Shown: positions 1 through 64,000 of the stretch, in pieces
Layout of the letters: each line of letters opens with the position of its first letter
Numbering within the stretch: position 1 is the first letter of the stretch
DNA from: Thiohalorhabdus sp. Cl-TMA
Lineage (GTDB): Bacteria; Pseudomonadota; Gammaproteobacteria; Thiohalorhabdales; Thiohalorhabdaceae
DNA length: 64,000 bases
Assembly: GCF_041821045.1 (NCBI RefSeq)
Contig: NZ_JBGUAW010000001.1
Location: forward strand, 186,001-250,000
Direction: 5' to 3'
The notes under the pieces: model-generated
Database searches by the model: none
The model's input: the letters and a program-made list of their open reading frames with translations, nothing else
Told to the model about the DNA's origin: nothing
Translations under genes and position numbers: made by a program

Positions 1-62
1 ATGCGGGGCAGCAGGATCTGCCGGCCGTAGCGATCGAGCTGTTCGTCGGTGAGGTCGTCCAT
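1..62 (-). CDS. moeB: MoeB/ThiF-family adenylyltransferase, N-terminus only
   Basis: Only the first 20 codons lie in the window; the gene runs off the left edge. The reading begins at an ATG complementary to positions 60-62 and contains YGRQILLPR, the N-terminal signature of the E1-like MoeB/ThiF/HesA family, which adenylates the C-terminal glycine of MoaD or ThiS. Its place downstream of hemA-prfA-prmC on the same strand is the usual location of moeB in gammaproteobacteria, which favours MoeB over ThiF. About 150 bp holding a palindromic repeat separate it from prmC, so it may have its own promoter. Confidence 0.7.
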   Translation of the reverse strand, partial: MDDLTDEQLDRYGRQILLPR

Positions 63-86
63 GTTGGTTCCCTTCAGGGGTCCAAC

Positions 87-207
87 GTCGAGAAAACGTC
101 AAGAAGCCAGGACTGCGAACCGCCAAGGACACCAAGCAAGAATCCGAAAAGAAGGACATCCGGAGCGGTCCCTGAACGGGATAGGCGCTTCTTGGCGTTT
201 TCTCGAC
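87..207. repeat. Palindromic intergenic repeat, copy A
   Basis: The arms at 87-108 and 186-207 are inverted copies of each other (22 bp, two mismatches), with the core AGAAAACG(T/C)CAAGAAGC. The interior also carries CGCCAAGG. It fills the gap between prmC and moeB. The same CGCCAAG-type vocabulary recurs at 20811-20972 and, as one arm, near 49461, so it looks like a dispersed REP/MITE-like family rather than a terminator; no T-tract follows. Confidence 0.55.
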
Positions 208-214
208 ATTTCGG

Positions 215-1078
215 TCAGCCAGTCGCGGGCCGGCGGCCCACCACGACCCGGTCCCGCCCCCCATAATCGCGGTGCACGGCCACTTCCGTGAAGCCGTTTT
301 CCTCGAAAAGCGCGGAAACCGTATCCCCCTGGTCCCAGCCGATTTCCAGCATCAGCCAGCCGCCGGGGCCTAAGTGCTCGATGGCGGCGGGAACCAGGGT
401 GCGGTAGGCGTTCAGGCCCTCCGGGCCGGCGGCCAAGGCCTCGCGGGGCTCGGCGGCAACGTCGCCCGCTTCCAGATGCGGATCCGCCTCGGGGATATAG
501 GGCGGGTTGGAGACGATCAGGTCGTAAACGGCATCCCCGAGTGGCTCGAACCAGCTCCCCGTATGCACGGCTACGCGATCCTCGAGGTCGAGCCGCGCCA
601 TGTTGTCGGTGGCCACGGCTGCCGCCTCCGGGCTGGCCTCCACGGCGTCCACTTGCAGCTCCGGCCGTTCCCGGGCCAGGGCGGCGGCAATGCAGCCGGT
701 ACCCGTGCCCAGATCCAGGGCGCGCCCCGGCTGCCCTTCCGGCAGGTGCCCCAGGGCCTGCTCCACCAGCACTTCTGTATCGGGCCGGGGAATCAGGGTG
801 TCAGCGGTGACCCGAAGCGGCAGGGACCAGAATTCCCGTTCGCCCACCAAGTGGGCCACGGGGGCCCCGCGGGCGCGGGCCCGAACCAGCTCCCGGTAGG
901 CGGCTCGCTCGCTCTCGTCCAGGGGGCGGTCGGGGTCCAGGTAGAGCTGGAGGCGTTCCACGCCGAGGGCGTGGCAAAGGAGCAGCTCGGCATCCAGGCG
1001 CCCCGACTCGCTGCCGGTCTCGGCCAGGTGGCCGGCGGTCCACTCCAGCACGGCCCGCACGGTCCAGGCGCCGGCCAT
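215..1078 (-). CDS. prmC: Peptide chain release factor N5-glutamine methyltransferase PrmC (HemK)
   Basis: SAM-dependent methyltransferase that modifies the GGQ glutamine of release factors RF1 and RF2. A helical N-terminal domain precedes the Rossmann domain, with LDLGTGTGC as SAM motif I near residue 121 and the diagnostic SNPPYIPE near residue 189. The chosen ATG (positions 1076-1078, protein start MAGAWTVRAVLEW) lies 5 bp after the prfA stop and gives 287 residues, the family's usual size. The frame is open further upstream but would run into prfA. It is translationally linked to its own substrate gene, prfA. Confidence 0.95.
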   Translation of the reverse strand: MAGAWTVRAVLEWTAGHLAETGSESGRLDAELLLCHALGVERLQLYLDPDRPLDESERAAYRELVRARARGAPVAHLVGEREFWSLPLRVTADTLIPRPDTEVLVEQALGHLPEGQPGRALDLGTGTGCIAAALARERPELQVDAVEASPEAAAVATDNMARLDLEDRVAVHTGSWFEPLGDAVYDLIVSNPPYIPEADPHLEAGDVAAEPREALAAGPEGLNAYRTLVPAAIEHLGPGGWLMLEIGWDQGDTVSALFEENGFTEVAVHRDYGGRDRVVVGRRPATG

Positions 1079-1083
1079 GGGTG

Positions 1084-2157
1084 TCAGGCCTCTAGCTGGG
1101 CCAGCTGCTCGGCCTGGTCCTCGGTGATCAGGGGGTTGATGAGGAGGTCCAGGTTGCCTTCCAGCACCTGCTCGAGCTGGTAGAGGGTCAGGTTGATGCG
1201 GTGGTCGGTGACGCGGCCCTGCGGGAAGTTGTAGGTGCGGATCCGCTCGGACCGGTCGCCGCTGCCCACCAGCGAGCGGCGCTGATCGGCGCGCTCCTGG
1301 TCGGCGCGCTGCCGCTCCGCCTCGTAGAGGCGCGCCTGCAGCACCTTCATGGCCTTGTCCTTGTTCTTGTGCTGGGACTTCTCGTCCTGGCACGAGACCA
1401 CAACCCCGGTAGGCAGGTGGGTGATGCGCACCGCCGAGTCGGTGGTGTTCACGCTCTGGCCGCCGGGCCCGGAGGCGCGGAATATGTCGATGCGCAGGTC
1501 GTTGGGGTCGATGTTCACCTCCACCTCCTCCGCCTCGGGCATGATCGCCACGGTGCAGGCGGAGGTGTGGATGCGGCCCTGGGTCTCCGTTTCGGGGACG
1601 CGCTGCACCCGGTGGCCGCCGGACTCGAACTTGAGCCGGCTGTAGGCGCCCTGGCCCCGGATCTGGAGGATCACCTCCTTGAAGCCGCCCCGCTCACTCT
1701 CGCTGGCGGACATGATCTCCGTTTTCCAGCCCTGGGATTCGGCGTAGCGGGTGTACATCTTGAGCAGGTCGCCGGCGAACAGGGCGGCCTCCTCGCCGCC
1801 GGCTCCCGCCCGGACCTCGAGGAATACGTTCTTCTCGTCGTTGGGGTCCCTGGGCAGCAGCAGGCGCTGCAGCCGGTCCTCTAGCTCCTCCAGCTTGGCC
1901 TCGGCCTCCTCCAGCTCGGCCCGGGCCATCTCGCCCAGCTCCGGATCCTCGACCAGCTCCCGGCTCTGGGCCGCCTCGTCCTCCCATTGCTCATACTCGC
2001 CGAAGGCCTTGACGATGGGCTCCAGCTCCGCATATTCCTTGGAACGGGCCTGGAACTCCTCGATGTTCTCCATGAGTGCGGCGTCGGAGAGCATGTGGCC
2101 CAGCTCGTCGAGGCGGTTGCGGGCATTTTCCAGCTTGTGGCGAATCGCCTGTTTCAT
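1084..2157 (-). CDS. prfA: Peptide chain release factor 1
   Basis: RF1 terminates translation at UAA and UAG. The 357-residue product is standard length. The catalytic loop GPGGQSVN lies near residue 230, and the codon-recognition tripeptide is P-E-T (VQRVPETET), matching the PxT of RF1 rather than the SPF of RF2. Its ATG overlaps the hemA stop by 4 bp, so hemA-prfA-prmC is one translationally coupled operon; the prmC product methylates the GGQ loop. Confidence 0.97.
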
Positions 2158-3428
2158 GAATCCTCATCCAGCCGGAAGAGCTGATGGGTGGCCTCGATCA
2201 GCTCCTCGCCGTTGCCGTTCTCGCTGCAATGGCGCAGTTGCATGGTGGGCTCGTGCAGCAGCTTGCTTACCAGGGCCTCGGAGAGCTTTTCCAGGGCGGT
2301 TTCCATTTCCTCGGGCAGGGTGGTGCCCAGGCGCTTGCGGGTGCGCTCCAGCTCCTGCTCGCGGATGGCCTCCGCCTTGGCCCGCATGGCCTTGATGGTG
2401 GGCACGATCTCCTGGTTGCGCAGCCACTGCAGGAATTCCTCCACGGTGGCCTCGACGATCACCTCGGCATGCTCGGCCTCCTGGCGGCGGGCCTGGAGGT
2501 TCTCCTCGACCACCGCCTGCAGGTCGTCCACCGTGTACAGATAGATGCCGGGGATCTGCTCGGCATCCTCCGGAATGTCCCGGGGTACCGCCAGGTCCAC
2601 CATGAACATGATCTGGCGCTTGCGCCGCTTCTGCGCCTGCTCCAGCCAGGCCCGCTCCAGCACTTGCGCGGGGGCACCGGTGGAGGAGATCACCATGTCC
2701 ACCTCCCCCAGCATGTCGGGCACGGCTTCCAGGGAAAGCGCCCGGCCGTCCAGCTCCCGGGCCAGCTCCTCCGCCCGGTCCAGCGTGCGGTTGGCCACCA
2801 GCAGCCCCGATACCCCCGCCTCGTGCAGGTGGCGGCCGGCGAGCTGTATGGTCTCCCCGGCTCCGATGAGCAGCACCCGGGAATCGGAGAGATCCCCGAA
2901 GATGCGCCGCGCGAGCTCCACGGCGGCGTAGCTCACGGAGACGGCCTGGCCGCCGATATCCGTCTCGCTGCGGATGCGCTTGCCCACCTTGAAGGCGTGG
3001 TGGAACACCCGGTTGAGCAGGGGGCCCAGGCTGCCCACGTTGTAGGCGCGCCGATAGGCGTCCTTGAGCTGCCCGAGGATCTGGGGCTCGCCAACCACCA
3101 GGCTGTCGAGGCTTCCGGCGACCCGGAACACATGGGTTACCGCCTCGCGGTCCTGGTAGGAGTAGAGGTGCGGCTCGAGCTCTTCCGGGGTCAGGCCGTG
3201 GAAGCTGGCCAGCCAGGTAACGATCGCCTCCCGTCCCGCCACGGGGTCGGGGACGGCGCAATAGCATTCGGTGCGGTTGCAGGTGGACAGGATCGCGCCC
3301 TCCCGCACACCCCGTTGCTGGGTGAGGTCCAACAGGGCGTCCGGGAGGGTTTCCGGCCCGAAGGAAACCTGCTCACGAATGGCCACGGGGGCCGTTTTGT
3401 GGTTTACGCCGATGGCGAGGAGATGCAT
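2154..3428 (-). CDS. hemA: Glutamyl-tRNA reductase
   Basis: First committed enzyme of C5-pathway tetrapyrrole synthesis; it reduces glutamyl-tRNA(Glu) to glutamate-1-semialdehyde with NADPH. The N-terminus [14 protein letters not shown] is the family hallmark, and the nucleophilic cysteine sits in STCNRTEC near residue 49. A Rossmann segment (VLLIGAGE) and a C-terminal dimerisation helix follow. At 424 residues it is full length. It is first in the hemA-prfA-prmC operon and divergent from the TPR lipoprotein gene. Confidence 0.97.
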
Positions 3429-3761
3429 GGGATTCGCAGTTTACTGCGGCGACCAGCTCGAAGGAACCGCTTACCCCGCACCATGCCTGCAACAGGGGGT
3501 AGTGTTCCACGGATGGATTCGGGGCATGGCAACCGAAGGATACTGCGCCATTGTGGCCCTAAATTCAACCGTAGCGCGAAGGAGGCCGCCGGTGGCTTTG
3601 GACACCCTGTCACGCCTATGGGACAATCAACGGGAAGAAACGATCCGCAAGGCGCTTCTGGCCCGGAAAAACGAGGCCGCGCCGGATCTCCCTGATGCCG
3701 GCGGTGCGGCCCGGCTCCGCTTCCAGGTGCAACCGCCAGCGTCCCTCTCCCGGATCCCGGA
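3429..3761. other. Divergent intergenic region hemA / TPR lipoprotein gene
   Basis: No convincing gene is seen in these 333 bp. It must hold the promoters of both the hemA operon and the rightward tpr-lolB-ispE operon. A weak sigma-70-like candidate for the rightward operon is TTGGAC at 3598-3603 and GACAAT at 3622-3627 (18 bp spacing); this is inference only. Confidence 0.35.
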
Positions 3762-5507
3762 ATGATCGATACCCGCGTGATTGCCCGTTTCCCATTCGGG
3801 CGGCCTCTTCTCGTCGGCGCGTTGACGGGAATCCTGGCCGCTTGCCAGACCGCTCCCTCTTCTCCCCCCAGTGCGGAATCCGCCGGCAGCGGCGGGGAGG
3901 TGGCGCCGTTGCACGGGCCGGAGGGGGACCGTTTCCAACGGGGGCTGTACGCCTATCTGACCGCGGAAATGGCGCGCCGGGAAGGCGCCATGGGGACCGC
4001 CTCTAACTGGTACGCCCGGGCCGCGCAGGTGACCGGAAGGACGGATCTATACGGGCGATCCGTGGAGGCCGCCCTGCACGCCAGAGTAGGGGAAAAGGCG
4101 GTCACCTACGCCACGGAGTGGCGGCAGGTGGCGCCGGACCGGCCGGAGCCGCTGTTCGCCCTCGCCCAGGCCCGGCTGCTCGCGGGCCAGCCGGAGAAGG
4201 CGGTGGCCGCTCTGGATGCGCTGGTGAATGCCTTCCCTCGGGCGGACGGGCTTTACCTGGAGGCGGGCGAGCGGCTTGCTCAGTCGGGTGGTATCAGCAG
4301 CGCCGTTCAGGTGCTGCGGCAAACCGCCAAGCAGAACCCCGACAACGCGGCCGCCCAGCTGGCCTACGGCCACATCCTGGCCCGTCTGGAGCAGCGCGGC
4401 GAGGCCGCCACGTTCCTGCAGCGGGCCCTGGAGATGCGGCCGGACTGGGAGGCGGCGGCCGTGGAGCTGGCCAGGACCTACGAGGTCCAGAAGGGGGTGG
4501 AGGTGCTGCGACGTTTTATCGCCGACCACCCCGGGGCCGAACAGGCCCGGCTCCGCTACGGCCAGGGGCTGCTGGCCATAGGTCGTCCTGGGGAAGCGGA
4601 GGCGGTATTCAAGGGGCTGGCTGCGGGAAGCCCCGAGGATCCCGCCGTGCAAATGGGCCTCGGCCTCGCCCGCTTTCAGCAGGAGGAGTGGCAAAAGGCG
4701 CACTCCGCGCTGCGGCGGGTTGTCGAGCTGGATCCGGGCAACAACGAGGCGCTGTTCTACCTCGGCCGGGTGGCCGGGGCGCTGGAGAACTTCCAGACGG
4801 CGGCCAATTATTTCAGCCGGGTCAGCGGGGGCCAGTACCTGGAGCAGGCCCGGATGCAGGAGGCCGTGGCGGCGGTGAAGCTGGGCGACCTGCAGCGGGC
4901 GCTGCAGCTGGTCCGGCAGATGCGCTCCTTCCATCCCGAGGAGCCGGAGTATTACCGGCTGGAAGCCCGGGTGCTGTTCGAGATGGATCAGTTCAAGGCC
5001 GCCGAGCAGGTGGCCACCCAGGGGCTGCAGCAGGATCCCGGCAATACGGACCTCCTGTACACCCGGGCCCTGATTCGGGAGCAGCTCGGCGATTATGCCG
5101 GTATGGAGGCGGATATTCGGCAGGTAATCGAGCAGGACCCCGACGAGGCCCAGGCCTATAATTTCCTCGGTTACAGCCTGGCGGACCGCGGGGTGCGCCT
5201 GCGGGAATCCCTCGAGCTGCTCCGGAAGGCCAACGAGCTGGAACCGGAGCAGGCCTATATCCTCGACAGCCTGGGCTGGGCTTATTTCCGGCTGGGGCGA
5301 CTGGAAAAGGCGGAATCCTACCTCCGCCGCGCCCTGGCCCGGAGCGCCGAGGACGCGGAGATCCTTTCCCACCTTGGCGAAGTGCTCGAGGCCCAGGGGC
5401 AGGCCGAAAAGGCCCGGGAGGTCTGGCGCCGCGCCTTGAATCGGGCGGAGCAGGACTCCGCCCTGGCCCGCGAGCTTCGACGCCGTCTGCATCAGGAAGG
5501 ACAGTGA
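3762..5507 (+). CDS. Tetratricopeptide-repeat outer-membrane lipoprotein
   Basis: 581 residues. The N-terminus has a basic and hydrophobic segment ending in the lipobox LAAC, so export and lipidation at about residue 28 are predicted. The rest is a near-continuous TPR solenoid with recurring cores such as NNEALFYLG and ILDSLGWAYFRLG. Proteins of this type sit immediately upstream of lolB-ispE in many gammaproteobacteria. The stop overlaps the lolB start, which indicates coupling. The position suggests a role in envelope or lipoprotein biogenesis, but the sequence gives no specific partner. Confidence 0.85.
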   Translation: MIDTRVIARFPFGRPLLVGALTGILAACQTAPSSPPSAESAGSGGEVAPLHGPEGDRFQRGLYAYLTAEMARREGAMGTASNWYARAAQVTGRTDLYGRSVEAALHARVGEKAVTYATEWRQVAPDRPEPLFALAQARLLAGQPEKAVAALDALVNAFPRADGLYLEAGERLAQSGGISSAVQVLRQTAKQNPDNAAAQLAYGHILARLEQRGEAATFLQRALEMRPDWEAAAVELARTYEVQKGVEVLRRFIADHPGAEQARLRYGQGLLAIGRPGEAEAVFKGLAAGSPEDPAVQMGLGLARFQQEEWQKAHSALRRVVELDPGNNEALFYLGRVAGALENFQTAANYFSRVSGGQYLEQARMQEAVAAVKLGDLQRALQLVRQMRSFHPEEPEYYRLEARVLFEMDQFKAAEQVATQGLQQDPGNTDLLYTRALIREQLGDYAGMEADIRQVIEQDPDEAQAYNFLGYSLADRGVRLRESLELLRKANELEPEQAYILDSLGWAYFRLGRLEKAESYLRRALARSAEDAEILSHLGEVLEAQGQAEKAREVWRRALNRAEQDSALARELRRRLHQEGQ

Positions 5508-6139
5508 GGCAGACACTACCGGGCTTTCTGTTGGTCCTTCTGCTCCTGAGCGGTTGTGCGGGACTCGGCCCCCAGCCCGCCGAGGACCGGGAAGCGGCTG
5601 TGGCGGCCTACCGCGAGCGGGCCGGCATCCTGTCGAAACTGGAGCAATGGCGGCTCATGGGCCGGGTGAGTGTGCGGGGGCCCCAGGAGAGCGGCCAGGT
5701 GCGGGTCCGCTGGACCGGCGATGCGCGGGGTGGTCACATACAGGTGCGCAACCCCTTCGGGCAGACCGTTATGGAGGTGCGCCGCGGCGGGCAGGGCCTG
5801 CGGGTCCGAAACGCCCGGGGCGAGGTGTACCGGGGCTGGAGGGCCCGGGCCGTGCTGCGGCGGCAATTGGGCTGGCAGGTCCCCTTCGGGCCCATGGCGC
5901 GCTGGGCCCTGGGCCTGGCCCGGGGCAAGCGCATTCCCGAGACCCTCGATGACCGGGGCCGTCCCCTAACGCTGAAATCCGGTCCATGGCGGGTTACCTA
6001 CGGTGAATACCGGAAGGTGGACGGCGTATGGCTGCCGGTGGATCTCCGCGTGACGCGCGAGGATGTGGAGCTGCATCTACGCGTGGATCAGTGGCATCTG
6101 CAGCAGGACGCCGACCCGGCGAAGGGGCGGAGCGCGTGA
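5504..6139 (+). CDS. lolB: Outer-membrane lipoprotein receptor LolB
   Basis: LolB accepts lipoproteins from periplasmic LolA and inserts them in the outer membrane. A GTG start at 5504 overlaps the preceding TGA (GTGA). The signal peptide ends in the lipobox LSGC, so LolB is itself a lipoprotein. The mature part shows the expected features, including LEQWRLMGRVSV followed by a beta-rich half-barrel. At 211 residues it matches the family. It sits between the TPR lipoprotein gene and ispE, the conserved gammaproteobacterial order. Confidence 0.9.
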   Translation: MRQTLPGFLLVLLLLSGCAGLGPQPAEDREAAVAAYRERAGILSKLEQWRLMGRVSVRGPQESGQVRVRWTGDARGGHIQVRNPFGQTVMEVRRGGQGLRVRNARGEVYRGWRARAVLRRQLGWQVPFGPMARWALGLARGKRIPETLDDRGRPLTLKSGPWRVTYGEYRKVDGVWLPVDLRVTREDVELHLRVDQWHLQQDADPAKGRSA

Positions 6140-7080
6140 GCGCCCGGAGGTCCGAGGTAGCGCCCGGTGCCCCGGCGTCCCGACCGGCTCCATCCATCCC
6201 AAGCCCCGATCCTGGGGGCGGGCTGACCCTGCCGGCCCCCGCCAAGCTCAATCTGTTCTTGCACATTACCGGCCGCCGCGCGGACGGCATGCATACCCTG
6301 CAGACCCTGTTCCAGTTCCTGGACTGGGGCGACTCCCTGCGCTTCCTGCCCGTTTCCGAGCCGCTGTTCGAGCGGGACGGCGCCCTTCCGGATATACCCG
6401 CGGAGGCGGATCTGACCCTGCGCGCGGCCCGCCTGCTTGCCCACCACTGCGGCCACACCGGCGGGGTACGCATCGCCGTGGAGAAGCGCCTTCCGGTGGG
6501 AGGCGGCCTCGGGGGCGGCAGCAGCGACGCCGCGACCACGCTGCTCGCCTTGAACCGCCTCTGGGGGTGCGGGCTTTCGCGGCCCGAGCTGGCCGATCTG
6601 GGCGCGGTCCTGGGTGCCGACGTTCCGGTTTTCATTGGCGGCAGCGCGGCATGGGCCGAGGGGGTGGGCGAGCGGCTGAGCCCGGTGGCCGATCTGCCCG
6701 AGCCCTGGTACCTGCTGGTCTGGCCTTCCGGCGAGGGCGTCTCCACCCGAGAGGCCTTCGGGGACCGCTCCTTGACACGGGATCACCCGGCAGTGACAAT
6801 AATGGACTTTTCGCAGGGGCGGTGCGGCAACGACTTCGCTCCTGTGGTGGAAAGGCTGCATCCGGAAGTGGCCCGGATCCGACACTGGCTGGATCGAAAC
6901 GCTGCGGGGCCCGGACGCCTCACGGGGTCTGGGGCCTGTTTGTTTGCGGAATGCGGGGACCGGGCCCAGGCTGAGGACCTGCGCGCCCGAGTGCCAGCTT
7001 CCTGGGGGGCGGAAGTTGCCCGGGGGCGCAACCGGCACCCGCTTGCCGATTGGGCCTTCGGCGCCGACGGGAAGGAATGA
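6136..7080 (+). CDS. ispE: 4-diphosphocytidyl-2-C-methyl-D-erythritol kinase
   Basis: GHMP-family kinase of the MEP isoprenoid pathway. PAKLNLFLHI marks the N-terminal substrate region, and LPVGGGLGGGSSDAA is the glycine-rich ATP loop; GSGACLF is the third GHMP motif. I chose the GTG at 6136 because it overlaps the lolB stop as GTGA and is in frame. This gives 314 residues with a somewhat long, proline-rich leader of about 30 residues. An ATG at 6028 would lie inside lolB and is less likely. tRNA-Gln and prs follow, as in related genomes. Confidence 0.93.
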   Translation: MSARRSEVAPGAPASRPAPSIPSPDPGGGLTLPAPAKLNLFLHITGRRADGMHTLQTLFQFLDWGDSLRFLPVSEPLFERDGALPDIPAEADLTLRAARLLAHHCGHTGGVRIAVEKRLPVGGGLGGGSSDAATTLLALNRLWGCGLSRPELADLGAVLGADVPVFIGGSAAWAEGVGERLSPVADLPEPWYLLVWPSGEGVSTREAFGDRSLTRDHPAVTIMDFSQGRCGNDFAPVVERLHPEVARIRHWLDRNAAGPGRLTGSGACLFAECGDRAQAEDLRARVPASWGAEVARGRNRHPLADWAFGADGKE

Positions 7081-7109
7081 TCCGCGTCGGCGGATCCGAT
7101 TCATGCGAT

Positions 7110-7184
7110 TGGGGCGTGGCCAAGCGGTAAGGCACCGGATTTTGATTCCGGCATTCGCAGGTTCGAATCCTGCCGCCCCAGCCA
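7110..7184 (+). tRNA. tRNA-Gln (UUG)
   Basis: A 75-nt cloverleaf with a U1-A72 acceptor pair (TGGGGCG / CGCCCCA), anticodon TTG in the loop of GATTTTGATT, T-arm GGTTCGAATCC, discriminator G and encoded CCA. Position between ispE and prs is conserved in gammaproteobacteria. Confidence 0.97.
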
Positions 7185-7205
7185 AATTCGATGCGAAGCG
7201 CCCTG

Positions 7206-7241
7206 CCGCAGGCGGATCCTGGAAAACGGGTCCGCCTGCGG
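7206..7241 (+). other. Hairpin between tRNA-Gln and prs
   Basis: A 14-bp near-perfect inverted repeat (CCGCAGGCGGATCC / GGGTCCGCCTGCGG) with an 8-nt loop. There is no T-run after it, so it is not a canonical Rho-independent terminator; it may be a processing or partial termination signal, or a small palindromic repeat. Confidence 0.5.
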
Positions 7242-7312
7242 TCGTGAGACCGCCTCGAGACGGTTCCATCCCAGTTCACCCATTGCCCGGAACAACGACG
7301 GAGCCCCCCTGA

Positions 7313-8260
7313 ATGGCCAATTCCGATCTGGCCCTGTTTACGGGGAACGCCAATCGGGACCTGGCGGAGAAGGTCGCCCATCATATCGGGGTGCCGCTCG
7401 GCCAGGCCGAGGTTGGCTCGTTCAGCGACGGTGAGGTCCACGTCGAATTCCTGGAGAATGTCCGGGGGCGCGACGTCTTCGTGATCCAGCCGACCTGCGC
7501 CCCGGCGAACACCCAGCTCATGGAGCTGCTCGCCATGCTCGATGCCCTGAAGCGGGCATCGGCGGCGCGGATAACGGCGGTGGTGCCCTATTACGGCTAC
7601 GCCCGGCAGGACCGCCGGGCTAACGGGCGCACCCCGATCACGGCCAAGCTGGTGGCGGATCTGATCACCACCGCCGGCGCGGATCGGGTCCTGACCATGG
7701 ACCTGCACGCCGACCAGATCCAGGGCTTCTTCGACATGCCGGTGGACAATATCTATGCTTCTCCGGTCCTGCTCGGAGAGCTCAACCGCATGGCCCTGGA
7801 GAACCTGGTGGTGATCTCCCCCGACGTGGGTGGCGTGGTGCGGGCCCGCGCCCTGGCCAAGCGGCTGGACGCCGAGCTGGCGATCATCGACAAGCGGCGT
7901 CCCCGGGCCAACGAGGCCCAGGTGATGAACATCATCGGCTCCGTGGAAGGACGCCATTGCGTGATCGTTGATGACATGGTGGATACGGCAAACACCCTCT
8001 GCCGTGCCGCCACGGCCCTCAAGGAGAAGGGGGCCAAGTCGGTCATGGCCGCCGTGACGCATCCGGTGCTTTCCGGCGAGGCCATGGACAACATCGATAG
8101 CTCGGGGCTGGATACCATGCTGGTAACCGACACCATCCCCCTGAGCGAGCGTGCGGCGGCGAGCTCCAAGATCCGGGTGCTGACCATTTCCGAGCTCCTG
8201 GCGGAAGCCATCCGCCGGGTGAACCGCGAGGATTCGGTGAGCTCCCTGTTTCCCGAATAA
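7313..8260 (+). CDS. prs: Ribose-phosphate pyrophosphokinase
   Basis: Makes PRPP from ribose-5-phosphate and ATP for purine, pyrimidine, histidine and NAD synthesis. 315 residues, the usual class I length. Visible features are the N-terminal [14 protein letters not shown], the flexible catalytic loop [11 protein letters not shown], and the PRPP-binding loop [12 protein letters not shown] near residue 217. It lies in the classic ispE-tRNA-prs-rplY-pth-ychF order. Confidence 0.97.
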
Positions 8261-8296
8261 GAATCCAGGCGTCTCAAGAGCGCGAGGCTTGCAACG

Positions 8297-8950
8297 ATGG
8301 CGGACTATTCCCTCAACGCAGTGGAACGGAAGGAAAAGGGCACCCCGGCCAGCCGCCGGATGCGGCGCACGGGCTGGGTGCCGGCCAATGTCTTCGGGGC
8401 CGGCAAGGACCCGCACATGGTGGCCCTGAACGAGAACGAGCTGATGCAGCTCATGGACGACGAAGGCTTCTTCTCCAGCCTGATCAGCATCGAGGGCCTC
8501 AACGAGCGCCAGGACGTACTGGTCCGTGAAGTCCAGATGCACCCCTACAAGCCGAAGGCCCTGCACGTGGACTTCCAGCGGGTGCAGGCGGACCAGAAGC
8601 TGAGCCTCAACGTGCCCCTGCACGTGGTCAACGACGAGAAGGCTCCGGGCGTGCTGGCCGGCGGCACGGTCTCCACCCTCATGAACGAGGTGGAGGTAAC
8701 CTGCCTGCCCGCCAACATCCCCGACCACATCGAAGTGGACGTTGGCAGCATGGAGGTCGGTGACACGCTGCACCTCTCCGACCTCAAGGCCCCCTCGGGC
8801 GTCGAGCTGAATGTCGACGAGGAGAGTGACCAGGCGGTGGTGAACATGGCCGGCGTCCAGGGCGAGCCCGAAGCCGCCGTGGCGGAAGAGGTAGCCGAGG
8901 AGGCCGCCGGGGAAGGCGAAGAGGCCGGGGCCGGGGAAGAAGAGGAATAG
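8297..8950 (+). CDS. rplY: 50S ribosomal protein L25/general stress protein Ctc
   Basis: 5S rRNA-binding ribosomal protein. At 217 residues it is the long Ctc type: an N-terminal L25 domain (RRTGWVPANVFGAGKDP) followed by the TL5-like beta domain and an acidic, Glu/Ala-rich tail ending in EEEE. The conserved place between prs and pth supports the call. The tail shows strong GA-rich codon bias, common in this family. Confidence 0.95.
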   Translation: MADYSLNAVERKEKGTPASRRMRRTGWVPANVFGAGKDPHMVALNENELMQLMDDEGFFSSLISIEGLNERQDVLVREVQMHPYKPKALHVDFQRVQADQKLSLNVPLHVVNDEKAPGVLAGGTVSTLMNEVEVTCLPANIPDHIEVDVGSMEVGDTLHLSDLKAPSGVELNVDEESDQAVVNMAGVQGEPEAAVAEEVAEEAAGEGEEAGAGEEEE

Positions 8951-8959
8951 GCCCGGCTA

Positions 8960-9544
8960 GTGCTGCGCTTGGTCGTCGGCCTGGGCAACCCGGGCTCCCG
9001 GTATCGCAACACCCGGCACAACATCGGCTTCGACTGGGTGGACCGGGTTGCCGACCGCCTGGGTGCCCGCTGGAGGGTCCAGCGCAAGTACCAGGCGGAG
9101 ATGGCGGAATGGCAGGTTGACGGGCAGCCCCTCTGGGCCATGAAGCCCCAGACCTACATGAACCGCAGTGGTCACTCCGCTGCCCCCTTTGCCCGGGCCA
9201 AGGGCATCGCCCCGGAGGAGATCCTGGTGGTCCACGACGAGCTGGACCTGGATCCCGGAGTGGCCCGGCTCAAGGCAGGCGGCGGGCACGGCGGCCATAA
9301 CGGCCTGCGGGACCTCACGGAACAGCTGGGATCCAAGGCCTTTCTGCGCCTTCGCCTCGGCATCGGCCACCCCGGCAGCAGTGCCGAGGTGACGCCCTAT
9401 GTGCTCGGCCGTCCCGCGCCCGGGGAGCGGCAGCGCATGCAATCCGCTATGGATAGTGCCTACGAGGTACTGCCCGACTTGGTTGCCGGGAGATGGCAGC
9501 AGGCCCTCAATAGGCTCCATGCTCCGGCTTCCTCCGGAAGCTGA
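8960..9544 (+). CDS. pth: Peptidyl-tRNA hydrolase
   Basis: Releases peptides from prematurely dissociated peptidyl-tRNA. The start is GTG at 8960, 9 bp after the rplY stop. The N-terminus LVVGLGNPGSRY is the family signature, and the catalytic histidine is in NTRHNIGF. KPQTYMNRSG and VHDELDLDPG are also conserved. 194 residues, full length. Confidence 0.96.
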   Translation: MLRLVVGLGNPGSRYRNTRHNIGFDWVDRVADRLGARWRVQRKYQAEMAEWQVDGQPLWAMKPQTYMNRSGHSAAPFARAKGIAPEEILVVHDELDLDPGVARLKAGGGHGGHNGLRDLTEQLGSKAFLRLRLGIGHPGSSAEVTPYVLGRPAPGERQRMQSAMDSAYEVLPDLVAGRWQQALNRLHAPASSGS

Positions 9545-9574
9545 CCTCCGGTTTTTTCAGATCAGGACTGCCCC

Positions 9575-10669
9575 ATGGGATTTCAGTGCGGAATCGTCGG
9601 CTTGCCCAACGTAGGCAAGTCCACCCTGTTCAATGCCCTGACCCGCGCCGGAATCCAGGCCGAGAACTACCCGTTCTGCACCATCGAGCCCAATGTCGGG
9701 GTGGTTCCCGTGCCCGATCGGCGGCTGGATGACTTGGCGCGGCTGGTCCAGCCCGAGGCCGTGACTCCCACCGCCATCCGCTTCGTGGACATCGCGGGGC
9801 TGGTGGCCGGGGCCGCCGAGGGCGAGGGCCTGGGCAACCAGTTTCTCGCCCACATCCGGGAAGTGGACGCCATCGCCCACGTGGTGCGCTGCTTCGAGGA
9901 CGAGAACGTGGCCCACGTCGCCGGCGGCGTGGACCCGGTCCGCGATATCGAGACCATCGAGAACGAGCTGGTCCTGGCCGACCTGGAATCCGTGGAGAAG
10001 GCCCACGCCAAGGCCGCCAAAAACGCCAAGAGCGGCGACAAGGAGGCCATTGCCGAGCGCGATCTCCTCGCCCGGCTGCAGACCCACTTGTCCGAGGGCG
10101 GCCAGGCCCGCACCCTGGATCTGGGCGCCGAGGACTGGGAAGCCCTCAAGGGCTTCCACCTCCTTACCCTCAAGCCCATCATGTACGTGGCCAACGTGGA
10201 TGAGGGAGAAACCGGCGAGAACAACGCCGCGGTCCAGGCGGTCCGGGATTACGCCGCGCGCTCGGGCAGCGGGGTGGTGGTGGTGAGCGCGGCCACGGAA
10301 GCCGAGCTGATGGAGCTCGAGGACGCGGACCGGGATGAATTCCTCGCCGAGCTCGGCATGGAGGAGCCTGGTCTGAACCGGGTCATCCGTGCCGGTTACC
10401 AGCTCCTCGGCCTGATTACCTTCTTCACGGCCGGCCCCAAGGAGGTGCGTGCCTGGACCGTGCCCGAGGGCTCCGCCGCCCCCCGTGCGGCCCGCGAGAT
10501 CCACAGCGATATGGAGCGCGGCTTCATCCGCGCCGAGGTGATCAGCTTCCCGGATTACGCGGAATACGGCGGCGAGCAGGCCGCCAAGGAGGCGGGCCGC
10601 ATGCGCTCGGAGGGCAAGGATTACACCGTCGTCGACGGCGACGTGATCCTGTTCCGCTTCAACGTTTGA
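9575..10669 (+). CDS. ychF: Redox-regulated ATPase YchF (Obg/Ola1 family)
   Basis: OBG-family P-loop protein that prefers ATP and binds ribosomes. The G1 loop GLPNVGKST lies at about residues 8-16. The G4 position reads NVDE (near residue 203) instead of NKxD, consistent with the family's ATP preference. A C-terminal TGS domain contains [11 protein letters not shown]. 364 residues, normal length. Pairing with pth is nearly universal in gammaproteobacteria. Confidence 0.97.
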
Positions 10670-10717
10670 CGGAACGGTTGACAGCCCGGAGCCGATTTTT
10701 AAAATAAGTAGCCTTCT

Positions 10718-10793
10718 GGCGGATTAGCTCAGTGGTTAGAGCAACGGAATCATAATCCGTGTGTCCGGGGTTCAAATCCCTGATCCGCCACCA
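10718..10793 (+). tRNA. tRNA-Met (CAU), elongator type
   Basis: A 76-nt cloverleaf: acceptor GGCGGAT / ATCCGCC, D-arm AGCTCAGTGGTTAGAGC, anticodon CAT within ATCATAA, T-arm GGGGTTCAAATCCC, encoded CCA. CAU could also be the lysidine-modified Ile2 isoacceptor. The anticodon stem and the GTGTC variable loop look like elongator Met, as does the position after ychF. Confidence 0.9.
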
Positions 10794-10800
10794 TTCATCG

Positions 10801-10829
10801 AAGCCGCCCCCACGGGGGCGGCTTTTTTT
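10801..10829 (+). terminator. Rho-independent terminator after tRNA-Met
   Basis: An 8-bp GC stem (GCCGCCCC / GGGGCGGC), extended by AA/TT, followed directly by seven T residues. It ends the ychF-tRNA transcript before the sensor kinase gene. Confidence 0.9.
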
Positions 10830-10915
10830 GTCCGGGTTCTCCCTGGCGCGACATGGTGTAAACCGGTGGGTACAGGTACCATTCCCCGTACCTCCGGAGC
10901 TAAGGATGCCCGTGC

Positions 10916-13477
10916 ATGTACCGGATTGTCCGGATCTCTTCCCGCCTTGACGCCCTGCTCGGCCCCCTCCTGAGCCGGTACCGGGGACGGCCGGATTCCG
11001 AGCACGAGCAGGCCGTGGTGCGGCTGGGCGTGGCCAGCGTCGTCACCGCCTACCTTTCCGTCTACGGAAGCCTCTATTACGGCGATGTAATGGTCCTGGC
11101 CGGGGCCTTGCAGATCCTGGGCGCGTTTCTTCTCTTCTCCCTGGCGCTTCTGCTCTGGATCGGCCTGCGGCCGAGGATTTCCCATGTGCGCCGGGTACTC
11201 GGGAACGTCGCCGATCACGGCACCCCCTCGGTGCTCATGGCCATCTACGGCGAGACGCTGACTCCCCTGTACATCGTGTATATCTGGGTGGTAGTGGGGA
11301 ACGGGCTGCGCTTCGGCCAGGGCTACCTGTACTTATCCATGACGCTGGCGCTCACGGGATTCCTGGGGGTGATCCTCACCAATCCCTTCTGGCGGGACAA
11401 CACCACGCTGGCGTGGGGGCTCTGGGTGGGCCTCGTGGTCCTGCCCCTCTATTTCTCGGTTCTGCTCGGAAAACTAATCCGGGCACGGGCGGAGGCGGAG
11501 GCCGCGAACCGGGCGAAGAGCCAGTTCCTGGCGAACATGAGCCACGAGATCCGGACGCCCATGAACGGCGTCATCGGGATGATCGATCTGCTCGAGGATA
11601 CCTCCCTAACCCCCATGCAGCGCCATTTCACGGAGACGATCCACCGTTCCGCCCGCGCGCTGCTCGAGCTGCTGGAAAACGTCCTGGACCTCTCCAAGAT
11701 CGAGGCGGGCAAGCTGACGCTGCAGACCGCCGACTTCGACCTGTACGCCACCATGAAGGGCACGGTGGATATGCTGGCCCACCAGGCCGAGCAGAAGGGC
11801 CTCCGGCTGGACCTGCACATCGACCCCCATACGCCCTACCGGGTGCGGGGCGACGAGGTCCGTCTGCGACAGATCCTCATCAATCTCCTCAACAACGCCA
11901 TCAAGTTCACCGAGCAGGGCCACGTGGAGGTGCGCGTCGCGCCCTATCCCGGCCCGGATAGCCGTCGGTGGCTGCACTTCGAAGTGGTGGATACCGGGAT
12001 CGGTATCGCGGAGGAGGTGCAGGAGCACATCTTCGATGTGTTCACCCAGGCCGACGGCTCCATAACCCGGCGCTACGGTGGCACGGGGCTCGGTACGGCC
12101 ATCTCCAAGCAGCTCGTGGACCTGTTAGGCGGCCGCATCGAGGTGGAAAGCATCCCCGGCCACGGCACCCTGTTCGGGGTCACGCTGCCGTGGGAGGAGC
12201 CCGAGGAAGGCACCGCCGGTGGCGCGCTGGGAAGCGGCGGGAAGGTGCTTCTGCTCACCCGGGACCGGGTGCTCAGCGCCACCCTGACCGACTGGATCCG
12301 GGTCTGGGGGCTGGAGGGAGAGGTGGTGGTCGGTACCGATGCCGTGCTCGCCCGGCTCGGGGAGCAGACGCACGGGCTGCGGGGCATTATCGCCGACGAA
12401 GGCGAGCTGCTCGACCCCGCCGGGTTCCTCTCCTGCTTCGCTTCCCCGGGAGCGCAGGCCCGGCCCGGGCTGATTCTCCTCCGGCGCGATCCGGAGAGCC
12501 ACCGGCTACGGGGCTTCGAGGCCTATTTCGATTCCATCCTCGACCTGCCGCCGGAAAAGCCGCTGCTGTTCAACGCCCTCTATGCCCTGCAATCGGAGCT
12601 GCCCCAGGACGAGGGGGTGGTGGACCTCGCCAAGCGGCGAATGGAGCGCGGCGGCCGGGGTCGCCAGGGCTACATACTGGTGGCGGAGGACAATCCCACC
12701 AACCGGGACGTGCTCGGGATGATCCTGGAAAAGGGCGGTTTCCGCACGCGCATGGCCGCGGACGGCGAGGAAGCGCTCCAGGCCCTGGAGGAGGAGGCCT
12801 TCGACCTGGCCATCCTGGATATGCACATGCCGGAGCGCAGCGGTACGGAGGTGGTCAAGCTGTACCGCTTCATGGAGATTTCCGACAATCCCCTACCTTT
12901 CGTGCTGCTCACGGCCAATGTCACCAGCGACGCGGTGCGGGAGGCGGAGGAAGCGGGCGTTGCCGCCTACCTGACCAAGCCCGTGGAGGCCCAGCGGTTA
13001 TTGGAGACGCTTGAGCGGGTGATGATGCCGGATGCGGATACCGGCATGGGTGCCACCGGGGCGGAGACCGGTGCCGGCACGCCACAGGGGGGGCTGGACC
13101 CCCGGCATACGGAGGACGGCAGCCTGGTTTCCGAGCGGACCTTGAAAGAGCTGTCGCGCATGAGCCAGGATCCGGCCTTTCTGTCCAAGCTGATCCAGGA
13201 CTTCCTGCGGGATTCGGAGAATCGGTTGGCGCAAATGGAAGCGGCCTCGAAGGAGTGCCGCCTGGAGGATCTCCAGGGGCTGGCCCACGCCATGAAGGGG
13301 AGCGCCGCCAACCTGGGCGTGGAGGCGGTGGCGAATGTCTGCGAGCGGCTGCAGAACGCGACCGCCACCGATCTCGCCGTCGGTACCATCCGCTACGAGC
13401 TCGACGGCCTCCACGATCTGCTCAAGCGGGCCCGGCCGGCCCTGTTGGTGCACGCCAGCGGTCAGCTGCACCGCTAA
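10916..13477 (+). CDS. rpfC: RpfC-like hybrid sensor histidine kinase (5TM-HisKA-HATPase-REC-HPt)
   Basis: 853 residues. An N-terminal membrane domain with about five hydrophobic segments (roughly residues 35-185) precedes HisKA, with phospho-acceptor His in [14 protein letters not shown] near residue 210. The HATPase_c domain shows N, G1 and G2 boxes ([17 protein letters not shown]). Then come a degenerate receiver-like stretch, a true receiver with the phospho-acceptor Asp in LAILDMHMP near residue 634, and an HPt domain with [11 protein letters not shown] near residue 790. This matches RpfC, the DSF sensor. The convergent neighbour 21 bp away encodes an RpfF-type DSF synthase, as in Xanthomonas. 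No rpfG response regulator is in the window. Confidence 0.82.
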
Positions 13478-13498
13478 CCGCCGGCGTGCGCCCGGCGC

Positions 13499-14383
13499 TC
13501 AGCGGGCCTGGTTGGCGTCCACACTGATACGGCGGTCCTGCGCCCGGACCAGGCGCTCCATGGTGCGGAGCTCCCGCTCGCTCAGCCGCAGGGCGGAGTC
13601 CACCCAGAGCTCGGTGATGTCCCGCAGCTCCTCGAAGGGGACGCGGTTGTGGGCGGAATGGATGCGCCGCAGCAGCCCGTGCACCGAATTGTGCTTTTCG
13701 GCCTCCCGGATGTATTCCGCCAGGGTTTCACGGCCCTCCCCGGGCTCGGCTAGCACATCCACCGCCCCCATCTCGTAGAGCTCCTCGGCCTCGTAGAGCC
13801 GACCGGAGAGGATCATGCGCTCGGCCAGCGAGGGGGCGATCCGCCGCGACAGGTAGCTGTAGGCGCCCATTCCCGGGAACAGATTGAACAGAACCTCCGG
13901 GAAGCCCATTTGGGTGCCGCGCTCCGCGATCAGCACGTTGCAGGAGAGCGCCGCCTCGAACCCGCCGCCTTGCGCCCGGCCCTCGATCAGCGCCAGGCTG
14001 GTCACCGGCAGGTCCAGGCCCACCGAGAACTGATGCCCGGCGCGCACGCAGGCCAGTGCGTAGTCGAGCAGACCCTGGCGATCACCGGCCCGAATCAGCT
14101 CGACGAAGCGGTTGAGGTCGCCGCCGAAGTTGTAGATGCCCTCCAGGTTGGAGGCGAGCACCGTATAGCGGATGTCGGGCGTGCGCCCTTGCGCCTGCTG
14201 CTGGCGGATGCGGTCCGCCACTTCCTGCTGGAAGGCCTCGATGTCGGCGAGCAGTGCCGGGGTGAAGGAGGGCCGCGGCTGCGGTGCCATATTCAAGATG
14301 GCCGCCCCAAGATCGTGATCGAGCTGGACCTCGGAGTGCTGGTAGACGTGGCTGGCTTCGGGGAAGCGGACGAGATTGCTCAT
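13499..14383 (-). CDS. rpfF: RpfF-type diffusible signal factor (DSF) synthase, crotonase superfamily
   Basis: RpfF acts on acyl-ACP as dehydratase and thioesterase to make cis-2-unsaturated fatty-acid signals. The protein (294 residues) carries GGGFEAALSC and MGFPEVLFNLFPGMGA, which hold the two catalytic glutamates of RpfF. These segments are much closer to RpfF than to generic enoyl-CoA hydratases. The start MSNLVRFPEAS is chosen because GAGGAGGAAAG lies just upstream of it. It is convergent with the RpfC-like kinase gene, repeating the Xanthomonas rpfF/rpfC arrangement. RpfC normally represses RpfF by direct binding when signal is absent. Confidence 0.88.
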   Translation of the reverse strand: MSNLVRFPEASHVYQHSEVQLDHDLGAAILNMAPQPRPSFTPALLADIEAFQQEVADRIRQQQAQGRTPDIRYTVLASNLEGIYNFGGDLNRFVELIRAGDRQGLLDYALACVRAGHQFSVGLDLPVTSLALIEGRAQGGGFEAALSCNVLIAERGTQMGFPEVLFNLFPGMGAYSYLSRRIAPSLAERMILSGRLYEAEELYEMGAVDVLAEPGEGRETLAEYIREAEKHNSVHGLLRRIHSAHNRVPFEELRDITELWVDSALRLSERELRTMERLVRAQDRRISVDANQAR

Positions 14384-14856
14384 GACTCTTTCCTCCTCAG
14401 GAGATTTGCCGGATGGGCTGGGAAAGCGATCCGGTGCGAGGAATAGCCGGGCTGAGCAGGGAAAGGGGGGCATACCGCACGGGCCAGGCGGGTGACCGCG
14501 GCCGAAAACGGGGATCGGGGAGTGAGGCTGAGGCCCCGTGCATAGCGCCAGGGTAGGCGTAGGGGACGGGCTGCAACGGACGCGAACCGACCCGCAGGCC
14601 GTGCCCGAAGAATGACAAGCTGAAAGCCACGGAGCCCCCCCTTTTTGGCTCAGTGCCGACGTACCGGCTGACCAACGGCCAGGATTCCCGCCGCCGGATT
14701 ACCACTGGTTCCAGCCTAACCCATTGAACAGCAGAGGGAAGAGGATGCAGGGTTTCCACAAGCGCCGGTCCCCGGGAACGGATCCTTGGCCCCGGACCTT
14801 TCCAGGCCCTATAATGCCGGTTTGATGACAAATCCACCTGTGCTCGAAGCCAGCCT
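14384..14856. other. rpfF-miaB divergent intergenic region with a foldable segment
   Basis: No gene is evident in 473 bp. The rpfF ribosome-binding site is at 14388-14400 (minus strand). On the plus strand, 14597-14680 can fold: an outer GGCCGT/ACGGCC stem encloses a GAGCC/GGCTC hairpin with a C- and T-rich loop and a GCCG/CGGC hairpin. It contains GAAAGCCACGGAGCC, which superficially resembles part of the c-di-GMP-I (GEMM) core. The full consensus is not present, so no riboswitch is called. Confidence 0.35.
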
Positions 14857-16206
<1,350 letters not shown>

Positions 16207-16367
16207 ACCGGCGGAGCTCGGAACCATTGGCTTGCCTAGAGCGTGCATTCGACGCGTGACCGAATCCCTTACCTGCGTATTCTTGCCGAACCCCATTGCC
16301 GGAGCGCGTTCCCGGCGTCATGATGACTTCGTATCCGCCTCGATCGTGGGGCGGTGAGGTAGCGACC

Positions 16368-16868
16368 GTGAGTGATTCCGTATCCGCCTCCGAGGGCCAA
16401 GCGCACGCCCATCCGGTGGTGGTGCAATGTCCCGAAAACGCCATGGACATCCCGGATCCCGAGTGGATCCAGGAGTGCGTGCATGCCGCGCTGGCCGGTG
16501 CTCCCGAAGAGGTTCCGGCCGGTGAGGTGGTGGTCCGCGCCGAGGATGAGGCGGGGGTCGCCGAGCTGAACAGCGGCTTCCGGGGCAAGGAGGGACCCAC
16601 CAATGTCCTCTCCTTTCCCGCCGATTTGCCTCCGGGACCCTGGGAGCCCATGTTGGGGGACATCGTGATCTGTCCGGAGGTGGTTGCCCGGGAGGCGGCC
16701 GACCAGGGGAAGGAGTCCGCGTCCCACTGGGCCCACATGGTGGTGCACGGCACCTTGCATCTGCTCGGCTACGACCATATCGCGCCCGACGAGGCGGAGG
16801 TCATGGAAGACCTGGAGCGCAAAGTGATGGCCCAATTGGGATTCCGGGACCCTTATGCGGAGGAGTAA
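16368..16868 (+). CDS. ybeY: Endoribonuclease/rRNA maturation factor YbeY
   Basis: Metal-dependent RNase involved in 16S rRNA 3'-end maturation and ribosome quality control. The zinc-binding signature HGTLHLLGYDH is complete, and NVLSFPAD and LGDIVICPEVV are conserved. The GTG at 16368 (after GAGGT) gives 166 residues, typical for YbeY. In-frame ATGs at 16296, 16320 and 16323 would add an unconserved leader. It overlaps ybeX by 14 bp. Confidence 0.93.
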   Translation: MSDSVSASEGQAHAHPVVVQCPENAMDIPDPEWIQECVHAALAGAPEEVPAGEVVVRAEDEAGVAELNSGFRGKEGPTNVLSFPADLPPGPWEPMLGDIVICPEVVAREAADQGKESASHWAHMVVHGTLHLLGYDHIAPDEAEVMEDLERKVMAQLGFRDPYAEE

Positions 16869-17733
16869 GGCGGTGGCGGAAGAAGGGCCGAGACGACGAG
16901 GTTGGATCGAGCGATTGGCGCGGGGGCTCGGGGCAGCCCCCGAATCCCGCGAGGATCTCCTGGAGGTCCTGCGGGAGGCGGAATACCAGAGCCTGCTGGA
17001 CCCCGAAGACCTGAACATGATCGAGGGGATCTTCAAGATCTCCGGGACCCGCGTGCGGGACGTCATGGTGCCGCGCGGCCAGATGGAGGTGGTCCGCACG
17101 GACGAGGCGCCGGAGGAGTTCATCCCCCGCATCGTCGAGGTGGGCTACAGCCGCCTGCCCGTAGTGGGCGAGGACCGCGACGATGTCCGGGGCATACTCT
17201 ACGCCAAGGACCTGCTCCGCTACTGGGCCGCCGAGCAGCGCGCGCAGTTCGACCTCCTCTCGGTGATCCGGGCCCCGGTGTTCGTCCCCGAGAGCAAGCA
17301 CCTGGACAGCCTCCTTCACGAGTTCCGCGCGAGCCGCAACCACATGGCTATCGTGGTCAACGAGTTCGGCGGCACGGCGGGGCTGGTCACCATCGAGGAT
17401 GTCCTGGAGGAGATCGTCGGCGAGATCGAGGACGAATTCGATATCGAGGCGGTCATGGTGGAGCAGCGCGGCCGGGGCCGCTTCCAGGTGGATGCCCAGA
17501 TCCCCCTGGAGACCTTCGCCGCCCGCTTCGGCGCGCATCTCGAGGCCGAAGGGGTGGACACCCTGGGCGGCTGGATGGTTCGGGAGATGGGCCATCTTCC
17601 CGAGGTGGGGGAGTCCGTGCGGATCGACGGCCTGCTCCTGGAGGTGATCCGCGCCGACCGGCGCCGCATACGCAGCATCCGGGTGGTGGAGCTGAGTGAG
17701 GCGGAAGCGGGGACCCAAAACGGTGCCGGCTGA
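16855..17733 (+). CDS. ybeX: HlyC/CorC family CBS-domain protein YbeX
   Basis: Two CBS domains (VRDVMVPRGQMEVV and VPESKHLDSLLHEF regions, about residues 65-190) are followed by a CorC_HlyC domain. No membrane segments are visible, which distinguishes it from the CNNM/YtfL types. 292 residues, the normal YbeX length. The family is linked genetically to Mg/Co efflux and to ribosome metabolism with YbeY; the overlap with ybeY fits the latter. lnt follows after 9 bp. Confidence 0.93.
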   Translation: MRRSKAVAEEGPRRRGWIERLARGLGAAPESREDLLEVLREAEYQSLLDPEDLNMIEGIFKISGTRVRDVMVPRGQMEVVRTDEAPEEFIPRIVEVGYSRLPVVGEDRDDVRGILYAKDLLRYWAAEQRAQFDLLSVIRAPVFVPESKHLDSLLHEFRASRNHMAIVVNEFGGTAGLVTIEDVLEEIVGEIEDEFDIEAVMVEQRGRGRFQVDAQIPLETFAARFGAHLEAEGVDTLGGWMVREMGHLPEVGESVRIDGLLLEVIRADRRRIRSIRVVELSEAEAGTQNGAG

Positions 17734-17742
17734 GCGGCGCTG

Positions 17743-19293
17743 ATGCAATCCCGGACCCTGACGGGCCGCAGCGAAGTGGCGGCCGGCCGCCTCGTCCGGG
17801 CCCTGGCCGGCGATGCGGCCTACCTGGGCGCCGGACTCCTTGCTCCCCTGGCCTTCGCGCCGTGGGGCTGGTACCCGCTCGCCTGGGTACTGCTGATTCC
17901 CCTCTTCTTGGCCACCGAGTACGCCTCCCCCGGGCAGCGCTTCCGGCGCGGTCTGGCCTTCGGCCTGGGCATGTTCGGGGCCGGCCTGCACTGGCTGTTG
18001 CCCACCATCCTCACCTTCGGCCACATGCCCCTGTCTCTGGCGCTGCCCACCTGGGCCCTTCTGGTGGCCTATTGCGCCCTGTACCCCGCGCTGTTCGTGA
18101 TGCTCGGCGGCATACTCGGCGGTGCGCGCCGTTGGCGCATGGCCCTGGGGTTGCCCCTCCTCTGGGTGGCCCTGGAGGGCATGCGCGGTCTGGCTTTCAC
18201 CGGCTTCCCCTGGCTGACCCTCGGCGTGACCCAGCTGGAGGGACCCCTGGCGGGCCTGCTCCCGGTTCTGGGCGGCCTGGGCACCGGTCTGGCGGCGGCT
18301 TTCATCAACGGGGCCCTGACGCTGGCCTACCTGGTCTACCGGCGGCGCCCGGGAGCCGGCCTCGCCTGGATCGGGGCATCCGGCATTGTGGTGGCCCTGG
18401 GTGCCGCGACGGGCGGGGTGTCGTGGACGAGCCCGTCCGGCGGTCCACTGCGGGCCGCCCTGGTCCAGGGAGCAGTGCCCCAGGAGAAGAAATGGGACAC
18501 CGACCACCGCGAGCCCATCCTCAATCGCTACCGGCGTCTCACCGTTTCCAATCTAGACGCCGACCTGGTGGTCTGGCCGGAAACGGCCGTGCCGCTGTTC
18601 GCGGATCAGGCGGGAAAATACCTGCGTGGATTGGACGTCGCTGCCCGCGCCCGCGGGACGAACCTGCTGCTGGGCATCCCGGAGCGGCAATGGCGCGGTG
18701 GTCGCAAGCGCTACTTCAATTCCGCCATCACGCTGGGGCGCGGCGGCGGTAGCCGCTACCGCAAGCGACACCTCGTGCCGTTCGGCGAGTATATCCCGCT
18801 GCGGTCCCTGCTCTTCTTCGCCGAGAAATTCGTGCCGGGCAGCGGGACCTTCGTCCCCGGTAAGCGAGCCGAGCCGTTGGCGCTGGACGGCCACCGGGCC
18901 GGCCTGTCCATCTGTTACGAGGACGCCTTCGCCCGCGAGGTGGCCACCACCGTCCGGCTGGGCGCGGACGTGCTGGTCAACGTGACCAATGATGCCTGGT
19001 TCGGGAGCTCCATCGGCCCGGACCAGCACGCCCAGCTGGGGCGCGCGCGGGCCGTGGAGATGGGCCGGCCGTTGCTGCGAGTAGCCAATACGGGGATCAC
19101 CTACGCCGCCGACCACGAGGGCCGGATCCTCGACCGGATTCCCCGTGAGGACCCCGGTGTCCTGCGGGTCACGGTCCAGCCGCGCACCGGAGCCACCCCC
19201 TACCAGTGGCTGAGCGCGGGCTGGATCCTGGGGGCGGTGCTCGGCGGCCTCGCCCTGTACGTTCTGTTCGTCCGCCGCGGAGGCAGCCGCTAG
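17743..19293 (+). CDS. lnt: Apolipoprotein N-acyltransferase
   Basis: Inner-membrane enzyme that adds the third acyl chain to lipoproteins. About six N-terminal hydrophobic segments (APLAFAPWGWYPLAW onward) precede a nitrilase-like domain. The Glu-Lys-Cys triad is recognisable: WPETAVP near residue 278, RKRHLVPFGEY near 339, and LSICYEDAF near 391. A last hydrophobic helix closes the 516-residue protein. It ends the ybeY-ybeX-lnt operon. The mature lipoproteins feed the Lol pathway represented here by LolB. Confidence 0.97.
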   Translation: MQSRTLTGRSEVAAGRLVRALAGDAAYLGAGLLAPLAFAPWGWYPLAWVLLIPLFLATEYASPGQRFRRGLAFGLGMFGAGLHWLLPTILTFGHMPLSLALPTWALLVAYCALYPALFVMLGGILGGARRWRMALGLPLLWVALEGMRGLAFTGFPWLTLGVTQLEGPLAGLLPVLGGLGTGLAAAFINGALTLAYLVYRRRPGAGLAWIGASGIVVALGAATGGVSWTSPSGGPLRAALVQGAVPQEKKWDTDHREPILNRYRRLTVSNLDADLVVWPETAVPLFADQAGKYLRGLDVAARARGTNLLLGIPERQWRGGRKRYFNSAITLGRGGGSRYRKRHLVPFGEYIPLRSLLFFAEKFVPGSGTFVPGKRAEPLALDGHRAGLSICYEDAFAREVATTVRLGADVLVNVTNDAWFGSSIGPDQHAQLGRARAVEMGRPLLRVANTGITYAADHEGRILDRIPREDPGVLRVTVQPRTGATPYQWLSAGWILGAVLGGLALYVLFVRRGGSR

Positions 19294-19316
19294 GGCCGCT
19301 GAGGCCGCGCACACCC

Positions 19317-20777
19317 CTAATCCAGTCCCAGCTCCGACCAGAGCCCGTCCACCCGCTCCCGGGTGGCCTTGTCCATGCGTACCGGATGGCCCCATTCGCG
19401 CTGGGTCTCGCCCGGCCACTTGTTGGTGGCGTCGATGCCCATCTTGGAGCCCAGTCCGGATACCGGCGAGGCGAAATCCAGGTAATCGATGGGGCTGTTG
19501 TCCACAAGCGTGGTGTCCCGTACCGGGTCCACCCGGGTGGTCAGCGCCCAGATCACGTCCTTCCAGTCCCGCGTGTCGATATCGTCGTCCACCACCACCA
19601 CGAACTTGGTGTACATGAACTGCCGCAGGAAGGACCAAACGCCCATCATTACGCGCTTGGCGTGTCCCGGGTACTGCTTTTTCATGGACACCACCGCCAT
19701 GCGGTAGGAGCAGCCCTCCATGGGCAGGTAGAAGTCGGTGATCTCCGGGAACTGCTTCTGCAGCAGCGGGATGAACAGCTCGTTCATGGCCAGCCCGAGC
19801 ACTGCGGGCTCGTCCGGCGGCCTGCCGGTGTAGGTGGTGTGGTAAAGCGGGTCTCGGCGGTGGGTGATGCGCTCCACGGTGAGCACCGGAAAGCGCTCCT
19901 GCTCGTTGTAGTAGCCGGTGTGGTCACCGAAGGGTCCCTCCACCGCCATATCGTCCGGATAGATGTGGCCCTCCAGGACGATCTCGGTGTGCGCCGGCAC
20001 CTGCAGCGGCACGCCCAGGGCGTCGGCGATCTCAGTGCGCGCGTCGCGCAGCAGGCCGGCGAACTGATGCTCGGAGAGGGTATCCGGGATGGGGGTGACC
20101 GCGGCGAGGATGGTGGCGGGGTCGGGCCCGAGCGCCACCGCCACCGGGAATGGCGCGTCGCCGTGCACTTCCCGCCAGCGCTGGTAGTCCAGCGCCCCGC
20201 CGCGATGGGCCAGCCATCGCATGATTACCCGGTTGCGGTCGATGACCTGCTGGCGGTAGATGCCCATGTTCTGCCGGTCGCGGTCCGGACCGCGGGTCAG
20301 GGTGATGCCCCAGGTAATGAGTGGCCCGGCATCCTCCGGCCAGCAGGTCTGCACCGGCAGTCCGGACAGGTCCACGTCGTTCCCCTCCGCCACAACCTCC
20401 TGGCAGGGCGGGCTCTTGCGCTCCTTGGGCCGCATGTTCAGCGCTTTGCGCAGGATGGGCACCGTATCCCACAGCTCCCGGAAGCCGCCCGGTGGCTCGG
20501 GCTCCTTGAGGTAGGCCAGGAGCTGGCCCACCTCGCGCAGCTCGGCGGTGGAAGAGCGGCCCATTCCCATGGCCACTCGATCCGCCGTGCCGAACAGGTT
20601 GGTGAGGGCCGGCATGGCTCCGTTCTTGGGCTGCTCGAACAGCAAGGCCGGACCGCCCTGACGCAGGACCCGGTCGCTGATCTCGGTCATCTCCAGGTGG
20701 GGGTCCACCGGGTGCGCGATGCGCTTGAGCGCGCCCTGGTGCTCAAGGTCTTTGATGAAGGCGCGGAGGTCTTTCAT
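19317..20777 (-). CDS. ubiD: 4-hydroxy-3-polyprenylbenzoate decarboxylase UbiD
   Basis: Prenylated-FMN-dependent decarboxylase of ubiquinone synthesis. The N-terminus [15 protein letters not shown], the internal GDHTGYYN and the overall 486-residue length match UbiD. An in-frame ATG 15 codons upstream exists but the MKDLR start is the family norm. It shares a strand with ubiC and ubiA, giving three successive steps: chorismate to 4-hydroxybenzoate, prenylation, decarboxylation. A 228-bp gap with a palindromic repeat separates it from ubiA. Confidence 0.95.
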
Positions 20778-20810
20778 GGAAACTGGAGGCCTTTCAAGAA
20801 ATCCGGAAAC

Positions 20811-20972
20811 GGCGAACGCCAAAGCGCCCAGAACGCCAAGAGAAACATGCTTTTCATGGATGCGGCCTTACTTCACTCCATTACGCGCTTCCTGCACTAT
20901 CCCGCAGCGTCAGACTTCTTCTCCGGTTGGGCCTTCCTTGGCGATTCTGGGCTGCCTTGGGTTCTTGGCGTT
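20811..20972. repeat. Palindromic intergenic repeat, copy B
   Basis: The left arm (20811-20840, GGCGAACGCCAAAGCGCCCA then GAACGCCAAG) and the right arm (20937-20972) are imperfect inverted copies built from CGCCAAG units. About 100 bp lie between them. Same repeat vocabulary as 87-207. It occupies the ubiA-ubiD gap. Confidence 0.55.
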
Positions 20973-21005
20973 CCTGCCTATGGGCTCAATCCCGATTGGG
21001 AGGTC

Positions 21006-21878
21006 TCAAACGGTGAGGTATTCCAGCACGATCCCCGCGAACACCGCCCCGCCCAGCCACTGGTTGTTGAGGAACGCCCGCAGGCACGGTCCCCGCTCCC
21101 GGCCGCGGATCAGCCAGTGCTGGTAGAGGCCGAAGCCCACCGCGCCGAGCAGGCCCAGGGCGTACCAGAGGCCGAAGCCCGCCAGATACCCGACCACCGC
21201 CATCAGCGTTAGGGCGGCCACCTGGTTCGCCGCCACCGCCACCCGGTCCCAGGTGCCGAACAGGATGGCCGTGGAGCGGATGCCGATCTCCAGGTCGTCG
21301 GGCCGGTCCTCCATGGCATACATGGTGTCGTAGGCGATGGTCCAGAAGATGTTGGCCGCCAGCAGGGTCCAGGCCAGCGCGGGGACCTGGTGCTGCACCG
21401 CGGCGAAGGCCATGGGAATGCCCCACCCGAAAGCGATCCCCAGGTAGGCCTGGGGCATGTGGGTAAAGCGCTTGAAGAAGGGATAGGTGGCGGCGAGCAC
21501 CGCCCCCACCAGGGCCAGGGCGATGGTCAGGCGGTTCAGGGTCAGCACCAGGGTGAAGGCCGCGAGACAGAGCACAATGAACAAGGCAACCGCCTCGGCG
21601 GGCCGCACCTCGCCGCTTGCCAACGGTCGCTGGGCGGTGCGCTGCACGTGCGGGTCGAGCTCGCGGTCGGCGAAGTCGTTGATGACGCAGCCCGCCGAGC
21701 GCATGAGCAGGGTCCCGAGCACGAAGATGGCGACGATGGCGGCGGGCGGGCCGCCGGCTCCGGCGATCCACAGCGCCCAGAGGGTTGGCCAGAGCAGCAG
21801 CAGCGTGCCGATGGGCCGGTGCAGGCGCATCAGGCGGGTATAGGCGCCCAGCTTGGCGGTCAGTCGGGCGGTGGACAT
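21006..21878 (-). CDS. ubiA: 4-hydroxybenzoate octaprenyltransferase
   Basis: Integral-membrane prenyltransferase that attaches the polyprenyl tail to 4-hydroxybenzoate. The first Asp-rich motif is NDFADRELD, followed by TAQRPLASGEV; the second is AMEDRPDDLEIG. Around eight hydrophobic segments fill the 290 residues. Its start lies 19 bp inside ubiC, so expression is coupled to chorismate lyase. Confidence 0.96.
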   Translation of the reverse strand: MSTARLTAKLGAYTRLMRLHRPIGTLLLLWPTLWALWIAGAGGPPAAIVAIFVLGTLLMRSAGCVINDFADRELDPHVQRTAQRPLASGEVRPAEAVALFIVLCLAAFTLVLTLNRLTIALALVGAVLAATYPFFKRFTHMPQAYLGIAFGWGIPMAFAAVQHQVPALAWTLLAANIFWTIAYDTMYAMEDRPDDLEIGIRSTAILFGTWDRVAVAANQVAALTLMAVVGYLAGFGLWYALGLLGAVGFGLYQHWLIRGRERGPCLRAFLNNQWLGGAVFAGIVLEYLTV

Positions 21879-22393
21879 AGCGCCTCCATGGCCGGTAGGA
21901 AAACCTCCCCGACCAGTAACCGGCCCGGCCCGACTTGGTGCAAGGAACGGCGCGCCCAGAGGGAACCCTCCGCAGCGGAAACCGGCGCCGCCTCCAGGCG
22001 GAGGCGCTCCGCGCCCGCACCCGGCTCGAACAGCCGGTCCCCCAGCGGGTATTCCCCGGGGTCCGACAGGGCGCCTTCGGGGATCCAGCTGCGCGCGAAC
22101 ACCACCTCCTGCCCGCGGCAGAGCAGCCAGACTTCCCGCTGCAGCACCGGACTGCCGGCGGGTACACGCAGCAGATCCGCCTCCTCCCGGGGCAGGAGGA
22201 TGGAAAAGCGGCGGTGGATGCGCAGGCCGAATCCCTCGGGGCAGGCCGCGCGCAGGGCCCGGGTCAGGGAGCCGCTGCAGGCCAGCCAGGCCCGGAGCCG
22301 GCGGTCCGGCGTCTCTTCCCCGAGCGTCTCGGGAGCCCGCCAGGGCCCCTGGGTGGGGAACAGGCCGGTATCAGTGGGAAAGGGGTCGTCCAT
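21860..22393 (-). CDS. ubiC: Chorismate pyruvate-lyase
   Basis: Converts chorismate to 4-hydroxybenzoate and pyruvate, the first ubiquinone-specific step. 177 residues. LREVWLLC-type context (VLQREVWLLCRGQ), VFARSWIP and the C-terminal VGEVFLPAM correspond to conserved UbiC segments. The gene precedes and overlaps ubiA, the usual order. The family is poorly conserved, so context carries weight. Confidence 0.88.
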   Translation of the reverse strand: MDDPFPTDTGLFPTQGPWRAPETLGEETPDRRLRAWLACSGSLTRALRAACPEGFGLRIHRRFSILLPREEADLLRVPAGSPVLQREVWLLCRGQEVVFARSWIPEGALSDPGEYPLGDRLFEPGAGAERLRLEAAPVSAAEGSLWARRSLHQVGPGRLLVGEVFLPAMEALCPPPD

Positions 22394-22451
22394 GGTCGGG
22401 GGTCTCGCCGGCGGATCGCAGCGGTGATTCTAGCGCAGCCGGCCATTTGCG

Positions 22452-23125
22452 TCAGGTGCCGGAGTCGCCGGCGTCCAATCGGCGGTACTGTACAGCCTCG
22501 GCGATGTGGGCCTGACCGATGCGGTCCGTCTCCGCCAGGTCGGCAATGGTGCGGGCCAGCTTGAGGATGCGGTGATAGGCCCGGGCGGAGAGCCCCAGGT
22601 GCTTGCTGGCGGTCTCCAGGAAGGCGAGCCCCTCCTCGTCCGGGCGGCAATGCGCCTCAACGCCCTTGGCGCCGAGGGCGGCGGCGGGCGCACCGAGCCG
22701 TTCAAGCTGACGGTGGCGGGCCCCCTCGACCCGGGCGCGCACGGTGGTGCTGTCCTCCTCGACGGTGCCCTGGCCGGGCCGCAAGTCCTCCACGGGAAGC
22801 GCCGGGACCTCAAGCTGCAGATCGATGCGATCCAGGAGCGGGCCGGAGAGGCGACCCCGGTAGCGCTGCACCTGCGCGGGGGTGCAGGTGCAGGCATGCC
22901 GGGCGTCCCCGAGGTGCCCGCATGGGCACGGGTTCATGGCCGCCAGGAGCTGGAACCGGGCGGGAAAGCGCGTGGTGCCGCGTGCCCGGGCGATGGTCAC
23001 CTCTCCGGTCTCCAGCGGCTCGCGCAGGGCTTCCAGGGTGCGGCGGTCGTATTCGGGAAGCTCGTCGAGGAACAGCACCCCCCGGTGCGCCCGCGTGATT
23101 TCGCCTGGACGGGGCGGGCTGCCGC
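22452..23125 (-). pseudogene. comM: comM (yifB) 3' fragment, split by the Tn7-like element
   Basis: Encodes the C-terminal part of the Mg-chelatase-like AAA+ helicase ComM. The fragment starts at the transposon junction with SGSPPRPGEI and includes HRGVLFLDELPE (Walker B), MNPCPCGHLGD and the C-terminal Mg_chelatase_C region. Removing the element and one copy of GCCGC rejoins it in frame with 43725-44564 as LVGGGSPPRPGEI, giving about 502 residues, normal for ComM. ComM is a branch-migration helicase that helps integrate DNA during natural transformation, so the insertion should inactivate it. Confidence 0.95.
23121..23125. repeat. Target-site duplication GCCGC, left copy
   Basis: The 5 bp directly before the element's terminal TGT. 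The identical GCCGC follows the terminal ACA at the other end (43725-43729). Five-bp duplications are characteristic of Tn7-like transposition. Confidence 0.93.
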
Positions 23126-23256
23126 TGTAAATTACAAAAGAAATTGACACTCCGGCAGATCATATCAAGGACTTAGGTGAAAAATTTATAAAAGAAATTG
23201 ATATTATTCCAAAAGGAGTTGACACTGGATTAAATTTTACAAAAGTTGGTGCAACT
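23126..23256. repeat. Left end with four TnsB-site-like repeats
   Basis: Four related ~21-bp units with the core (A/T)ACAAAAGAAATTGACACT or variants: 23131-23151, 23185-23205, 23206-23226 and 23235-23256. The first abuts the terminus, the second and third are tandem, and the fourth is most diverged. This spaced arrangement on the left resembles Tn7, where TnsB binds such repeats. Confidence 0.8.
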
Positions 23257-23273
23257 GAGTTGTGGTCCGAAGT

Positions 23274-23975
23274 ATGCCCAAGCGGAAGATCTTGCGGAAC
23301 TACCGAAGCGTCACCGGCATATCCCTCAACCGGGGGGAGGGCCGGGTATCGGCTTACGAGTCCACCCTGGAACGGGACCTGATGACTGCTCTTGAGTTCG
23401 ATCTGGGCTTCGGGGTCGAGACCTACGAGGAGCAGCCGGTGGTGATCGAGTACACCAAGCCTGATGGTGCCCGCGGACGGTACACCCCGGACATTCTCAT
23501 TAAATATAGGGCCGCCGGGGGCGGGGCGCGTCAACCCGGCAAGCTGGTGGAGGTCAAATATTCCGATGAGCTCAAGGAGAAGTGGGCGGAGCTTGAGCCC
23601 CGCTTCGCCGCCGCCCGGGCCTATGCGGAAGCGCAAGGCTGGACGTTCGAGGTCCTGACCGAGCTAGAGATCCGGACCCCGTACTTCAAGAACGTGAAGT
23701 TCCTCCTGCCCTACAGGCAAATGGAATGTGACGACGCGTTAATGGAGGCCGTGGCCGAGGCACTCGCCGGCCTCGGCCAGTCCACGCCCAAGGCGCTAGT
23801 GGCGTCGGTCTCGCCCCATTGGCGGGTCCAGGGAGAGGCGGTGGCCGCCCTTTGGTGCCTCGCCGCCCGCCGGGCAATCGCTTTGGACCTCTCGGTGCCC
23901 GTGACGATGAAGAGCCCCATTGAACTGGCCGAAGGCTGGCGGGAGCGGTTGGACTGGGAGGAAGATTTGGGATGA
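23274..23975 (+). CDS. tnsA: TnsA-type transposon endonuclease
   Basis: TnsA makes the 5'-strand cuts that free a Tn7-like element, giving cut-and-paste movement. 233 residues from the ATG at 23274. The restriction-enzyme-like triad is visible: Glu in YESTLERDLM, Asp in YTPDILIKY, and Glu/Lys in VEVKYSD. A C-terminal helical domain follows. It begins 17 bp after the last left-end repeat and its stop overlaps tnsB by 4 bp, so the transposition genes form one operon. Possible autoregulation by TnsB binding next to the promoter is inference. Confidence 0.9.
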   Translation: MPKRKILRNYRSVTGISLNRGEGRVSAYESTLERDLMTALEFDLGFGVETYEEQPVVIEYTKPDGARGRYTPDILIKYRAAGGGARQPGKLVEVKYSDELKEKWAELEPRFAAARAYAEAQGWTFEVLTELEIRTPYFKNVKFLLPYRQMECDDALMEAVAEALAGLGQSTPKALVASVSPHWRVQGEAVAALWCLAARRAIALDLSVPVTMKSPIELAEGWRERLDWEEDLG

Positions 23976-25885
23976 CCACGCTGACCGATCTCAATCCGGG
24001 TCGCAGGATCAAATGGCGAGGGCATTTCTACCGGGTCCGGGAACTCGTCACCCCGTCCAAGCTCCTGGTGGAGAACGCCAGTACGGGCGAGACTAAGGTG
24101 CTGAGCGTCTCGGACCTGCAAGATATAGCCCCTGAAGAGGAAGAAGCAGAGGCGACGGAGGGACCACCGGACCTTGCCACCTTGCACGACAAGGACTGGA
24201 AGGTCGCCAAGGAGCGTTTCGAGGCGATCCGGCCGCTTCTGGAGCTGGAGAAGCGGACTCGGGCCGATGTAAAAGCGCGGGCCGCAGAAACAGGGTGCTC
24301 GCCGGAATCCCTTTATCGGTGGATGCGTCTCCATCAGGAGGCCGGAGTCGTCGCCGCCCTTGCCCCCAAATCGCGCTCAGGCGGCGAAGGGAAAAGCCGC
24401 CTCAGCCCGGAGGTGGAAGCGCTCCTGACGGACACACTCGAAGAGGTGTACCAGAAGCCCCGCCGGCCCAGCGTCCAGCATACATGCAGGGAAGTGCTGC
24501 GACGCTGCCGTAACGCCGGGCTCGAAGCGCCCCACCCCAACACGGTCCGAAACCGGATCGCCCAGCTAAGCGAGCGGGAAAAGATGAAGAGGCGCGAGGG
24601 CACCAAGGCAGCCCGGGAGAGGTTCGCCCCGAAGCCCGGCCGGCATCCGGAGGCCGGGGAACCCCTTGGGGTCGTCCAGATCGACCATACCAAGCTGGAT
24701 ATCACCCTCGTGGACGATCTCGATCGCCGTCCGGTGGGTCGCCCCTGGCTCACCCTGGCCATTGATATCTACAGTCGCATGATCGTTGGGTTTTACCTTT
24801 CCTTTGACCCGCCCAGTGCCGAGTCTGTGGGCCTGTGTCTCAGCCAGGCGATACTCCCCAAGGACCAATGGCTCGCAGAGCGGGAAATCGATGCCGAATG
24901 GCCTGTTCAGGGAGTAATGAGCAAGATCCAGTCGGACAACGCCCGGGAGTTCCGGAGCGTCATGCTGGAGAGCGCCTGTAAGAATTACGGAATCGACATC
25001 GAATGGCGCCCCGTTTACCGCTCTGACTACGGCGCTTACGTGGAGCGGTTCTTCCGGACGCTCAATGCCGAACTCCATAACCTTCCTGGCACTACAAAGT
25101 CGAGCGTGGCGGAAAAGCGCGATTACGAACCTGATCGGGAAGCGTTCATGTCACTGACCGAGTTCGAGACCTGGCTGGGACGTTTGATCACCCAGGTCTA
25201 CCATGAGGAGGTGCATACCGAGTTGGGTATGCCTCCGGTCCGGATGTATATCCGAGGCATATTCGGTGACGACGATACCCCAGGGCGGGGAATCGCGCCG
25301 GTACCTACTGATACCCAGCGCCTGCGCCTGAGTTTTACGCCCCTTTTCGAGCGGACCGTCCAGTCCTACGGGATCACGCTCGACAAGATCCACTACTATC
25401 ACGATGTCCTGCGCCGTTGGATCCATGCCACGGATCCAGATAACCCGAAGGAAAAGCGGAAGTTCCTGTTCCGTCGGGACCCTCGGGACATCAGCACGGT
25501 CTATTTCCTCGATCCAGAGGAGGATCGCTACTTCCCGATTCCCTACCGGGATGCCGGACGGCCTAGGATGAGCTTGTGGGAACTCCGGGAAGCGCGGAAA
25601 AGGGCTCAGGAGCTTTGGGGGCGGGCTGACGAGGATACGATCTTCGAGGCATACAACCAGCTCCGGGAGCTGGAGGAGCGGGCCCAGAAGGAGACCCGGA
25701 AGGCGCGCAGGAAGGCGCAGCGCCGCAGGGACTGGCGGCGGGCTGGTGAGGCTCCCGAATCGCTGGAATCCGAATCTCCTCCACCCAAGAGGGAGGCCCC
25801 CTCCGCTGAGGCTGAGGAGGAGGACGAGGATGTGATCGAGCCCTTCGACGAGGTGGAAATTCGCAGCAATGACAATAGGGACTGA
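23972..25885 (+). CDS. tnsB: TnsB/TniA-type DDE transposase
   Basis: 637-residue Mu/rve-family integrase. N-terminal helix-turn-helix DNA-binding segments (SPESLYRWMRLHQE region) precede the catalytic core. The DDE residues are Asp in VQIDHTKLD (about 237), Asp in IQSDNAREF (about 322) and Glu in YVERFFRTL (about 357), with the expected 35-residue D-E spacing. A mu-type C-terminal beta-barrel and a charged, Glu/Arg-rich tail follow; the tail is where TnsB usually contacts TnsC. TnsB joins the 3' ends to target. It overlaps tnsC by 17 bp. Confidence 0.95.
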   Translation: MTTLTDLNPGRRIKWRGHFYRVRELVTPSKLLVENASTGETKVLSVSDLQDIAPEEEEAEATEGPPDLATLHDKDWKVAKERFEAIRPLLELEKRTRADVKARAAETGCSPESLYRWMRLHQEAGVVAALAPKSRSGGEGKSRLSPEVEALLTDTLEEVYQKPRRPSVQHTCREVLRRCRNAGLEAPHPNTVRNRIAQLSEREKMKRREGTKAARERFAPKPGRHPEAGEPLGVVQIDHTKLDITLVDDLDRRPVGRPWLTLAIDIYSRMIVGFYLSFDPPSAESVGLCLSQAILPKDQWLAEREIDAEWPVQGVMSKIQSDNAREFRSVMLESACKNYGIDIEWRPVYRSDYGAYVERFFRTLNAELHNLPGTTKSSVAEKRDYEPDREAFMSLTEFETWLGRLITQVYHEEVHTELGMPPVRMYIRGIFGDDDTPGRGIAPVPTDTQRLRLSFTPLFERTVQSYGITLDKIHYYHDVLRRWIHATDPDNPKEKRKFLFRRDPRDISTVYFLDPEEDRYFPIPYRDAGRPRMSLWELREARKRAQELWGRADEDTIFEAYNQLRELEERAQKETRKARRKAQRRRDWRRAGEAPESLESESPPPKREAPSAEAEEEDEDVIEPFDEVEIRSNDNRD

Positions 25886-26756
25886 GCCAGCCCATGATCA
25901 TCTGAATGCCGATGCCCGGGAGGCTCTTGAGCTTCCGTCAGAAGAGCGCATCCGGATCGTGCAGCAGGCGCGGTGGATAGGCTATCCGCGGGCCAAGGAG
26001 GTCCTGGAAAAGCTTGAGGGGTTGCTTAACCATCCCCATAAGGCCCGCATGCCGAATATGCTCCTGGTCGGGGAGACCAACAACGGAAAGACGGTAATCG
26101 TCAATCGCTTTCTCGAAGGGCACCCGCCGGATGACAACCCTTCCGGCGAAGCGATTCACGTACCAGTTCTCTCCATCGAGGCGCCACCCACGCCCGATGA
26201 GGCCCGGTTCTACGATGAGATCCTTTACAAGCTGAATATTCCGTTCAGGAAGAGCGATCGAGTATCGAACAAAGCCCTTCAGGTTGAGAAGGTCTTCCGG
26301 TACGTGGGCCTCCGCATGCTCATCGTGGATGAGATTCACAACCTGCTAGCTGGCCATGAGAAGCGGCAGCGGCAATTCTTAAACGCCCTGAAATGGCTCA
26401 CCAATACCTTACAGATCCCCATTGTCGGCGTGGGTACGCCGGAGGCGACGGCGGCGCTGCGGGTGGATCCCCAGGTGCGCAACCGGTTCACGCCGATGGA
26501 GCTGCCCAAATGGGAGAATGACAAGGCGTTCCGGCGACTGCTAGCGAGCTTCGAGCGGACCCTGCCCCTGAAGTGGCCATCCAACCTCCACGAGCGGGAG
26601 TTGGCCCGCCGTCTCCATGCCCTGTCCGAAGGGACCATTGGCGAGCTGGCCGATTTGCTGGGGATGGCAGCCATCGAGGCGATCCGTGGCGGAGAGGAGT
26701 GCATTAATTCCCAGCTGGTAGGGGCTCTGGGTTGGACCCCGCCCTCCAAGCGTTGA
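25869..26756 (+). CDS. tnsC: TnsC/TniB-type AAA+ transposition regulator
   Basis: ATP-dependent regulator that bridges the TniQ-bound target to the TnsAB transposase. Walker A is LLVGETNNGKT near residues 65-75; Walker B is MLIVDEIHNLL near 150. The sensor-type segment VGVGTPEA follows. At 295 residues it is the compact TniB size, far shorter than TnsC of prototype Tn7 (about 555). Confidence 0.93.
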   Translation: MTIGTEPAHDHLNADAREALELPSEERIRIVQQARWIGYPRAKEVLEKLEGLLNHPHKARMPNMLLVGETNNGKTVIVNRFLEGHPPDDNPSGEAIHVPVLSIEAPPTPDEARFYDEILYKLNIPFRKSDRVSNKALQVEKVFRYVGLRMLIVDEIHNLLAGHEKRQRQFLNALKWLTNTLQIPIVGVGTPEATAALRVDPQVRNRFTPMELPKWENDKAFRRLLASFERTLPLKWPSNLHERELARRLHALSEGTIGELADLLGMAAIEAIRGGEECINSQLVGALGWTPPSKR

Positions 26757-26769
26757 GGAGGAACCGTAT

Positions 26770-28794
26770 GTGGGTGCCCGTGTCCTAGAATCATTCCTCT
26801 GGACCATCCATCCCAAACCTGCCCCAGATGAGCTCCTGTCCTCCTGGCTCATCCGCCTCGCCAAGGCGCATGGTCTTTCCCCTTTCACCTTCTGCAACCT
26901 GGAATGGCCAAATCGGCCGCTCTGGCGACGGGACCTGGACAGGACCGTCGATTCGGATTTCCTGCTCGAGCTGGCGGAGCGAACGGGAACGCCATTTGCT
27001 CGAGTGCAGGAAACCACCCTGGCCGCCTATGCGGGGTGTTTATTCGAGACCTTTAACCCCACGGGCCAAACCTTCGGCATCCTTCCACTAGGGGTCTTCC
27101 ACCGCCGCAGAAAGCGGCCGGGCCTCCAGTTCTGTCACCGTTGCCTGGCCGGGGATGGGGAGCCCTACCTCCGGCGGCGATGGCGGATGACCTTTGAAAC
27201 CATCTGCCCGGTGCACGAAGTGAGCTTATTGGCGGTCTGCCCAAGCTGTGCCCTACCCTTGCACCCGCATCTGGTGAAAGATCCTAGGCGGACATTGGCC
27301 GCCTGCTTTCATTGCGGGAGAGACCTGCGGGATACGGAGGAGGGCAAGATTGAGCCCATTTCCGAGGAGATCCTCTGGTTTCAGGCCCTTTTCGATGTCG
27401 GCCTGGATACGGGATGGGTAGAGCTTCCAGGCCAGGGAATCATCCCCGCCGTGGCCTTCAATCGGGGCGCCCACCAGATCGCTAACACCTTGTGCGACCC
27501 AAGATGCATAGGACTTAAGCACCTGATTGAGCAGGAAGTCGGGTTTAACCTGCCGCTGCCCGGGCAAGGCGAGGGGCAAGTGCACCTTCGTTACCTGAAT
27601 GTGGAGATACGACGTGGGCTATTCACTGGCGTAGGCTGGTTGTTGCGGGAGTGGCCGGACCGGTTCGTTCAGGCGTGTCGCCAGTCCGGAGTGCGCACCA
27701 CAGAGCTTGCCTACGACCTGCCCGACTTGCCCTTCTGGTACCAATCGGTCATCAAAGAACAGTTGCTTCCTGGCGCCTATTCGCTCTCCAGCGCGGAGGT
27801 CGATGCCGCAAAGGCCTGGCTGGTTGGCCAGGGGAAAGAGGGCACGAAGGAACAGCTTGGAAGCCTGTTGGGGGCCCGGAAGGCGGGGTTCGTTGCGGAG
27901 GCCCGTCCGGATGGGAACCTGGAGGCACCCGCGGGAATGCGGGAGTTAAAGAAGACAGGACTGCCGCCCCAGGCGGAAAGCCTTTTCCGGTTTTTGGTGA
28001 CGAAATGGGGTCGGAAGCGAATCCGGGAGGGGCATGCCATCCGGGCGCTGAATCGTGACATTGGAGGTCTGCTTAGCCTGGCCCGATGGTCCGGGGAAGG
28101 TCCCTGGCAATGGACCAAGGACATGCTGGCGCGATGGCAGCATGCATTGTTGGTAGAGCGAGCCCTCCGATCCTCTACCCGCTCCACTTACCTTGGAGCC
28201 GTACGAGGGTTACTGCAATACCTCAGGGGGAACAAGTGGCTTAGGCGGGTTATCCGGGAACGAACTGGAATGGCCTTGCAGTTGGGGCCTCGGGAGTTGG
28301 TTCGGAAGAAAGGCCTTTCCCAGGAGGATGGGAACAACCAGGACGGCTCTAGGAGGGTGTATCCGGAGAAATGGATCAACCTTATATCCGGTAAGCCTGG
28401 CCGGGCATCCATCCGGGGAGGCAACCTTACGGGCCGAAAGCGAGGGCCCATGTATTTGGGGCGCAGGTTTGCACCCAACTCTCAGCTCGGGACCCATCAT
28501 TGGTGCGATGAATGTGGCCGAAGGCTGGAAAAAGGAAGAGTAAAAGCTATCCATGAGGAGTGGGCCTATTGCCAAACCTGTTACGCTCGAATTTTTCGAA
28601 AGGTTGCATGCGAGAGGTGTGGAAAGACCGTCCGAACCCCCCATGGGCGGAAACCAGCTATATGCAAGGGTTGCCGCATCAAGGGAAGGCGGTGCATGCG
28701 GTGCCGGCGGCTGGTATCTCGGGCCGGAATGACCGTAATGGGGGGCGTGTTATGCGGGTCCTGCGCAAATACCGTACGGGCCATCGGCATATAG
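26770..28794 (+). CDS. tniQ: TniQ/TnsD-family target-selection protein 1, with C-terminal zinc ribbons
   Basis: 674 residues from a GTG behind GAGGAGGA. The N-terminal TniQ domain starts with PDELLSSWLIRLAKAHG. Its zinc motifs are FCHRC (about residue 121), CPVHE, CPSC and CFHCG. After a helical middle part, the last ~90 residues hold at least three more CxxC pairs (CDECG, CQTC, CERCG, CKGC, CMRC, CGSC), an extra zinc-ribbon array that ordinary TniQ lacks. The length fits a sequence-specific TnsD. It is the best candidate for recognition of comM, but the second TniQ could do this instead. Confidence 0.88.
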   Translation: MGARVLESFLWTIHPKPAPDELLSSWLIRLAKAHGLSPFTFCNLEWPNRPLWRRDLDRTVDSDFLLELAERTGTPFARVQETTLAAYAGCLFETFNPTGQTFGILPLGVFHRRRKRPGLQFCHRCLAGDGEPYLRRRWRMTFETICPVHEVSLLAVCPSCALPLHPHLVKDPRRTLAACFHCGRDLRDTEEGKIEPISEEILWFQALFDVGLDTGWVELPGQGIIPAVAFNRGAHQIANTLCDPRCIGLKHLIEQEVGFNLPLPGQGEGQVHLRYLNVEIRRGLFTGVGWLLREWPDRFVQACRQSGVRTTELAYDLPDLPFWYQSVIKEQLLPGAYSLSSAEVDAAKAWLVGQGKEGTKEQLGSLLGARKAGFVAEARPDGNLEAPAGMRELKKTGLPPQAESLFRFLVTKWGRKRIREGHAIRALNRDIGGLLSLARWSGEGPWQWTKDMLARWQHALLVERALRSSTRSTYLGAVRGLLQYLRGNKWLRRVIRERTGMALQLGPRELVRKKGLSQEDGNNQDGSRRVYPEKWINLISGKPGRASIRGGNLTGRKRGPMYLGRRFAPNSQLGTHHWCDECGRRLEKGRVKAIHEEWAYCQTCYARIFRKVACERCGKTVRTPHGRKPAICKGCRIKGRRCMRCRRLVSRAGMTVMGGVLCGSCANTVRAIGI

Positions 28795-28899
28795 GGGACG
28801 GCGCCATTATAGCGGCAATTGTGGTTTGGACTGAGCACCAGGATCGTAAACGTCAAAAAGGCACGAAGTGATCCGACAGTAAGACCTGAGGAGAGCAGC

Positions 28900-29013
28900 A
28901 TGTCTGACGGAGCAATTGTAATGCTGTTCGGAACCGTCATCCTAGGGGTTCTGGGCGCCGTGAGCATCATCGGTCAAGTCCGCCAGGCCCGTCGTGGTCG
29001 GGATAAAAAGTAG
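28900..29013 (+). CDS. 37-residue single-pass membrane protein
   Basis: ATG with a good ribosome-binding site (GAGGAGAGC). The peptide is one hydrophobic helix (IVMLFGTVILGVLGAVSIIG) followed by a basic tail rich in Arg and Lys. It lies 105 bp after tniQ. No family recognised. The clear RBS and membrane topology argue it is real; the function is unknown. Confidence 0.5.
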   Translation: MSDGAIVMLFGTVILGVLGAVSIIGQVRQARRGRDKK

Positions 29014-29032
29014 GCGCATAGGCGGCCATTAT

Positions 29033-29190
29033 GTGCTGTTATCTTTTGCTGGCGTGATCATCCTCTGGGGTACGCCCTGTCTTTTCGGCCCCAGAGCACC
29101 CGGCTCGGTGGGACCGGGGTTGGAGCCGGACTGTTGGGTCTGGCTGTAATGCTCTGGGTCAACCACCAGGCCAAGAAGCACAAATCCTGA
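29033..29190 (+). pseudogene. Probable frameshifted small membrane protein gene
   Basis: A GTG-started frame gives MLLSFAGVIILWGTP; a second frame ending at 29190 gives GVGAGLLGLAVMLWVNH and a basic tail. Together they would make a two-helix membrane protein like the 37-residue neighbour, but a frameshift near 29110-29120 separates them. No RBS is obvious, and the reading is tentative. Confidence 0.3.
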
Positions 29191-29464
29191 AGGTCAGGGT
29201 ATAGCCGGTTCGCCACCGCTCGCCGCCGGAGCCCTTGCTCGCAAATCCCCATCTCCCCCGTATGTTCCAATGACCTCGCCTTCCAATCGGCTCTGGCTCT
29301 AGGCCTCTGCTTTGGCCTGCTTTCCGGCTGAGCGGGACCGCCGTTGGGTACTCAAGAGAAATTCACGTCCACCGGAACCAGCCAGCCGAGCAGCCCAAAA
29401 GCCATGGGTGAGGCCGGGCCTCGATGCTATGGGTTGGGGGCGGCCAAGACCATAGCCCCAGACC

Positions 29465-29881
29465 CTAAAACTGTTGTACGGAAGACTCATATTCCCCGAT
29501 CGCAACAGCCTCAAAAGCGCAGAATAGGGCCATGTTAGTCTCCCAGCAGGATTTGGCGACCTCCAGGAGGTGGTGCACGTCGTTGGCGCCTCGGTGGGTG
29601 TAAATGCCCTTTGGTTGGCCGTTCCCGGGCCATCTGGTAAGCGGTGACGTCCCCACGGGCGAGGTCGACCAAGTACCTGAGGGCGTCATTCCCATCACTG
29701 TCTTCCTACCAAGCTGTCACAAGACCTCCTCGGTCACCTGGCGTGGGGGCAGCCCATGTTTCGCTAGGTAGGCTCGGGACAGGCCGTGCACCCCCTGGGC
29801 AGCGAGGTTCCAATCGGTCCAATCCTCAATACCGGTAAGGTTGATCAGGAAAGACCGGATGATTCCAGTGGTAAGGTCCAT
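29465..29881 (-). pseudogene. Decayed pair of small genes of unknown function
   Basis: On the minus strand, an ATG at 29879-29881 behind GAGGTGG opens a 54-codon frame (MDLTTGIIRSFLINLTG..., stop at 29717-29719). Fifteen bp later an ATG begins a second frame ending at 29465. The best protein-like reading of the second gene starts in one frame, passes through another (NDALRYLVDLARGDVTAYQ), then returns to the first (IYTHRGANDVHHLLEVAKSC). This implies a one-base loss near the start and a compensating change near 29605. The frame stays open but about 25-30 residues are scrambled. No family recognised. Flanks 29191-29464 and 29882-30164 hold nothing I can support. Confidence 0.4.
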
Positions 29882-30164
29882 CCATGCCACCTCGATGGGT
29901 TAGCTATGCTTTTCATCCAAGCTGGAAGCCTCACAGTCGAGGAAAAACATCACCATCCTTTCTTTTTGCAATATCTAGCAGGGGCTGTTCATCCCCTGAT
30001 TTTCTGTCCTGAACCCGTTACCCTCTACCCCCGTATCCCAACCACCACCAAGTGGAAAATGATGCGCCCAGGCCCGCTTTGTGTCCCGGTAGAATCCGGT
30101 TCCTCCGCAGGACAGTGAAGGACAAATAACCGGCGGCCCAAACCAACAGGAAGAAGGGTGGGAA

Positions 30165-33100
30165 ATGACTGAACCCCAGAGTGCGGTTACGGTTAAAGGC
30201 CTCTTAGCCAAAATCCGTGAGGTAGCTCGTGACGAGCACGGCAAGGGCCGCATGTTCGAGCGGTTCTTCCAGGAGTACCTCCGGGTCCACCCGCCGTACA
30301 GCGACATGTTCGAAGAGGTTTGGCTCTGGGGCGAATGGCCGGACCGCTGGAGCACCGATGTGGGAATCGACCTGGTGGCCCGTACCACCACCGGGGATTA
30401 TTGGGCTATCCAGTGCAAGTTCTATGCGCCCGACCAGACCGTAAGCCGCAGCGATATCGACGCCTTCTTCACGGCTTCGGGCCGCCGATTCGCCACGAGT
30501 GACGGCGAGGAACACAACTTCGCTCAGCGTCTCATCGTTTCCACGACCGACCACTGGTCCTCCCACGCGGAAAAGGCCCTGGAGAACCAGACGCCTCCCG
30601 TCGCCCGTCTGTTTCTCCGGGACCTGGAGGAAAGTCGGGTGGACTGGTCTGCCTTCGATCCGACCAGGGCCACCGAAATCCCGCTGGTCCCCACCAAATC
30701 CGTCCGGCCCCACCAGGAAGAAGCCATCCAGGCCTCCCTGGAGAAATTCGAATCCGACGACCGCGGCAAGCTCATCATGGCTTGCGGTACTGGCAAGACG
30801 TTCACCTCCCTGCGTCTGATGGAGCGAATGGGAGCGCAACGGGTGCTGGTGCTGGCGCCATCCATTTCTCTGGTGGGCCAGACCCTCCGGGAGTGGGCTC
30901 AACAGGCTGAGGCTCCTTTCCATGCCTTCGCCGTGTGCTCCGATACCAAGGTGAGCCGGGAGACCGAGGACCTGGCGGTTCACGACCTCGCCTTCCCCGC
31001 CACCACCGATCCGGAGACCCTCGGCACTCAGTTCGAACGCACCGACGACGGCCGGCGTCGCGTGGTGTTTTCCACCTATCAGTCCATTGAAACGATCGAA
31101 CAGGCCCAAGCCGCCGGGGTACTACCTGAGTTCGATCTGATCGTTTGTGACGAGGCCCACCGCACTACGGGGCTCACCCTGCCCGAGGACGACAAGGTCT
31201 CCCACTTCGTTCGGGTCCACGACAACCGCAACGTGGCTGGTGCCAAGCGCCTCTACATGACGGCCACCCCGCGCATTTACGCCGAGCCTTCCAAGAAGAG
31301 GGCCGACGAGCGGGACGCCGCCATGTACTCCATGGACGACCCCGACACCTTCGGAGAGGAATTCCATCGCCTGGATTTCGGGCAAGCCGTGGAGCGAGGG
31401 CTGCTTGCCGATTACAAGGTCCTCATCGTGGCGGTGGACCAGGAGGCCATGGGGGATCTGGCCAACAGGTACGCCCGCGAAGGCAACACACGGGCCATCG
31501 ACACCAAGTTCGCCCAGAAGATCATCGGGGCCTATAAGGGGCTGGCCAAGCACACTGTCCGGGAGCTCACCACGGAAGGCGAAGAACGGGACCTCACCAG
31601 CGACCCTGAACCCATGCAGCGGGCCGTCGCCTTTTCCCAGTCCATCAAGCAATCCAAACGGGTTCGCGACACCTTCCAGGGCCTGACGGATACCTACCTT
31701 GAGCAGACTGGCCGTTCCGGAAGCGATGCTTTGGCCTGTGATATCCAGCATGTCGACGGCAGCATGAACGCCATGGAGCGCCAGGAGGCCCTCGACTGGC
31801 TCCGGGAAAGCGATGCCGAGCCCAGCACCTGCCGCGTGCTATCTAATGCTCGCTGCCTTTCCGAAGGGATCGATGTGCCGGCCCTGGATTCGGTGATCTT
31901 CTTCGACAATCGCGAGTCCATGGTGGACATCGTCCAGGCGGTGGGCCGGGTCATGCGGAAGGTGGAAGGCAAGGAATACGGCTACATCATCCTTCCCGTC
32001 GGGATCCCGCGGGATCAGGTGGGCAACTTCGACAACTACATCCGCAAGGATGACCAGTTCAAAGGCATTTGGAAGGTCATCAAGGCCCTGCGAGCCCATG
32101 ACGAGTCCCTCGTGGATGAGGCCGAGTTTCGACGCAAGATCCAGGTGGAAGACGGGACCGCTGAGGACAGCAATTCGGGTGAGGGGAACGAAAAGGAGGG
32201 CCAGGATCAGCTTACCCTGGATCTCCAACCCTTACCCATCGAAGACATCGCCGATTCGGTCTACGCGGTTATCCCGGAGAAGCTCGGCGATCGGGAATAT
32301 TGGGCCAACTGGGCCAAAGAGGTCGCGGATATGGCCCAGCGGCTCATACAACGGATTGAGGGGGTTGTGGCCCAACCGGACGGCCGGGCCGCTTTCGATG
32401 AATTCATGGGGGAGGTTCACCGCAGCATCAGCCCCTCGGTGTCCGAGCCGGACGCCATCCGGATGCTTGCCCAGCACGTCATCACCCGCCCGGTGTTCGA
32501 TGCCCTGTTCGAGGGCAACCAGTTCACCGAGACCAACCCGGTGGCCACGGCTCTTGATCGGATGATGCAGCGCCTGGACGAGTACGCCCTCACGGAGGAG
32601 GCCGGGGGCCTGGAACGCTTCTACAGCCAGGTTCAGGACCGTATACGGCTTGCCAAGAGCGACAAGTCCAAGCAGGACGTGATCCGAAACCTCTACGATA
32701 CCTTCTTCCAGCGAGCTTTCCCCGGTATCGCGGACCGCCTAGGAATCGTCTACACACCGACCGAAGTGGTGGACTTCATCAACCGGTCGGCCCAGCACGC
32801 CCTCCAGGAGCATTTCGGCCGGAATCTAGGCGACGAGGGGGTTCATATCATCGACCCATTCGCCGGCACCGGCATGTTCCTTGTGAGGATGCTCCAACTC
32901 CAGCTCATGGACGCGGAAGACCTTCCCCGAAAGATGGACTCGGAGCTGCACGCCAACGAGATCGTGCTACTGGCCTACTATATCGCCACCATAAACATCG
33001 AAACCGCCTATCACGAGGCCACCAGGGAACACCGACCCTTCTCGGGAATGGTTCTGACGGACACCTTCGCCATGGCCGAAGGGGCACAGCGGGACGATAT

Positions 33101-35051
33101 CCGCGAGCAGGAATGGCTGGCGGCCAACAGTGAGCGGGCCCGTCGGCAGCGGAAAACCGATATACAGGTGATTGTCGGCAACCCCCCTTATTCCGCTTGG
33201 CAGGAAAGCGGACACGAGACCAACGCCAACCAGCCCTATCCGGCCCTGGATGAGCGAATCCGGGAAACCTATGCGGCTCACTCTTCCGCTCAGCTACGGA
33301 ACAGCCTTTACGACAGTTACATCCGCGCCATTCGGTGGGCCTCAGACCGGATCGGAGAGCAGGGTGTGGTGGCCTTCGTGACCAACGGTTCCTTCATCGA
33401 TGGGAACGCGGCGGATGGCCTACGCAAGAGCTTGGTGGAGGAGTTCAGCTACCTCTATGTGGTAAACCTAAGGGGCAACCAACGGACCTCCGGGGAAGAA
33501 TCCCGCCGGGAGGGTGGAAAGGTCTTCGGGCAAGGCTCCCGAGCACCGGTTGCCATCACCCTAATGGTCAAGGATCCAAACCATGAAGGGGGATGCCAGC
33601 TCCTCTATCACGACATCGGGGACTACCTAACCCGGGAGCAGAAGCTGGGTTGGTTGAGCCACTACAAGGACCTGAGCGGAATCCCCATGACCGTTGTTCG
33701 CCCCACTAATCGAGGGGAATGGGTCAATCAGGGAGATCCAGCCTTCGACACCTTCCCGGCTATCGGGCGCAAGAAGGAAAAAGAAGGTCCGGCCATTTTC
33801 GGGACCTATTCCCGGGCTGTTATGAGCGGCAGAGATTGGTGGGTTTATAACTTCTCCCGACAGGCCCTTGAAGAAAACATGACCGGCATGATCAAGGCCT
33901 ACAACAGGGAGGTGGACCAGCTTGAAGAAGCGGGTGGGGCGGATTCCTTGGATGAAGCCAAGCGGAGCGTGGACACCGACCCTGCCCGTATCGCCTGGGA
34001 TGACGACCTATTCAACGACGCTCGACGAGGCAAAAAAGAGCTCTTTGAGGCCCAAAAAGTTGTCCGGGCCGTGTATCGACCCTTCACCAAAGACTTCTAC
34101 TATTATGATCGGCTTTTTAATAACCGACTTTATCTATTCCCTAGCCTATTCCCCACCCCCCACCATGCCAATTGGGTGATTGCCGTCACAGGCAAAGGAG
34201 CTGCCAAACCATTCTCGGTAATGGCAGCCGATACTGTGGTTGACCTTGAAATGATTTCCAAGGGCCAGTGCTTTCCCCTCTACTGGTATGAATACGTTGG
34301 GCATTCGGCCTCTCCTGGCGAACAGGGCAACCTCCTGGCCGGACAGGATACTGCCTCGGGCCAACACTTGCTTGCAGGTGAGGCTATCCCGGATGAGCAC
34401 GGCTACATCCGCCATGAGGCCATAACCGACTGGGCGTTGGAGGCCTATCGGCAGCACTACGAAGATTCCTCCATAACCAAGGAGGCCATCTTCTGGTACG
34501 TCTATGGTCTCCTCCACAGCGACGACTACCGAGAGCGATTCCGCAACAACCTCCGCCGAGGCCTTCCAAGGATCCCGTTCGTGACCGATTTCTGGGCCTT
34601 CAGCAATGCTGGCCGAGAGTTGGGTGACTGGCACCTGAATTATGAGAACGTCCAGCCCTCTCGCCTTGAGGAAGTGATTACCCCGGGGAAAACGCGGGAC
34701 CCCCGGGTACACGACAAAATGCGCTTCGGCGGCAATACTCGAACTCCGGACAAGACCACCATTGTGGTCAATGACACCCTCACTCTTCGCGGCATCCCAC
34801 TGGAAGCCTACGACTACCAGGTCAACGGCAAATCCCCCATTGAGTGGGTCCTGGAGCGGTATCAGGTCACCACGGACGACAAGAGCGGGATCACCAACGA
34901 CCCTAATGCTTATTCCAATGACCCTTACTACATCGTCAATCTTATTAAGTGCCTGGTACAGGTTAGCCTGCAAACCCGTCGCATTGTGGCAGAGCTTCCG
35001 AAGTTGGAAATTGACGAGGACGCATCCGCCCGCTGGGGCTCTGAGACTTGA
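30165..35051 (+). CDS. Type ISP restriction-modification enzyme (nuclease-helicase-methylase-TRD)
   Basis: A single 1,628-residue polypeptide with all activities of an ATP-dependent R-M system. Residues ~1-130: Mrr-like nuclease (DVGIDLVART, AIQCKFYAP). About 170-600: SF2 helicase with Walker A ACGTGKTFTS (~205), VCDEAHRTTG (~327) and motif VI (VGRVMRK). A coupler follows. About 850-1100: N6-adenine methylase with IDPFAGTGMF (~894) and VGNPPYSAW (~1004). The C-terminus is a target-recognition domain. Length and order match LlaGI/LlaBIII-type ISP enzymes, which methylate one strand and cleave after translocating enzymes collide. It needs no partner gene. No frame damage is seen. Confidence 0.9.
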   Translation: MTEPQSAVTVKGLLAKIREVARDEHGKGRMFERFFQEYLRVHPPYSDMFEEVWLWGEWPDRWSTDVGIDLVARTTTGDYWAIQCKFYAPDQTVSRSDIDAFFTASGRRFATSDGEEHNFAQRLIVSTTDHWSSHAEKALENQTPPVARLFLRDLEESRVDWSAFDPTRATEIPLVPTKSVRPHQEEAIQASLEKFESDDRGKLIMACGTGKTFTSLRLMERMGAQRVLVLAPSISLVGQTLREWAQQAEAPFHAFAVCSDTKVSRETEDLAVHDLAFPATTDPETLGTQFERTDDGRRRVVFSTYQSIETIEQAQAAGVLPEFDLIVCDEAHRTTGLTLPEDDKVSHFVRVHDNRNVAGAKRLYMTATPRIYAEPSKKRADERDAAMYSMDDPDTFGEEFHRLDFGQAVERGLLADYKVLIVAVDQEAMGDLANRYAREGNTRAIDTKFAQKIIGAYKGLAKHTVRELTTEGEERDLTSDPEPMQRAVAFSQSIKQSKRVRDTFQGLTDTYLEQTGRSGSDALACDIQHVDGSMNAMERQEALDWLRESDAEPSTCRVLSNARCLSEGIDVPALDSVIFFDNRESMVDIVQAVGRVMRKVEGKEYGYIILPVGIPRDQVGNFDNYIRKDDQFKGIWKVIKALRAHDESLVDEAEFRRKIQVEDGTAEDSNSGEGNEKEGQDQLTLDLQPLPIEDIADSVYAVIPEKLGDREYWANWAKEVADMAQRLIQRIEGVVAQPDGRAAFDEFMGEVHRSISPSVSEPDAIRMLAQHVITRPVFDALFEGNQFTETNPVATALDRMMQRLDEYALTEEAGGLERFYSQVQDRIRLAKSDKSKQDVIRNLYDTFFQRAFPGIADRLGIVYTPTEVVDFINRSAQHALQEHFGRNLGDEGVHIIDPFAGTGMFLVRMLQLQLMDAEDLPRKMDSELHANEIVLLAYYIATINIETAYHEATREHRPFSGMVLTDTFAMAEGAQRDDIREQEWLAANSERARRQRKTDIQVIVGNPPYSAWQESGHETNANQPYPALDERIRETYAAHSSAQLRNSLYDSYIRAIRWASDRIGEQGVVAFVTNGSFIDGNAADGLRKSLVEEFSYLYVVNLRGNQRTSGEESRREGGKVFGQGSRAPVAITLMVKDPNHEGGCQLLYHDIGDYLTREQKLGWLSHYKDLSGIPMTVVRPTNRGEWVNQGDPAFDTFPAIGRKKEKEGPAIFGTYSRAVMSGRDWWVYNFSRQALEENMTGMIKAYNREVDQLEEAGGADSLDEAKRSVDTDPARIAWDDDLFNDARRGKKELFEAQKVVRAVYRPFTKDFYYYDRLFNNRLYLFPSLFPTPHHANWVIAVTGKGAAKPFSVMAADTVVDLEMISKGQCFPLYWYEYVGHSASPGEQGNLLAGQDTASGQHLLAGEAIPDEHGYIRHEAITDWALEAYRQHYEDSSITKEAIFWYVYGLLHSDDYRERFRNNLRRGLPRIPFVTDFWAFSNAGRELGDWHLNYENVQPSRLEEVITPGKTRDPRVHDKMRFGGNTRTPDKTTIVVNDTLTLRGIPLEAYDYQVNGKSPIEWVLERYQVTTDDKSGITNDPNAYSNDPYYIVNLIKCLVQVSLQTRRIVAELPKLEIDEDASARWGSET

Positions 35052-35190
35052 GCACAGGGCAGAGGTGGTCCGGTTCTCACGATTGCCGTTCCATCGGAGA
35101 CGGGTGTAGAACGAATAGAGAACGAGTGCTAGTCTTTCTCCTCAGGAAAAACCTCAGTACCATGGTCAGGGACTAGCTAGGAAAGGCCGT

Positions 35191-35928
35191 ATGTCCAAGA
35201 TCGAGTGGACCGAGGAGACCTGGAACCCGGTTACCGGATGCACCAAGGTTTCTCCGGGATGCAAGCACTGCTACGCCGAAACCCTTTCCATCCGGCTCCA
35301 GGGGATGGGGGTCCCCGGCTATGAAAACGGGTTCCAGCTGAGCATTCAGTCCGAGCGCCTAGAGCAACCTCTGAAACGTAGGCGGCCTACCATCTACTTC
35401 GTGAATTCCATGTCCGATCTCTTTCAGGAGGGAGTGCCAGCGGAATTCATTGATCAGGTGCTGGATGTCATACGAAGGACGCCGCAGCACACCTATCAGG
35501 TGCTAACCAAGCGGGCGGAGGTTCTGCCCGCCTTTTTTGAAAAGAGGGAGTGTCCCGAAAACCTTTGGTTAGGGGTCTCAGTTGAAGACCAAAGGTATGG
35601 AGTGCCAAGAATCCCGCTACTCCGGCAGGTAGCTGCTCCCGTGCGGTTTCTATCTGCGGAGCCCTTACTGGAGGACCTGGGAGATATAAACCTGGAGGGA
35701 ATTCAGTGGGTTATCGTTGGGGGAGAATCTGGGCCTAAGGCTAGGCCTATGAAACCGTCATGGGTGGAGAACATCAAAAACCGTTGCGAAGACCAGGGAG
35801 TTCCATTTTTCTTTAAACAGTGGGGGGCTTGGGGGCCAGATGGAGTCCTTCGAAGCAAAAAGGCCAACGGCCGGGACCTAGGTGGGAAAACTTGGGACGA
35901 AATGCCAGCATTACCTGAGATTGTTTAA
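35191..35928 (+). CDS. DUF5131 (phage Gp37/Gp68-like) three-cysteine protein
   Basis: 245 residues. The N-terminus IEWTEETWNPVTGC and the cysteine cluster TGCTKVSPGCKHCYAE (Cys-x6-Cys-x2-Cys) define the DUF5131/Gp37-Gp68 family. Later conserved blocks are NSMSDLFQ, YQVLTKRAE, WLGVSVEDQ and VIVGGESGPKARPM. The Cys spacing and the overall layout recall radical SAM enzymes, but not the canonical CxxxCxxC. It is convergent with the TcmP gene and the two overlap by 18 bp at their stops. Function is unproven; it is found in phages and mobile islands. Confidence 0.85.
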   Translation: MSKIEWTEETWNPVTGCTKVSPGCKHCYAETLSIRLQGMGVPGYENGFQLSIQSERLEQPLKRRRPTIYFVNSMSDLFQEGVPAEFIDQVLDVIRRTPQHTYQVLTKRAEVLPAFFEKRECPENLWLGVSVEDQRYGVPRIPLLRQVAAPVRFLSAEPLLEDLGDINLEGIQWVIVGGESGPKARPMKPSWVENIKNRCEDQGVPFFFKQWGAWGPDGVLRSKKANGRDLGGKTWDEMPALPEIV

Positions 35929-36735
35929 TATGTGACCAGCGATTCGCTTTGCTGGCCCAATCGCTTTAGGGTTGGGGTTGGAGGTGGCGAAAAAGAGTGA
36001 AAACAGGGGGGAATTCTCCATACATAGTCGCTTGGGAGGCAGAACCGACGAAAATAGCCCATCCAAGCGTTCTCGGGCAAAGTTTTCTAGATCGTCAGGG
36101 CCCGGCTCCCTTCGAACTGGTCGAGAACCAAACAGTTCCCCTTGATCAACCTCTTTGTATATCTTTTCACGCCATTCCTGCGTACCAAGAATCCGATCCA
36201 TGGCCGCTTTCTTATCCTCATCCATGGATGAAAAATCAAGCGCAGCCTGCCGGTAAACCCCGCTCAAAGGGAACAAATACCAAACATCCAGGGCCTGGGT
36301 GGCTGAAATTACTTCAAGCGTTCTCCAATCCAATTCCATCCCATAAGGATCAAGGAAAATCACTCCGCGCCAATTCGTTGTATTTAGATTGGGGAGTTTT
36401 TCCTGCAAAACAGAATTCGCATCCCCCAGTTGAACCGCTATTTTCTTATCGCTATGTTCTTTTCTAATACTCCTCAAACCCTCGTATCTTTCTTCATCAC
36501 TTTCAATAAAAAAATAATAATCAAATCCCCCGTTATCCAGGGCCACCTGCGCTGACCCCTTAGCTTCCTTTGGGTCCCCATATTTTGTTTTAACCGCCCC
36601 ACTACCCGCAAAGGCATCAATATAAAGCAGCTTAAATTTTTGCTTTTTCAGTGCGGTGGTAAAACCGTGAAGGTAGTCCTCTAATGCCCCCAATTTTAAT
36701 AAAGTCCACGCCCCACCGAAAACGTTCTCCGTCAT
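35911..36735 (-). CDS. tcmP: Three-Cys-motif partner protein TcmP
   Basis: The family is named for its association with the three-Cys (DUF5131-type) protein, which lies tail-to-tail here. Visible motifs are GGAWTLLKLGALEDYLHGF near the N-terminus, LLYIDAFAGSGAV (motif-I-like, methyltransferase fold) and GVIFLDPYGMELDW. I chose the ATG at 36733-36735 (GGGGGT upstream). In-frame ATGs at 36753 and 36792 are possible; the latter would overlap the HNH gene. It is more AT-rich than the type ISP gene. A methyltransferase-like role with DUF5131 is inference. Confidence 0.82.
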   Translation of the reverse strand: MTENVFGGAWTLLKLGALEDYLHGFTTALKKQKFKLLYIDAFAGSGAVKTKYGDPKEAKGSAQVALDNGGFDYYFFIESDEERYEGLRSIRKEHSDKKIAVQLGDANSVLQEKLPNLNTTNWRGVIFLDPYGMELDWRTLEVISATQALDVWYLFPLSGVYRQAALDFSSMDEDKKAAMDRILGTQEWREKIYKEVDQGELFGSRPVRREPGPDDLENFARERLDGLFSSVLPPKRLCMENSPLFSLFFATSNPNPKAIGPAKRIAGHILNNLR

Positions 36736-36772
36736 ACGACCCCCGGTTACCATCCTGGAATCCCGAAGCCAC

Positions 36773-37522
36773 TTATTGAGCGCACCTTTCAAGGACTCGC
36801 TCTATTCGCGTCGCCTCTATATAGTCATACTTAAAATCCCACTTTTCTTTCACTTTCCTCCACCGCTTCACGTATGTGCAGTGAAAAGCATGACGGGGGG
36901 GCATCCAGTCGGCGGGCCCTTCCGCTCCTTTGCTCATATTGGCACCCGACTCCACGGCAAGCAGATTGGCCGGATCGTTTGCGAATTCACGCTTTTTATC
37001 CGAAGGCCATGTGGCGGCCCCGCTTTCATGAGCTTCCGCCAGGGGTACCACATGGTCAATGTGGAGTTCGGAAGGATCACGGAAGATCTCCCCGGTATAG
37101 GGGCCCCTCCAGATGCCCGTTGCGATCTCGCATTCCCGCGCCGTCTCCCATTCCACCGGTCCCCGGGCCTGGTCGAGAAGAACCTCGGTCCGAGTATCCC
37201 GACAATCCCTATCGGTGTCGGTCCAACCCCCATAGGCGTCCCGCTCATAGCCTGTAGCATGGGGTCCCCCAGCCCGACGCTCCGCCGCAAGGGCACTCTC
37301 CGCCTTCCAAGCCGAGGCAAACTCCCGGCCCTCAAGGGGGCCGGAATGACAGTGATAGCCACCTTCCTGTCTTTCGTTGTGGCAACCTAGATCATCGGTA
37401 CCGCCGGGATGCCCGTACGCTGCAAAAGTACACACCCCTACTAGTAAAACTAGAAGAAGACTCTGACCTGTTACCAGTCCTGAAACGTATTTCGTTTTGG
37501 TGGCCCCATTTATACCGTTCAC
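36773..37522 (-). CDS. Exported YHCH-HNH (DUF1524-like) nuclease
   Basis: 249 residues from a GTG start. A hydrophobic segment (QSLLLVLLVGVCTFAAYG, about residues 20-37) is a likely signal peptide. It is followed by HPGGTDDLGCHNE and GGYHCHSG, the YHYH-type cysteine/histidine motif of secreted proteins. The C-terminal nuclease domain has LHIDHVVPLAEA, FANDPANLLAV and NMSKGAEGPADWMPP, the HNH pattern of the DUF1524/GmrSD C-terminal type. A periplasmic or secreted DNase is predicted. An exported nuclease could degrade DNA entering the cell; that role is inference. Confidence 0.8.
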   Translation of the reverse strand: MNGINGATKTKYVSGLVTGQSLLLVLLVGVCTFAAYGHPGGTDDLGCHNERQEGGYHCHSGPLEGREFASAWKAESALAAERRAGGPHATGYERDAYGGWTDTDRDCRDTRTEVLLDQARGPVEWETARECEIATGIWRGPYTGEIFRDPSELHIDHVVPLAEAHESGAATWPSDKKREFANDPANLLAVESGANMSKGAEGPADWMPPRHAFHCTYVKRWRKVKEKWDFKYDYIEATRIERVLERCAQ

Positions 37523-37582
37523 TTATGGCAGTTGAATCAGGGATCGAGGAACAGAAATATGGAAAAGTCAGGAATCAAAGCC

Positions 37583-39436
37583 TCAGCTCTCGGTTAAACT
37601 GCCACCGTGAATTCGCTCCATACCTGCTGGCTCGAGAAGATTTTCTAGCCACGTAACGGGCCGTCCGTGCTCCCTAGAAAGGGAAAAAAATGCTCGTTGC
37701 TCTGCCCTGGTGAACGCTACGAAAAAAGCGTTCAGTTCTTGTGGTTTGTCGGGGGAAAGACTCCACCAACTTTGGTTATCCAAGCCTAAAAAGATCATTG
37801 TGTGAAACTCAAGCCCCTTGCTCTTGTGGATGGTCATAAGGGGTATTTGGCCGTAACCGACAAACTCGTCAATGGCTTGGGACCAGGTTGGCGATTGCTC
37901 TGCACACTTTGTTAGCAATTGGCGAAATCCGCCCCATACCCTGTCGAAATCCCGCTGTCGACGATAAAACGGAAAAGCTTGGCGTAACTTGTCTTCGTCG
38001 ACCTTCTCCAGCAATTGGCAAGCCAGTTCATCAGCAATTTCCCTCGTAGGCGGATTACGGCGCATAATCCCGCGAAGGACTCGGACGAAAGACTCCAAGT
38101 TCTGTTGAATGGCCTGCTGCTTGAAATCATTTTGCGGATCAGCCGCCTCTAGGTATTGGAAATTACGAAGGGCGGTATTCCAACTGGAAGCGTCCCTTTC
38201 AGAAGCACCCAGGCGAAGGAGTGGCAAAAAAATCTCCGTAAGGTCTTCTCCGAGAAGGTCCTGAATGGGGATGTCCCCGACAGCACGTGCTTCGTTTCTT
38301 AGCCTTAATCCATGGCGGGCCAACTCGGGACGGATCTCCTCTTCTACTTCGTTGGGCTTCATCCGTACAAGCAACGCAATATTGTGCGGCTTCACCTCCC
38401 CTGAGAATATCTCTTGAGAAACCCAGGCCCCGATTGTTGCGGCTTCCTCTTCCCGGTTAGAAAAATCCCAAATAGCGGCTATGTGGCCAGCGACAGTTTT
38501 TGTACCTCGTGCCTCTATCTCTTCAATCGTCGGGTCAATCCTGCTTGCTATAGCTTGTTGAATGCGGACCAGTTCCGGATGGGAGCGCCAGTTTGAAACA
38601 AGCGAAAAATGGGTGGCCGTGAACGCATCCTGAAACCGTTCAAACCCATCGTGCATCGCACCTGCCCAGGCCATTATCTGCTGTTTGTCATCTCCGACGG
38701 CGGTTAGAGCAGCCCCACTTCCTTCAAACGCTTCTCTAATGAGCTGAAATTGGGTATCGGTTGTGTCTTGAAATTCGTCGATAAAAACCACAGGGTAGGT
38801 TAGCTGTAATGCCCGCTTTATTGTGGAGTTTTCACGCAGTAGATAATCGATGAGCCGATTTATCATTGGAAAGGAGAGTAGGGCTTCCTCATTTTCTTCA
38901 AGCTGTTCCTGCCAATACGATTGGACGATTCGCCCCAATCGGCCGTTGCGGCGGATTGGAAGGCGCGTCCGAATAATTGCCGACTCAAGTTGCTTAGTAT
39001 TCACGCTGCGAATTTCGCGGCGCTGAAGAAAATCTTCGAATTCTGTCCTTCCTGGAAAGATGATTCTATATTCACCGGAAGGGCGATAGGGGTCCGGGAT
39101 GGCGGCACGAAAGCGATCTAGCAGCCCCTTTGCGAAGGCATCGAAGGTATAGGAATCGAAACGGCGAGCCTGATCCGGCGGACACCTTTTCTCAATTCGG
39201 GAAGCCAGATTACGTGCGGCATCACGTTTGAAGCTGATTGCAAGAATTCGTTTGGGTGAAGGGCAAAGGGCTGTCTGCAAAAAGTAGGTCGCCTTTTGCG
39301 CTAGGAACTCGGTCTTCCCAGACCCGGCACCCGCGGTAACGAGCACACTCCCTGCAGCTTTAAGAGCTTCCCATGCCTTAGGCTCTAACTCATCAACACC
39401 TTGAGGATACCAGTCCTCCGGCCGGACTAAAGTCAT
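37583..39436 (-). CDS. UvrD/Rep-like helicase, Gabija GajB-like
   Basis: Superfamily 1A helicase, 617 residues. Motif I is VTAGAGSGKTEFL, motif II VFIDEFQDT, motif V/VI region TIHKSKGLEFHTM and FVAFTRAEQRAF. Its start overlaps the upstream OLD-type gene by 4 bp, so the two are translationally coupled. An OLD-type ATPase/TOPRIM protein plus a UvrD-like helicase in this order is the composition of Gabija (GajA-GajB), which cuts phage DNA when nucleotides are depleted. The protein is longer than typical GajB (about 500). Confidence 0.82.
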   Translation of the reverse strand: MTLVRPEDWYPQGVDELEPKAWEALKAAGSVLVTAGAGSGKTEFLAQKATYFLQTALCPSPKRILAISFKRDAARNLASRIEKRCPPDQARRFDSYTFDAFAKGLLDRFRAAIPDPYRPSGEYRIIFPGRTEFEDFLQRREIRSVNTKQLESAIIRTRLPIRRNGRLGRIVQSYWQEQLEENEEALLSFPMINRLIDYLLRENSTIKRALQLTYPVVFIDEFQDTTDTQFQLIREAFEGSGAALTAVGDDKQQIMAWAGAMHDGFERFQDAFTATHFSLVSNWRSHPELVRIQQAIASRIDPTIEEIEARGTKTVAGHIAAIWDFSNREEEAATIGAWVSQEIFSGEVKPHNIALLVRMKPNEVEEEIRPELARHGLRLRNEARAVGDIPIQDLLGEDLTEIFLPLLRLGASERDASSWNTALRNFQYLEAADPQNDFKQQAIQQNLESFVRVLRGIMRRNPPTREIADELACQLLEKVDEDKLRQAFPFYRRQRDFDRVWGGFRQLLTKCAEQSPTWSQAIDEFVGYGQIPLMTIHKSKGLEFHTMIFLGLDNQSWWSLSPDKPQELNAFFVAFTRAEQRAFFSLSREHGRPVTWLENLLEPAGMERIHGGSLTES

Positions 39437-41421
39437 TCTTCATCTTCCCAAAGTCCGATTTTCCGACCAGCATACTTAATAATTGCCCTCAACTCAGGGG
39501 GCGCATTTTGTGCCAAGCTCTGTGCATTGATTCGGCTTAGTGCAGCAACATGGCCTTCAGGCTTGCTGTGACCCAAGAAAAGATACGGATACCATTTAAA
39601 ATGGTCGTCATAGTCAGGGGGATACAGGTTGGGATTTCCGCTCGTTTTTAAAGAAACCGCTTTTTTGTTTTGGATATCATCAGGTTGTCCCCGAGGGCCA
39701 CGTCCTCCAGGCCTCGGCTGCATATAGGCGGTGGGAAAGGCGGAAAGCATGGAAAAATCAATGTCGAGGGGGCTCGAAAAATACACACCTTCTTGGGCTA
39801 GAGCCTTGAGCCAGGGACTATTTTCATAATCCTCTAAGAGTTCTTCGGGGTCTAGGTCCTTGATATTCTCTGGATCGATTTCGCCTGCCAAAACAAACGG
39901 ATTCTCCCCGAAATCTTGCCCTGCTTCAGTTAATTTAGAAATGACATCATGTAGCGTAGCGACTCCGCCATGTGCCCGTCCCAGATCGAGATCAAGGAGT
40001 GTGGCAAAAGGGATCCCCAGATCTGATAAGAGGTTCCAAAAATAGGTAACATAGCGACCCCCAAGCGGCACGACTGGTACGAAGGAGGGGTCTAGTGGGA
40101 TCCCCATAGCCTCGGCGACTCGAGGGATAATGAAACGCTCCGAGTCACCTTCCCCGAGTATTACGAAGCGTGCGAAGTAAATCTCTGGATATGCCTGAAC
40201 GGCTAACCGGATGTACTGACTTGCCTCCTGGTCATCTGACGGCAAGGCCAGCTTACGTGCCGAGGTGCTGCGCAATGGTTGATCGAGCCGGAAGTGGCGG
40301 ATCTCTTCAGGCTCGAGACGACTTAAGATTGCTGGAGAGTGACTAGATAGGGCTACCTGTGCCGAAGGCATCTCTCCAAGGTCCCGAGCTTGCCTCATGA
40401 TTCGGGAAAGAAAGAATGGGGAAAGGCTATTTTCTGGTTCTTCAATGGCAAGAAGGGTAAGATGTGCCCGGCGCAACTTTTCCTGTTCAAATGGGCTTTC
40501 ATCCTGTCCACTGGAAAGTGAGTCACGTTCCGCCTCAAGAGTCGCCGCCGTCAGGGCGATATGAAACAGGGAGCGTTGTCCGTCACTAAGGTCTGAAAGT
40601 GCCCTTTCCTGTCCAGCTTCGTCTGGATAGAAAGAAAATTCCGCCTTCCTGACTAGCTCCTCCGGCCGATTTTCGACCAGGCGCAACCTAGGGGTTGTGT
40701 CCGTATCTCCTTCATGTACCTCCTGCCATCGTCTATTAAGGCGATGGATAATGAACTCTGTGGGCGCCTCTCTTTCAAATCCATTTTGGAGGTCGTTTGC
40801 TGACTGGGTACTGCATTCCCTGAAATTGTCGGACCATCGTGCTGCCTGCCAAAGCCGGCCCTTTAGCAGGGCAGTAACCTGGGTAGCAGCATCCCGGCTC
40901 GCCGGTAAATAAACGAGTTGAATCGAACCACGTTCTACGGCTTGCACCTGGGGGCATTCGGACCATTCGAAATCGTCCCCAAGGGTGGTGATCCACCGGA
41001 GTTCTTCGTCCACATTACCTTCCGGTGTCCCGTCATCCGTCCATGTTGCTCGAAGAGCCAATCGGCACTTTAGGCTTTCCCCTGGGCCTGAGGCGGCCAT
41101 CTGGCGGAAAAACTCGGGCACGGCGTCCGCGACATCTTCATCCTCTTCGCCATCAAGTTCCGGAAAACCCAGGACCACCTCAACGCCGAGGGACGCCCCA
41201 GATTCAAGCTCTTCGGTGGCAGCCGGAATGTGGAAGTCTTGCCGACGAACCTTTCTTTGATTTGACCCGGTGCCAAAAATCCTGGAGAGAGCCAGGAAAG
41301 CGGCGGTTTTTCCAGCGCCATTGCTCCCGATTAAACAAGTAACAGCCCTCTCAAAATCAATGACGGTTGATCCCGGCCCAAAGGACCGAAAATTTGTTAA
41401 CGATACGCGCTCGATTTTCAT
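39433..41421 (-). CDS. OLD-family ATPase with TOPRIM domain, Gabija GajA-like
   Basis: 662 residues. N-terminal ABC/SMC-like ATPase: LTNFRSFGPGS, Walker A IGSNGAGKTAAF, Walker B LLAIEEPENSLSP, and a signature-like LSDGQRSLFHIAL. The C-terminal TOPRIM nuclease domain is marked by FVILGEGDSERFIIP and the acidic LLDLDLGRAHGG. This is a class 2 OLD nuclease, defined by an adjacent UvrD-like helicase. The coupled helicase gene makes a Gabija-type system the best call. It is about 80 residues longer than the best-known GajA. Confidence 0.83.
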   Translation of the reverse strand: MKIERVSLTNFRSFGPGSTVIDFERAVTCLIGSNGAGKTAAFLALSRIFGTGSNQRKVRRQDFHIPAATEELESGASLGVEVVLGFPELDGEEDEDVADAVPEFFRQMAASGPGESLKCRLALRATWTDDGTPEGNVDEELRWITTLGDDFEWSECPQVQAVERGSIQLVYLPASRDAATQVTALLKGRLWQAARWSDNFRECSTQSANDLQNGFEREAPTEFIIHRLNRRWQEVHEGDTDTTPRLRLVENRPEELVRKAEFSFYPDEAGQERALSDLSDGQRSLFHIALTAATLEAERDSLSSGQDESPFEQEKLRRAHLTLLAIEEPENSLSPFFLSRIMRQARDLGEMPSAQVALSSHSPAILSRLEPEEIRHFRLDQPLRSTSARKLALPSDDQEASQYIRLAVQAYPEIYFARFVILGEGDSERFIIPRVAEAMGIPLDPSFVPVVPLGGRYVTYFWNLLSDLGIPFATLLDLDLGRAHGGVATLHDVISKLTEAGQDFGENPFVLAGEIDPENIKDLDPEELLEDYENSPWLKALAQEGVYFSSPLDIDFSMLSAFPTAYMQPRPGGRGPRGQPDDIQNKKAVSLKTSGNPNLYPPDYDDHFKWYPYLFLGHSKPEGHVAALSRINAQSLAQNAPPELRAIIKYAGRKIGLWEDEE

Positions 41422-42450
41422 CAGATATTTCCGAATACCGTGAGTAGAGTTGAAATTCTAAGAGCTTCCCAGAATACGAAATCTTCAACTTGGCTAGTTA
41501 GAGGCTGCTATCAGGGAACTCCAACCCGAGGTGAACGATCCTTTTTGCAAGAAATTGCCTCCATTAAGGATATGTTGGTATCTAAGTTAACGGGCGCGGC
41601 TTCGAAAATAGCAATAAATGCACCTTGTCACAAAAACATTCCATTACTAAAAATGAATAAGGCCGGGCTGATCCGTTTTAGGATTCCAGGTCGTATCGAC
41701 TTTTTCACGTCACGAGGCTGGTGGTTTGCCGCAGGAAAAAGCGGCAGGGCATGGTCGTGGATTCGGAGCAGCTGAAATTGCCCGCAGGACCACATGATGG
41801 CTAGTTTATGGACGGCCGACCAACGGACGGTGAGTCAATACCCTGGCCATTGCCGCTGGCTTCAACAAGAAGACAATAGGTGTCGTCTATAAGGTTGGCT
41901 CTGGCTGGCCCGTGATTGGGATCATGGAGGAGGGCTGCTGGTTTCGGGGCTTACCGTTGGTCATTCGGACAGATCCGGGCGCGGAACTCACCGACAAGCC
42001 ACTGGGCGTTTGGCCTTACAAAAATGGCACGCATCTCAAGCTTTTCCACGCGAGCAAGCCAATAAAGTAGCGGCATATTAAAATCTACAACGGGTGATTC
42101 CAGGAAGAATCTTAATAAGCACCAGTTAAGCGACCTGGACTATCCTCGGAAGAATTATTAAATATAAGGGGAAAAAATTATATAGACAAAGTGGCCCTTC
42201 AAAGGGTCCCTAGTTTCCTAGGAAGATGGTTTATTCCTCAGAATCCGGTTTGATTTTTTCTGATAATATTCTTGTAGGCTGGACTTGGCTTTATAGGGGT
42301 GGGGTTTGTTGTATGGGTCGTGGGACTTGTTATGGGGTAGGGAGAATTTATAAATAGAAAACCCCTTTAAGAGTGAAGTGAAGGTAAATTTTTTAAAGTT
42401 TTTCGGAAAAATTATTTGGGCCTTTAATAAAAAAATACGAAAAAATTGAC
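41422..42450. other. Mostly non-coding right-hand spacer of the transposon
   Basis: About 1 kb between the GajA-like gene start and the right-end tniQ stop. The first part has ordinary composition; from about 42070 it turns strongly AT-rich. A 111-codon frame at 41440-41775 has no recognisable domain and reads like chance. The only protein-like piece is the fragment at 41834-42070. The leader of the leftward gajA-like operon must lie at its left edge. Confidence 0.4.
41834..42070 (+). pseudogene. C-terminal remnant of an unidentified gene
   Basis: An open plus-strand frame reads LAIAAGFNKKTIGVVYKVG, then WPVIGIMEEGCWFRGLPLVI and KNGTHLKLFHASKPIK before TAG. The text looks like a genuine protein tail, with a balanced hydrophobic pattern. 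There is no start codon after the in-frame TGA at 41831-41833 apart from an internal Met. It is probably debris of an older cargo gene; the family is not recognised. Confidence 0.4.
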
Positions 42451-43671
42451 TTATAAATTTCCTTTTATTGAAAGGTATAAGACCTTCCCTGGGCACATCC
42501 CAATGCGTGTTAAATGGTCCTCCCGAAATTGACTTAATATTCCCCACCGCCCAGGTTGGGGAAAATCCCACTCTCCTGACCATTCAAAATTAAAATTTTT
42601 TAACCTGCCATCATCCGCCAGCCAAAATTTATATTTCTCCAGTTCAAATATAAAACTTAGGTCGATCAGCTTTTTTCCATTGAGAATTTCTCCAATAGCC
42701 CAATGAATATAATTTAACTTAATATTTTCTAGTATTTCTATACTTTCGTTTCTGTTTGACTGGTAAATGTAATCCTGAAAATGCCTTAAAAATTTTGAAG
42801 CGAGCCTTAATTTTGAGGCTCTTTCATGTTGTTTTGCCTTATTAAAAATAGTGGGAAAATTATATTTATTAAGTAATTGCGCCCATGATAATGAGTTATA
42901 AGAAAAGTTATGTAAGGAGGTTGTAGCCTTTTTTAATAAGGGGAAGTTGGCAAGTTGGATCGCTTTTTCAAAATGGTGTTCATATTCTTTTTGGCTGTAA
43001 TTGGAAATTTCTTCGTCAGGAAATTTTACTCTTTTTAAGGCGGATTCTTGAATTTTTAATAATTCATATACTGAATTGTCGAGTTTTCCTGTGTATTCAA
43101 TTTTTCTTGTTATATCCTTACCGCAATGGAGGCATATGTTCAATCTAAAAGCTCTAAAGATAGAGGTTTGGAACCCAACATTTTTATAGCAATGGGGGCA
43201 CCCGGAGCTTAAAAAATTTTTGTGTTCGGGGCAGACAAGGTAAAAACTTAGGCGCCATTTTTTTAAAAAATATGGTTCGTTTGTTTGGGTTAGGCATAGA
43301 GGGCAAAATTGAAAGGTAGGAAATCTATCAAGCCCATTTAAGCTGGTATTTGGAAGGACCCAGTTTTTTATAAGGTGAATCTCATTTGGGCTACTTTGTT
43401 CATTATATAATGTTGTTTTCGACACCTCCTCTGGTTTGAAGCCTGTGGCTTTTCCTATTAATCGGATATGCTTAAAACCTAGGCCGGCTTCCAGGTCAAT
43501 AGGTAACTTCTCCTTTTCTCCAAAAATCCAAAGAAGCAAAGTTCTTAAATTGGTGCCATGGGCGAGGGCTAGCCTAGTTAACCAAGACGAACAAGCCTCT
43601 TCCGTTTTTGGGGGAAGATGTATCGGAAGGGTCTGGTGACCATCCCAAGTATGTGGGGCTGGGTTTGCCAT
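42451..43671 (-). CDS. tniQ: TniQ-family protein 2, right-end and AT-rich
   Basis: 406 residues, transcribed inward from the right terminus. The N-terminal SSWLTRLALAHGTNLR and the zinc motifs FCPLCL, CPEHK, CPHCY and CLHCG are those of the TniQ domain. The start is ATG 43669-43671 (MANPAPHTWDG); a GTG/ATG reading from 43686 would run into the end repeat. Codon use is strikingly A/T-rich (many Lys, Asn, Ile), unlike the GC-rich tnsABC-tniQ1 block, so its origin probably differs. It may be a second target selector; which TniQ reads comM is not evident. Confidence 0.87.
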   Translation of the reverse strand: MANPAPHTWDGHQTLPIHLPPKTEEACSSWLTRLALAHGTNLRTLLLWIFGEKEKLPIDLEAGLGFKHIRLIGKATGFKPEEVSKTTLYNEQSSPNEIHLIKNWVLPNTSLNGLDRFPTFQFCPLCLTQTNEPYFLKKWRLSFYLVCPEHKNFLSSGCPHCYKNVGFQTSIFRAFRLNICLHCGKDITRKIEYTGKLDNSVYELLKIQESALKRVKFPDEEISNYSQKEYEHHFEKAIQLANFPLLKKATTSLHNFSYNSLSWAQLLNKYNFPTIFNKAKQHERASKLRLASKFLRHFQDYIYQSNRNESIEILENIKLNYIHWAIGEILNGKKLIDLSFIFELEKYKFWLADDGRLKNFNFEWSGEWDFPQPGRWGILSQFREDHLTRIGMCPGKVLYLSIKGNL

Positions 43672-43678
43672 GGTTCCC

Positions 43679-43724
43679 AGTCTCAACTTCTTTTGTATAG
43701 TTTCAACTACTCTTGTAATTCACA
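43679..43724. repeat. Right end with two adjacent TnsB-site-like repeats
   Basis: In inverse orientation to the left end: 43699-43720 (AGTTTCAACTACTCTTGTAA and two more bases) and 43679-43698 (AGTCTCAACTTCTTTTGTAT). They abut each other, unlike the spaced left-end sites. The terminal ACA is 43722-43724. tniQ2 starts only 8 bp inside the inner repeat. Confidence 0.82.
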
Positions 43725-43729
43725 GCCGC
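43725..43729. repeat. Target-site duplication GCCGC, right copy
   Basis: Immediately after the element's terminal ACA and identical to 23121-23125. Confidence 0.93.
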
Positions 43730-44564
43730 CGCCCACCAGGGCCGGCAGGGAGGCGGAATGGTGCGGATCCCGGAACGGTGGATGCGGGTCCAGGCCGGAA
43801 ATGCGCTCGCCGCGTACCGAGCGGATCTTGGCCACCTCCACCTGTGCGGACGGATCCAGGGTGGGTAGGATGCCGGGCAGGCAGCGCGCCAACAGGGTTT
43901 TCCCGGCCCCCGGCGGACCGGAGAGCAGCAGCCCGTGCCCGCCGGCCGCGGCCACCTCCAGGGCCCGCTTGGCCGGTGCCTGGCCACGCACGTCCGCCAG
44001 GTCCGGGGGATGGTGCTGGGGCGGCGCGCCGGGGACGGCGGGCGCCAGTTCGGTCTGGCCGCGCAGAAAGGCGGTCACCGCGGTGAGGGAATCGGCGCCG
44101 TGCACGGAAGCGGTTCCCGCCACCGCCGCCTCGGGGGCGTTGGACGAGGGAACCAGCAGGGCCTGGTCCGGTTCGTCAATGGCCAGGGCCGCGGCCAGGG
44201 CGCCGTGGACGGGGCGCAGGCGCCCGTCCAGGGTCAGCTCGCCGAGGAGCACCCAGCCGGCCAAGGCCTCGGCCGGGAGCTGGCCGGAAGCGGCCAGCAC
44301 GCCCAGGGCGATGGGCAGGTCGTAGCGCCCGCCCTCCTTGGGCAGGTCCGCCGGGGCGAGATTCACCGTCACCCGCGCGGTGGGGAAATCGAAACCGCTG
44401 TTGACCAGGGCCGAGCGCACCCGGTCCTTGGCCTCCTTCACCGCCGCCTCCGGAAGCCCGACGATGGCCAGGGACGGCAGTCCCCCAGCCAGGTCGACTT
44501 CCACCTCCACGGCCGGCGAATCCACGCCGGCCAGGGCGCGGGTGCGCACCACCGCGTGCCCCAT
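43725..44564 (-). pseudogene. comM: comM (yifB) 5' fragment, split by the Tn7-like element
   Basis: Starts MGHAVVRTRALAGVDSPAVE behind AAAGGGGGG. It contains the ChlI domain (GLPEAAVKEAKDRVRSAL, KEGGRYDLPIALG) and Walker A (LLLSGPPGAGKTLLAR), and stops at the junction after PALVGGG. Reading continues into the element for five codons (CELQE) before TAG. Walker B and the rest are 20.6 kb away at 22452-23125. The first five bases are the right copy of the GCCGC duplication. The upstream ubiK gene is the normal neighbour of comM. Confidence 0.95.
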
Positions 44565-44601
44565 GCTCCCCCCTTTCGCTCGGCTTTTCTTGCGGTGTTC
44601 G

Positions 44602-44931
44602 CTACTTGCGCGGCTCGTTGGGATCCCAGTCGGTGGAGGGATCCTCCGGGTCGTTGGCCAACGGCTCCACATTGAAATGGGTCTCGGCGCGCTCCCCCGG
44701 CTGGATGCCGAGCTGGGCTTCCAGCTGCTCGACCCGCTTCAGCGTGGTCTCCAGGTCCTGCTGCTGGCGATCGAATTCCTCCCGGGTGACGAGGTCCATG
44801 CGATCCAGAACGGGACGGATGGCGTCCCGGACGGCCTGCTCCATGCGCTCGGGGGGCAGACCCAGGCGGCCCAGGGCTCCGCCGATCTCTCGTGCAAGGT
44901 TATCCAGAAGGCCGCTAGTGGATTGGCTCAT
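44602..44931 (-). CDS. ubiK: Ubiquinone biosynthesis accessory factor UbiK (BMFP/YqiC family)
   Basis: 109 residues. An N-terminal amphipathic helix precedes a coiled coil (TREEFDRQQQDLETTLKRVE and LEAQLG), the BMFP signature. UbiK forms a complex with UbiJ and helps assemble the aerobic ubiquinone-synthesis metabolon. The usual neighbour in gammaproteobacteria is comM, as here. The acidic, Pro/Asp-rich C-terminus is variable in the family. Confidence 0.9.
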   Translation of the reverse strand: MSQSTSGLLDNLAREIGGALGRLGLPPERMEQAVRDAIRPVLDRMDLVTREEFDRQQQDLETTLKRVEQLEAQLGIQPGERAETHFNVEPLANDPEDPSTDWDPNEPRK

Positions 44932-45023
44932 GGTTTTCTCCCGGATGGATGGCGTTCAGGGCGATTTTTTCCATCGTAGCAGAGACCTTCGGGCGCGAGG
45001 CCAGCGGCCCCGGAAAAACCGCC

Positions 45024-47069
45024 CTACTCCAGGCGGGCGGCCATGCCGTCCAGGTCGGCGATCACCTGCTCGCTGTATTCCTGGAACCGCGCGAACTCCC
45101 GGTTGGCCTCCTCCGCGCTGCCGCGGTTCTTGTGGTCGATGACCGCCTTGATGGATTGGTGCAGCGCCTTATGGGTGGATTCCAGGTGCTTCATCTCCTG
45201 GAGGTGGCCGTAGCGCTCCAGACCTTCGCCGTAAATCCACTTCCCGAGCCGGCAATGCTCGTGAGAGGTGGCTTCCTCCAGGGACAAACTGGCCTTGCCG
45301 TTCAGCAGATCGCGCAGCTTGGTCCGCCAGGCCAAATGGTCGGATTTGGCCTTGCGGAAGGTTACGCCGCCGCCGGTGCTGGCGGCGCTCTCCGAGCTTT
45401 CCAGTCGGTACAGCTCCAGGGAATGCTGGAGGTCGCTGGCCAGGTCTCCAAGCTGTTGGGAGGCGTCCTGGATCTGCACCACGCTGTCGGCCACCTGGTC
45501 CACCGAGCCACTGATCTCGCCCATGTTGTCCGTGGTTTCGCCCATGGTGGCGGCGAGCTCCTCGGCGGACGCCGCGATCTGGTTGGCGGACTGGTCGGTG
45601 TGCTCGATATTGGCGAGCACCTCGTCCATGCGCTCCTGTACCTGCTGCATGGCCTCCACGGAGGAGTCCGAGTGCCCGCGCACTTCCGAGATGATCCCAT
45701 TCACCTGGGTGGTGGCCTGTGAGGTCTGCTCGGCGAGCTGGCGCACCTCGTCGGCCACCACCGCGAAGCCCTTGCCGTGCTCGCCGGCGTTGGCCGCCTC
45801 GATGGCGGCGTTCAGGGCCAGGAGGTCCGTCTTCTTGGCGATATCCTGGATGGTGGCGATGATCTCGTCCACCCGGCTGCTGGAGCTCTTGAGCGCATCG
45901 AGCCGCTCCGCCGCCTGATCCACCGCTTCCTTGCCCTGCTGGGTGGATTGGGTGGTGCGGTTGGCGGATTCGGAAACCTCCTGGATATTGTTGGCCACGT
46001 CCTGAACGACGTTGTTGACCTCCTGGGCCGAGCCGGAAACCTGCTCCACCCGCTGGCTGGAGGCCTGGGCGTTGCCGCTGATCTCCTCGGCTGTGGCCGA
46101 GAGCTCCTCGCTGGCCGAGGCGAGCTGCGCGGTCTGACTGCGGTAGTCCCGGAAGGTAGAGGACAGACTGTCCACGAAGCGGTTGAAACTGTCCGCCAGG
46201 GCCTTCATCTCGGGCAGCCTGGCGGAAGGCAGGCGCGCGCTGAGGTCGCCGTGGTCGGCGATGCACTGCATGTTGTCGATGGTGGCGTGCAGGGGCCTGC
46301 AGATCTGTCGGCGAATGAACCACACCAGTACCCCCACTGCGAGGATGAGCAGCGCGAGGGCGGTGCCGGAGGAGCGCCAGAGGTTGCTTATCAGCCGCGC
46401 CTCCGCCTGGTCCAGGGGCCGGATCACCTCGAAGGCGCCGGTGAGCTCTCCTTCTTCCCATCCTTCCATCTTGTAGCCGAGGAGATCCCTGCCGTCGCTG
46501 CGGCCCCACAGCTCCTCGGAGCGTGCGGGATCCCCGTGGCAGTTCATGCAGGTCTCCGAGAGGTGGATGGGCCGGAAATAGCGGACGGCGTTCTCCGCCT
46601 CGTCCACGGCGTAGAAGTCCCGGGCGTCGGGGTTCTCCTCAAAGTGGCGCAGAGCCCGCTTTTCAATGGGGCTCTTCGGCGCGTGCTCCTCGTCGCGCGG
46701 ATTCCGCCGCAGGGGCTTGAACCGGAAGCCCCCCTGCTCCGCCTTGGCCTGGGCCGCGCGCCAAGCGTTGACGATGGGCACGGCATCGAGCACCCGCTCC
46801 TCGAGCGCTTCCCGGTCTTTGGCCTGCTCGGCCCACTTGCGCAGCTTTTCGGGGGAATAGACGCCGAGCTCCCATTTGTGGGCGGCCTGCTCCCGGACCG
46901 ATTCGGCCATGAGCACGAGCTGGCGGGCCGCCTTCACCTCGCCGGAAACGATGGTTTCCTTCTGTTTGTAGGCGTAGCCCGTGAGCAGGAGGGCTGCCAG
47001 TAATGCCATGCTGGCACCGGCGAACAGGCCGATGCGCGTTCCGATGCCGAGCCGTGGGAGATTGTGCAT
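45024..47069 (-). CDS. Methyl-accepting chemotaxis protein with DUF3365 heme-c sensor and CZB domain
   Basis: 681 residues from ATG 47067-47069. TM1 is [21 protein letters not shown] periplasmic DUF3365 sensor domain (about residues 40-240) contains [10 protein letters not shown], a CxxCH heme-c site. TM2 ([16 protein letters not shown]) leads to HAMP and the MCP signalling hairpin with [15 protein letters not shown]. The C-terminus holds a CZB zinc-binding domain ([24 protein letters not shown]). A receptor with both a heme-type redox or gas sensor outside and a zinc/oxidant sensor inside is suggested. Ligand unknown. It is divergent from argA. Confidence 0.9.
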
Positions 47070-47273
47070 GTTTGCGCTTCCGGGTGCGGGTGGGGGAACG
47101 AGTGCCACCGGTGGCGACGAAAAAAACTAGACCGGGTAAGGGAATGGAATAATTGTATCGGGAATAGGTAAATCCCCCAATAGCATAAGGGGAATTTCCT
47201 ACTGAACCGGCATGCCTTCCTTGCAGCCTTTTGATACGGTTACGCCAAACCGGCGAAGGGAGCCCCCAAGACT

Positions 47274-48596
47274 ATGGCAGACCGTTCCACGCCCCGCTTT
47301 GTGCGCTCTTTCCGCGATGCGGCGCCGTATGTGCATGCCTTCCGTGGCCGAACCTTCGTGGTGGTGTTCGGCGGCGAGATGGTGGCCGAGGGCCAATTCA
47401 CGGCGCTGGCCCACGATCTCGCGCTGCTGAACAGCCTCGGCGTCCGGCTGGTGCTGGTGCACGGCGCCCGTCCGCAGATCGAGGAGCGGATCGCGGCCCA
47501 TGGCGGTGAGCTGCGGTACGAGCAGGGATGGCGGGTCACCGATGCCGCGGCCCTCGGGGCGGTGAAGGAAGGTGTGGGGCGGCTGCGTCTGGAGATCGAG
47601 GCGGCGCTGTCCATGGGGCTGGCCCATACGCCCATGGCGGGGGCGGCACTGCGGGTGGTTTCCGGCAATTTCCTGCGGGCGCGTCCCGTGGGTGTGCGCG
47701 GCGGCGTGGACTTCGAGTACACGGGCGAGGTGCGCAGCGTGGACGTGGAGGGAATCGGGCGCTGCCTGGACGCCGACGAGATGGTGCTTCTGTCCCCGGT
47801 GGGCGCCTCGCCCACGGGGGAGCTGTTCAACCTGCGCGCGGAGGAGGTGGCCTCCTCCGCGGCGGCGGCCCTGGGCGCCGATAAGCTGCTGTTCCTGGTG
47901 GATACGCCCGGCCTGGAGGATATCGATGGCCGGCTGCAGGGCCATCTCGCCCCGGAAGAGGTTTCCCGGGTCCTGGAGGCGCGCGCAGACCTTCCGGAGG
48001 AGATCGCCCTCCACCTGCAGACCGCCCTTCACGCCTGCACCGCCGGGGTGCGGCGCGTGCACCTCGTGAGCCGCCACCGGGACGGCGCCGTGCTGCAGGA
48101 GCTGTTCACGCGGGACGGGGTGGGGACGCTGATCACCGGCGAGCGTTACGAGGATACCCGGCCGGCCCACGAGGACGACATCGGCGGCATCCTGGAGCTT
48201 ATCGAACCGCTGGAGGCGGAGGGCGTTCTGGTACGCCGGGGACGCGAGCGTCTGGAAACGGAGATCGGGGACTTCCTGGTCATGGAGCGGGACGGCGCGG
48301 TGGTGGCCACCGCCGCCCTGCACCCCTTTCCGGAACAGGGTGTGGCCGAGCTGGCCTGTCTCGCCGTGCACCCGGATTACCGGGGTGGCGGCCGGGGCGA
48401 GGTGCTGCTCGGGCAGGTGGAGGAGCGGGCCCGGGGCCAGGGTCTGCACGGGCTGTTCGTCCTCACCACCCGGGCCGCCCACTGGTTTCTGGAGCGAGGC
48501 TTCGCGGAAACGGGTCTGGACGCCCTGCCGGTGGAGCGCCGCGCCCTGTACAATCTGGACCGCCGCTCCAAGGTATTCTGGAAGGCCATCGCCTGA
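47274..48596 (+). CDS. argA: N-acetylglutamate synthase (amino-acid N-acetyltransferase)
   Basis: First enzyme of arginine synthesis. 440 residues: an N-terminal amino-acid kinase fold (VVVFGGEMVAEG, LVLVHGARPQIEERI) that gives arginine feedback inhibition, and a C-terminal GNAT acetyltransferase (LACLAVHPDYRGGGRGEVLL). The length and two-domain layout match the classic bacterial ArgA. The promoter lies in an AT-rich stretch at 47130-47220 shared with the divergent chemoreceptor gene. Confidence 0.96.
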   Translation: MADRSTPRFVRSFRDAAPYVHAFRGRTFVVVFGGEMVAEGQFTALAHDLALLNSLGVRLVLVHGARPQIEERIAAHGGELRYEQGWRVTDAAALGAVKEGVGRLRLEIEAALSMGLAHTPMAGAALRVVSGNFLRARPVGVRGGVDFEYTGEVRSVDVEGIGRCLDADEMVLLSPVGASPTGELFNLRAEEVASSAAAALGADKLLFLVDTPGLEDIDGRLQGHLAPEEVSRVLEARADLPEEIALHLQTALHACTAGVRRVHLVSRHRDGAVLQELFTRDGVGTLITGERYEDTRPAHEDDIGGILELIEPLEAEGVLVRRGRERLETEIGDFLVMERDGAVVATAALHPFPEQGVAELACLAVHPDYRGGGRGEVLLGQVEERARGQGLHGLFVLTTRAAHWFLERGFAETGLDALPVERRALYNLDRRSKVFWKAIA

Positions 48597-48665
48597 CTCG
48601 CCGGAGATGAGGGAACCGGGTGTATCCCGCGGTTGCCTCACTCAATAGGCAGAGGAGGTGGTGCT

Positions 48666-49136
48666 ATGCTTGTCCCGAGAGCGCTGCAAGCGGTGCTTCT
48701 CCACCCCGGGGAGGACAGTCCGGAGGAGCCGCCGCGGGGTTTGACGGAGGAGATCTACCTGTACGGCAGTCCCCTGGAGGTGCGGCTTACGCCCACTGCC
48801 TGGGACGCGCTGGGCGAGCGGAGGGAGCCGCTGGCGGTAGAGATGGAACTGTCGTTCGGCTGCCTGCTGCGCAAGCGTCTTCATTTCGGCCCGGAGACGA
48901 GGCCGCTCCGCGATGCCGACAGCACCGCCGAAGCTGCCTCGGGCTGGCTGGAGCTGCGCTTCCGGCCCGTAACGGGCCGTCGGAGCGGGCCCGGCGAGGT
49001 CCACCGGCTGGTGGATTTCCCCCTCCGGCGTCCCGGTCCCTTCGTGCCGCGCTGGCTGCGGCTGGACTACCGGAGGCGGGGCGGCTGGGGCGGCACTTTC
49101 GGATATGCTTCCGCATCGGGTCGGCACCACCACTAA
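48666..49136 (+). CDS. Hypothetical protein downstream of argA
   Basis: 156 residues from ATG 48666, placed by a strong RBS (GAGGAGGTGGTGCT). No signal peptide or membrane segment is seen. It is rich in Arg, Pro and Glu with several beta-type stretches (LTEEIYLYGSPLEVRL, VEMELSFGCLLRKRL) and ends RHHH. Codon bias is typical of the genome, so it is likely expressed. I do not recognise a family. It shares direction with argA and the HNH gene that follows. Confidence 0.65.
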   Translation: MLVPRALQAVLLHPGEDSPEEPPRGLTEEIYLYGSPLEVRLTPTAWDALGERREPLAVEMELSFGCLLRKRLHFGPETRPLRDADSTAEAASGWLELRFRPVTGRRSGPGEVHRLVDFPLRRPGPFVPRWLRLDYRRRGGWGGTFGYASASGRHHH

Positions 49137-49157
49137 TTTCCGCGACTGCGAGTGCCC

Positions 49158-49457
49158 ATGGACGACGATTCCCTCTTCTTCATACCCGCTTCCGAGGAGC
49201 ATGTGGCCCGGGAGAAGGCAAAAGCCCGCGAGCTGCGGCGGAGCCAGTGGTGGAAACGGCGCCGCGGCAAGGGGGTCTGCCACTATTGCAGCGAATCCTT
49301 CCCGCCCCGGGAGCTGACCATGGACCATGTAGTCCCCATCATCCGCGGCGGGGAAACCACCAAAGGCAATGTGGTGCCCTGCTGTCCCGACTGCAATGCC
49401 GAGAAGAAATACCAGCTGCCGCTAGAGTGGCAGGGTCTGCTCGACGGCGACGACTAG
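49158..49457 (+). CDS. Small HNH endonuclease-domain protein
   Basis: 99 residues from ATG 49158 (a GTG two codons upstream is possible). A basic N-terminal helix (KARELRRSQWWKRRRGKG) is followed by a zinc-framed HNH fold: CHYCSESFPPREL, MDHVVPIIRGG and CCPDCNAEKK. The first His of HNH is the DH pair, and both CxxC zinc pairs are intact. Housekeeping HNH proteins of this size are common in gammaproteobacteria and their role is unclear. It is 21 bp downstream of the preceding hypothetical gene. Confidence 0.85.
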   Translation: MDDDSLFFIPASEEHVAREKAKARELRRSQWWKRRRGKGVCHYCSESFPPRELTMDHVVPIIRGGETTKGNVVPCCPDCNAEKKYQLPLEWQGLLDGDD

Positions 49458-49548
49458 GGACGAACGGCGGAAATCGCCAAACCGCCAAGCTGCGCCAAGA
49501 GCGGCAATGAAAAAAGGCCCCGCCGCGCCTTCTGGTGTCGAGAAGCTT

Positions 49549-49578
49549 AAAAAGGCACCCCGTCGGGGGTGCCTTTTT
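49549..49578. terminator. Bidirectional Rho-independent terminator
   Basis: AAAAAGGCACCCC and GGGGTGCCTTTTT form a perfect stem with a short loop; A-run before and T-run after serve both strands. It lies between the convergent HNH and heme-porin genes. A single CGCCAAG-type repeat arm (about 49461-49495) precedes it. Confidence 0.92.
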
Positions 49579-49612
49579 GTGCTCCGAGCGGAGGACCGCC
49601 GGGCCCTTGCCT

Positions 49613-50962
49613 TCAGAATGCAGCGTCCAGTCCCAGCAGCAGGTAGTGGGAACGCTCCAGGTGGGCGAAGTCATCGGTATCCTGGAAGTCGTAGTTGGCC
49701 TCCACCACACCCCGCACGTTGGTGGCGAAGTAGTAGGAGCCGGTGAGGGTCAGGGTGTTCAGGTTGATGCCGTCGTAGCGGGTGTCGGCCAGGGGATCCC
49801 CACCTACTGAGGTGTCGAAGTCGGTGGCCTGCAGCCCGGCCAGATTGTCCGACAGCCGCACCTCGTCGAAATCGTCGGCGTCGGCGTAGTTGTACAGCAG
49901 CGAGAAGGCCCACTCCCGGCTCAGGATCCAGTCCACGCCGGCGAAGCCGCCCCACCAGCTGTAGTCCTCCCCTTCCACCAGGAAGTCGTTCCACTGGTTG
50001 TACAGCCCCTGGAAGTACCAGTAGACGCTGCCTCCGACCTGCCCGGACAGATCGAGGCCGACGATGCGCTTGTCGGCGATATGCTCGGGCAAAGTGGGGC
50101 TGCCATCGATGTTGTCCATCTCCTGCTGGAAGGCATTGGGCTGCTGGCCGGTGTAGCCGAACAGGCCCAGACCCACCCCGGCGATATCGAAGCCCAGGCG
50201 GCCGAATACCGCCTTCTGGTCATTGTTGTCGAAGCTGTGGTCGGGGCGCTCGTAGCCGCTGGCGGTGAGGGTGCGGCTCTCGTCGATGCCGTTGCCGTTG
50301 GTGACCCCGAGGGACAGGCTCACCGGTCCGAAGCCCCGCCCGAGCAGGAGGCCCCGGTCGTAGGTGATTCCCGCCATGCGGTAGGGGATGTAGTCCTGGA
50401 AGGGCAGGCGCACCTCGCGCGGGAACATCAGGTCGGACACCTGGAACTGGCCGAGCTGCAGCTCCACGCCGGTTCCGAAAATGTCGTCATGGCGGATCCA
50501 GGCATCCTCGATGAGCACGCTGCCGTTCTCGCCCTTCTCGGCGAAGATGCCGTAGAAATAGGCGTTGATGTGCTCCGTCAGCGGCGCCCCGCCCAGAAGC
50601 TTGATGAAATAGGGCGCCTGGAAGTCCGCATTGGCCGCCTCCTCGTCGGCGGCTGCGCGATCCGCCTCGCGCAGCTGGCCGAAGCCCTGGATGCGGACCG
50701 CCAAGGGCACGGAGGGCGGCAGGGCCAGGCGCTCATCGCCGAAGCTTTCCCGATTTTCCTTCCAATTGGGAAGCCGATAGCCGTTGGCGGCGAAATCCTC
50801 GCCGAAGCTGTTCAGCTTGGGAACGGCGGCATGACAGGTATTGCAGCTCATCCCCGTCTGCCGCGCGAACGCGGGAATGGCGGCGGCCGGTTGCGGGAGC
50901 AGGGTCAGCAGTCCCGCCGCTAGGAGAAGGCCGGTCGCCAGCCGGAGCGCGATAGGCCGCAT
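49613..50962 (-). CDS. Fused monoheme cytochrome c-porin, Cyc2-like outer-membrane protein
   Basis: 449 residues. Signal peptide ending ...PQPAAA, then IPAFARQTGMSCNTCHAAVP, a single CxxCH heme-c site at the mature N-terminus. The rest is a beta-barrel pattern with alternating aromatic and glycine-rich strands and a C-terminal aromatic residue (LLLGLDAAF), the usual outer-membrane assembly signal. The (P)xFARQT...CxxCH start plus a porin of this size is the design of Cyc2, the outer-membrane iron oxidase. Related heme-porins occur in other metabolisms, so the substrate is uncertain. It stands alone behind its own promoter. Confidence 0.78.
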   Translation of the reverse strand: MRPIALRLATGLLLAAGLLTLLPQPAAAIPAFARQTGMSCNTCHAAVPKLNSFGEDFAANGYRLPNWKENRESFGDERLALPPSVPLAVRIQGFGQLREADRAAADEEAANADFQAPYFIKLLGGAPLTEHINAYFYGIFAEKGENGSVLIEDAWIRHDDIFGTGVELQLGQFQVSDLMFPREVRLPFQDYIPYRMAGITYDRGLLLGRGFGPVSLSLGVTNGNGIDESRTLTASGYERPDHSFDNNDQKAVFGRLGFDIAGVGLGLFGYTGQQPNAFQQEMDNIDGSPTLPEHIADKRIVGLDLSGQVGGSVYWYFQGLYNQWNDFLVEGEDYSWWGGFAGVDWILSREWAFSLLYNYADADDFDEVRLSDNLAGLQATDFDTSVGGDPLADTRYDGINLNTLTLTGSYYFATNVRGVVEANYDFQDTDDFAHLERSHYLLLGLDAAF

Positions 50963-51142
50963 TCGTGAAGCTCCTCGATGGGTGTCGGTTACTGGGGGTG
51001 TCTCTGGGCTCGAAACGGGACAATTTGGACAAGTTTAGCAGCGTGATTGGAAGGCGGAGATAATCGCGATCAATTCAAAGGGTTTTTCAGTGGGGGGCCG
51101 GGTATGAGCCCGGCCCGGAAAGGGCCCGCGGCCGGGCGGCGG

Positions 51143-51580
51143 TTATTCGGCGGGGAACAGCCGGGAGATCTCGAAGACGTGCTCCTTGTCCGTGCCCTCG
51201 GGCTGGACATGGATCTCCAGCCGGACCGTTTCCGGCGGATCGATGCGGAAGGCGGAGATGTAGTAGATGGCCTCCCCTTCGTCGATCTCGCGCATCTCCA
51301 GGGTCCGGCGCTGGGCGGAAAGGTTCACCGCCACCGCCCAGACCTTGGCGCGCACCGCTTTATTCCCCTTGTCCGCCGTCTGACGGACCGCCACCGTAAC
51401 CAGCCCGCGATGGTCGCTGCGGACAATGTCGTACTGGCGTGCCACCTCCGGCGTTAGGTTGGAGGTGAGCATGGTGCCGTGGTGGATGATGTAGTCGCCG
51501 AACAGCTTCTGGGCGTGGGCGGAGCCCGGGAGGGCGGCCAGGAACAGGCAGAGGGTCAGGAACAGTCGCACATGGCGCAT
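51143..51580 (-). CDS. DUF4426 periplasmic protein
   Basis: 145 residues with a cleavable signal peptide (LFLTLCLFLAALPGSAHA). The mature part begins QKLFGDYIIHHGTMLTSNLTP, matching DUF4426 proteins that accompany metX-metW in Pseudomonas and relatives. The same order, metX-metW-DUF4426, is seen here. Function unknown; the single small beta-rich domain and export suggest an envelope role unrelated to methionine. Confidence 0.85.
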   Translation of the reverse strand: MRHVRLFLTLCLFLAALPGSAHAQKLFGDYIIHHGTMLTSNLTPEVARQYDIVRSDHRGLVTVAVRQTADKGNKAVRAKVWAVAVNLSAQRRTLEMREIDEGEAIYYISAFRIDPPETVRLEIHVQPEGTDKEHVFEISRLFPAE

Positions 51581-51670
51581 GGGACACTCCTTTCGCCGGA
51601 GAACCGGTAGCGACCGGATGTCCTTTCAGTGTAGGCCGACACTGTGCGCCTTGCCAGGGGAAAGAACCGG

Positions 51671-52300
51671 TTACAGGCTCATACCCGGACCGCGCTGGAT
51701 GCGGTACATGGCGGTGGCCCCGTAGAGGTTGGGGAACTCCCGGGCCAGCAGTCCGGAGTGACCGCGTCGGTCGAGGACGCGCCGCTCCAGGATCTCGATG
51801 TCCTCCTTCACGCACAGGGACTCGAAGTCCCGCAGCGTGTGGAGGTGGATGTTGGGGCTGTTGTACCAGTTGTAGGGGAGGCTCGGGGTGCGCGGCATGC
51901 GCCCGCCCGCGCACAACTGGAAGCGGGCCAGCCAGTGGCCGATGTTGGGGAAGGAGACGATGGCCTCGCGCCCCACCCGCAGCATCTCCCGAAGCAGGAA
52001 GTGGGGGTAGCGGATCGCCTGCAGGGTCTGCGACAGGACCACGAAGTCCACGGAGTCGGCCTCGAAGTCCTCCAGGCCCGTGTCCAGGTCCGTCTGGATC
52101 ACCGGAACGCCCTTCTCGATGCAGGCGATGATGTTGTTGATGTTGATCTCGACCCCGTAGCCCGAGATGTGCTTGGTGTCGCGCAGCCGGGCCAGGAGGG
52201 TGCCGTCGCCGCAGCCGAGGTCCAGGATGCGCGCCTGGGGCGCTACCCAGTTCTCGATGACGTCGAAGTCCACCCGGAAGCGCATGCCCGCGTTCCTCAT
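51671..52300 (-). CDS. metW: Methionine biosynthesis protein MetW
   Basis: 209 residues; a SAM-methyltransferase fold with [15 protein letters not shown] as motif I and the family blocks [10 protein letters not shown] and VLSQTLQAI. MetW partners MetX and is needed for homoserine acyltransferase activity in many proteobacteria. Its start overlaps the metX stop by 4 bp. Confidence 0.94.
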
Positions 52301-53445
52301 AGCCCGGCCTCCCCCGCCAGCCGGTCCATGTAGGCCCGGACCATGTCGTGGTACGGGGCGATCTTCAGGAGGAAGGCGTCATGGCCCTGGGGAGCCTCGA
52401 TCTCCGCGAAGGTCACGTCGAGGTTATTGGCGTACAGGGCATGCGTGATCTCCCGGGAGCGCTCGGCGGAGAACCGCCAGTCGCTGGAGAAGGCGATCAC
52501 CAGGAAGCGGTTGTCCGAGTCGGCGAAAGCTCGGGCCAGGTCGCCCTCGTGGGCGCCCGCCGGGTCGAAGTAGTCGAGGACCTTGGTCAAGTAGAGGTAG
52601 CTGTTGGCGTCGAAGCGGTCCACGAAGCGCCGCCCCTGATAGCGCAGGTAGCTCTCCACCTCGAAGTCGACGTCGAAGCCGTAGGACAGGGGCTGGCCCT
52701 TGCGCAGGTCGCGACCGAACTTGTCGCGCATGGCGTCCTCGGAGAGGTAGGTGATGTGGCCGATCATGCGCGCCAGCGCCAGGCCCCGCCGCGGATTGTC
52801 GCGGTCGTAGTAGCGGCCGCCGTGGAATTCGGGGTCCGTCATGATGGCCTGCCGGGCCACCTCGTTGAAGGCGATGTTCTGCGCGGAGAGCTTGGGGGTG
52901 GCGGCGATGGCGAGGCAGGCATCCAGGCATTCAGGGAAGTCGATGGTCCACTGCAGGGCCTGCATGCCGCCCAGGGAGCCGCCCATGACCGCCACCCATT
53001 TCTCGATGCCCAACCGTTCCATCAGTCGGCGCTGGGAGGCGACCCAGTCCTTGACGGTAACGATGGGGAAATCCAGGGCGTAGGGCTCGCCGGTGGCGGG
53101 ATTGGGGCTCGCCGGACCGGTGGAGCCCTTGCAGCTTCCCAGGACGTTTACGCAGACCACGTAGAAGCGCCGGGTATCCACCGGCTTGCCGGGGCCGATC
53201 ATGTTGTCCCACCAGCCCGGCTTGCGGTCCTCCATGGACTGGTAGCCGGCGGCGTGCTGGTCCCCTGACAGGGCGTGACAGACGAGCACGGCGTTGGACC
53301 GGGCGGCGTTGAGCGTGCCGTAGGTCTCGTAGGCCAGCTCGTAGCGCTCCAGGCGCTCGCCGCTCTCCAGCTCCAGCGGCTCTTCGAAATACTCGACGGC
53401 CCCCTCGACGAGACCGACGGAATCTTCCGGGATGGTTTCCGGCAT
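52297..53445 (-). CDS. metX: Homoserine O-acyltransferase MetX
   Basis: Alpha/beta-hydrolase that activates homoserine for methionine synthesis. 382 residues. Oxyanion and nucleophile regions are [10 protein letters not shown] and [14 protein letters not shown] (Ser nucleophile); the late PQGHDAFLL supplies the His. Gammaproteobacterial MetX paired with MetW is usually succinyl-CoA-specific, but acetyl-CoA cannot be excluded by reading alone. Translationally coupled to metW. Confidence 0.94.
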
Positions 53446-53564
53446 GAGCTATCGCGTGTCCTTGGCCTTCCCGCGCGGGCATATGCGGAGGGTGCCCGTA
53501 TTGTACACGTTCCTGGTCCGCTCCGGGCCTAACCTAACCCACCGGGGGTAGGCGCCGGCGAACG

Positions 53565-54236
53565 TTACAGACTGGGGTCCGGTTCCACGTCGGGCGCCAG
53601 AAGCTCCCCGGGCGTGTCCGCGTGTCCGCGTACCTGGACCCGGTTCCCCGATACTTCCAGCCGGCCTTCCGCGAACCAGCGCACGGCCTGCGGCAGCAGC
53701 CGGTGCTCCACGGTATGGACCCGCTGGGCCAGGCTTTCCGGCGTGTCGTCGCCGCGTATCCGCACGGCACCCTGGGCGATGATCGGTCCGGCGTCCAGGT
53801 CCTCCGTGACCAGGTGCACGGTGGCCCCGTGCACCTGGCATCCCGCCTCCAAAGCCTTGCGGTGGGTATGGAGGCCGCGGAAAGCGGGGAGCAGGGAGGG
53901 ATGGACATTGATCATGCGCCCGCTGAAGGGGGTGAGGAATTCCGGCGTCAGGATGCGCATGAACCCGGCGAGGACCACCACGTCCGCCCTAAACTCGGCC
54001 ACCGCCTCCCGCAGGGCGATATCGAAGGACTCCCGGTCCGGGAAGCCGGTATGGTCCACCACTCGCGCGGGCACGCCCGCTTCCCGAGCCCGCTCCAGCG
54101 CATAGGCGTCCGGTCGGTTGCTCACCACAGCGGCCACCTCCGCCCCCAGGCGGCCCTCGCGATACCGATCCAGCAGGGACTGCAGGTTACTGCCGCTGCC
54201 GGAGACGAGGACCACGCACTTGCAGCCCTCAGTCAT
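53565..54236 (-). CDS. purN: Phosphoribosylglycinamide formyltransferase
   Basis: Transfers formyl from 10-formyl-THF to GAR in purine synthesis. VLVSGSGSNLQSLLD is the N-terminal phosphate-binding loop, and INVHPSLLPAFRG and HLVTEDLDAGPII carry the catalytic Asn-His-Asp residues. 223 residues, normal length. It overlaps purM by 8 bp, so the two are coupled. Confidence 0.97.
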   Translation of the reverse strand: MTEGCKCVVLVSGSGSNLQSLLDRYREGRLGAEVAAVVSNRPDAYALERAREAGVPARVVDHTGFPDRESFDIALREAVAEFRADVVVLAGFMRILTPEFLTPFSGRMINVHPSLLPAFRGLHTHRKALEAGCQVHGATVHLVTEDLDAGPIIAQGAVRIRGDDTPESLAQRVHTVEHRLLPQAVRWFAEGRLEVSGNRVQVRGHADTPGELLAPDVEPDPSL

Positions 54237-55272
54237 TCAGGCGCACCTGCTCCTCGGCGTCGGCGGTCACCTGGCCGACGAGGTACCCGGTCTCCCCGGC
54301 GGCGTCCAGCGCCTCCAGGGCGGCGTCGGCCTGGTGGGCGGGAATCACGACCACCATGCCCAGGCCGGCATTGAAGGTGGAGAGCATCTCCTCCTCCGCG
54401 ATTTCGCCCCGCTCCCGGATCCAGTCCAGGATCGGGGGACGTGGCCAGGCGCCACGCCGGATTCGGGCGCCCAGCCCTTCGGGCAGGCTGCGGGGCAGGT
54501 TGCCCGGCAGCCCGCCCCCCGTGATGTGCGCCAGGGCGCGCACGTCCACCGCGTCCTGGAGCGCGCGCACGGCGTTCACGTAGATGCGGGTGGGGGCGAG
54601 CAGCGCCTCGCCCAGGGTGGTGCCCTCGAAGGGCATATCCAGGGCGGCCCCCGTCTGCTCGAGGAGGCGGCGCACCAGGGAGAAGCCGTTGCTGTGCACC
54701 CCGGAGGACGGCAGGCCGACGAGCACATCGCCCGCGGCGGCGCGGCTGCCGTCGATGAGGGCGTCGCGCTCTACCACGCCCACTGCGAATCCGGCAAGAT
54801 CGTAATCGGCCGCCGCGTACATGCCGGGCATCTCGGCGGTTTCGCCGCCGAGCAGCGCGGCCCCGGCCGCCTCGCAGCCGCGGACGATGCCCTCCACAAC
54901 CGCAGCGGCCCGTTCCGGATCCAGCTTGCCCGTGGCCAGGTAATCGAGGAAGAACAGGGGCTCGGCGCCGCATACGATCAGGTCGTTGACGCACATGGCC
55001 ACCAGATCCACCCCCACGCCGTCGTGGCGGTCCAGCTCGATGGCCAGGCGCAGCTTGGTGCCCACCCCGTCGGTGCCCGCCACCAGGACGGGGTCCCGAT
55101 AGCTTTCGGAGGCGAGCCGGAACAGGCCGCCGAATCCGCCCAGGCCGCCCAGTACCTCGGGCCGGGATGTGCGCTTGACCAGAGGCTTGATGCGGTCCAC
55201 GAAGGCATCGCCGGCGGCGATGTCCACGCCCGCATCTCTGTAGGTAAGGGGTTTGCCTCGGTCTTCGGCCAC
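54229..55272 (-). CDS. purM: Phosphoribosylformylglycinamidine cyclo-ligase (AIR synthetase)
   Basis: Closes the imidazole ring in purine synthesis. LTYRDAGVDIAAG, GLGGFGGLF and GTDGVGTKLRLA are the family's N-terminal motifs; GGETAEMPGMY and HITGGGLPGNLPR follow. The GTG at 55270-55272 gives 347 residues and aligns with the known start a few residues before LSYKDAGVDI in E. coli. An in-frame ATG at 55371 would add 33 atypical residues. Divergent from the DUF2066 gene. Confidence 0.95.
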   Translation of the reverse strand: MAEDRGKPLTYRDAGVDIAAGDAFVDRIKPLVKRTSRPEVLGGLGGFGGLFRLASESYRDPVLVAGTDGVGTKLRLAIELDRHDGVGVDLVAMCVNDLIVCGAEPLFFLDYLATGKLDPERAAAVVEGIVRGCEAAGAALLGGETAEMPGMYAAADYDLAGFAVGVVERDALIDGSRAAAGDVLVGLPSSGVHSNGFSLVRRLLEQTGAALDMPFEGTTLGEALLAPTRIYVNAVRALQDAVDVRALAHITGGGLPGNLPRSLPEGLGARIRRGAWPRPPILDWIRERGEIAEEEMLSTFNAGLGMVVVIPAHQADAALEALDAAGETGYLVGQVTADAEEQVRLND

Positions 55273-55469
55273 TTGCGCGCTCGCGGGGAATTCAATAAAG
55301 AGGAAGGGAATCGGTGCCCTGCGCGAGGCTTTCCGGGCCGGCGCCGCGGTTCCGTACGGACAGCCTCGCAAGCGGATTCGGGCAATGGTAAAGCAAATCC
55401 CCCGCGGTCAAAAGCCGTCCCGACATCCAATGGTTGACGCGGGGCGGGGGGTGACCTAGGTTTCCGCGC

Positions 55470-56585
55470 ATGCACTCCTATCCCCTCAGAACCCTATGCG
55501 CGCTCCTCGCCCTGGCGATGGCGGGCCTCGCCGCCCCGGTCCCGGCGGCCCAGGTAGAAGGCCTGTATCGCGCCGAGGTGGGCAGCGCGGACCTGGTCCT
55601 GCTCGACGCGTACGACGGCGAGGAGCTCGCTCCCGCCTTCGACTCCCGCCAGGCGCGCCGGGAGGCGTTGATGCGGGCCGCCCTGGCGCGGGTGCTGATC
55701 CGGCTCAGCGGGACCTCGCAGGTGGCGGCCGATCCCCTGGTGCAGGCCGAGCTGCTGGCCTCCGCCGAGGGGTTCGTGAACCGCTACCAATTCGTGGGCA
55801 GCGGATCTTCCCAGCCGAGGCTACGGGTGCAGTTCAACGGACAGGCGGTACGCGAGGCCCTGTGGAAAACGGGCTGGCCGGTATGGGGCCGGTACCGGCC
55901 CGGCGTGGTGGTCTGGGTGGCCCAGCGCGGGGCCGGCGGCCTGAACCTGGCCTCCCCGGACGTTGCGCCGGAGCTCTTCAAGGCCCTGCGTGAGACGGCG
56001 GAGCGGTACGGCCTTCCCCTGCTCGTGCCGCTCATGGACAGCATGGACCGGCGCCGCCTCTCCGGACGGGATCTGCTGTTCGAGGACTGGAACCGCATCC
56101 GCTCGGCCTCGGAACGCTACGATCCGGACGCGGTGCTGCTGCTACGTCTGGGAAGCCCGGACAGCGGGTCATCCAATGCGGAGTGGGTGCTGCGTCGCAA
56201 CGGGGAAGTCCGCACCTTCACCACCGGCGGGGAAGGCCCAGAGGCCGCGTTCCGGGATGGTTTGAAGCGCATCCTGGCCCGCTTGGCATGCGATTACGCG
56301 GTGTTCCCGGGGCAGCCGGTAACCATGCAGGCGGCGGTGGACGGCATCCGTGACCTGCAGGAATACGCCCGCGTGGAGCGCGGCCTTGCCCGCCTTGCTG
56401 CCATCGATTCGGTAACCCCGGTGCGGGTGGATGGGGAGCAGGCCCGCTTCCGGTTCCATTTCCAGGGACCGGTGGAGGGCGCGGATCACATCCTCGGGCT
56501 GCTCGACCTCCTGGAGCCCCGGCAGCGGCCCGATACGGAGGAGACCGAGGACCGGGCCCCGCTGCACTTCACCTATCGCCCATGA
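55470..56585 (+). CDS. DUF2066 secreted protein
   Basis: 371 residues with a signal peptide (LCALLALAMAGLAAPVPAAQ). VEGLYRAEV, the ALARVLIRLSGTSQV block and VVVWVAQRG are DUF2066 hallmarks. This family sits divergent from purM and upstream of hda in many gammaproteobacteria, as here. It overlaps the next gene by 4 bp. Molecular role unknown; the signal places it in the periplasm. Confidence 0.87.
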   Translation: MHSYPLRTLCALLALAMAGLAAPVPAAQVEGLYRAEVGSADLVLLDAYDGEELAPAFDSRQARREALMRAALARVLIRLSGTSQVAADPLVQAELLASAEGFVNRYQFVGSGSSQPRLRVQFNGQAVREALWKTGWPVWGRYRPGVVVWVAQRGAGGLNLASPDVAPELFKALRETAERYGLPLLVPLMDSMDRRRLSGRDLLFEDWNRIRSASERYDPDAVLLLRLGSPDSGSSNAEWVLRRNGEVRTFTTGGEGPEAAFRDGLKRILARLACDYAVFPGQPVTMQAAVDGIRDLQEYARVERGLARLAAIDSVTPVRVDGEQARFRFHFQGPVEGADHILGLLDLLEPRQRPDTEETEDRAPLHFTYRP

Positions 56586-57127
56586 ATGTCGCCAATGCCC
56601 TGACCCTGCTGCGGCTGGCGGCGGTGCCCTTCCTGGTGCTGCTGCTCCACGAGGGCCGCTACCGGGAGGCCCTGGTCCTGTTCGTGCTGGCCGGCATCAG
56701 CGATGCCGTCGACGGCTTCGTGGCCAAACGCTTCGGCCAGGAGACCCAGCTGGGCAAGGTGCTGGATCCCATCGCCGACAAGGCGCTGGTGGTCACCGTG
56801 TACGTGGCGCTCGCCTGGGTGGCGCTGATCCCCTTCTGGCTGGTGGTGGCCGTGGTTTCCCGGGACCTGATCATCGTCGGCGGCGCCCTGGCCTACCATT
56901 ACCTGACCGGGGCCCTGGAAATGGTCCCCACCTTCCTCTCCAAGCTCAATACGGCCCTGCAGCTTGCCCTGGTGACCCTGGTGCTGGTGGAGGCTGCCCT
57001 GCCGATGGGTGTCCATGTCTGGGTGGACTGGCTCGCCGTGCTTGTGCTGGTAACCACCGTGGCCTCAGGACTGCAGTACGTGGTGGTCTGGCTCCGCAAG
57101 GCCTGGGCCTACGAGGCGGGAAGGTAA
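56582..57127 (+). CDS. CDP-alcohol phosphatidyltransferase family protein
   Basis: 181 residues, mostly membrane helices. The CDP-alcohol motif DGxxA(x8)GxxxDxxxD is present: SDAVDGFVAKRFGQ then LGKVLDPIADK. Such enzymes displace CMP from a CDP-lipid; PgsA-type or cardiolipin-type activity are both possible, since the acceptor is not readable. Located between DUF2066 and hda, a position where Pseudomonas also has a PgsA-like paralogue. Confidence 0.88.
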   Translation: MNVANALTLLRLAAVPFLVLLLHEGRYREALVLFVLAGISDAVDGFVAKRFGQETQLGKVLDPIADKALVVTVYVALAWVALIPFWLVVAVVSRDLIIVGGALAYHYLTGALEMVPTFLSKLNTALQLALVTLVLVEAALPMGVHVWVDWLAVLVLVTTVASGLQYVVVWLRKAWAYEAGR

Positions 57128-57133
57128 CCGGCC

Positions 57134-57832
57134 ATGGCCGGCCAGCTCCCCCTGGTACTCGATCGGCCCGACCGGCATCGCCTGGAGCTCTTCGAGCCCG
57201 GCGAGGCGGGTCGCGAGGCCTGGTCCCGCGTGCAGGCAGTGGTCCGGGGGGAGGAGCGGTTCGTGTTCATCTGGGGAGAGCGGGGAAGCGGCAAGACGCA
57301 CCTGCTGGAGGGTGCCGCCCGCGCGGCCGGGGGCAGCTACCTCGATCTGGCCTCCATGCACGGGGAGGTGTCGGCGGCCGGCCTGGATCCCGAGCGGGTG
57401 CTCGATCCGGGCCTGGCGCCGGGACTGGTGGCCTTGGACGGCGTGGAGGCCGTGGCGGGAGACGACGCCTGGGAAGCGGCGGTCTTTCACCTCTACAACC
57501 AGGTCAACGAGGAGGACGGCCGGCTGCTGGCCGCGGCCAACGCCAATCCCAACTCCCTGGGGCTGCTGCGCGAAGAGCTGCGGACCCGGCTCCACTGGGG
57601 GGGGAGCTACCTCCTCGGGCGCCTGGCGGACGGTGAGCGCCTCGAGGCCTTGCGGCGGCATGCGGAAGCCCGGGGCCTGACCCTGAAGGACGAGGTGGGC
57701 CGGTTCCTGCTCCGCCATTACAGCCGGAATCTGCATCAGCTGGTGGCGGCCCTGGAACAGCTGGACGCCGCCGCCCTGGCCGAACGGCGCCGGCTCACGG
57801 TGCCGTTCGTCAAGGCTCGCCTGGGGCTGTAG
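57134..57832 (+). CDS. hda: DnaA regulatory inactivator Hda
   Basis: AAA+ protein that works with the DNA-clamp to stimulate ATP hydrolysis by DnaA and prevent re-initiation. 232 residues. Walker A is GERGSGKTHLLEGA; Walker B is degenerate (GLVALDGVEAV), as in Hda. The short N-terminal MAGQLPLVL is the clamp-binding motif (QLPL-type). Follows the phosphatidyltransferase by 6 bp. Confidence 0.92.
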   Translation: MAGQLPLVLDRPDRHRLELFEPGEAGREAWSRVQAVVRGEERFVFIWGERGSGKTHLLEGAARAAGGSYLDLASMHGEVSAAGLDPERVLDPGLAPGLVALDGVEAVAGDDAWEAAVFHLYNQVNEEDGRLLAAANANPNSLGLLREELRTRLHWGGSYLLGRLADGERLEALRRHAEARGLTLKDEVGRFLLRHYSRNLHQLVAALEQLDAAALAERRRLTVPFVKARLGL

Positions 57833-57841
57833 CCGCCGGCC

Positions 57842-57964
57842 CTACTTCTCTTTGCGCATCCAGTAGGCCCAGATGAAGACCCAGCCAACGACGATGGCGA
57901 TGGCCCCGAATACGGTGATCAGGGACAGGATGCCGACGGGGCTGCCTAACAGGAGGTCGAGCAT
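57842..57964 (-). CDS. DUF3149 small membrane protein (40 residues)
   Basis: ATG complementary to 57962-57964 behind AAGGAGAG. The peptide starts MLDLLLGSPVGILSLITV and has one long hydrophobic helix with a short basic end (MRKEK). This pattern is DUF3149, a conserved small proteobacterial membrane protein of unknown function. It is convergent with hda, with 9 bp between stops. A CCCTTTT/AAAAGGG palindrome at about 58008-58024 lies in its promoter region. Confidence 0.8.
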   Translation of the reverse strand: MLDLLLGSPVGILSLITVFGAIAIVVGWVFIWAYWMRKEK

Positions 57965-58095
57965 GCTCTCTCCTTCTCGTCGGAGGGTAACGGGCGGAAT
58001 CGCCTAATAACCCTTTTGTTAAAAGGGGAATGTAGCCCCGCCACCCGGGAGTGTCAACGCTTCCGGACAGTGTCCGCATACCGGAGTGCAGGCCC

Positions 58096-58710
58096 ATGGA
58101 ACTTCTGGCGGAAGCCCGTGATCGCGCGGTATGGCACGTGACCGGGGGCGTGGAGGCCCCGGCGGTCTATCTGATCAGGGACCGCGAGGCCGGTGGGATC
58201 CTGGTCAATACACCCGTATTCGATTCCGAGCTGGCGGAGCGCGTTCAGGCGGACGGCGCCGTGCGCTTCCTGTTCCTGCCGAGCCGGCACGGCGCCCTGG
58301 AGCTGGACCGGTGGCGGGCGGCGCTCGGTGCGGAGGCCCTGGCGGGCCAGGACGAGGTGCCGGATATCGCCGGAACCGTGGACCGGCCCCTGGACGGCAG
58401 CATCCGGCTCTCGCGGACCCTGGTGTTCTATAGCATGTCCGGCCGCACCCGGGGCAGCACCGCCCTGTTCTGCAAGCGGGGACCGGGGTTCCTGTTCCTG
58501 GGACCGATTCTGGAGCCGGGCGAGTCGGGCTGGCCCACCCTGGTGCCCCGCGGGGATGACTGGTCCTGGGAGAATCGGGTGATGGGCGCCCTGGGGCTGC
58601 AGGATCTGAAGTACGAGTACGTATTCACCGACCGGTATACGCCGGGGGTCCGGTTCGGGCCCGGCGCCGCGGCAGGCGTCCAGGAGGCGCTGGCGGGCGT
58701 CTTCGACTGA
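58096..58710 (+). CDS. Hypothetical soluble protein, possibly degenerate metallo-hydrolase fold
   Basis: 204 residues from ATG 58096 (MELLAEARDRAVW). The pattern APAVYLIRD, GGILVNTPVF, FLFLPSRHG and FLGPILEPG recalls the strand order of metallo-beta-lactamase-fold proteins, but HxHxDH is absent. No signal peptide or membrane segment. It is convergent with the LysR gene, 20 bp apart. I cannot name a family with confidence. Codon use is like that of its neighbours, so it is probably a real gene. Confidence 0.6.
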   Translation: MELLAEARDRAVWHVTGGVEAPAVYLIRDREAGGILVNTPVFDSELAERVQADGAVRFLFLPSRHGALELDRWRAALGAEALAGQDEVPDIAGTVDRPLDGSIRLSRTLVFYSMSGRTRGSTALFCKRGPGFLFLGPILEPGESGWPTLVPRGDDWSWENRVMGALGLQDLKYEYVFTDRYTPGVRFGPGAAAGVQEALAGVFD

Positions 58711-58730
58711 GCGTGCCCTGGCGCCCGGGC

Positions 58731-59690
58731 TCAGGTGGGCTGCGCGGTCTCGGTGGGGCCCGTGGCGGGGGTGAGCTCCTGATTGGGCGGATTGTTGCGC
58801 AGGAAGTCGATGAAGGTGTCCGCCGCAGGCAGGCTGCGCGCCTGCGGGGCGCGTACCGCCCAAAAGGCGCGCTTGAGGTTGAGGCCGCGCACCGGAAGCA
58901 GCACCAGGAAGCCGCTATGCTGCGCGTCCTGCAGGGTTAGGGAAGAAAGCACGGTCAGATGCTCGCCGTTTTTCAGCATCTGGAGGATGGCATGGTTGGA
59001 TCCCACCTCCAGCTCCGGCTGCATGGGAGGCAGGTTCGCCTCCTCCAGGTAATGGTCCAGCGTGTCCCGGGTCCCCGAGCCCCGCTCGCGGAGGATGTAG
59101 CGGCCCTGGGTGAACTCTTCCAGGGTGAGGCTGCCCTTCGCGGCCCAGGGATGGTCCTGGCCGCAGGCCACCATCAGCATGTCCTCTCCCACCTTCTGGG
59201 CGGTCAGGCCGCTTTCCCCGGGGTCTCCCTCCACCAGGGCCACATCGGCCAGGCCCTGCGCGGCCTGTCGCAGCCCCTCCCGGCCGTATAGCACCCGCGA
59301 CTCCACGGCGATATGGGGGTGCATCTCCCCGAACTGCATGAGTACCTGCGGCAGCCAGTGGTCGCCGATGGTAAGACTGGCGGCGATCCGCAGCCGACCG
59401 GTCTCGGCGGCGCGCATGCGCTCCAGTTCCCGCACAAGGGCGGCGTAGCTGTCGGTAATGGCGGTGGCGTGCTCCAGGACCCGCTCTCCCGCCTCCGTGA
59501 GCTTGTTCCCGCTGTGCTCCCGGTGGAGGAGCTTGGCGTCCAGCGCCGTCTCGAGGGCCTGGAGGTGCTTGCTGACATTGGGCTGGTTCCAGCCGAGGTA
59601 GCGAGCGGCACCCGTGAAGGTGCCCGCCTCGGACACGGCGCGGAGGGCCATGAGGCCCCGGATTGGCGGGACCCGGCGTTGCCATTCCAT
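58731..59690 (-). CDS. LysR-family transcriptional regulator
   Basis: 319 residues. N-terminal winged HTH (MALRAVSEAGTFTGAARYLG, QPNVSKHLQALE) and a linker helix, then a two-lobed effector domain (LRIAASLTIGDHWLPQVL, LVEGDPGESG). It is divergent from the tauE-TIGR02186-uspA operon across 493 bp, the classic layout for a LysR regulator and its target. A sulfur-related effector (as for CysB/Cbl) is a reasonable guess from the neighbours, not from the sequence. Confidence 0.9.
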   Translation of the reverse strand: MEWQRRVPPIRGLMALRAVSEAGTFTGAARYLGWNQPNVSKHLQALETALDAKLLHREHSGNKLTEAGERVLEHATAITDSYAALVRELERMRAAETGRLRIAASLTIGDHWLPQVLMQFGEMHPHIAVESRVLYGREGLRQAAQGLADVALVEGDPGESGLTAQKVGEDMLMVACGQDHPWAAKGSLTLEEFTQGRYILRERGSGTRDTLDHYLEEANLPPMQPELEVGSNHAILQMLKNGEHLTVLSSLTLQDAQHSGFLVLLPVRGLNLKRAFWAVRAPQARSLPAADTFIDFLRNNPPNQELTPATGPTETAQPT

Positions 59691-60183
59691 TAAGGAATCC
59701 CTTTTTTGGAGCCCGAATCGGACAGCATCCCTAAAGAACCGGATGATACAACGGATCTCGGGAGATACAAAGCAGAGTCATAACTGTATCGGCTTATTCT
59801 TTAATGGACCTCCCCGCCTTCGGGTAGCCGATTCCCGAAGGCCTGTCCCTGTCCGCGGGCGGTTTGTCGGACTGACCGGGATTCTATCCGTTCAGGCGGG
59901 CGATGGGGATGCTTGACGGCGGCAAGCTTGGTACGAATGCCAGAACGTCCGGTTACGGCATCGAGGGCCCCGATGGCTCGTGTGGGGTCGAGAAGCATGG
60001 CGGACTTCGGGAAGGCGCGGCGGCTGGGTAAATCGGTTCGGTGGCTCGTGTTCGCCATTATTATTCTAAAAAGGAATTAATCTATAAGAAGTCTACCTTG
60101 GACATCCGGTGGGATGATTCCCATCATTTCGAGGCTTCTTGGGCTGGGTTCGGCCCTTATATCGGAACATCGAGGTATTCTGA
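59691..60183. other. Divergent regulatory region lysR / tauE
   Basis: No gene recognised in 493 bp. Three AT-rich patches contrast with the GC-rich remainder: 59691-59715 (TTAAGGAATCCCTTTTTT), about 59793-59810 (TTATTCTTTAATGG) and about 60056-60090 (TTATTATTCTAAAAAGGAAT). These are candidate promoter and LysR operator sites. Similar TTATTCC/GGAATAA words occur in front of argA, the DUF3149 gene and amt. Confidence 0.4.
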
Positions 60184-61098
60184 ATGAATCTCTACCTGCC
60201 CGTAGCGGAGATGAGCGTCAACATCTTCGTCCTGCTGGGCCTTGGCGGGATTGTCGGAGTGCTGTCGGGCCTGTTCGGCGTCGGCGGCGGATTCCTGCTG
60301 ACTCCACTGCTGATGATGCTGGGCATACCCGCGCCGGTGGCTGCGGCCACCGATGCGAACCAGATCGTGGCCGCCTCCATCTCCGGCACCATCGCCCACA
60401 TGCGCAGGATGAACGTGGATTTCAAGATGGGCGCCTACATGGTGGTGGGCGGGCTTGTCGGCAGCAAGCTCGGCGTGGGGGCCGTGGAATGGCTCAAGGC
60501 CTTGGGTCAGATCGATTTCGTGATCACGGTGCTGTTCGTGGTCATGCTCGGAACCATCGGCAGCTTCATGTTCGTGGAAGGCCTGCGCGCCTGGCGCGGG
60601 GGGCCGGTCAAGGAAGGATCGGCGAAGCCGGTCAAGGAGCCGCGCATCCGCCTGCCCCTCCGCACCGAGTTCCCCACCTCCGGGCTGGAAACTTCCGTGC
60701 TCGTGCCGCTTGGGGTGGGCGGCTTCGTCGGTGTGCTCGCCGCCATCATGGGCGTGGGGGGCGGGTTCATCATGGTACCGGCCATGATTTACCTGATCGG
60801 CATGCCCACCCAGGTGGTAGTGGGCACCTCGCTGTTCCAGATCCTGTTCACGACCGCCAACACCACCTTCTGGCAGTCGGTGCAGAACCAGACCGTGGAT
60901 ATCGTCCTGGCGCTCCTGCTCCTCATAGGCTCGGTGGTGGGCGCCCAGGTGGGAACCCGGATGGGCAGCAAGCTGCAGGGCGAACAGCTGCGCATCCTTC
61001 TGGCCCTGATCGTGCTGGCGACCGCCTTCAAGCTGTTGCTGGATCTGGTCATGGCCCCCAGTGACATGTTCGTGGTCGGCGGCGGAGGAGGGCACTAA
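60184..61098 (+). CDS. TauE/SafE-family sulfite/sulfonate exporter-like permease
   Basis: 304 residues with about eight hydrophobic helices in two homologous halves. Each half has the glycine-rich GxGGG core: SGLFGVGGGFLLTPLL and IMGVGGGFIMVPAM. The family exports sulfite or C2-sulfonate-derived anions. It is first in a coupled operon with TIGR02186 and a universal stress protein, its stop overlapping the next ATG. A role in disposing of sulfite made in sulfur oxidation is inference. Confidence 0.9.
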   Translation: MNLYLPVAEMSVNIFVLLGLGGIVGVLSGLFGVGGGFLLTPLLMMLGIPAPVAAATDANQIVAASISGTIAHMRRMNVDFKMGAYMVVGGLVGSKLGVGAVEWLKALGQIDFVITVLFVVMLGTIGSFMFVEGLRAWRGGPVKEGSAKPVKEPRIRLPLRTEFPTSGLETSVLVPLGVGGFVGVLAAIMGVGGGFIMVPAMIYLIGMPTQVVVGTSLFQILFTTANTTFWQSVQNQTVDIVLALLLLIGSVVGAQVGTRMGSKLQGEQLRILLALIVLATAFKLLLDLVMAPSDMFVVGGGGGH

Positions 61099-61850
61099 TG
61101 CGGCTATTGCGCGTCATGCTGTGGCTGGGACTGCTCGCCGCGAGCGGCGGGGCCGCGGCCGAGCTGGTTACCGACGTCTCCGACGACACCGTTTCGGTCT
61201 CCTACCGCTATCAGGGGGAAAAGCTCCTGCTGTTCGGCAGCTTGCCCGAGGGCCCCGGCCACGTGCTCATCGAGATCCGCGGGCCGGATCAGCCCCGCAC
61301 CATCCAGCGCAAGGGTCAGGTGATGGGCCTGTGGATGAACGTGGAGAGCATGCGGTTCAAGAGCGTGCCGGGCTTCTACGCGGCGCTGAGCGACGTACCC
61401 CTGGAGCGGATACTGAGCGAGAAGCGCCGCGGGGCGCTGGGCCTGGGCCCGGAGGCGCTGTTCCGGGCCTCGGAGTGGCAAGTGGACGATCAGAAGGAGT
61501 CGCCGCAGGCCTATTTCCGGGGTTTGGTCGACTACATGCGGGAGCTCAGCCTCTATCAGGTACGGCCCGACGGCATCCGGGTCAAGAAGAACCGGCTGTT
61601 CCGGGCCTCCGTGGAGCTGCCGGCGCGCGTTCCGGTGGGCGACTATGAGATCGTCACCCGGGTCATTCATAATGGCGAGATAACCCACCGGGACATGCAG
61701 AAGCTCTCGGTATCCAAGGTGGGCATCGAGAAGTGGCTGTATGACCTGGCCCATGATAATCCGGCCACCTACGGCGCGCTGGCCGTGGCGGTGGCGCTGT
61801 TGGCCGGCTGGCTGGTCGGAATGGTGACCCGCGGGGAGGCAGAGCACTGA
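61098..61850 (+). CDS. TIGR02186 (Alph_Pro_TM) membrane-anchored periplasmic protein
   Basis: 250 residues: signal peptide (MLWLGLLAASGGAAA), a large periplasmic domain and a C-terminal membrane helix (ALAVAVALLAGWLVGMV). GLWMNVESMRFKSVPGFYA is the recognisable TIGR02186 block. These proteins accompany TauE/SafE permeases, so a partner subunit or chaperone is likely. It overlaps both neighbours by one base, showing tight translational coupling. Confidence 0.85.
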   Translation: MRLLRVMLWLGLLAASGGAAAELVTDVSDDTVSVSYRYQGEKLLLFGSLPEGPGHVLIEIRGPDQPRTIQRKGQVMGLWMNVESMRFKSVPGFYAALSDVPLERILSEKRRGALGLGPEALFRASEWQVDDQKESPQAYFRGLVDYMRELSLYQVRPDGIRVKKNRLFRASVELPARVPVGDYEIVTRVIHNGEITHRDMQKLSVSKVGIEKWLYDLAHDNPATYGALAVAVALLAGWLVGMVTRGEAEH

Positions 61851-62380
61851 TGGCGGAAGACGAGAAACGACAAGGCGCGGCCGGAACCAGGGACCGGAAG
61901 ATCCTGGTCTGCGTGGATGGCTCGGAGAACAGCCGCGTGGCGGCCGCTTTCGCGGCCCGCCTGGCCCGGCTGACCGGGGCCCACCTCAGCCTCCTCCATG
62001 TCCTCCACCTGCCCACCTTCAGTCACTGGGTGAATATCAAGAGCCAGATGAAGCGGGAGATCCGCGAGCAGGCCGAGGCCATGGTCGGCGAGATCGCCAA
62101 GGGTGTGGAGGAATCCTGCGGCATCATGCCGGAGTTCTTCATCCTGGAGGGGCTGCCCCGGGAGCGGATCATCGAGACCGCCCAGGAGGACCGGGCCATC
62201 CGCATGGTCGTGGTGGGGGCCTCGGGCGAGCAGGGTCACCGGCGCTCCGTGGTGGCCGGCTCCCTGGCGCGCCATCTGGGCGACCGGTTGACCACGGATC
62301 TGCCCTGTCCCTTGCTGGTGGTGCCGCCCCACATGGAAGAGGATGAACTGTGCGAGGGAATTGACTCTCTCGTGCGCTAG
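61850..62380 (+). CDS. Universal stress protein (UspA family)
   Basis: 176 residues. KILVCVDGSENSRVAAAFA is the N-terminal Usp strand-helix, and the ATP-binding G-2x-G-9x-G(S) region reads VVGASGEQGHRRSVVAGSLAR. Cytoplasmic. Third gene of the tauE operon; a dedicated Usp next to a transporter often tunes it or its stress response, but this is inference. A strong terminator follows. Confidence 0.9.
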   Translation: MAEDEKRQGAAGTRDRKILVCVDGSENSRVAAAFAARLARLTGAHLSLLHVLHLPTFSHWVNIKSQMKREIREQAEAMVGEIAKGVEESCGIMPEFFILEGLPRERIIETAQEDRAIRMVVVGASGEQGHRRSVVAGSLARHLGDRLTTDLPCPLLVVPPHMEEDELCEGIDSLVR

Positions 62381-62401
62381 ATGTCCCCCTTGTCCCGACG
62401 G

Positions 62402-62438
62402 AAAAAAACGGCCCCGGGAACCCGGGGCCGTTTTCGTT
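62402..62438 (+). terminator. Rho-independent terminator after uspA
   Basis: ACGGCCCCGGG-AA-CCCGGGGCCGT, an 11-bp perfect stem preceded by A residues and followed by TTTTCGTT. It ends the tauE-TIGR02186-uspA operon. Confidence 0.93.
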
Positions 62439-62569
62439 ATCCAAAGGCAATACGCTTCACTCCCCATTGCGATTGGGGGTCGTCCTTCCGGGGTTGCCAA
62501 GGCCCCCGGGGGGCGGCATGATTGGGCTTTGGCAAGCCTCGGACAGGGCGTGGATTTGGGAGGAACGCA

Positions 62570-63004
62570 ATGACCGAAAAGGTCGACCTGGACGAAATCG
62601 AACTGGAGCCGGATTACCGGCCCAGCAACGACGAGCCTTACATGAACCCAAAGCAGCTGGCGTTTTTCCGCCGCAAGCTGCTTGACTGGCGCAACCAGAT
62701 CGTGGAAGACACCACGCATACGCGTCAGCACATGAATGATTCCGAAAACCAGGCCGATGAGCTGGATCGGGCCAGCCAGGAATCCGACCGTTACACCGAG
62801 CTGCGTACCGTGGAGCGGGAGCAGCGCCTCCTCAACAAGATCGATGCCGCCCTGCGGCGGATCGAGAACGGGGAGTTCGGCTACTGCGAGGTGACCGGCG
62901 AGCCCATCGGCGTGCGTCGCCTGGAGGCCCGTCCCGTCGCGACCCTGAGTATCGAGGCCAAGGAAGCCCAGGAGCGTCAAGAGCGCCAGATGGCAGAAGA
63001 CTGA
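62570..63004 (+). CDS. dksA: DksA-family RNA polymerase-binding regulator, cysteine-poor zinc-finger region
   Basis: 144 residues from ATG 62570 (GGGAGGAACGCA upstream). The coiled-coil tip has the catalytic pattern DELDRASQESD. The finger reads GYCEVTGEPIG...RPVATLSIEAKE: the four zinc cysteines of E. coli DksA become Cys, Thr, Ser, Ala. Zinc binding by the usual four-Cys site is therefore impossible. Similar Cys-poor DksA proteins (DksA2 of Pseudomonas, alphaproteobacterial DksA) still bind polymerase and synergise with ppGpp. Whether the genome has a second, zinc-type DksA cannot be seen here. Confidence 0.93.
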   Translation: MTEKVDLDEIELEPDYRPSNDEPYMNPKQLAFFRRKLLDWRNQIVEDTTHTRQHMNDSENQADELDRASQESDRYTELRTVEREQRLLNKIDAALRRIENGEFGYCEVTGEPIGVRRLEARPVATLSIEAKEAQERQERQMAED

Positions 63005-63030
63005 TCCCGTCCTTCGGAGGACGGATCGGG

Positions 63031-63062
63031 GGCCTTCCGGCGTGCGGAAGGCCCCTTGTTTT
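63031..63062 (+). terminator. Terminator between dksA and moaB
   Basis: GGCCTTCCG-GCGTG-CGGAAGGCC, a 9-bp perfect stem, followed by CCTTGTTTTT. A second hairpin (GATCCCGTCCT...) lies just before it, from the dksA stop. Confidence 0.85.
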
Positions 63063-63091
63063 TCCGGCGACTGCCGGGCAAGGAGAGTCCA

Positions 63092-63610
63092 GTGAGTGAA
63101 CGCGAATTCCAGCCCCTCGGATGCGCCGTGGTGACCGTGTCGGACACCCGGTCCCCGGAGACGGACCGTTCCGGCGATCTGGTGGCCCAGCGCCTGGAGC
63201 AGGCCGGCCATCGGCTGGCGGACCGCCGCATCGTCAAGGACGAGCGCGCCGAGCTGGAGGAAGCCTTCCGGGCCTTGATGGCGGACCCGGAGGTGGCGGT
63301 GGTGATCTCCACCGGGGGTACCGGGATCACCGGCCGCGACGTGACCCCGGAGGCGGCGGATGCCGTGTACACCAAGGCCATCCCCGGCTTCGGCGAGCTG
63401 TTCCGCTGGCTCAGCTACGAGGAGATCGGCCCCTCCACCATCCAGTCCCGGGCCCAGGCCGGCCTGGCCGGGACCACCCTGATGTTCAACCTCCCCGGCA
63501 GCTCCGGCGCCTGCCGGCTGGCCATGGACGCCCTCATCATCCCCCAGCTCGATTACCGCACCCGCCCCTGCAACTTCGCCGAGATGATGCCGCGCTTCTC
63601 GGAGACCTGA
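63092..63610 (+). CDS. moaB: Molybdenum cofactor biosynthesis protein B
   Basis: MoaB/MogA-type molybdopterin adenylyltransferase fold. 172 residues from the GTG at 63092, preceded by [44 protein letters not shown] and [13 protein letters not shown] are the MPT-binding blocks. Standard length. It belongs to the same pathway as the moeB fragment at the left edge but is not in an operon with it. Confidence 0.95.
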
Positions 63611-63787
63611 GCTTTCCGGGCCCGTCCCTGGACGGGTCCCGCGTCTATCCTCGTGCAAACCGTGCCCCAGGGTGGTGCAAACCGGCGGCTGCTGCCCCGC
63701 CGGGATGCCATGCACACCCGTTCCCGCCTACCCGTCGGCTAAGCGTCGGGGCGATCTTCCCGGGTCCCTTTTCCTTCTTTCGAATGC

Positions 63788-63803
63788 TGGCATTTCCTTT
63801 GCT
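63788..63803 (+). promoter_or_regulatory. Sigma-54 (-24/-12) promoter upstream of amt
   Basis: TGGCAT-TTCCT-TTGCT matches TGGCAC-N5-TTGCW with one mismatch and exact spacing. The start site would be near 63815, 36 nt before the ATG at 63851. Nitrogen-regulated (NtrC/RpoN) expression is normal for amt genes. Confidence 0.75.
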
Positions 63804-63850
63804 TATTACTCATAAGGGAATACTTATTTTGTAAAAGGGATACATTTTTC

Positions 63851-64000
63851 ATGCAGCTAGTCGTGCGTCGGTTCCTCGCCCTGTACTTGCTCGGAGGCGG
63901 GATGATCGCCCGCGCCGGGCAGAGCCCCGAGGCGGTCCAGAGCAACCTGGACCTCGCCTGGATCCTGATCGCCAGCGCCCTGGTCTTCTTCATGCAGGCC
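63851..64000 (+). CDS. amt: Ammonium transporter Amt, N-terminus only
   Basis: The first 50 codons lie in the window. A hydrophobic, cleavable-looking leader (FLALYLLGGGMIARAGQ) is followed by LDLAWILIASALVFFMQA, the first Amt/MEP/Rh membrane helix. The gene continues beyond the right edge. It has its own sigma-54 promoter and an AAGGGA ribosome site at 63835-63840. No glnK is seen upstream, so if present it must be downstream or elsewhere. Confidence 0.85.
   Translation, partial: MQLVVRRFLALYLLGGGMIARAGQSPEAVQSNLDLAWILIASALVFFMQA

Follow-up and report, generated by a model that had tools for sequence, protein, structure and literature searches.

The element and its insertion site

The window, meaning the whole 64,000-nucleotide stretch of Thiohalorhabdus sp. 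Cl-TMA DNA analyzed here, contains a complete Tn7-like element of 20,599 bp (23126-43724) within comM (Table 1). The left end at 23126 reads TGTAAATTACAAAAGAAATTGA, and the reverse complement of the right end at 43724 reads TGTGAATTACAAGAGTAGTTGA, which gives the TGT...ACA termini that mark membership in the Tn7-like group. Both ends are flanked by GCCGC, a 5-bp duplication. Removal of the element together with one GCCGC yields a single comM frame of 502 codons from MGHAVV with no stop; in this frame, the end of the duplication lies 840 nt from the ATG. The original prediction of a complete and precisely bounded element is borne out by these features, and the insertion disables comM.

Four TnsB-type 21-mer repeats lie in the left end (at 23131, 23185, 23206, and 23236) and two, spaced by 20 bp, in the right end. 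In a scan of the 64 kb with the 14-mer repeat consensus, six matches were found, compared with about 1.2 expected from shuffling, and five of the six fall within the terminal ~100 bp of the element. The host genome contains one copy of the element. Across the 3.74 Mb genome, the end pattern is found only at these two ends and in one further match with three mismatches.

Table 1. Features of the comM element and its flanks (positions in the window).
Feature	Position	Strand	Basis
Interrupted comM, 3' part; Walker B codons start 47 bp from the insertion point	22452..23125	-	
Target-site duplication GCCGC, left copy	23121..23125	.	Sequence; single copy in same-genus empty site
Left transposon end, TGT terminus, four TnsB-type repeats	23126..23260	+	Repeat scan
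tnsA (PF08722 + PF08721), D77 + EVK motif	23262..23975	+	Pfam, motifs
tnsB, DDE transposase (D238, D322, E358)	23972..25885	+	Pfam, motifs, tree
tnsC (TniB family AAA ATPase, PF05621)	25869..26756	+	Pfam, motifs
Putative target selector, 674 aa	26770..28794	+	Pfam, BLAST, profile comparison
1.37 kb without recognized gene, 58% GC	28795..30164	.	No TnsF remnant, no CRISPR-like repeats
Type ISP single-chain restriction-modification enzyme, 1628 aa	30165..35051	+	
DUF5131 (PDC-M41B candidate defense)	35191..35928	+	
TcmP three-Cys-motif partner (PDC-M41A candidate defense)	35911..36792	-	
GmrSD_C / HNH-type protein	36773..37522	-	
gajB (Gabija UvrD-like helicase)	37583..39436	-	
gajA (Gabija OLD/TOPRIM ATPase)	39433..41421	-	
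1.03 kb without recognized gene, 45% GC	41422..42450	.	
Second tniQ (406 aa if begun at ATG 43671), 37% GC	42451..43686	-	Pfam, position
Right transposon end, two TnsB-type repeats, ACA terminus	43683..43724	-	Repeat scan, end comparison
Target-site duplication GCCGC, right copy	43725..43729	.	Sequence
Interrupted comM, 5' part (ATG to codon 280, 840 nt)	43725..44564	-	

The comM genes of two same-genus genomes (G001 and G002) are uninterrupted at the insertion site of the element. In G001 the duplicated bases are identical (GCGGC in the comM sense) and the surroundings nearly so, while the site in G002 reads GGGGC. The five duplicated bases also differ in other comM insertions, where GTGGC and GTGGA are among those found. 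The expectation that relatives would carry an empty comM with a single GCCGC is matched exactly by G001, and the refuting condition of the original prediction, close relatives with an intact comM lacking GCCGC here, is escaped in substance, with the variability of these bases as a caution.

Two other comM insertions were observed at different positions. The G001 gene is split elsewhere, near the Walker A codons (~213-215), by an unrelated element of ~10.8 kb (L035, G001:C6:204500-221500, about 3100-13880) that encodes a large serine recombinase, a GPA-type replication protein, and a nuclease. A Tn7-like element in another genome (L096; G140:C41, 8910-15520) sits at yet another codon of comM, shortly after Walker B, and encodes TnsABC, a 374-aa TniQ, and a 628-aa neighbor. 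TnsF is absent among the larger ORFs of the part of L096 that was examined, and that element may use another comM selector.

Core transposition genes and relationship to Tn6022

According to Pfam, the element combines TnsA, TnsB, TnsC, and a TniQ-family protein. The TnsA motifs are D77 and EVK at 97-99, TnsB retains D238, D322, and E358, and in TnsC the Walker A motif is at 68 and the Walker B motif at 150; we take these residues to be catalytic from established knowledge of the families. The claim that tnsA, tnsB, and tnsC are intact thus holds by motif position. The element is probably still functional as a cut-and-paste transposon, and the suggestion that it may be active is plausible.

Six comM elements served as comparators, from Acinetobacter soli, A. 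haemolyticus, Marinobacter vinifirmus, Guyparkeria, an Alcaligenaceae MAG, and a Halothiobacillaceae MAG. The insertion base in comM and the orientation are identical in all six, as compared on the left ends and on the right ends where available. Identity to the counterparts in these elements is 40-43% for TnsB, 39-45% for TnsC, and 32-36% for TnsA. In a maximum-likelihood tree, TnsB is sister to the Tn6022 comM clade (support 83/85; the clade itself 100/100), with Tn5053 TniA and other Tn7-like branches outside the comM group. The kinship with the Tn6022 branch that had been proposed is upheld by the common base and orientation, and in the suggested TnsB phylogeny the element stands beside that clade. 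Judged from its genes and its target, the element is a comM-homing Tn7-like transposon related to Tn6022.

The Tn6022/AbaR-type elements, as described for Acinetobacter johnsonii Tn6022, have the TnsA-B-C-TniQ order and the comM target in common with the element (Faure et al., 2023; PMC10293859). Tn6022-like loci have the same comM base and orientation, a 5-bp duplication, paired right-end repeats, and a TnsB at the identity given above, but the TnsB of the present element branches as a sister of the sampled TnsF clade rather than within it. Tn5053/Tn402 (L095) encodes TniA and TniB, homologous to TnsB and TnsC (38 and 47% identity), but has no TnsA, carries a recombinase-family resolvase, and uses a different target.

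A fused TniQ-TnsF-type protein

Directed insertion of Tn6022 into comM depends on TnsF and TniQ, and TnsF binding needs a 10-bp stretch in the Walker B codons of comM (Faure et al., 2023; PMC10293859). Two adjoining genes encode TniQ (about 360-377 aa) and TnsF (about 480-500 aa) in the comparators, and the two proteins are separate in Tn6022 as well, whereas the gene after tnsC in the present element is a single open frame for a protein of 674 aa. Its TniQ core spans residues 13-153 (Pfam), and the protein can be aligned with TniQ to about residue 340. About 230 residues further on, residues 579-671 match TnsF residues 13-102, within the first ~95 residues of the TnsF zinc-finger region, with BLAST E-values of about 1e-10 to 1e-15. 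In a profile comparison the match covers 91 columns at 35% identity with a probability of 98.9, and all six CxxC pairs (twelve paired cysteines) are kept. Since this is the only piece clearly common with TnsF, the zinc-finger part is the best candidate for comM reading. No other part of TnsF was matched in the fusion. Besides its zinc fingers, the TnsF of the Tn6022 group has two core-binding domains and a partial catalytic domain.

Within the stretch between the TniQ part and the zinc-finger tail, residues 423-486 (segment about 420-490) weakly match a tyrosine recombinase core-binding domain (Pfam E 0.059). The segment is 36% identical over 70 aa to one multicopy recombinase family, and a profile comparison with the core-binding domains of TnsF itself gave no match. 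An AlphaFold2 model of the whole fusion was poor (mean pLDDT 56), and neither this model nor that of the core-binding segment allows the folds to be classified; the zinc-finger tail is the best-modeled part and has weak matches to LIM domains.

No separate TnsF was found elsewhere in the host genome, nor a TnsF remnant downstream of the fused gene. The fused protein was found in none of 56 genomes of relatives, 369 of the class, 399 of the phylum, and 3 of the order (overlapping draws), and in no viral contigs. In plasmids only the TniQ part was matched, with no place covering more than 80% of the query. Seven TnsF loci were identified in the genome collection, none with both halves in one frame. 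Two genomes (G406 and G384; loci L053 and L055) encode TnsF-like proteins of 640-641 aa with a zinc-finger start, which are possibly of the active recombinase type of Tsy elements.

A single TniQ-TnsF fusion of the same domain order, SCZ64694, has been reported in one sentence (Faure et al., 2023; PMC10293859). By that description it likewise joins TniQ to the N-terminal zinc fingers of TnsF and lacks the catalytic part. It has a core-binding-like domain in the linker, where the present protein has the weak match noted above. The sentence on SCZ64694, in the text of that paper available to us, names no insertion site, element, or second TniQ. The 674-aa protein, matched to this description, may be SCZ64694 itself or a relative.

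A second TniQ in the right-end slot

At the right end, far from the tns operon and on the opposite strand, a second tniQ is encoded. Its product contains a TniQ core (Pfam E 6e-23), a C-terminal half of 200 aa with no similarity to any compared TniQ, and no zinc-finger tail of the TnsF type. Its best match among the compared TniQs is of the Tn6022 type (L065, E 5e-19). Assignment as a Tn5053-type TniQ was considered and rejected, since that placement in the tree is weak (59/77) and BLAST favors the Tn6022 type. The original prediction overlooked both the fusion and this second TniQ, though its overall interpretation as a Tn7-like comM element related to Tn6022 is retained.

The comparators from Guyparkeria (L067), M. 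vinifirmus (L065/L113), and the Alcaligenaceae (L068/L116) have the same comM base, orientation, and core operon, but differ in having a separate TnsF and, as the last right-end gene on the opposite strand, a roughly 600-aa protein. These right-end proteins form one family of 592-607 aa and 37-42% identity. The A. baumannii plasmid record with the L046 element also encodes a family member on the opposite strand; the gene is absent at that spot from the two Acinetobacter chromosomal comM elements examined. Neither the element in the window nor its host genome encodes a member, and the idea that such a gene had decayed in the gene-free gaps was rejected, as nothing there matched it. These gaps (28795-30164 and 41422-42450) gave no recognized protein, RNA family, or repeat array.

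The comparator right-end protein matched no Pfam (including the TnsE_C model), NCBIfam, or PDB entry, and the TnsE_C family search is uninformative, since it returned no match anywhere, controls included. In Tn6022, tnsE lies on the opposite strand (Faure et al., 2023; PMC10293859), and according to the literature TnsE is almost universal in comM elements. From its position and the published Tn6022 layout, the comparator right-end protein is presumed to be TnsE, in whose place the present element encodes the second TniQ.

Two TniQ-family proteins also occur in some CRISPR-associated transposons (I-B1, I-B2, and some I-F3; PMC11406308). The pair of TniQs raised the idea of such a transposon, which was rejected, because unlike those systems the element contains no recognized Cas protein or repeat array.

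Cargo and base composition

The cargo is ordinary defense. It had been put forward as a distinguishing feature, but restriction-modification and Gabija are the commonest defense cargos of Tn7-like elements (PMC8649781), and this part of the original prediction does not stand. The contrast in GC content to which it also pointed is real (61% in tnsABC-tniQ, 37% in the second tniQ, 68% in the host) but proves little. The DUF5131/TcmP pair corresponds to the PADLOC candidate PDC-M41. Apparent DUF5131-type and TcmP-like genes, judged by reading the sequence, are also present in the Alcaligenaceae comM element (L068 16667-19604), and their occurrence in two comM elements suggests a recurrent cargo.

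Proposed mechanism and alternatives

The whole is best explained, and with good probability, as a comM-homing Tn7-like element that finds its target through a fused selector and also encodes a second TniQ. As the conserved families and intact motifs suggest, cutting and joining of the ends would fall to TnsA and TnsB, and bridging to the target to TnsC. Homing to comM most likely relies on the one fused selector, whose zinc-finger tail would read the conserved Walker B-coding stretch of comM ~47 bp from the insertion point, possibly assisted by the core-binding-like segment, while its TniQ half would recruit TnsC. The outcome, seen in comM itself, is insertion at a fixed displaced base with a 5-bp duplication. 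For the second TniQ, the most likely role is in a different target pathway, where it would stand in for the usual right-end selector, which is TnsE in Tn6022; alternatively, it could be an auxiliary or a decaying gene. Replacement of the selector of the second targeting pathway is our preferred guess, and it remains conjectural.

The element might instead have arrived at comM with a full TniQ and TnsF, in which case a later deletion or rearrangement would have produced a fused gene without function and left the element stranded. All else of TnsF is indeed missing from the fusion, the partial catalytic domain predicted to contact TniQ among it (Faure et al., 2023; PMC10293859); the fusion is present in no other genome searched and is followed by 1.37 kb of gene-free DNA. 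However, the 674-aa frame is open throughout with a fairly even codon-position composition, every CxxC pair is conserved, and the missing part of TnsF has left no trace downstream. The zinc fingers follow the core-binding-like segment instead of preceding it, an order that a simple deletion does not yield, and a protein of the same order is described in the literature (Faure et al., 2023; PMC10293859). We therefore regard a stranded element as improbable.

An origin of the right-end TniQ as the remnant of an AT-rich element, in a composite of two Tn7-like elements, seems about equally improbable. The drop in GC at the second tniQ is sharp, but the same TnsB-type repeats stand at both ends, the duplication matches across the full length, and the second TniQ occupies the slot of a conserved right-end gene. 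Furthermore, the left end has 30% GC, which indicates that AT-rich ends belong to the element. Selection of comM by the second TniQ, alone or with the fused protein, is the least likely of these alternatives. In its favor are the TniQ core, the distinct C-terminal half of 200 aa, and the closeness, among the compared TniQs, to a Tn6022-type one. The only likeness to the demonstrated comM selector, TnsF, is nevertheless found in the fused protein; the second TniQ has no tail of that kind, and its gene stands apart from the tns operon in both place and strand.

A bolder form of the preferred explanation, a comM-homing element with a fused selector, can be offered tentatively, as possible but rather doubtful. 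Both targeting arms would have been rebuilt: a single fusion of TniQ with half of the TnsF zinc fingers would be enough for base-exact homing to comM, while TnsE, as selector of the mobile-DNA pathway, would have given way to a second TniQ whose C-terminal domain is new, without CRISPR.

Significance

What is new here, as far as the sequence and the published text of Faure et al. (2023) allow it to be said, is the combination, in a comM element related to Tn6022, of a putative fused selector with a second TniQ; the fusion architecture itself had been reported once before. Published work showed that TnsF brings Tn6022 to comM and, in the text available, named no part of TnsF as the reader (Faure et al., 2023; PMC10293859). 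The element amounts to a natural deletion experiment, in which ~95 residues of zinc fingers are all that is kept of TnsF and the same comM base is occupied. Should the fused protein be functional, so few residues may suffice as the comM-reading module, and the idea of a compact selector, made of one protein, for a conserved gene could be put to the test. Selector swapping in Tn7-like transposons would gain a new example in the second TniQ of the right-end slot.

Follow-up and report, generated by a model that had tools for sequence, protein, structure and literature searches.

The DUF5131 and tcmP genes, which lie tail to tail in a Tn7-like element of Thiohalorhabdus sp. Cl-TMA, may belong to a two-enzyme module of mobile DNA that would modify nucleic acid, RNA being the likelier substrate, and that would be carried as anti-phage or self-protection cargo; we put the probability of this reading at about 0.4. 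Direct computation showed that the DUF5131 protein has a radical S-adenosylmethionine (SAM) fold, that TcmP is homologous to the methyltransferase RlmJ, that the two genes are inherited together in a near-obligate manner, and that they occur in a mobile context rich in restriction-modification (R-M) genes.

The window, by which we mean the whole stretch of 64,000 nucleotides that was analysed, contains a Tn7-like element that splits comM, both halves of which are located outside the element (Table 1). The terminal repeats, TGTAAATTACAAAAGAAATTGA and TGTGAATTACAAGAGTAGTTGA, are short and begin with TGT, and they are bracketed by a 5-bp duplication, GCCGC, at positions 23121-23125 and 43725-43729. 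The element looks complete. Its GC content is 55%, against 67-68% in the surroundings, and that of the tcmP gene is 47%. The cargo consists of a type ISP R-M enzyme, the DUF5131-TcmP pair, an HNH/GmrSD_C protein, GajB and GajA. The original prediction, according to which the two genes share their last 18 bp and reside in a transposon with anti-phage cargo, was borne out on both points, the anti-phage cargo being the type ISP enzyme and Gabija. Among the pair loci examined, linkage to Gabija was found in the window only, and linkage to a type ISP enzyme in two cases only, namely the window and plasmid p74 of Leptospira biflexa. The HNH-type protein with YHYH and GmrSD_C domains is encoded between the pair and Gabija; no homologue of it was found in the other pair loci examined.

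Table 1. Features of the Tn7-like element and its cargo (positions are those of the window)
Feature	Position	Strand	Remarks
Tn7-like element in comM	23126-43724		20.6 kb; carries the DUF5131-TcmP pair; target site duplication GCCGC
TnsA, TnsB (Mu-transposase C domain), TnsC/TniB, TniQ	23262-28794		transposition genes of the Tn7-like element
Type ISP restriction-modification enzyme	30165-35051	+	1628 aa; directly upstream of DUF5131; Pfam and PADLOC
DUF5131 gene (Gp37/Gp68 family, COG4422)	35191-35928	+	245 aa; PF07505 E 6e-107
Overlap of the DUF5131 and tcmP stops, tail to tail	35911-35928		exactly 18 bp
tcmP gene, short TcmP subtype	ATG at 36735, stop end 35911	-	274 aa; TIGR04474 E 1e-49
GmrSD_C/YHYH-domain (HNH-type) protein	36776-37522	-	PF07510 E 2e-13, NF033223; upstream of tcmP
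Gabija GajB and GajA	37583-41421	-	cargo of the Tn7-like element; PADLOC E 2e-211 and 1e-228
Second TniQ	42451-43686		far end of the Tn7-like element, away from the tnsABC-tniQ block; AT-rich, GC 37%

The pair had been put forward as undescribed, and in this respect the prediction has to be corrected. PADLOC-DB v2 (2023) lists both proteins as candidate system PDC-M41, in which A is TcmP and B is DUF5131, and the window proteins, whose genes are adjacent, matched both models (PDC-M41A, E 1e-71; PDC-M41B, E 6e-108), which places them in this system. In the sister system PDC-M30, component B is of the same DUF5131 family (the window protein matched PDC-M30B with E 4e-109), whereas component A is a long TcmP and that of the window a short one. 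The PDC systems are putative candidates obtained by guilt-by-embedding, without experimental validation (PMC10855318). The one published hint of a phage phenotype that our searches brought up concerns P. aeruginosa: of 100 strains in a panel, 32 were predicted to carry PDC-M30, and 68.8% of these 32 were phage-resistant (PMC10855318). The figure is correlative and comes from strains with many systems. COG4422, the COG of DUF5131, was among the symbiont-enriched COGs in a study of sponge symbionts, a set dominated by restriction-modification (PMC5649159). In the literature searched we found no paper on DUF5131 by name, and no report of biochemistry or of a functional or phage test of PDC-M41 or PDC-M30. 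Thus, the pair is already catalogued as a defence candidate, in a database entry that gives no mechanism; what is new here is the near-obligate adjacency, the fold and homology assignments, the methylase enrichment, and the phage and Hna contexts.

Co-occurrence of the two genes was analysed in a sample of 249 genomes of the phylum to which the window belongs. TcmP scored above the cut-off in 18 and DUF5131 was present in 27 of these genomes. All 18 genomes with TcmP also contained DUF5131, always in an adjacent position (hypergeometric P 4e-21, a value that overstates independence because the sampled genomes are related). E. coli and other genomes gave weak matches to TcmP, but the twelve of these loci that were inspected turned out to encode RlmJ and were rejected as orphan TcmP. 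In Chloroflexota, the phylum of genome G266, DUF5131 was adjacent in 16 out of 20 genomes with a full-length TcmP; one of the four TcmP genes lacking an adjacent DUF5131 is located at a contig end. Both genes are abundant: TcmP was detected in 7-20% of the sampled genomes of the two phyla, and for DUF5131 there were 405 records from plasmids and 161 from phages.

The gene order was determined for a set composed of named genome loci and of viral contigs found through DUF5131, which together gave 87 well-parsed neighbours. TcmP preceded DUF5131 in 47 and followed it in 19 of these loci, while the genes were convergent in 21 and divergent in none; a single divergent pair was observed in Chloroflexota genome G295. 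The tail-to-tail layout is therefore nothing special but one of three arrangements found, and stop overlaps of 3-22 bp are usual among convergent relatives. The DUF5131 tree requires a minimum of 14 switches in gene order and 20 in TcmP subtype, counts that may be inflated because only 28 of the 107 inner branches are well supported. The persistence of the pairing through these changes indicates selection for togetherness and not for a single transcript, and an operon-only logic is ruled out by the three gene orders together with the divergent case. Distances between DUF5131 proteins correlated with those between long TcmP proteins (r 0.50, permutation maximum 0.14); no significant correlation was obtained for short TcmP, the subtype of the window (r 0.24, permutation maximum 0.28). 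DUF5131 was solitary in 46 of 80 loci on viral contigs, indicating that it can act, or do something, without TcmP. Several loci (L068, L074, L078, L079, L080, L081 and L221) contain one DUF5131 and two TcmP genes, usually a long and a short one, and possibly represent a three-gene form. At another locus (G219:C1:2120073-2120312) a DUF5131 fragment overlaps a TcmP fragment, and this looks like a decayed pair.

The DUF5131 protein scored 357 bits against PF07505, far above the gathering cut-off of 28.9, and is hence a member of this family. It contains the Cys-x6-Cys-x2-Cys cluster (Cys17, Cys24, Cys27) from which a radical enzyme had been suspected. The 67 homologues aligned all have C17, C24, C27 and Y28, and nearly all have C199; other invariant positions are S73-M74, K107, E132, E157-P158, a GGESG motif and K209. 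The AlphaFold model has a mean pLDDT of 95.8. When this model was compared with the PDB using Foldseek, the six matches with E<1e-3 were five entries for spore photoproduct lyase (SPL) and one for TigE, also a radical SAM enzyme, and viperin (rank 9, E 6e-3) and lipoyl synthase came next. The model thus has the partial TIM-barrel fold of radical SAM enzymes, in agreement with the earlier suspicion; since the TM-scores are modest (0.41-0.47), the assignment holds at the level of the superfamily.

The likeness to SPL comprises the fold and three clustered N-terminal cysteines that are followed by a tyrosine. The two differ, however, in length (245 aa versus about 340) and in the spacing of the cysteines, which is CX6CX2C in DUF5131 instead of the canonical CX3CX2C of radical SAM proteins, SPL included. 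Further non-canonical spacings are known in the superfamily. Alignment of the DUF5131 profile with two SPL-family proteins by hhalign gave a non-significant 1.3%, in which the Cys motif alone was aligned, and a sequence-profile link between DUF5131 and SPL was accordingly dropped. A search of solved structures with the DUF5131 profile produced chance matches only, and a single-sequence search of solved structures with the pair proteins yielded nothing useful. DUF5131 also matched NCBIfam TIGR04471, 'radical SAM mobile pair protein A', with E 1e-26. This sequence homologue is likewise half of a mobile two-gene pair, present on Bacteroides plasmids, but its score of 93 bits does not come near the 355 bits set as the family cut-off, and TIGR04471 is, by its name, half of another pair. 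Based on the fold and the conserved cysteines, we take DUF5131 to be a radical-SAM-type enzyme with an unusual CX6CX2C spacing and a presumed Fe-S cluster.

TcmP scored 169.8 bits against TIGR04474 ('three-Cys-motif partner protein TcmP'; curated cut-off 53), establishing its membership of that family. As had been pointed out, it contains the methyltransferase-like sequences IDAFAGSGAV (motif I, DAFAGSG) and LDPYGM (motif IV, DPYG). Its methyltransferase character is upheld by three methods, all of which identified RlmJ as the best relative: a profile search of PDB sequences (E 3e-4), an hhalign comparison that spans motifs I to IV (97%, E 8e-11), and a Foldseek search with the AlphaFold model (pLDDT 92.4), in which RlmJ (E 1e-7) was followed by the tRNA methyltransferase Trm1. 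RlmJ is the 23S rRNA (A2030-N6)-methyltransferase. Apart from these two, the nucleic-acid enzymes that ranked within the first 50 fold matches were YhhF/RsmD, TFB1M, NSUN5, METTL16, a cap methyltransferase and RsmA, all of them RNA methyltransferases; these matches favour RNA as the substrate, without proving it.

TcmP has in common with RlmJ the fold and a homologous core from motif I to motif IV with an N-terminal Lys helix. It differs from it in three ways: it lacks the RlmJ insert between motif I and the PGS motif, it has DUF5131 as a partner, and the catalytic DPPY of the RlmJ type is DPYG in the window protein and D-P/Q-x-G across the family, with D-Q-x-G often replacing D-P-Y-G in the long forms. 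The motif IV aspartate is conserved in nearly all TcmP proteins, and the motif presumably resembles the 'DPFG' of Trm1. The absence of DPPY and the low similarity rule out that TcmP is a plain RlmJ orthologue. Instead, it appears to be a distant RlmJ homologue and is predicted to be a SAM-dependent methyltransferase.

A model that joins the two enzymes would be as follows. DUF5131 would bind a [4Fe-4S] cluster via Cys17, Cys24 and Cys27 and cleave S-adenosylmethionine, and the resulting radical would be used on a base; TcmP, as a methyltransferase from the RlmJ lineage that likewise depends on SAM, would methylate that base or one next to it. RNA (tRNA or rRNA) would be the most probable substrate, ahead of DNA, and a nucleic acid or translation component, the target originally proposed, is supported as the likeliest class. 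The modification of the nucleic acid may then enable the carrier to survive phage invasion or to block it, and such protection would account for the pair being carried by Tn7-like elements, plasmids and prophages and in R-M-rich islands.

The surroundings of the pair were examined in 36 genomes in which its position is known, by counting N6_Mtase and N6_N4_Mtase genes within 10 kb. DNA-methylase genes were present within this distance in 7 of the 36 genomes, compared with 0.7 expected from their genome-wide number, an enrichment of about 10-fold for which intervals cut at contig ends would lower the expectation and split-gene fragments in the totals raise it. Thus, the enrichment near defence genes on which the prediction had been made to depend beforehand was found, for restriction-type DNA methylases. 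This genome-wide positional test was used instead of an earlier flank scan with PADLOC and Pfam (128 flank versus 118 control genes, aggregated output), in which R-M models were favoured in the flanks and single families were non-significant (P 0.13).

Individual loci show which genes accompany the pair. On L. biflexa p74 (L224:1883-8783) a close relative of the window's type ISP enzyme (1416 bits) is encoded directly upstream of TcmP and DUF5131, in this order and on one strand, and the R-M and TcmP frames overlap. DUF262 and an EcoRI-type methylase were found near the pair of Rhodococcus ruber, and AbiE is a neighbour of that of Phenylobacterium. On pSymA of Sinorhizobium meliloti (L221:7953-13614), DUF5131, a long TcmP and a short TcmP are clustered with the Hna helicase gene, the pair genes being directly beside hna. 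Hna, a helicase-like protein unlike the pair proteins, was tested for phage defence and may have a candidate accessory set beside it on pSymA; it was absent from the other pair loci examined. NolR raises hna and the TcmP gene SMa2243 about twofold each (PMC12445080). On different Pseudomonas plasmids (L222, L223, L281 and L282) the genes for integrase, DUF5131 and TcmP recur in this order as a block; mostly a gene for a DNA-binding protein is located in front of it, and in some cases Tn3-family transposase genes are near. In Gordonia phages Easley and ThankyouJordi the pair is positioned between the integrase and the immunity repressor, with TcmP 3 bp behind the repressor gene and in the same direction, which suggests expression in the lysogen. 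All annotated pair contexts inspected were mobile, being Tn7-like, Tn3-associated, plasmids or prophages. Among the nearest neighbours of solitary viral DUF5131 genes, C5 DNA methylases accounted for 6 of 126 flank proteins and N6/N4 DNA methylases for 3 of 126; C5 cytosine DNA methylases are near solitary DUF5131 in viral loci such as L151, L167, L192 and L201. Among the proteins that flank the solitary genes there is also one match to the Thoeris inhibitor Tad3.

These contexts could also be read as anti-restriction. The pair would then not be an immune system but would modify the mobile element's own DNA against restriction enzymes that the element meets or carries, as the uniformly mobile contexts, the methylases beside solitary viral DUF5131 and the type ISP enzyme directly beside the pair in two loci would allow. 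We consider this rather unlikely. TcmP is nearest to RNA and not to DNA methyltransferases, its place behind the immunity repressor in the two Gordonia actinophages is a site for genes expressed in the lysogen and not by incoming DNA, and a defence island would give the same methylase enrichment. Similarly doubtful in our estimate is the proposal that the pair is an immune system with a new mechanism, in which DUF5131 as radical SAM enzyme and TcmP as methyltransferase derived from RlmJ would together hypermodify RNA (or DNA) and so render cells or lysogens phage-resistant, with two interchangeable TcmP subtypes and a free gene order.

Nucleic-acid repair is less probable still. According to this explanation, DUF5131 reverses a base lesion in the manner of SPL, its top fold match, and TcmP assists it, which would help the carrier after DNA damage or phage attack. 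Its genomic argument comes from mycobacteria and involves Rv2734, a presumed DUF5131 protein. TcmP gene BCG_2748c of BCG adjoins recX (BCG_2749c) and recA (BCG_2750c) (PMC7387457, PMC3625197), Rv2735c of M. tuberculosis is cotranscribed with recA-recX (PMC3062782), and Rv2734, Rv2735c, recX and recA form one cluster with differential expression under mitomycin C (PMC5057432). However, a frameshift is present in Rv2735c in some lineage-4 isolates (PMC9846648), the linkage found across genomes is that to R-M genes, the recA linkage being drawn from mycobacterial loci, and DUF5131 has no profile homology to SPL. The least probable explanation, that DUF5131 produces a small molecule or an altered nucleotide (compare viperin and ddhCTP) which TcmP methylates, no polymer being modified, is consistent with the viperin match and with the many substrates served by radical SAM and class I methyltransferase folds, but is at odds with the RNA-acting nature of the best TcmP relatives.

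Together, the pairing, the fold and invariant residues of DUF5131, the homology between TcmP and RlmJ, the methylase enrichment, the adjacency to Hna and to phage repressors and the frequency of PDC-M30 among phage-resistant P. aeruginosa count in favour of a nucleic-acid-modifying module. The TM-scores of DUF5131, the lack of profile homology to SPL, the non-canonical Cys spacing and the absence of DPPY from TcmP count against it, as do the missing distance correlation for short TcmP, the frequent occurrence of solitary DUF5131 in viruses and the few Chloroflexota TcmP genes without DUF5131. The fold assignment for both halves turns a widespread and tightly coupled pair, annotated as of unknown function, into a testable claim. 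If the anti-phage role is true, the pair would provide immunity through modification, with no nuclease evident among its components.
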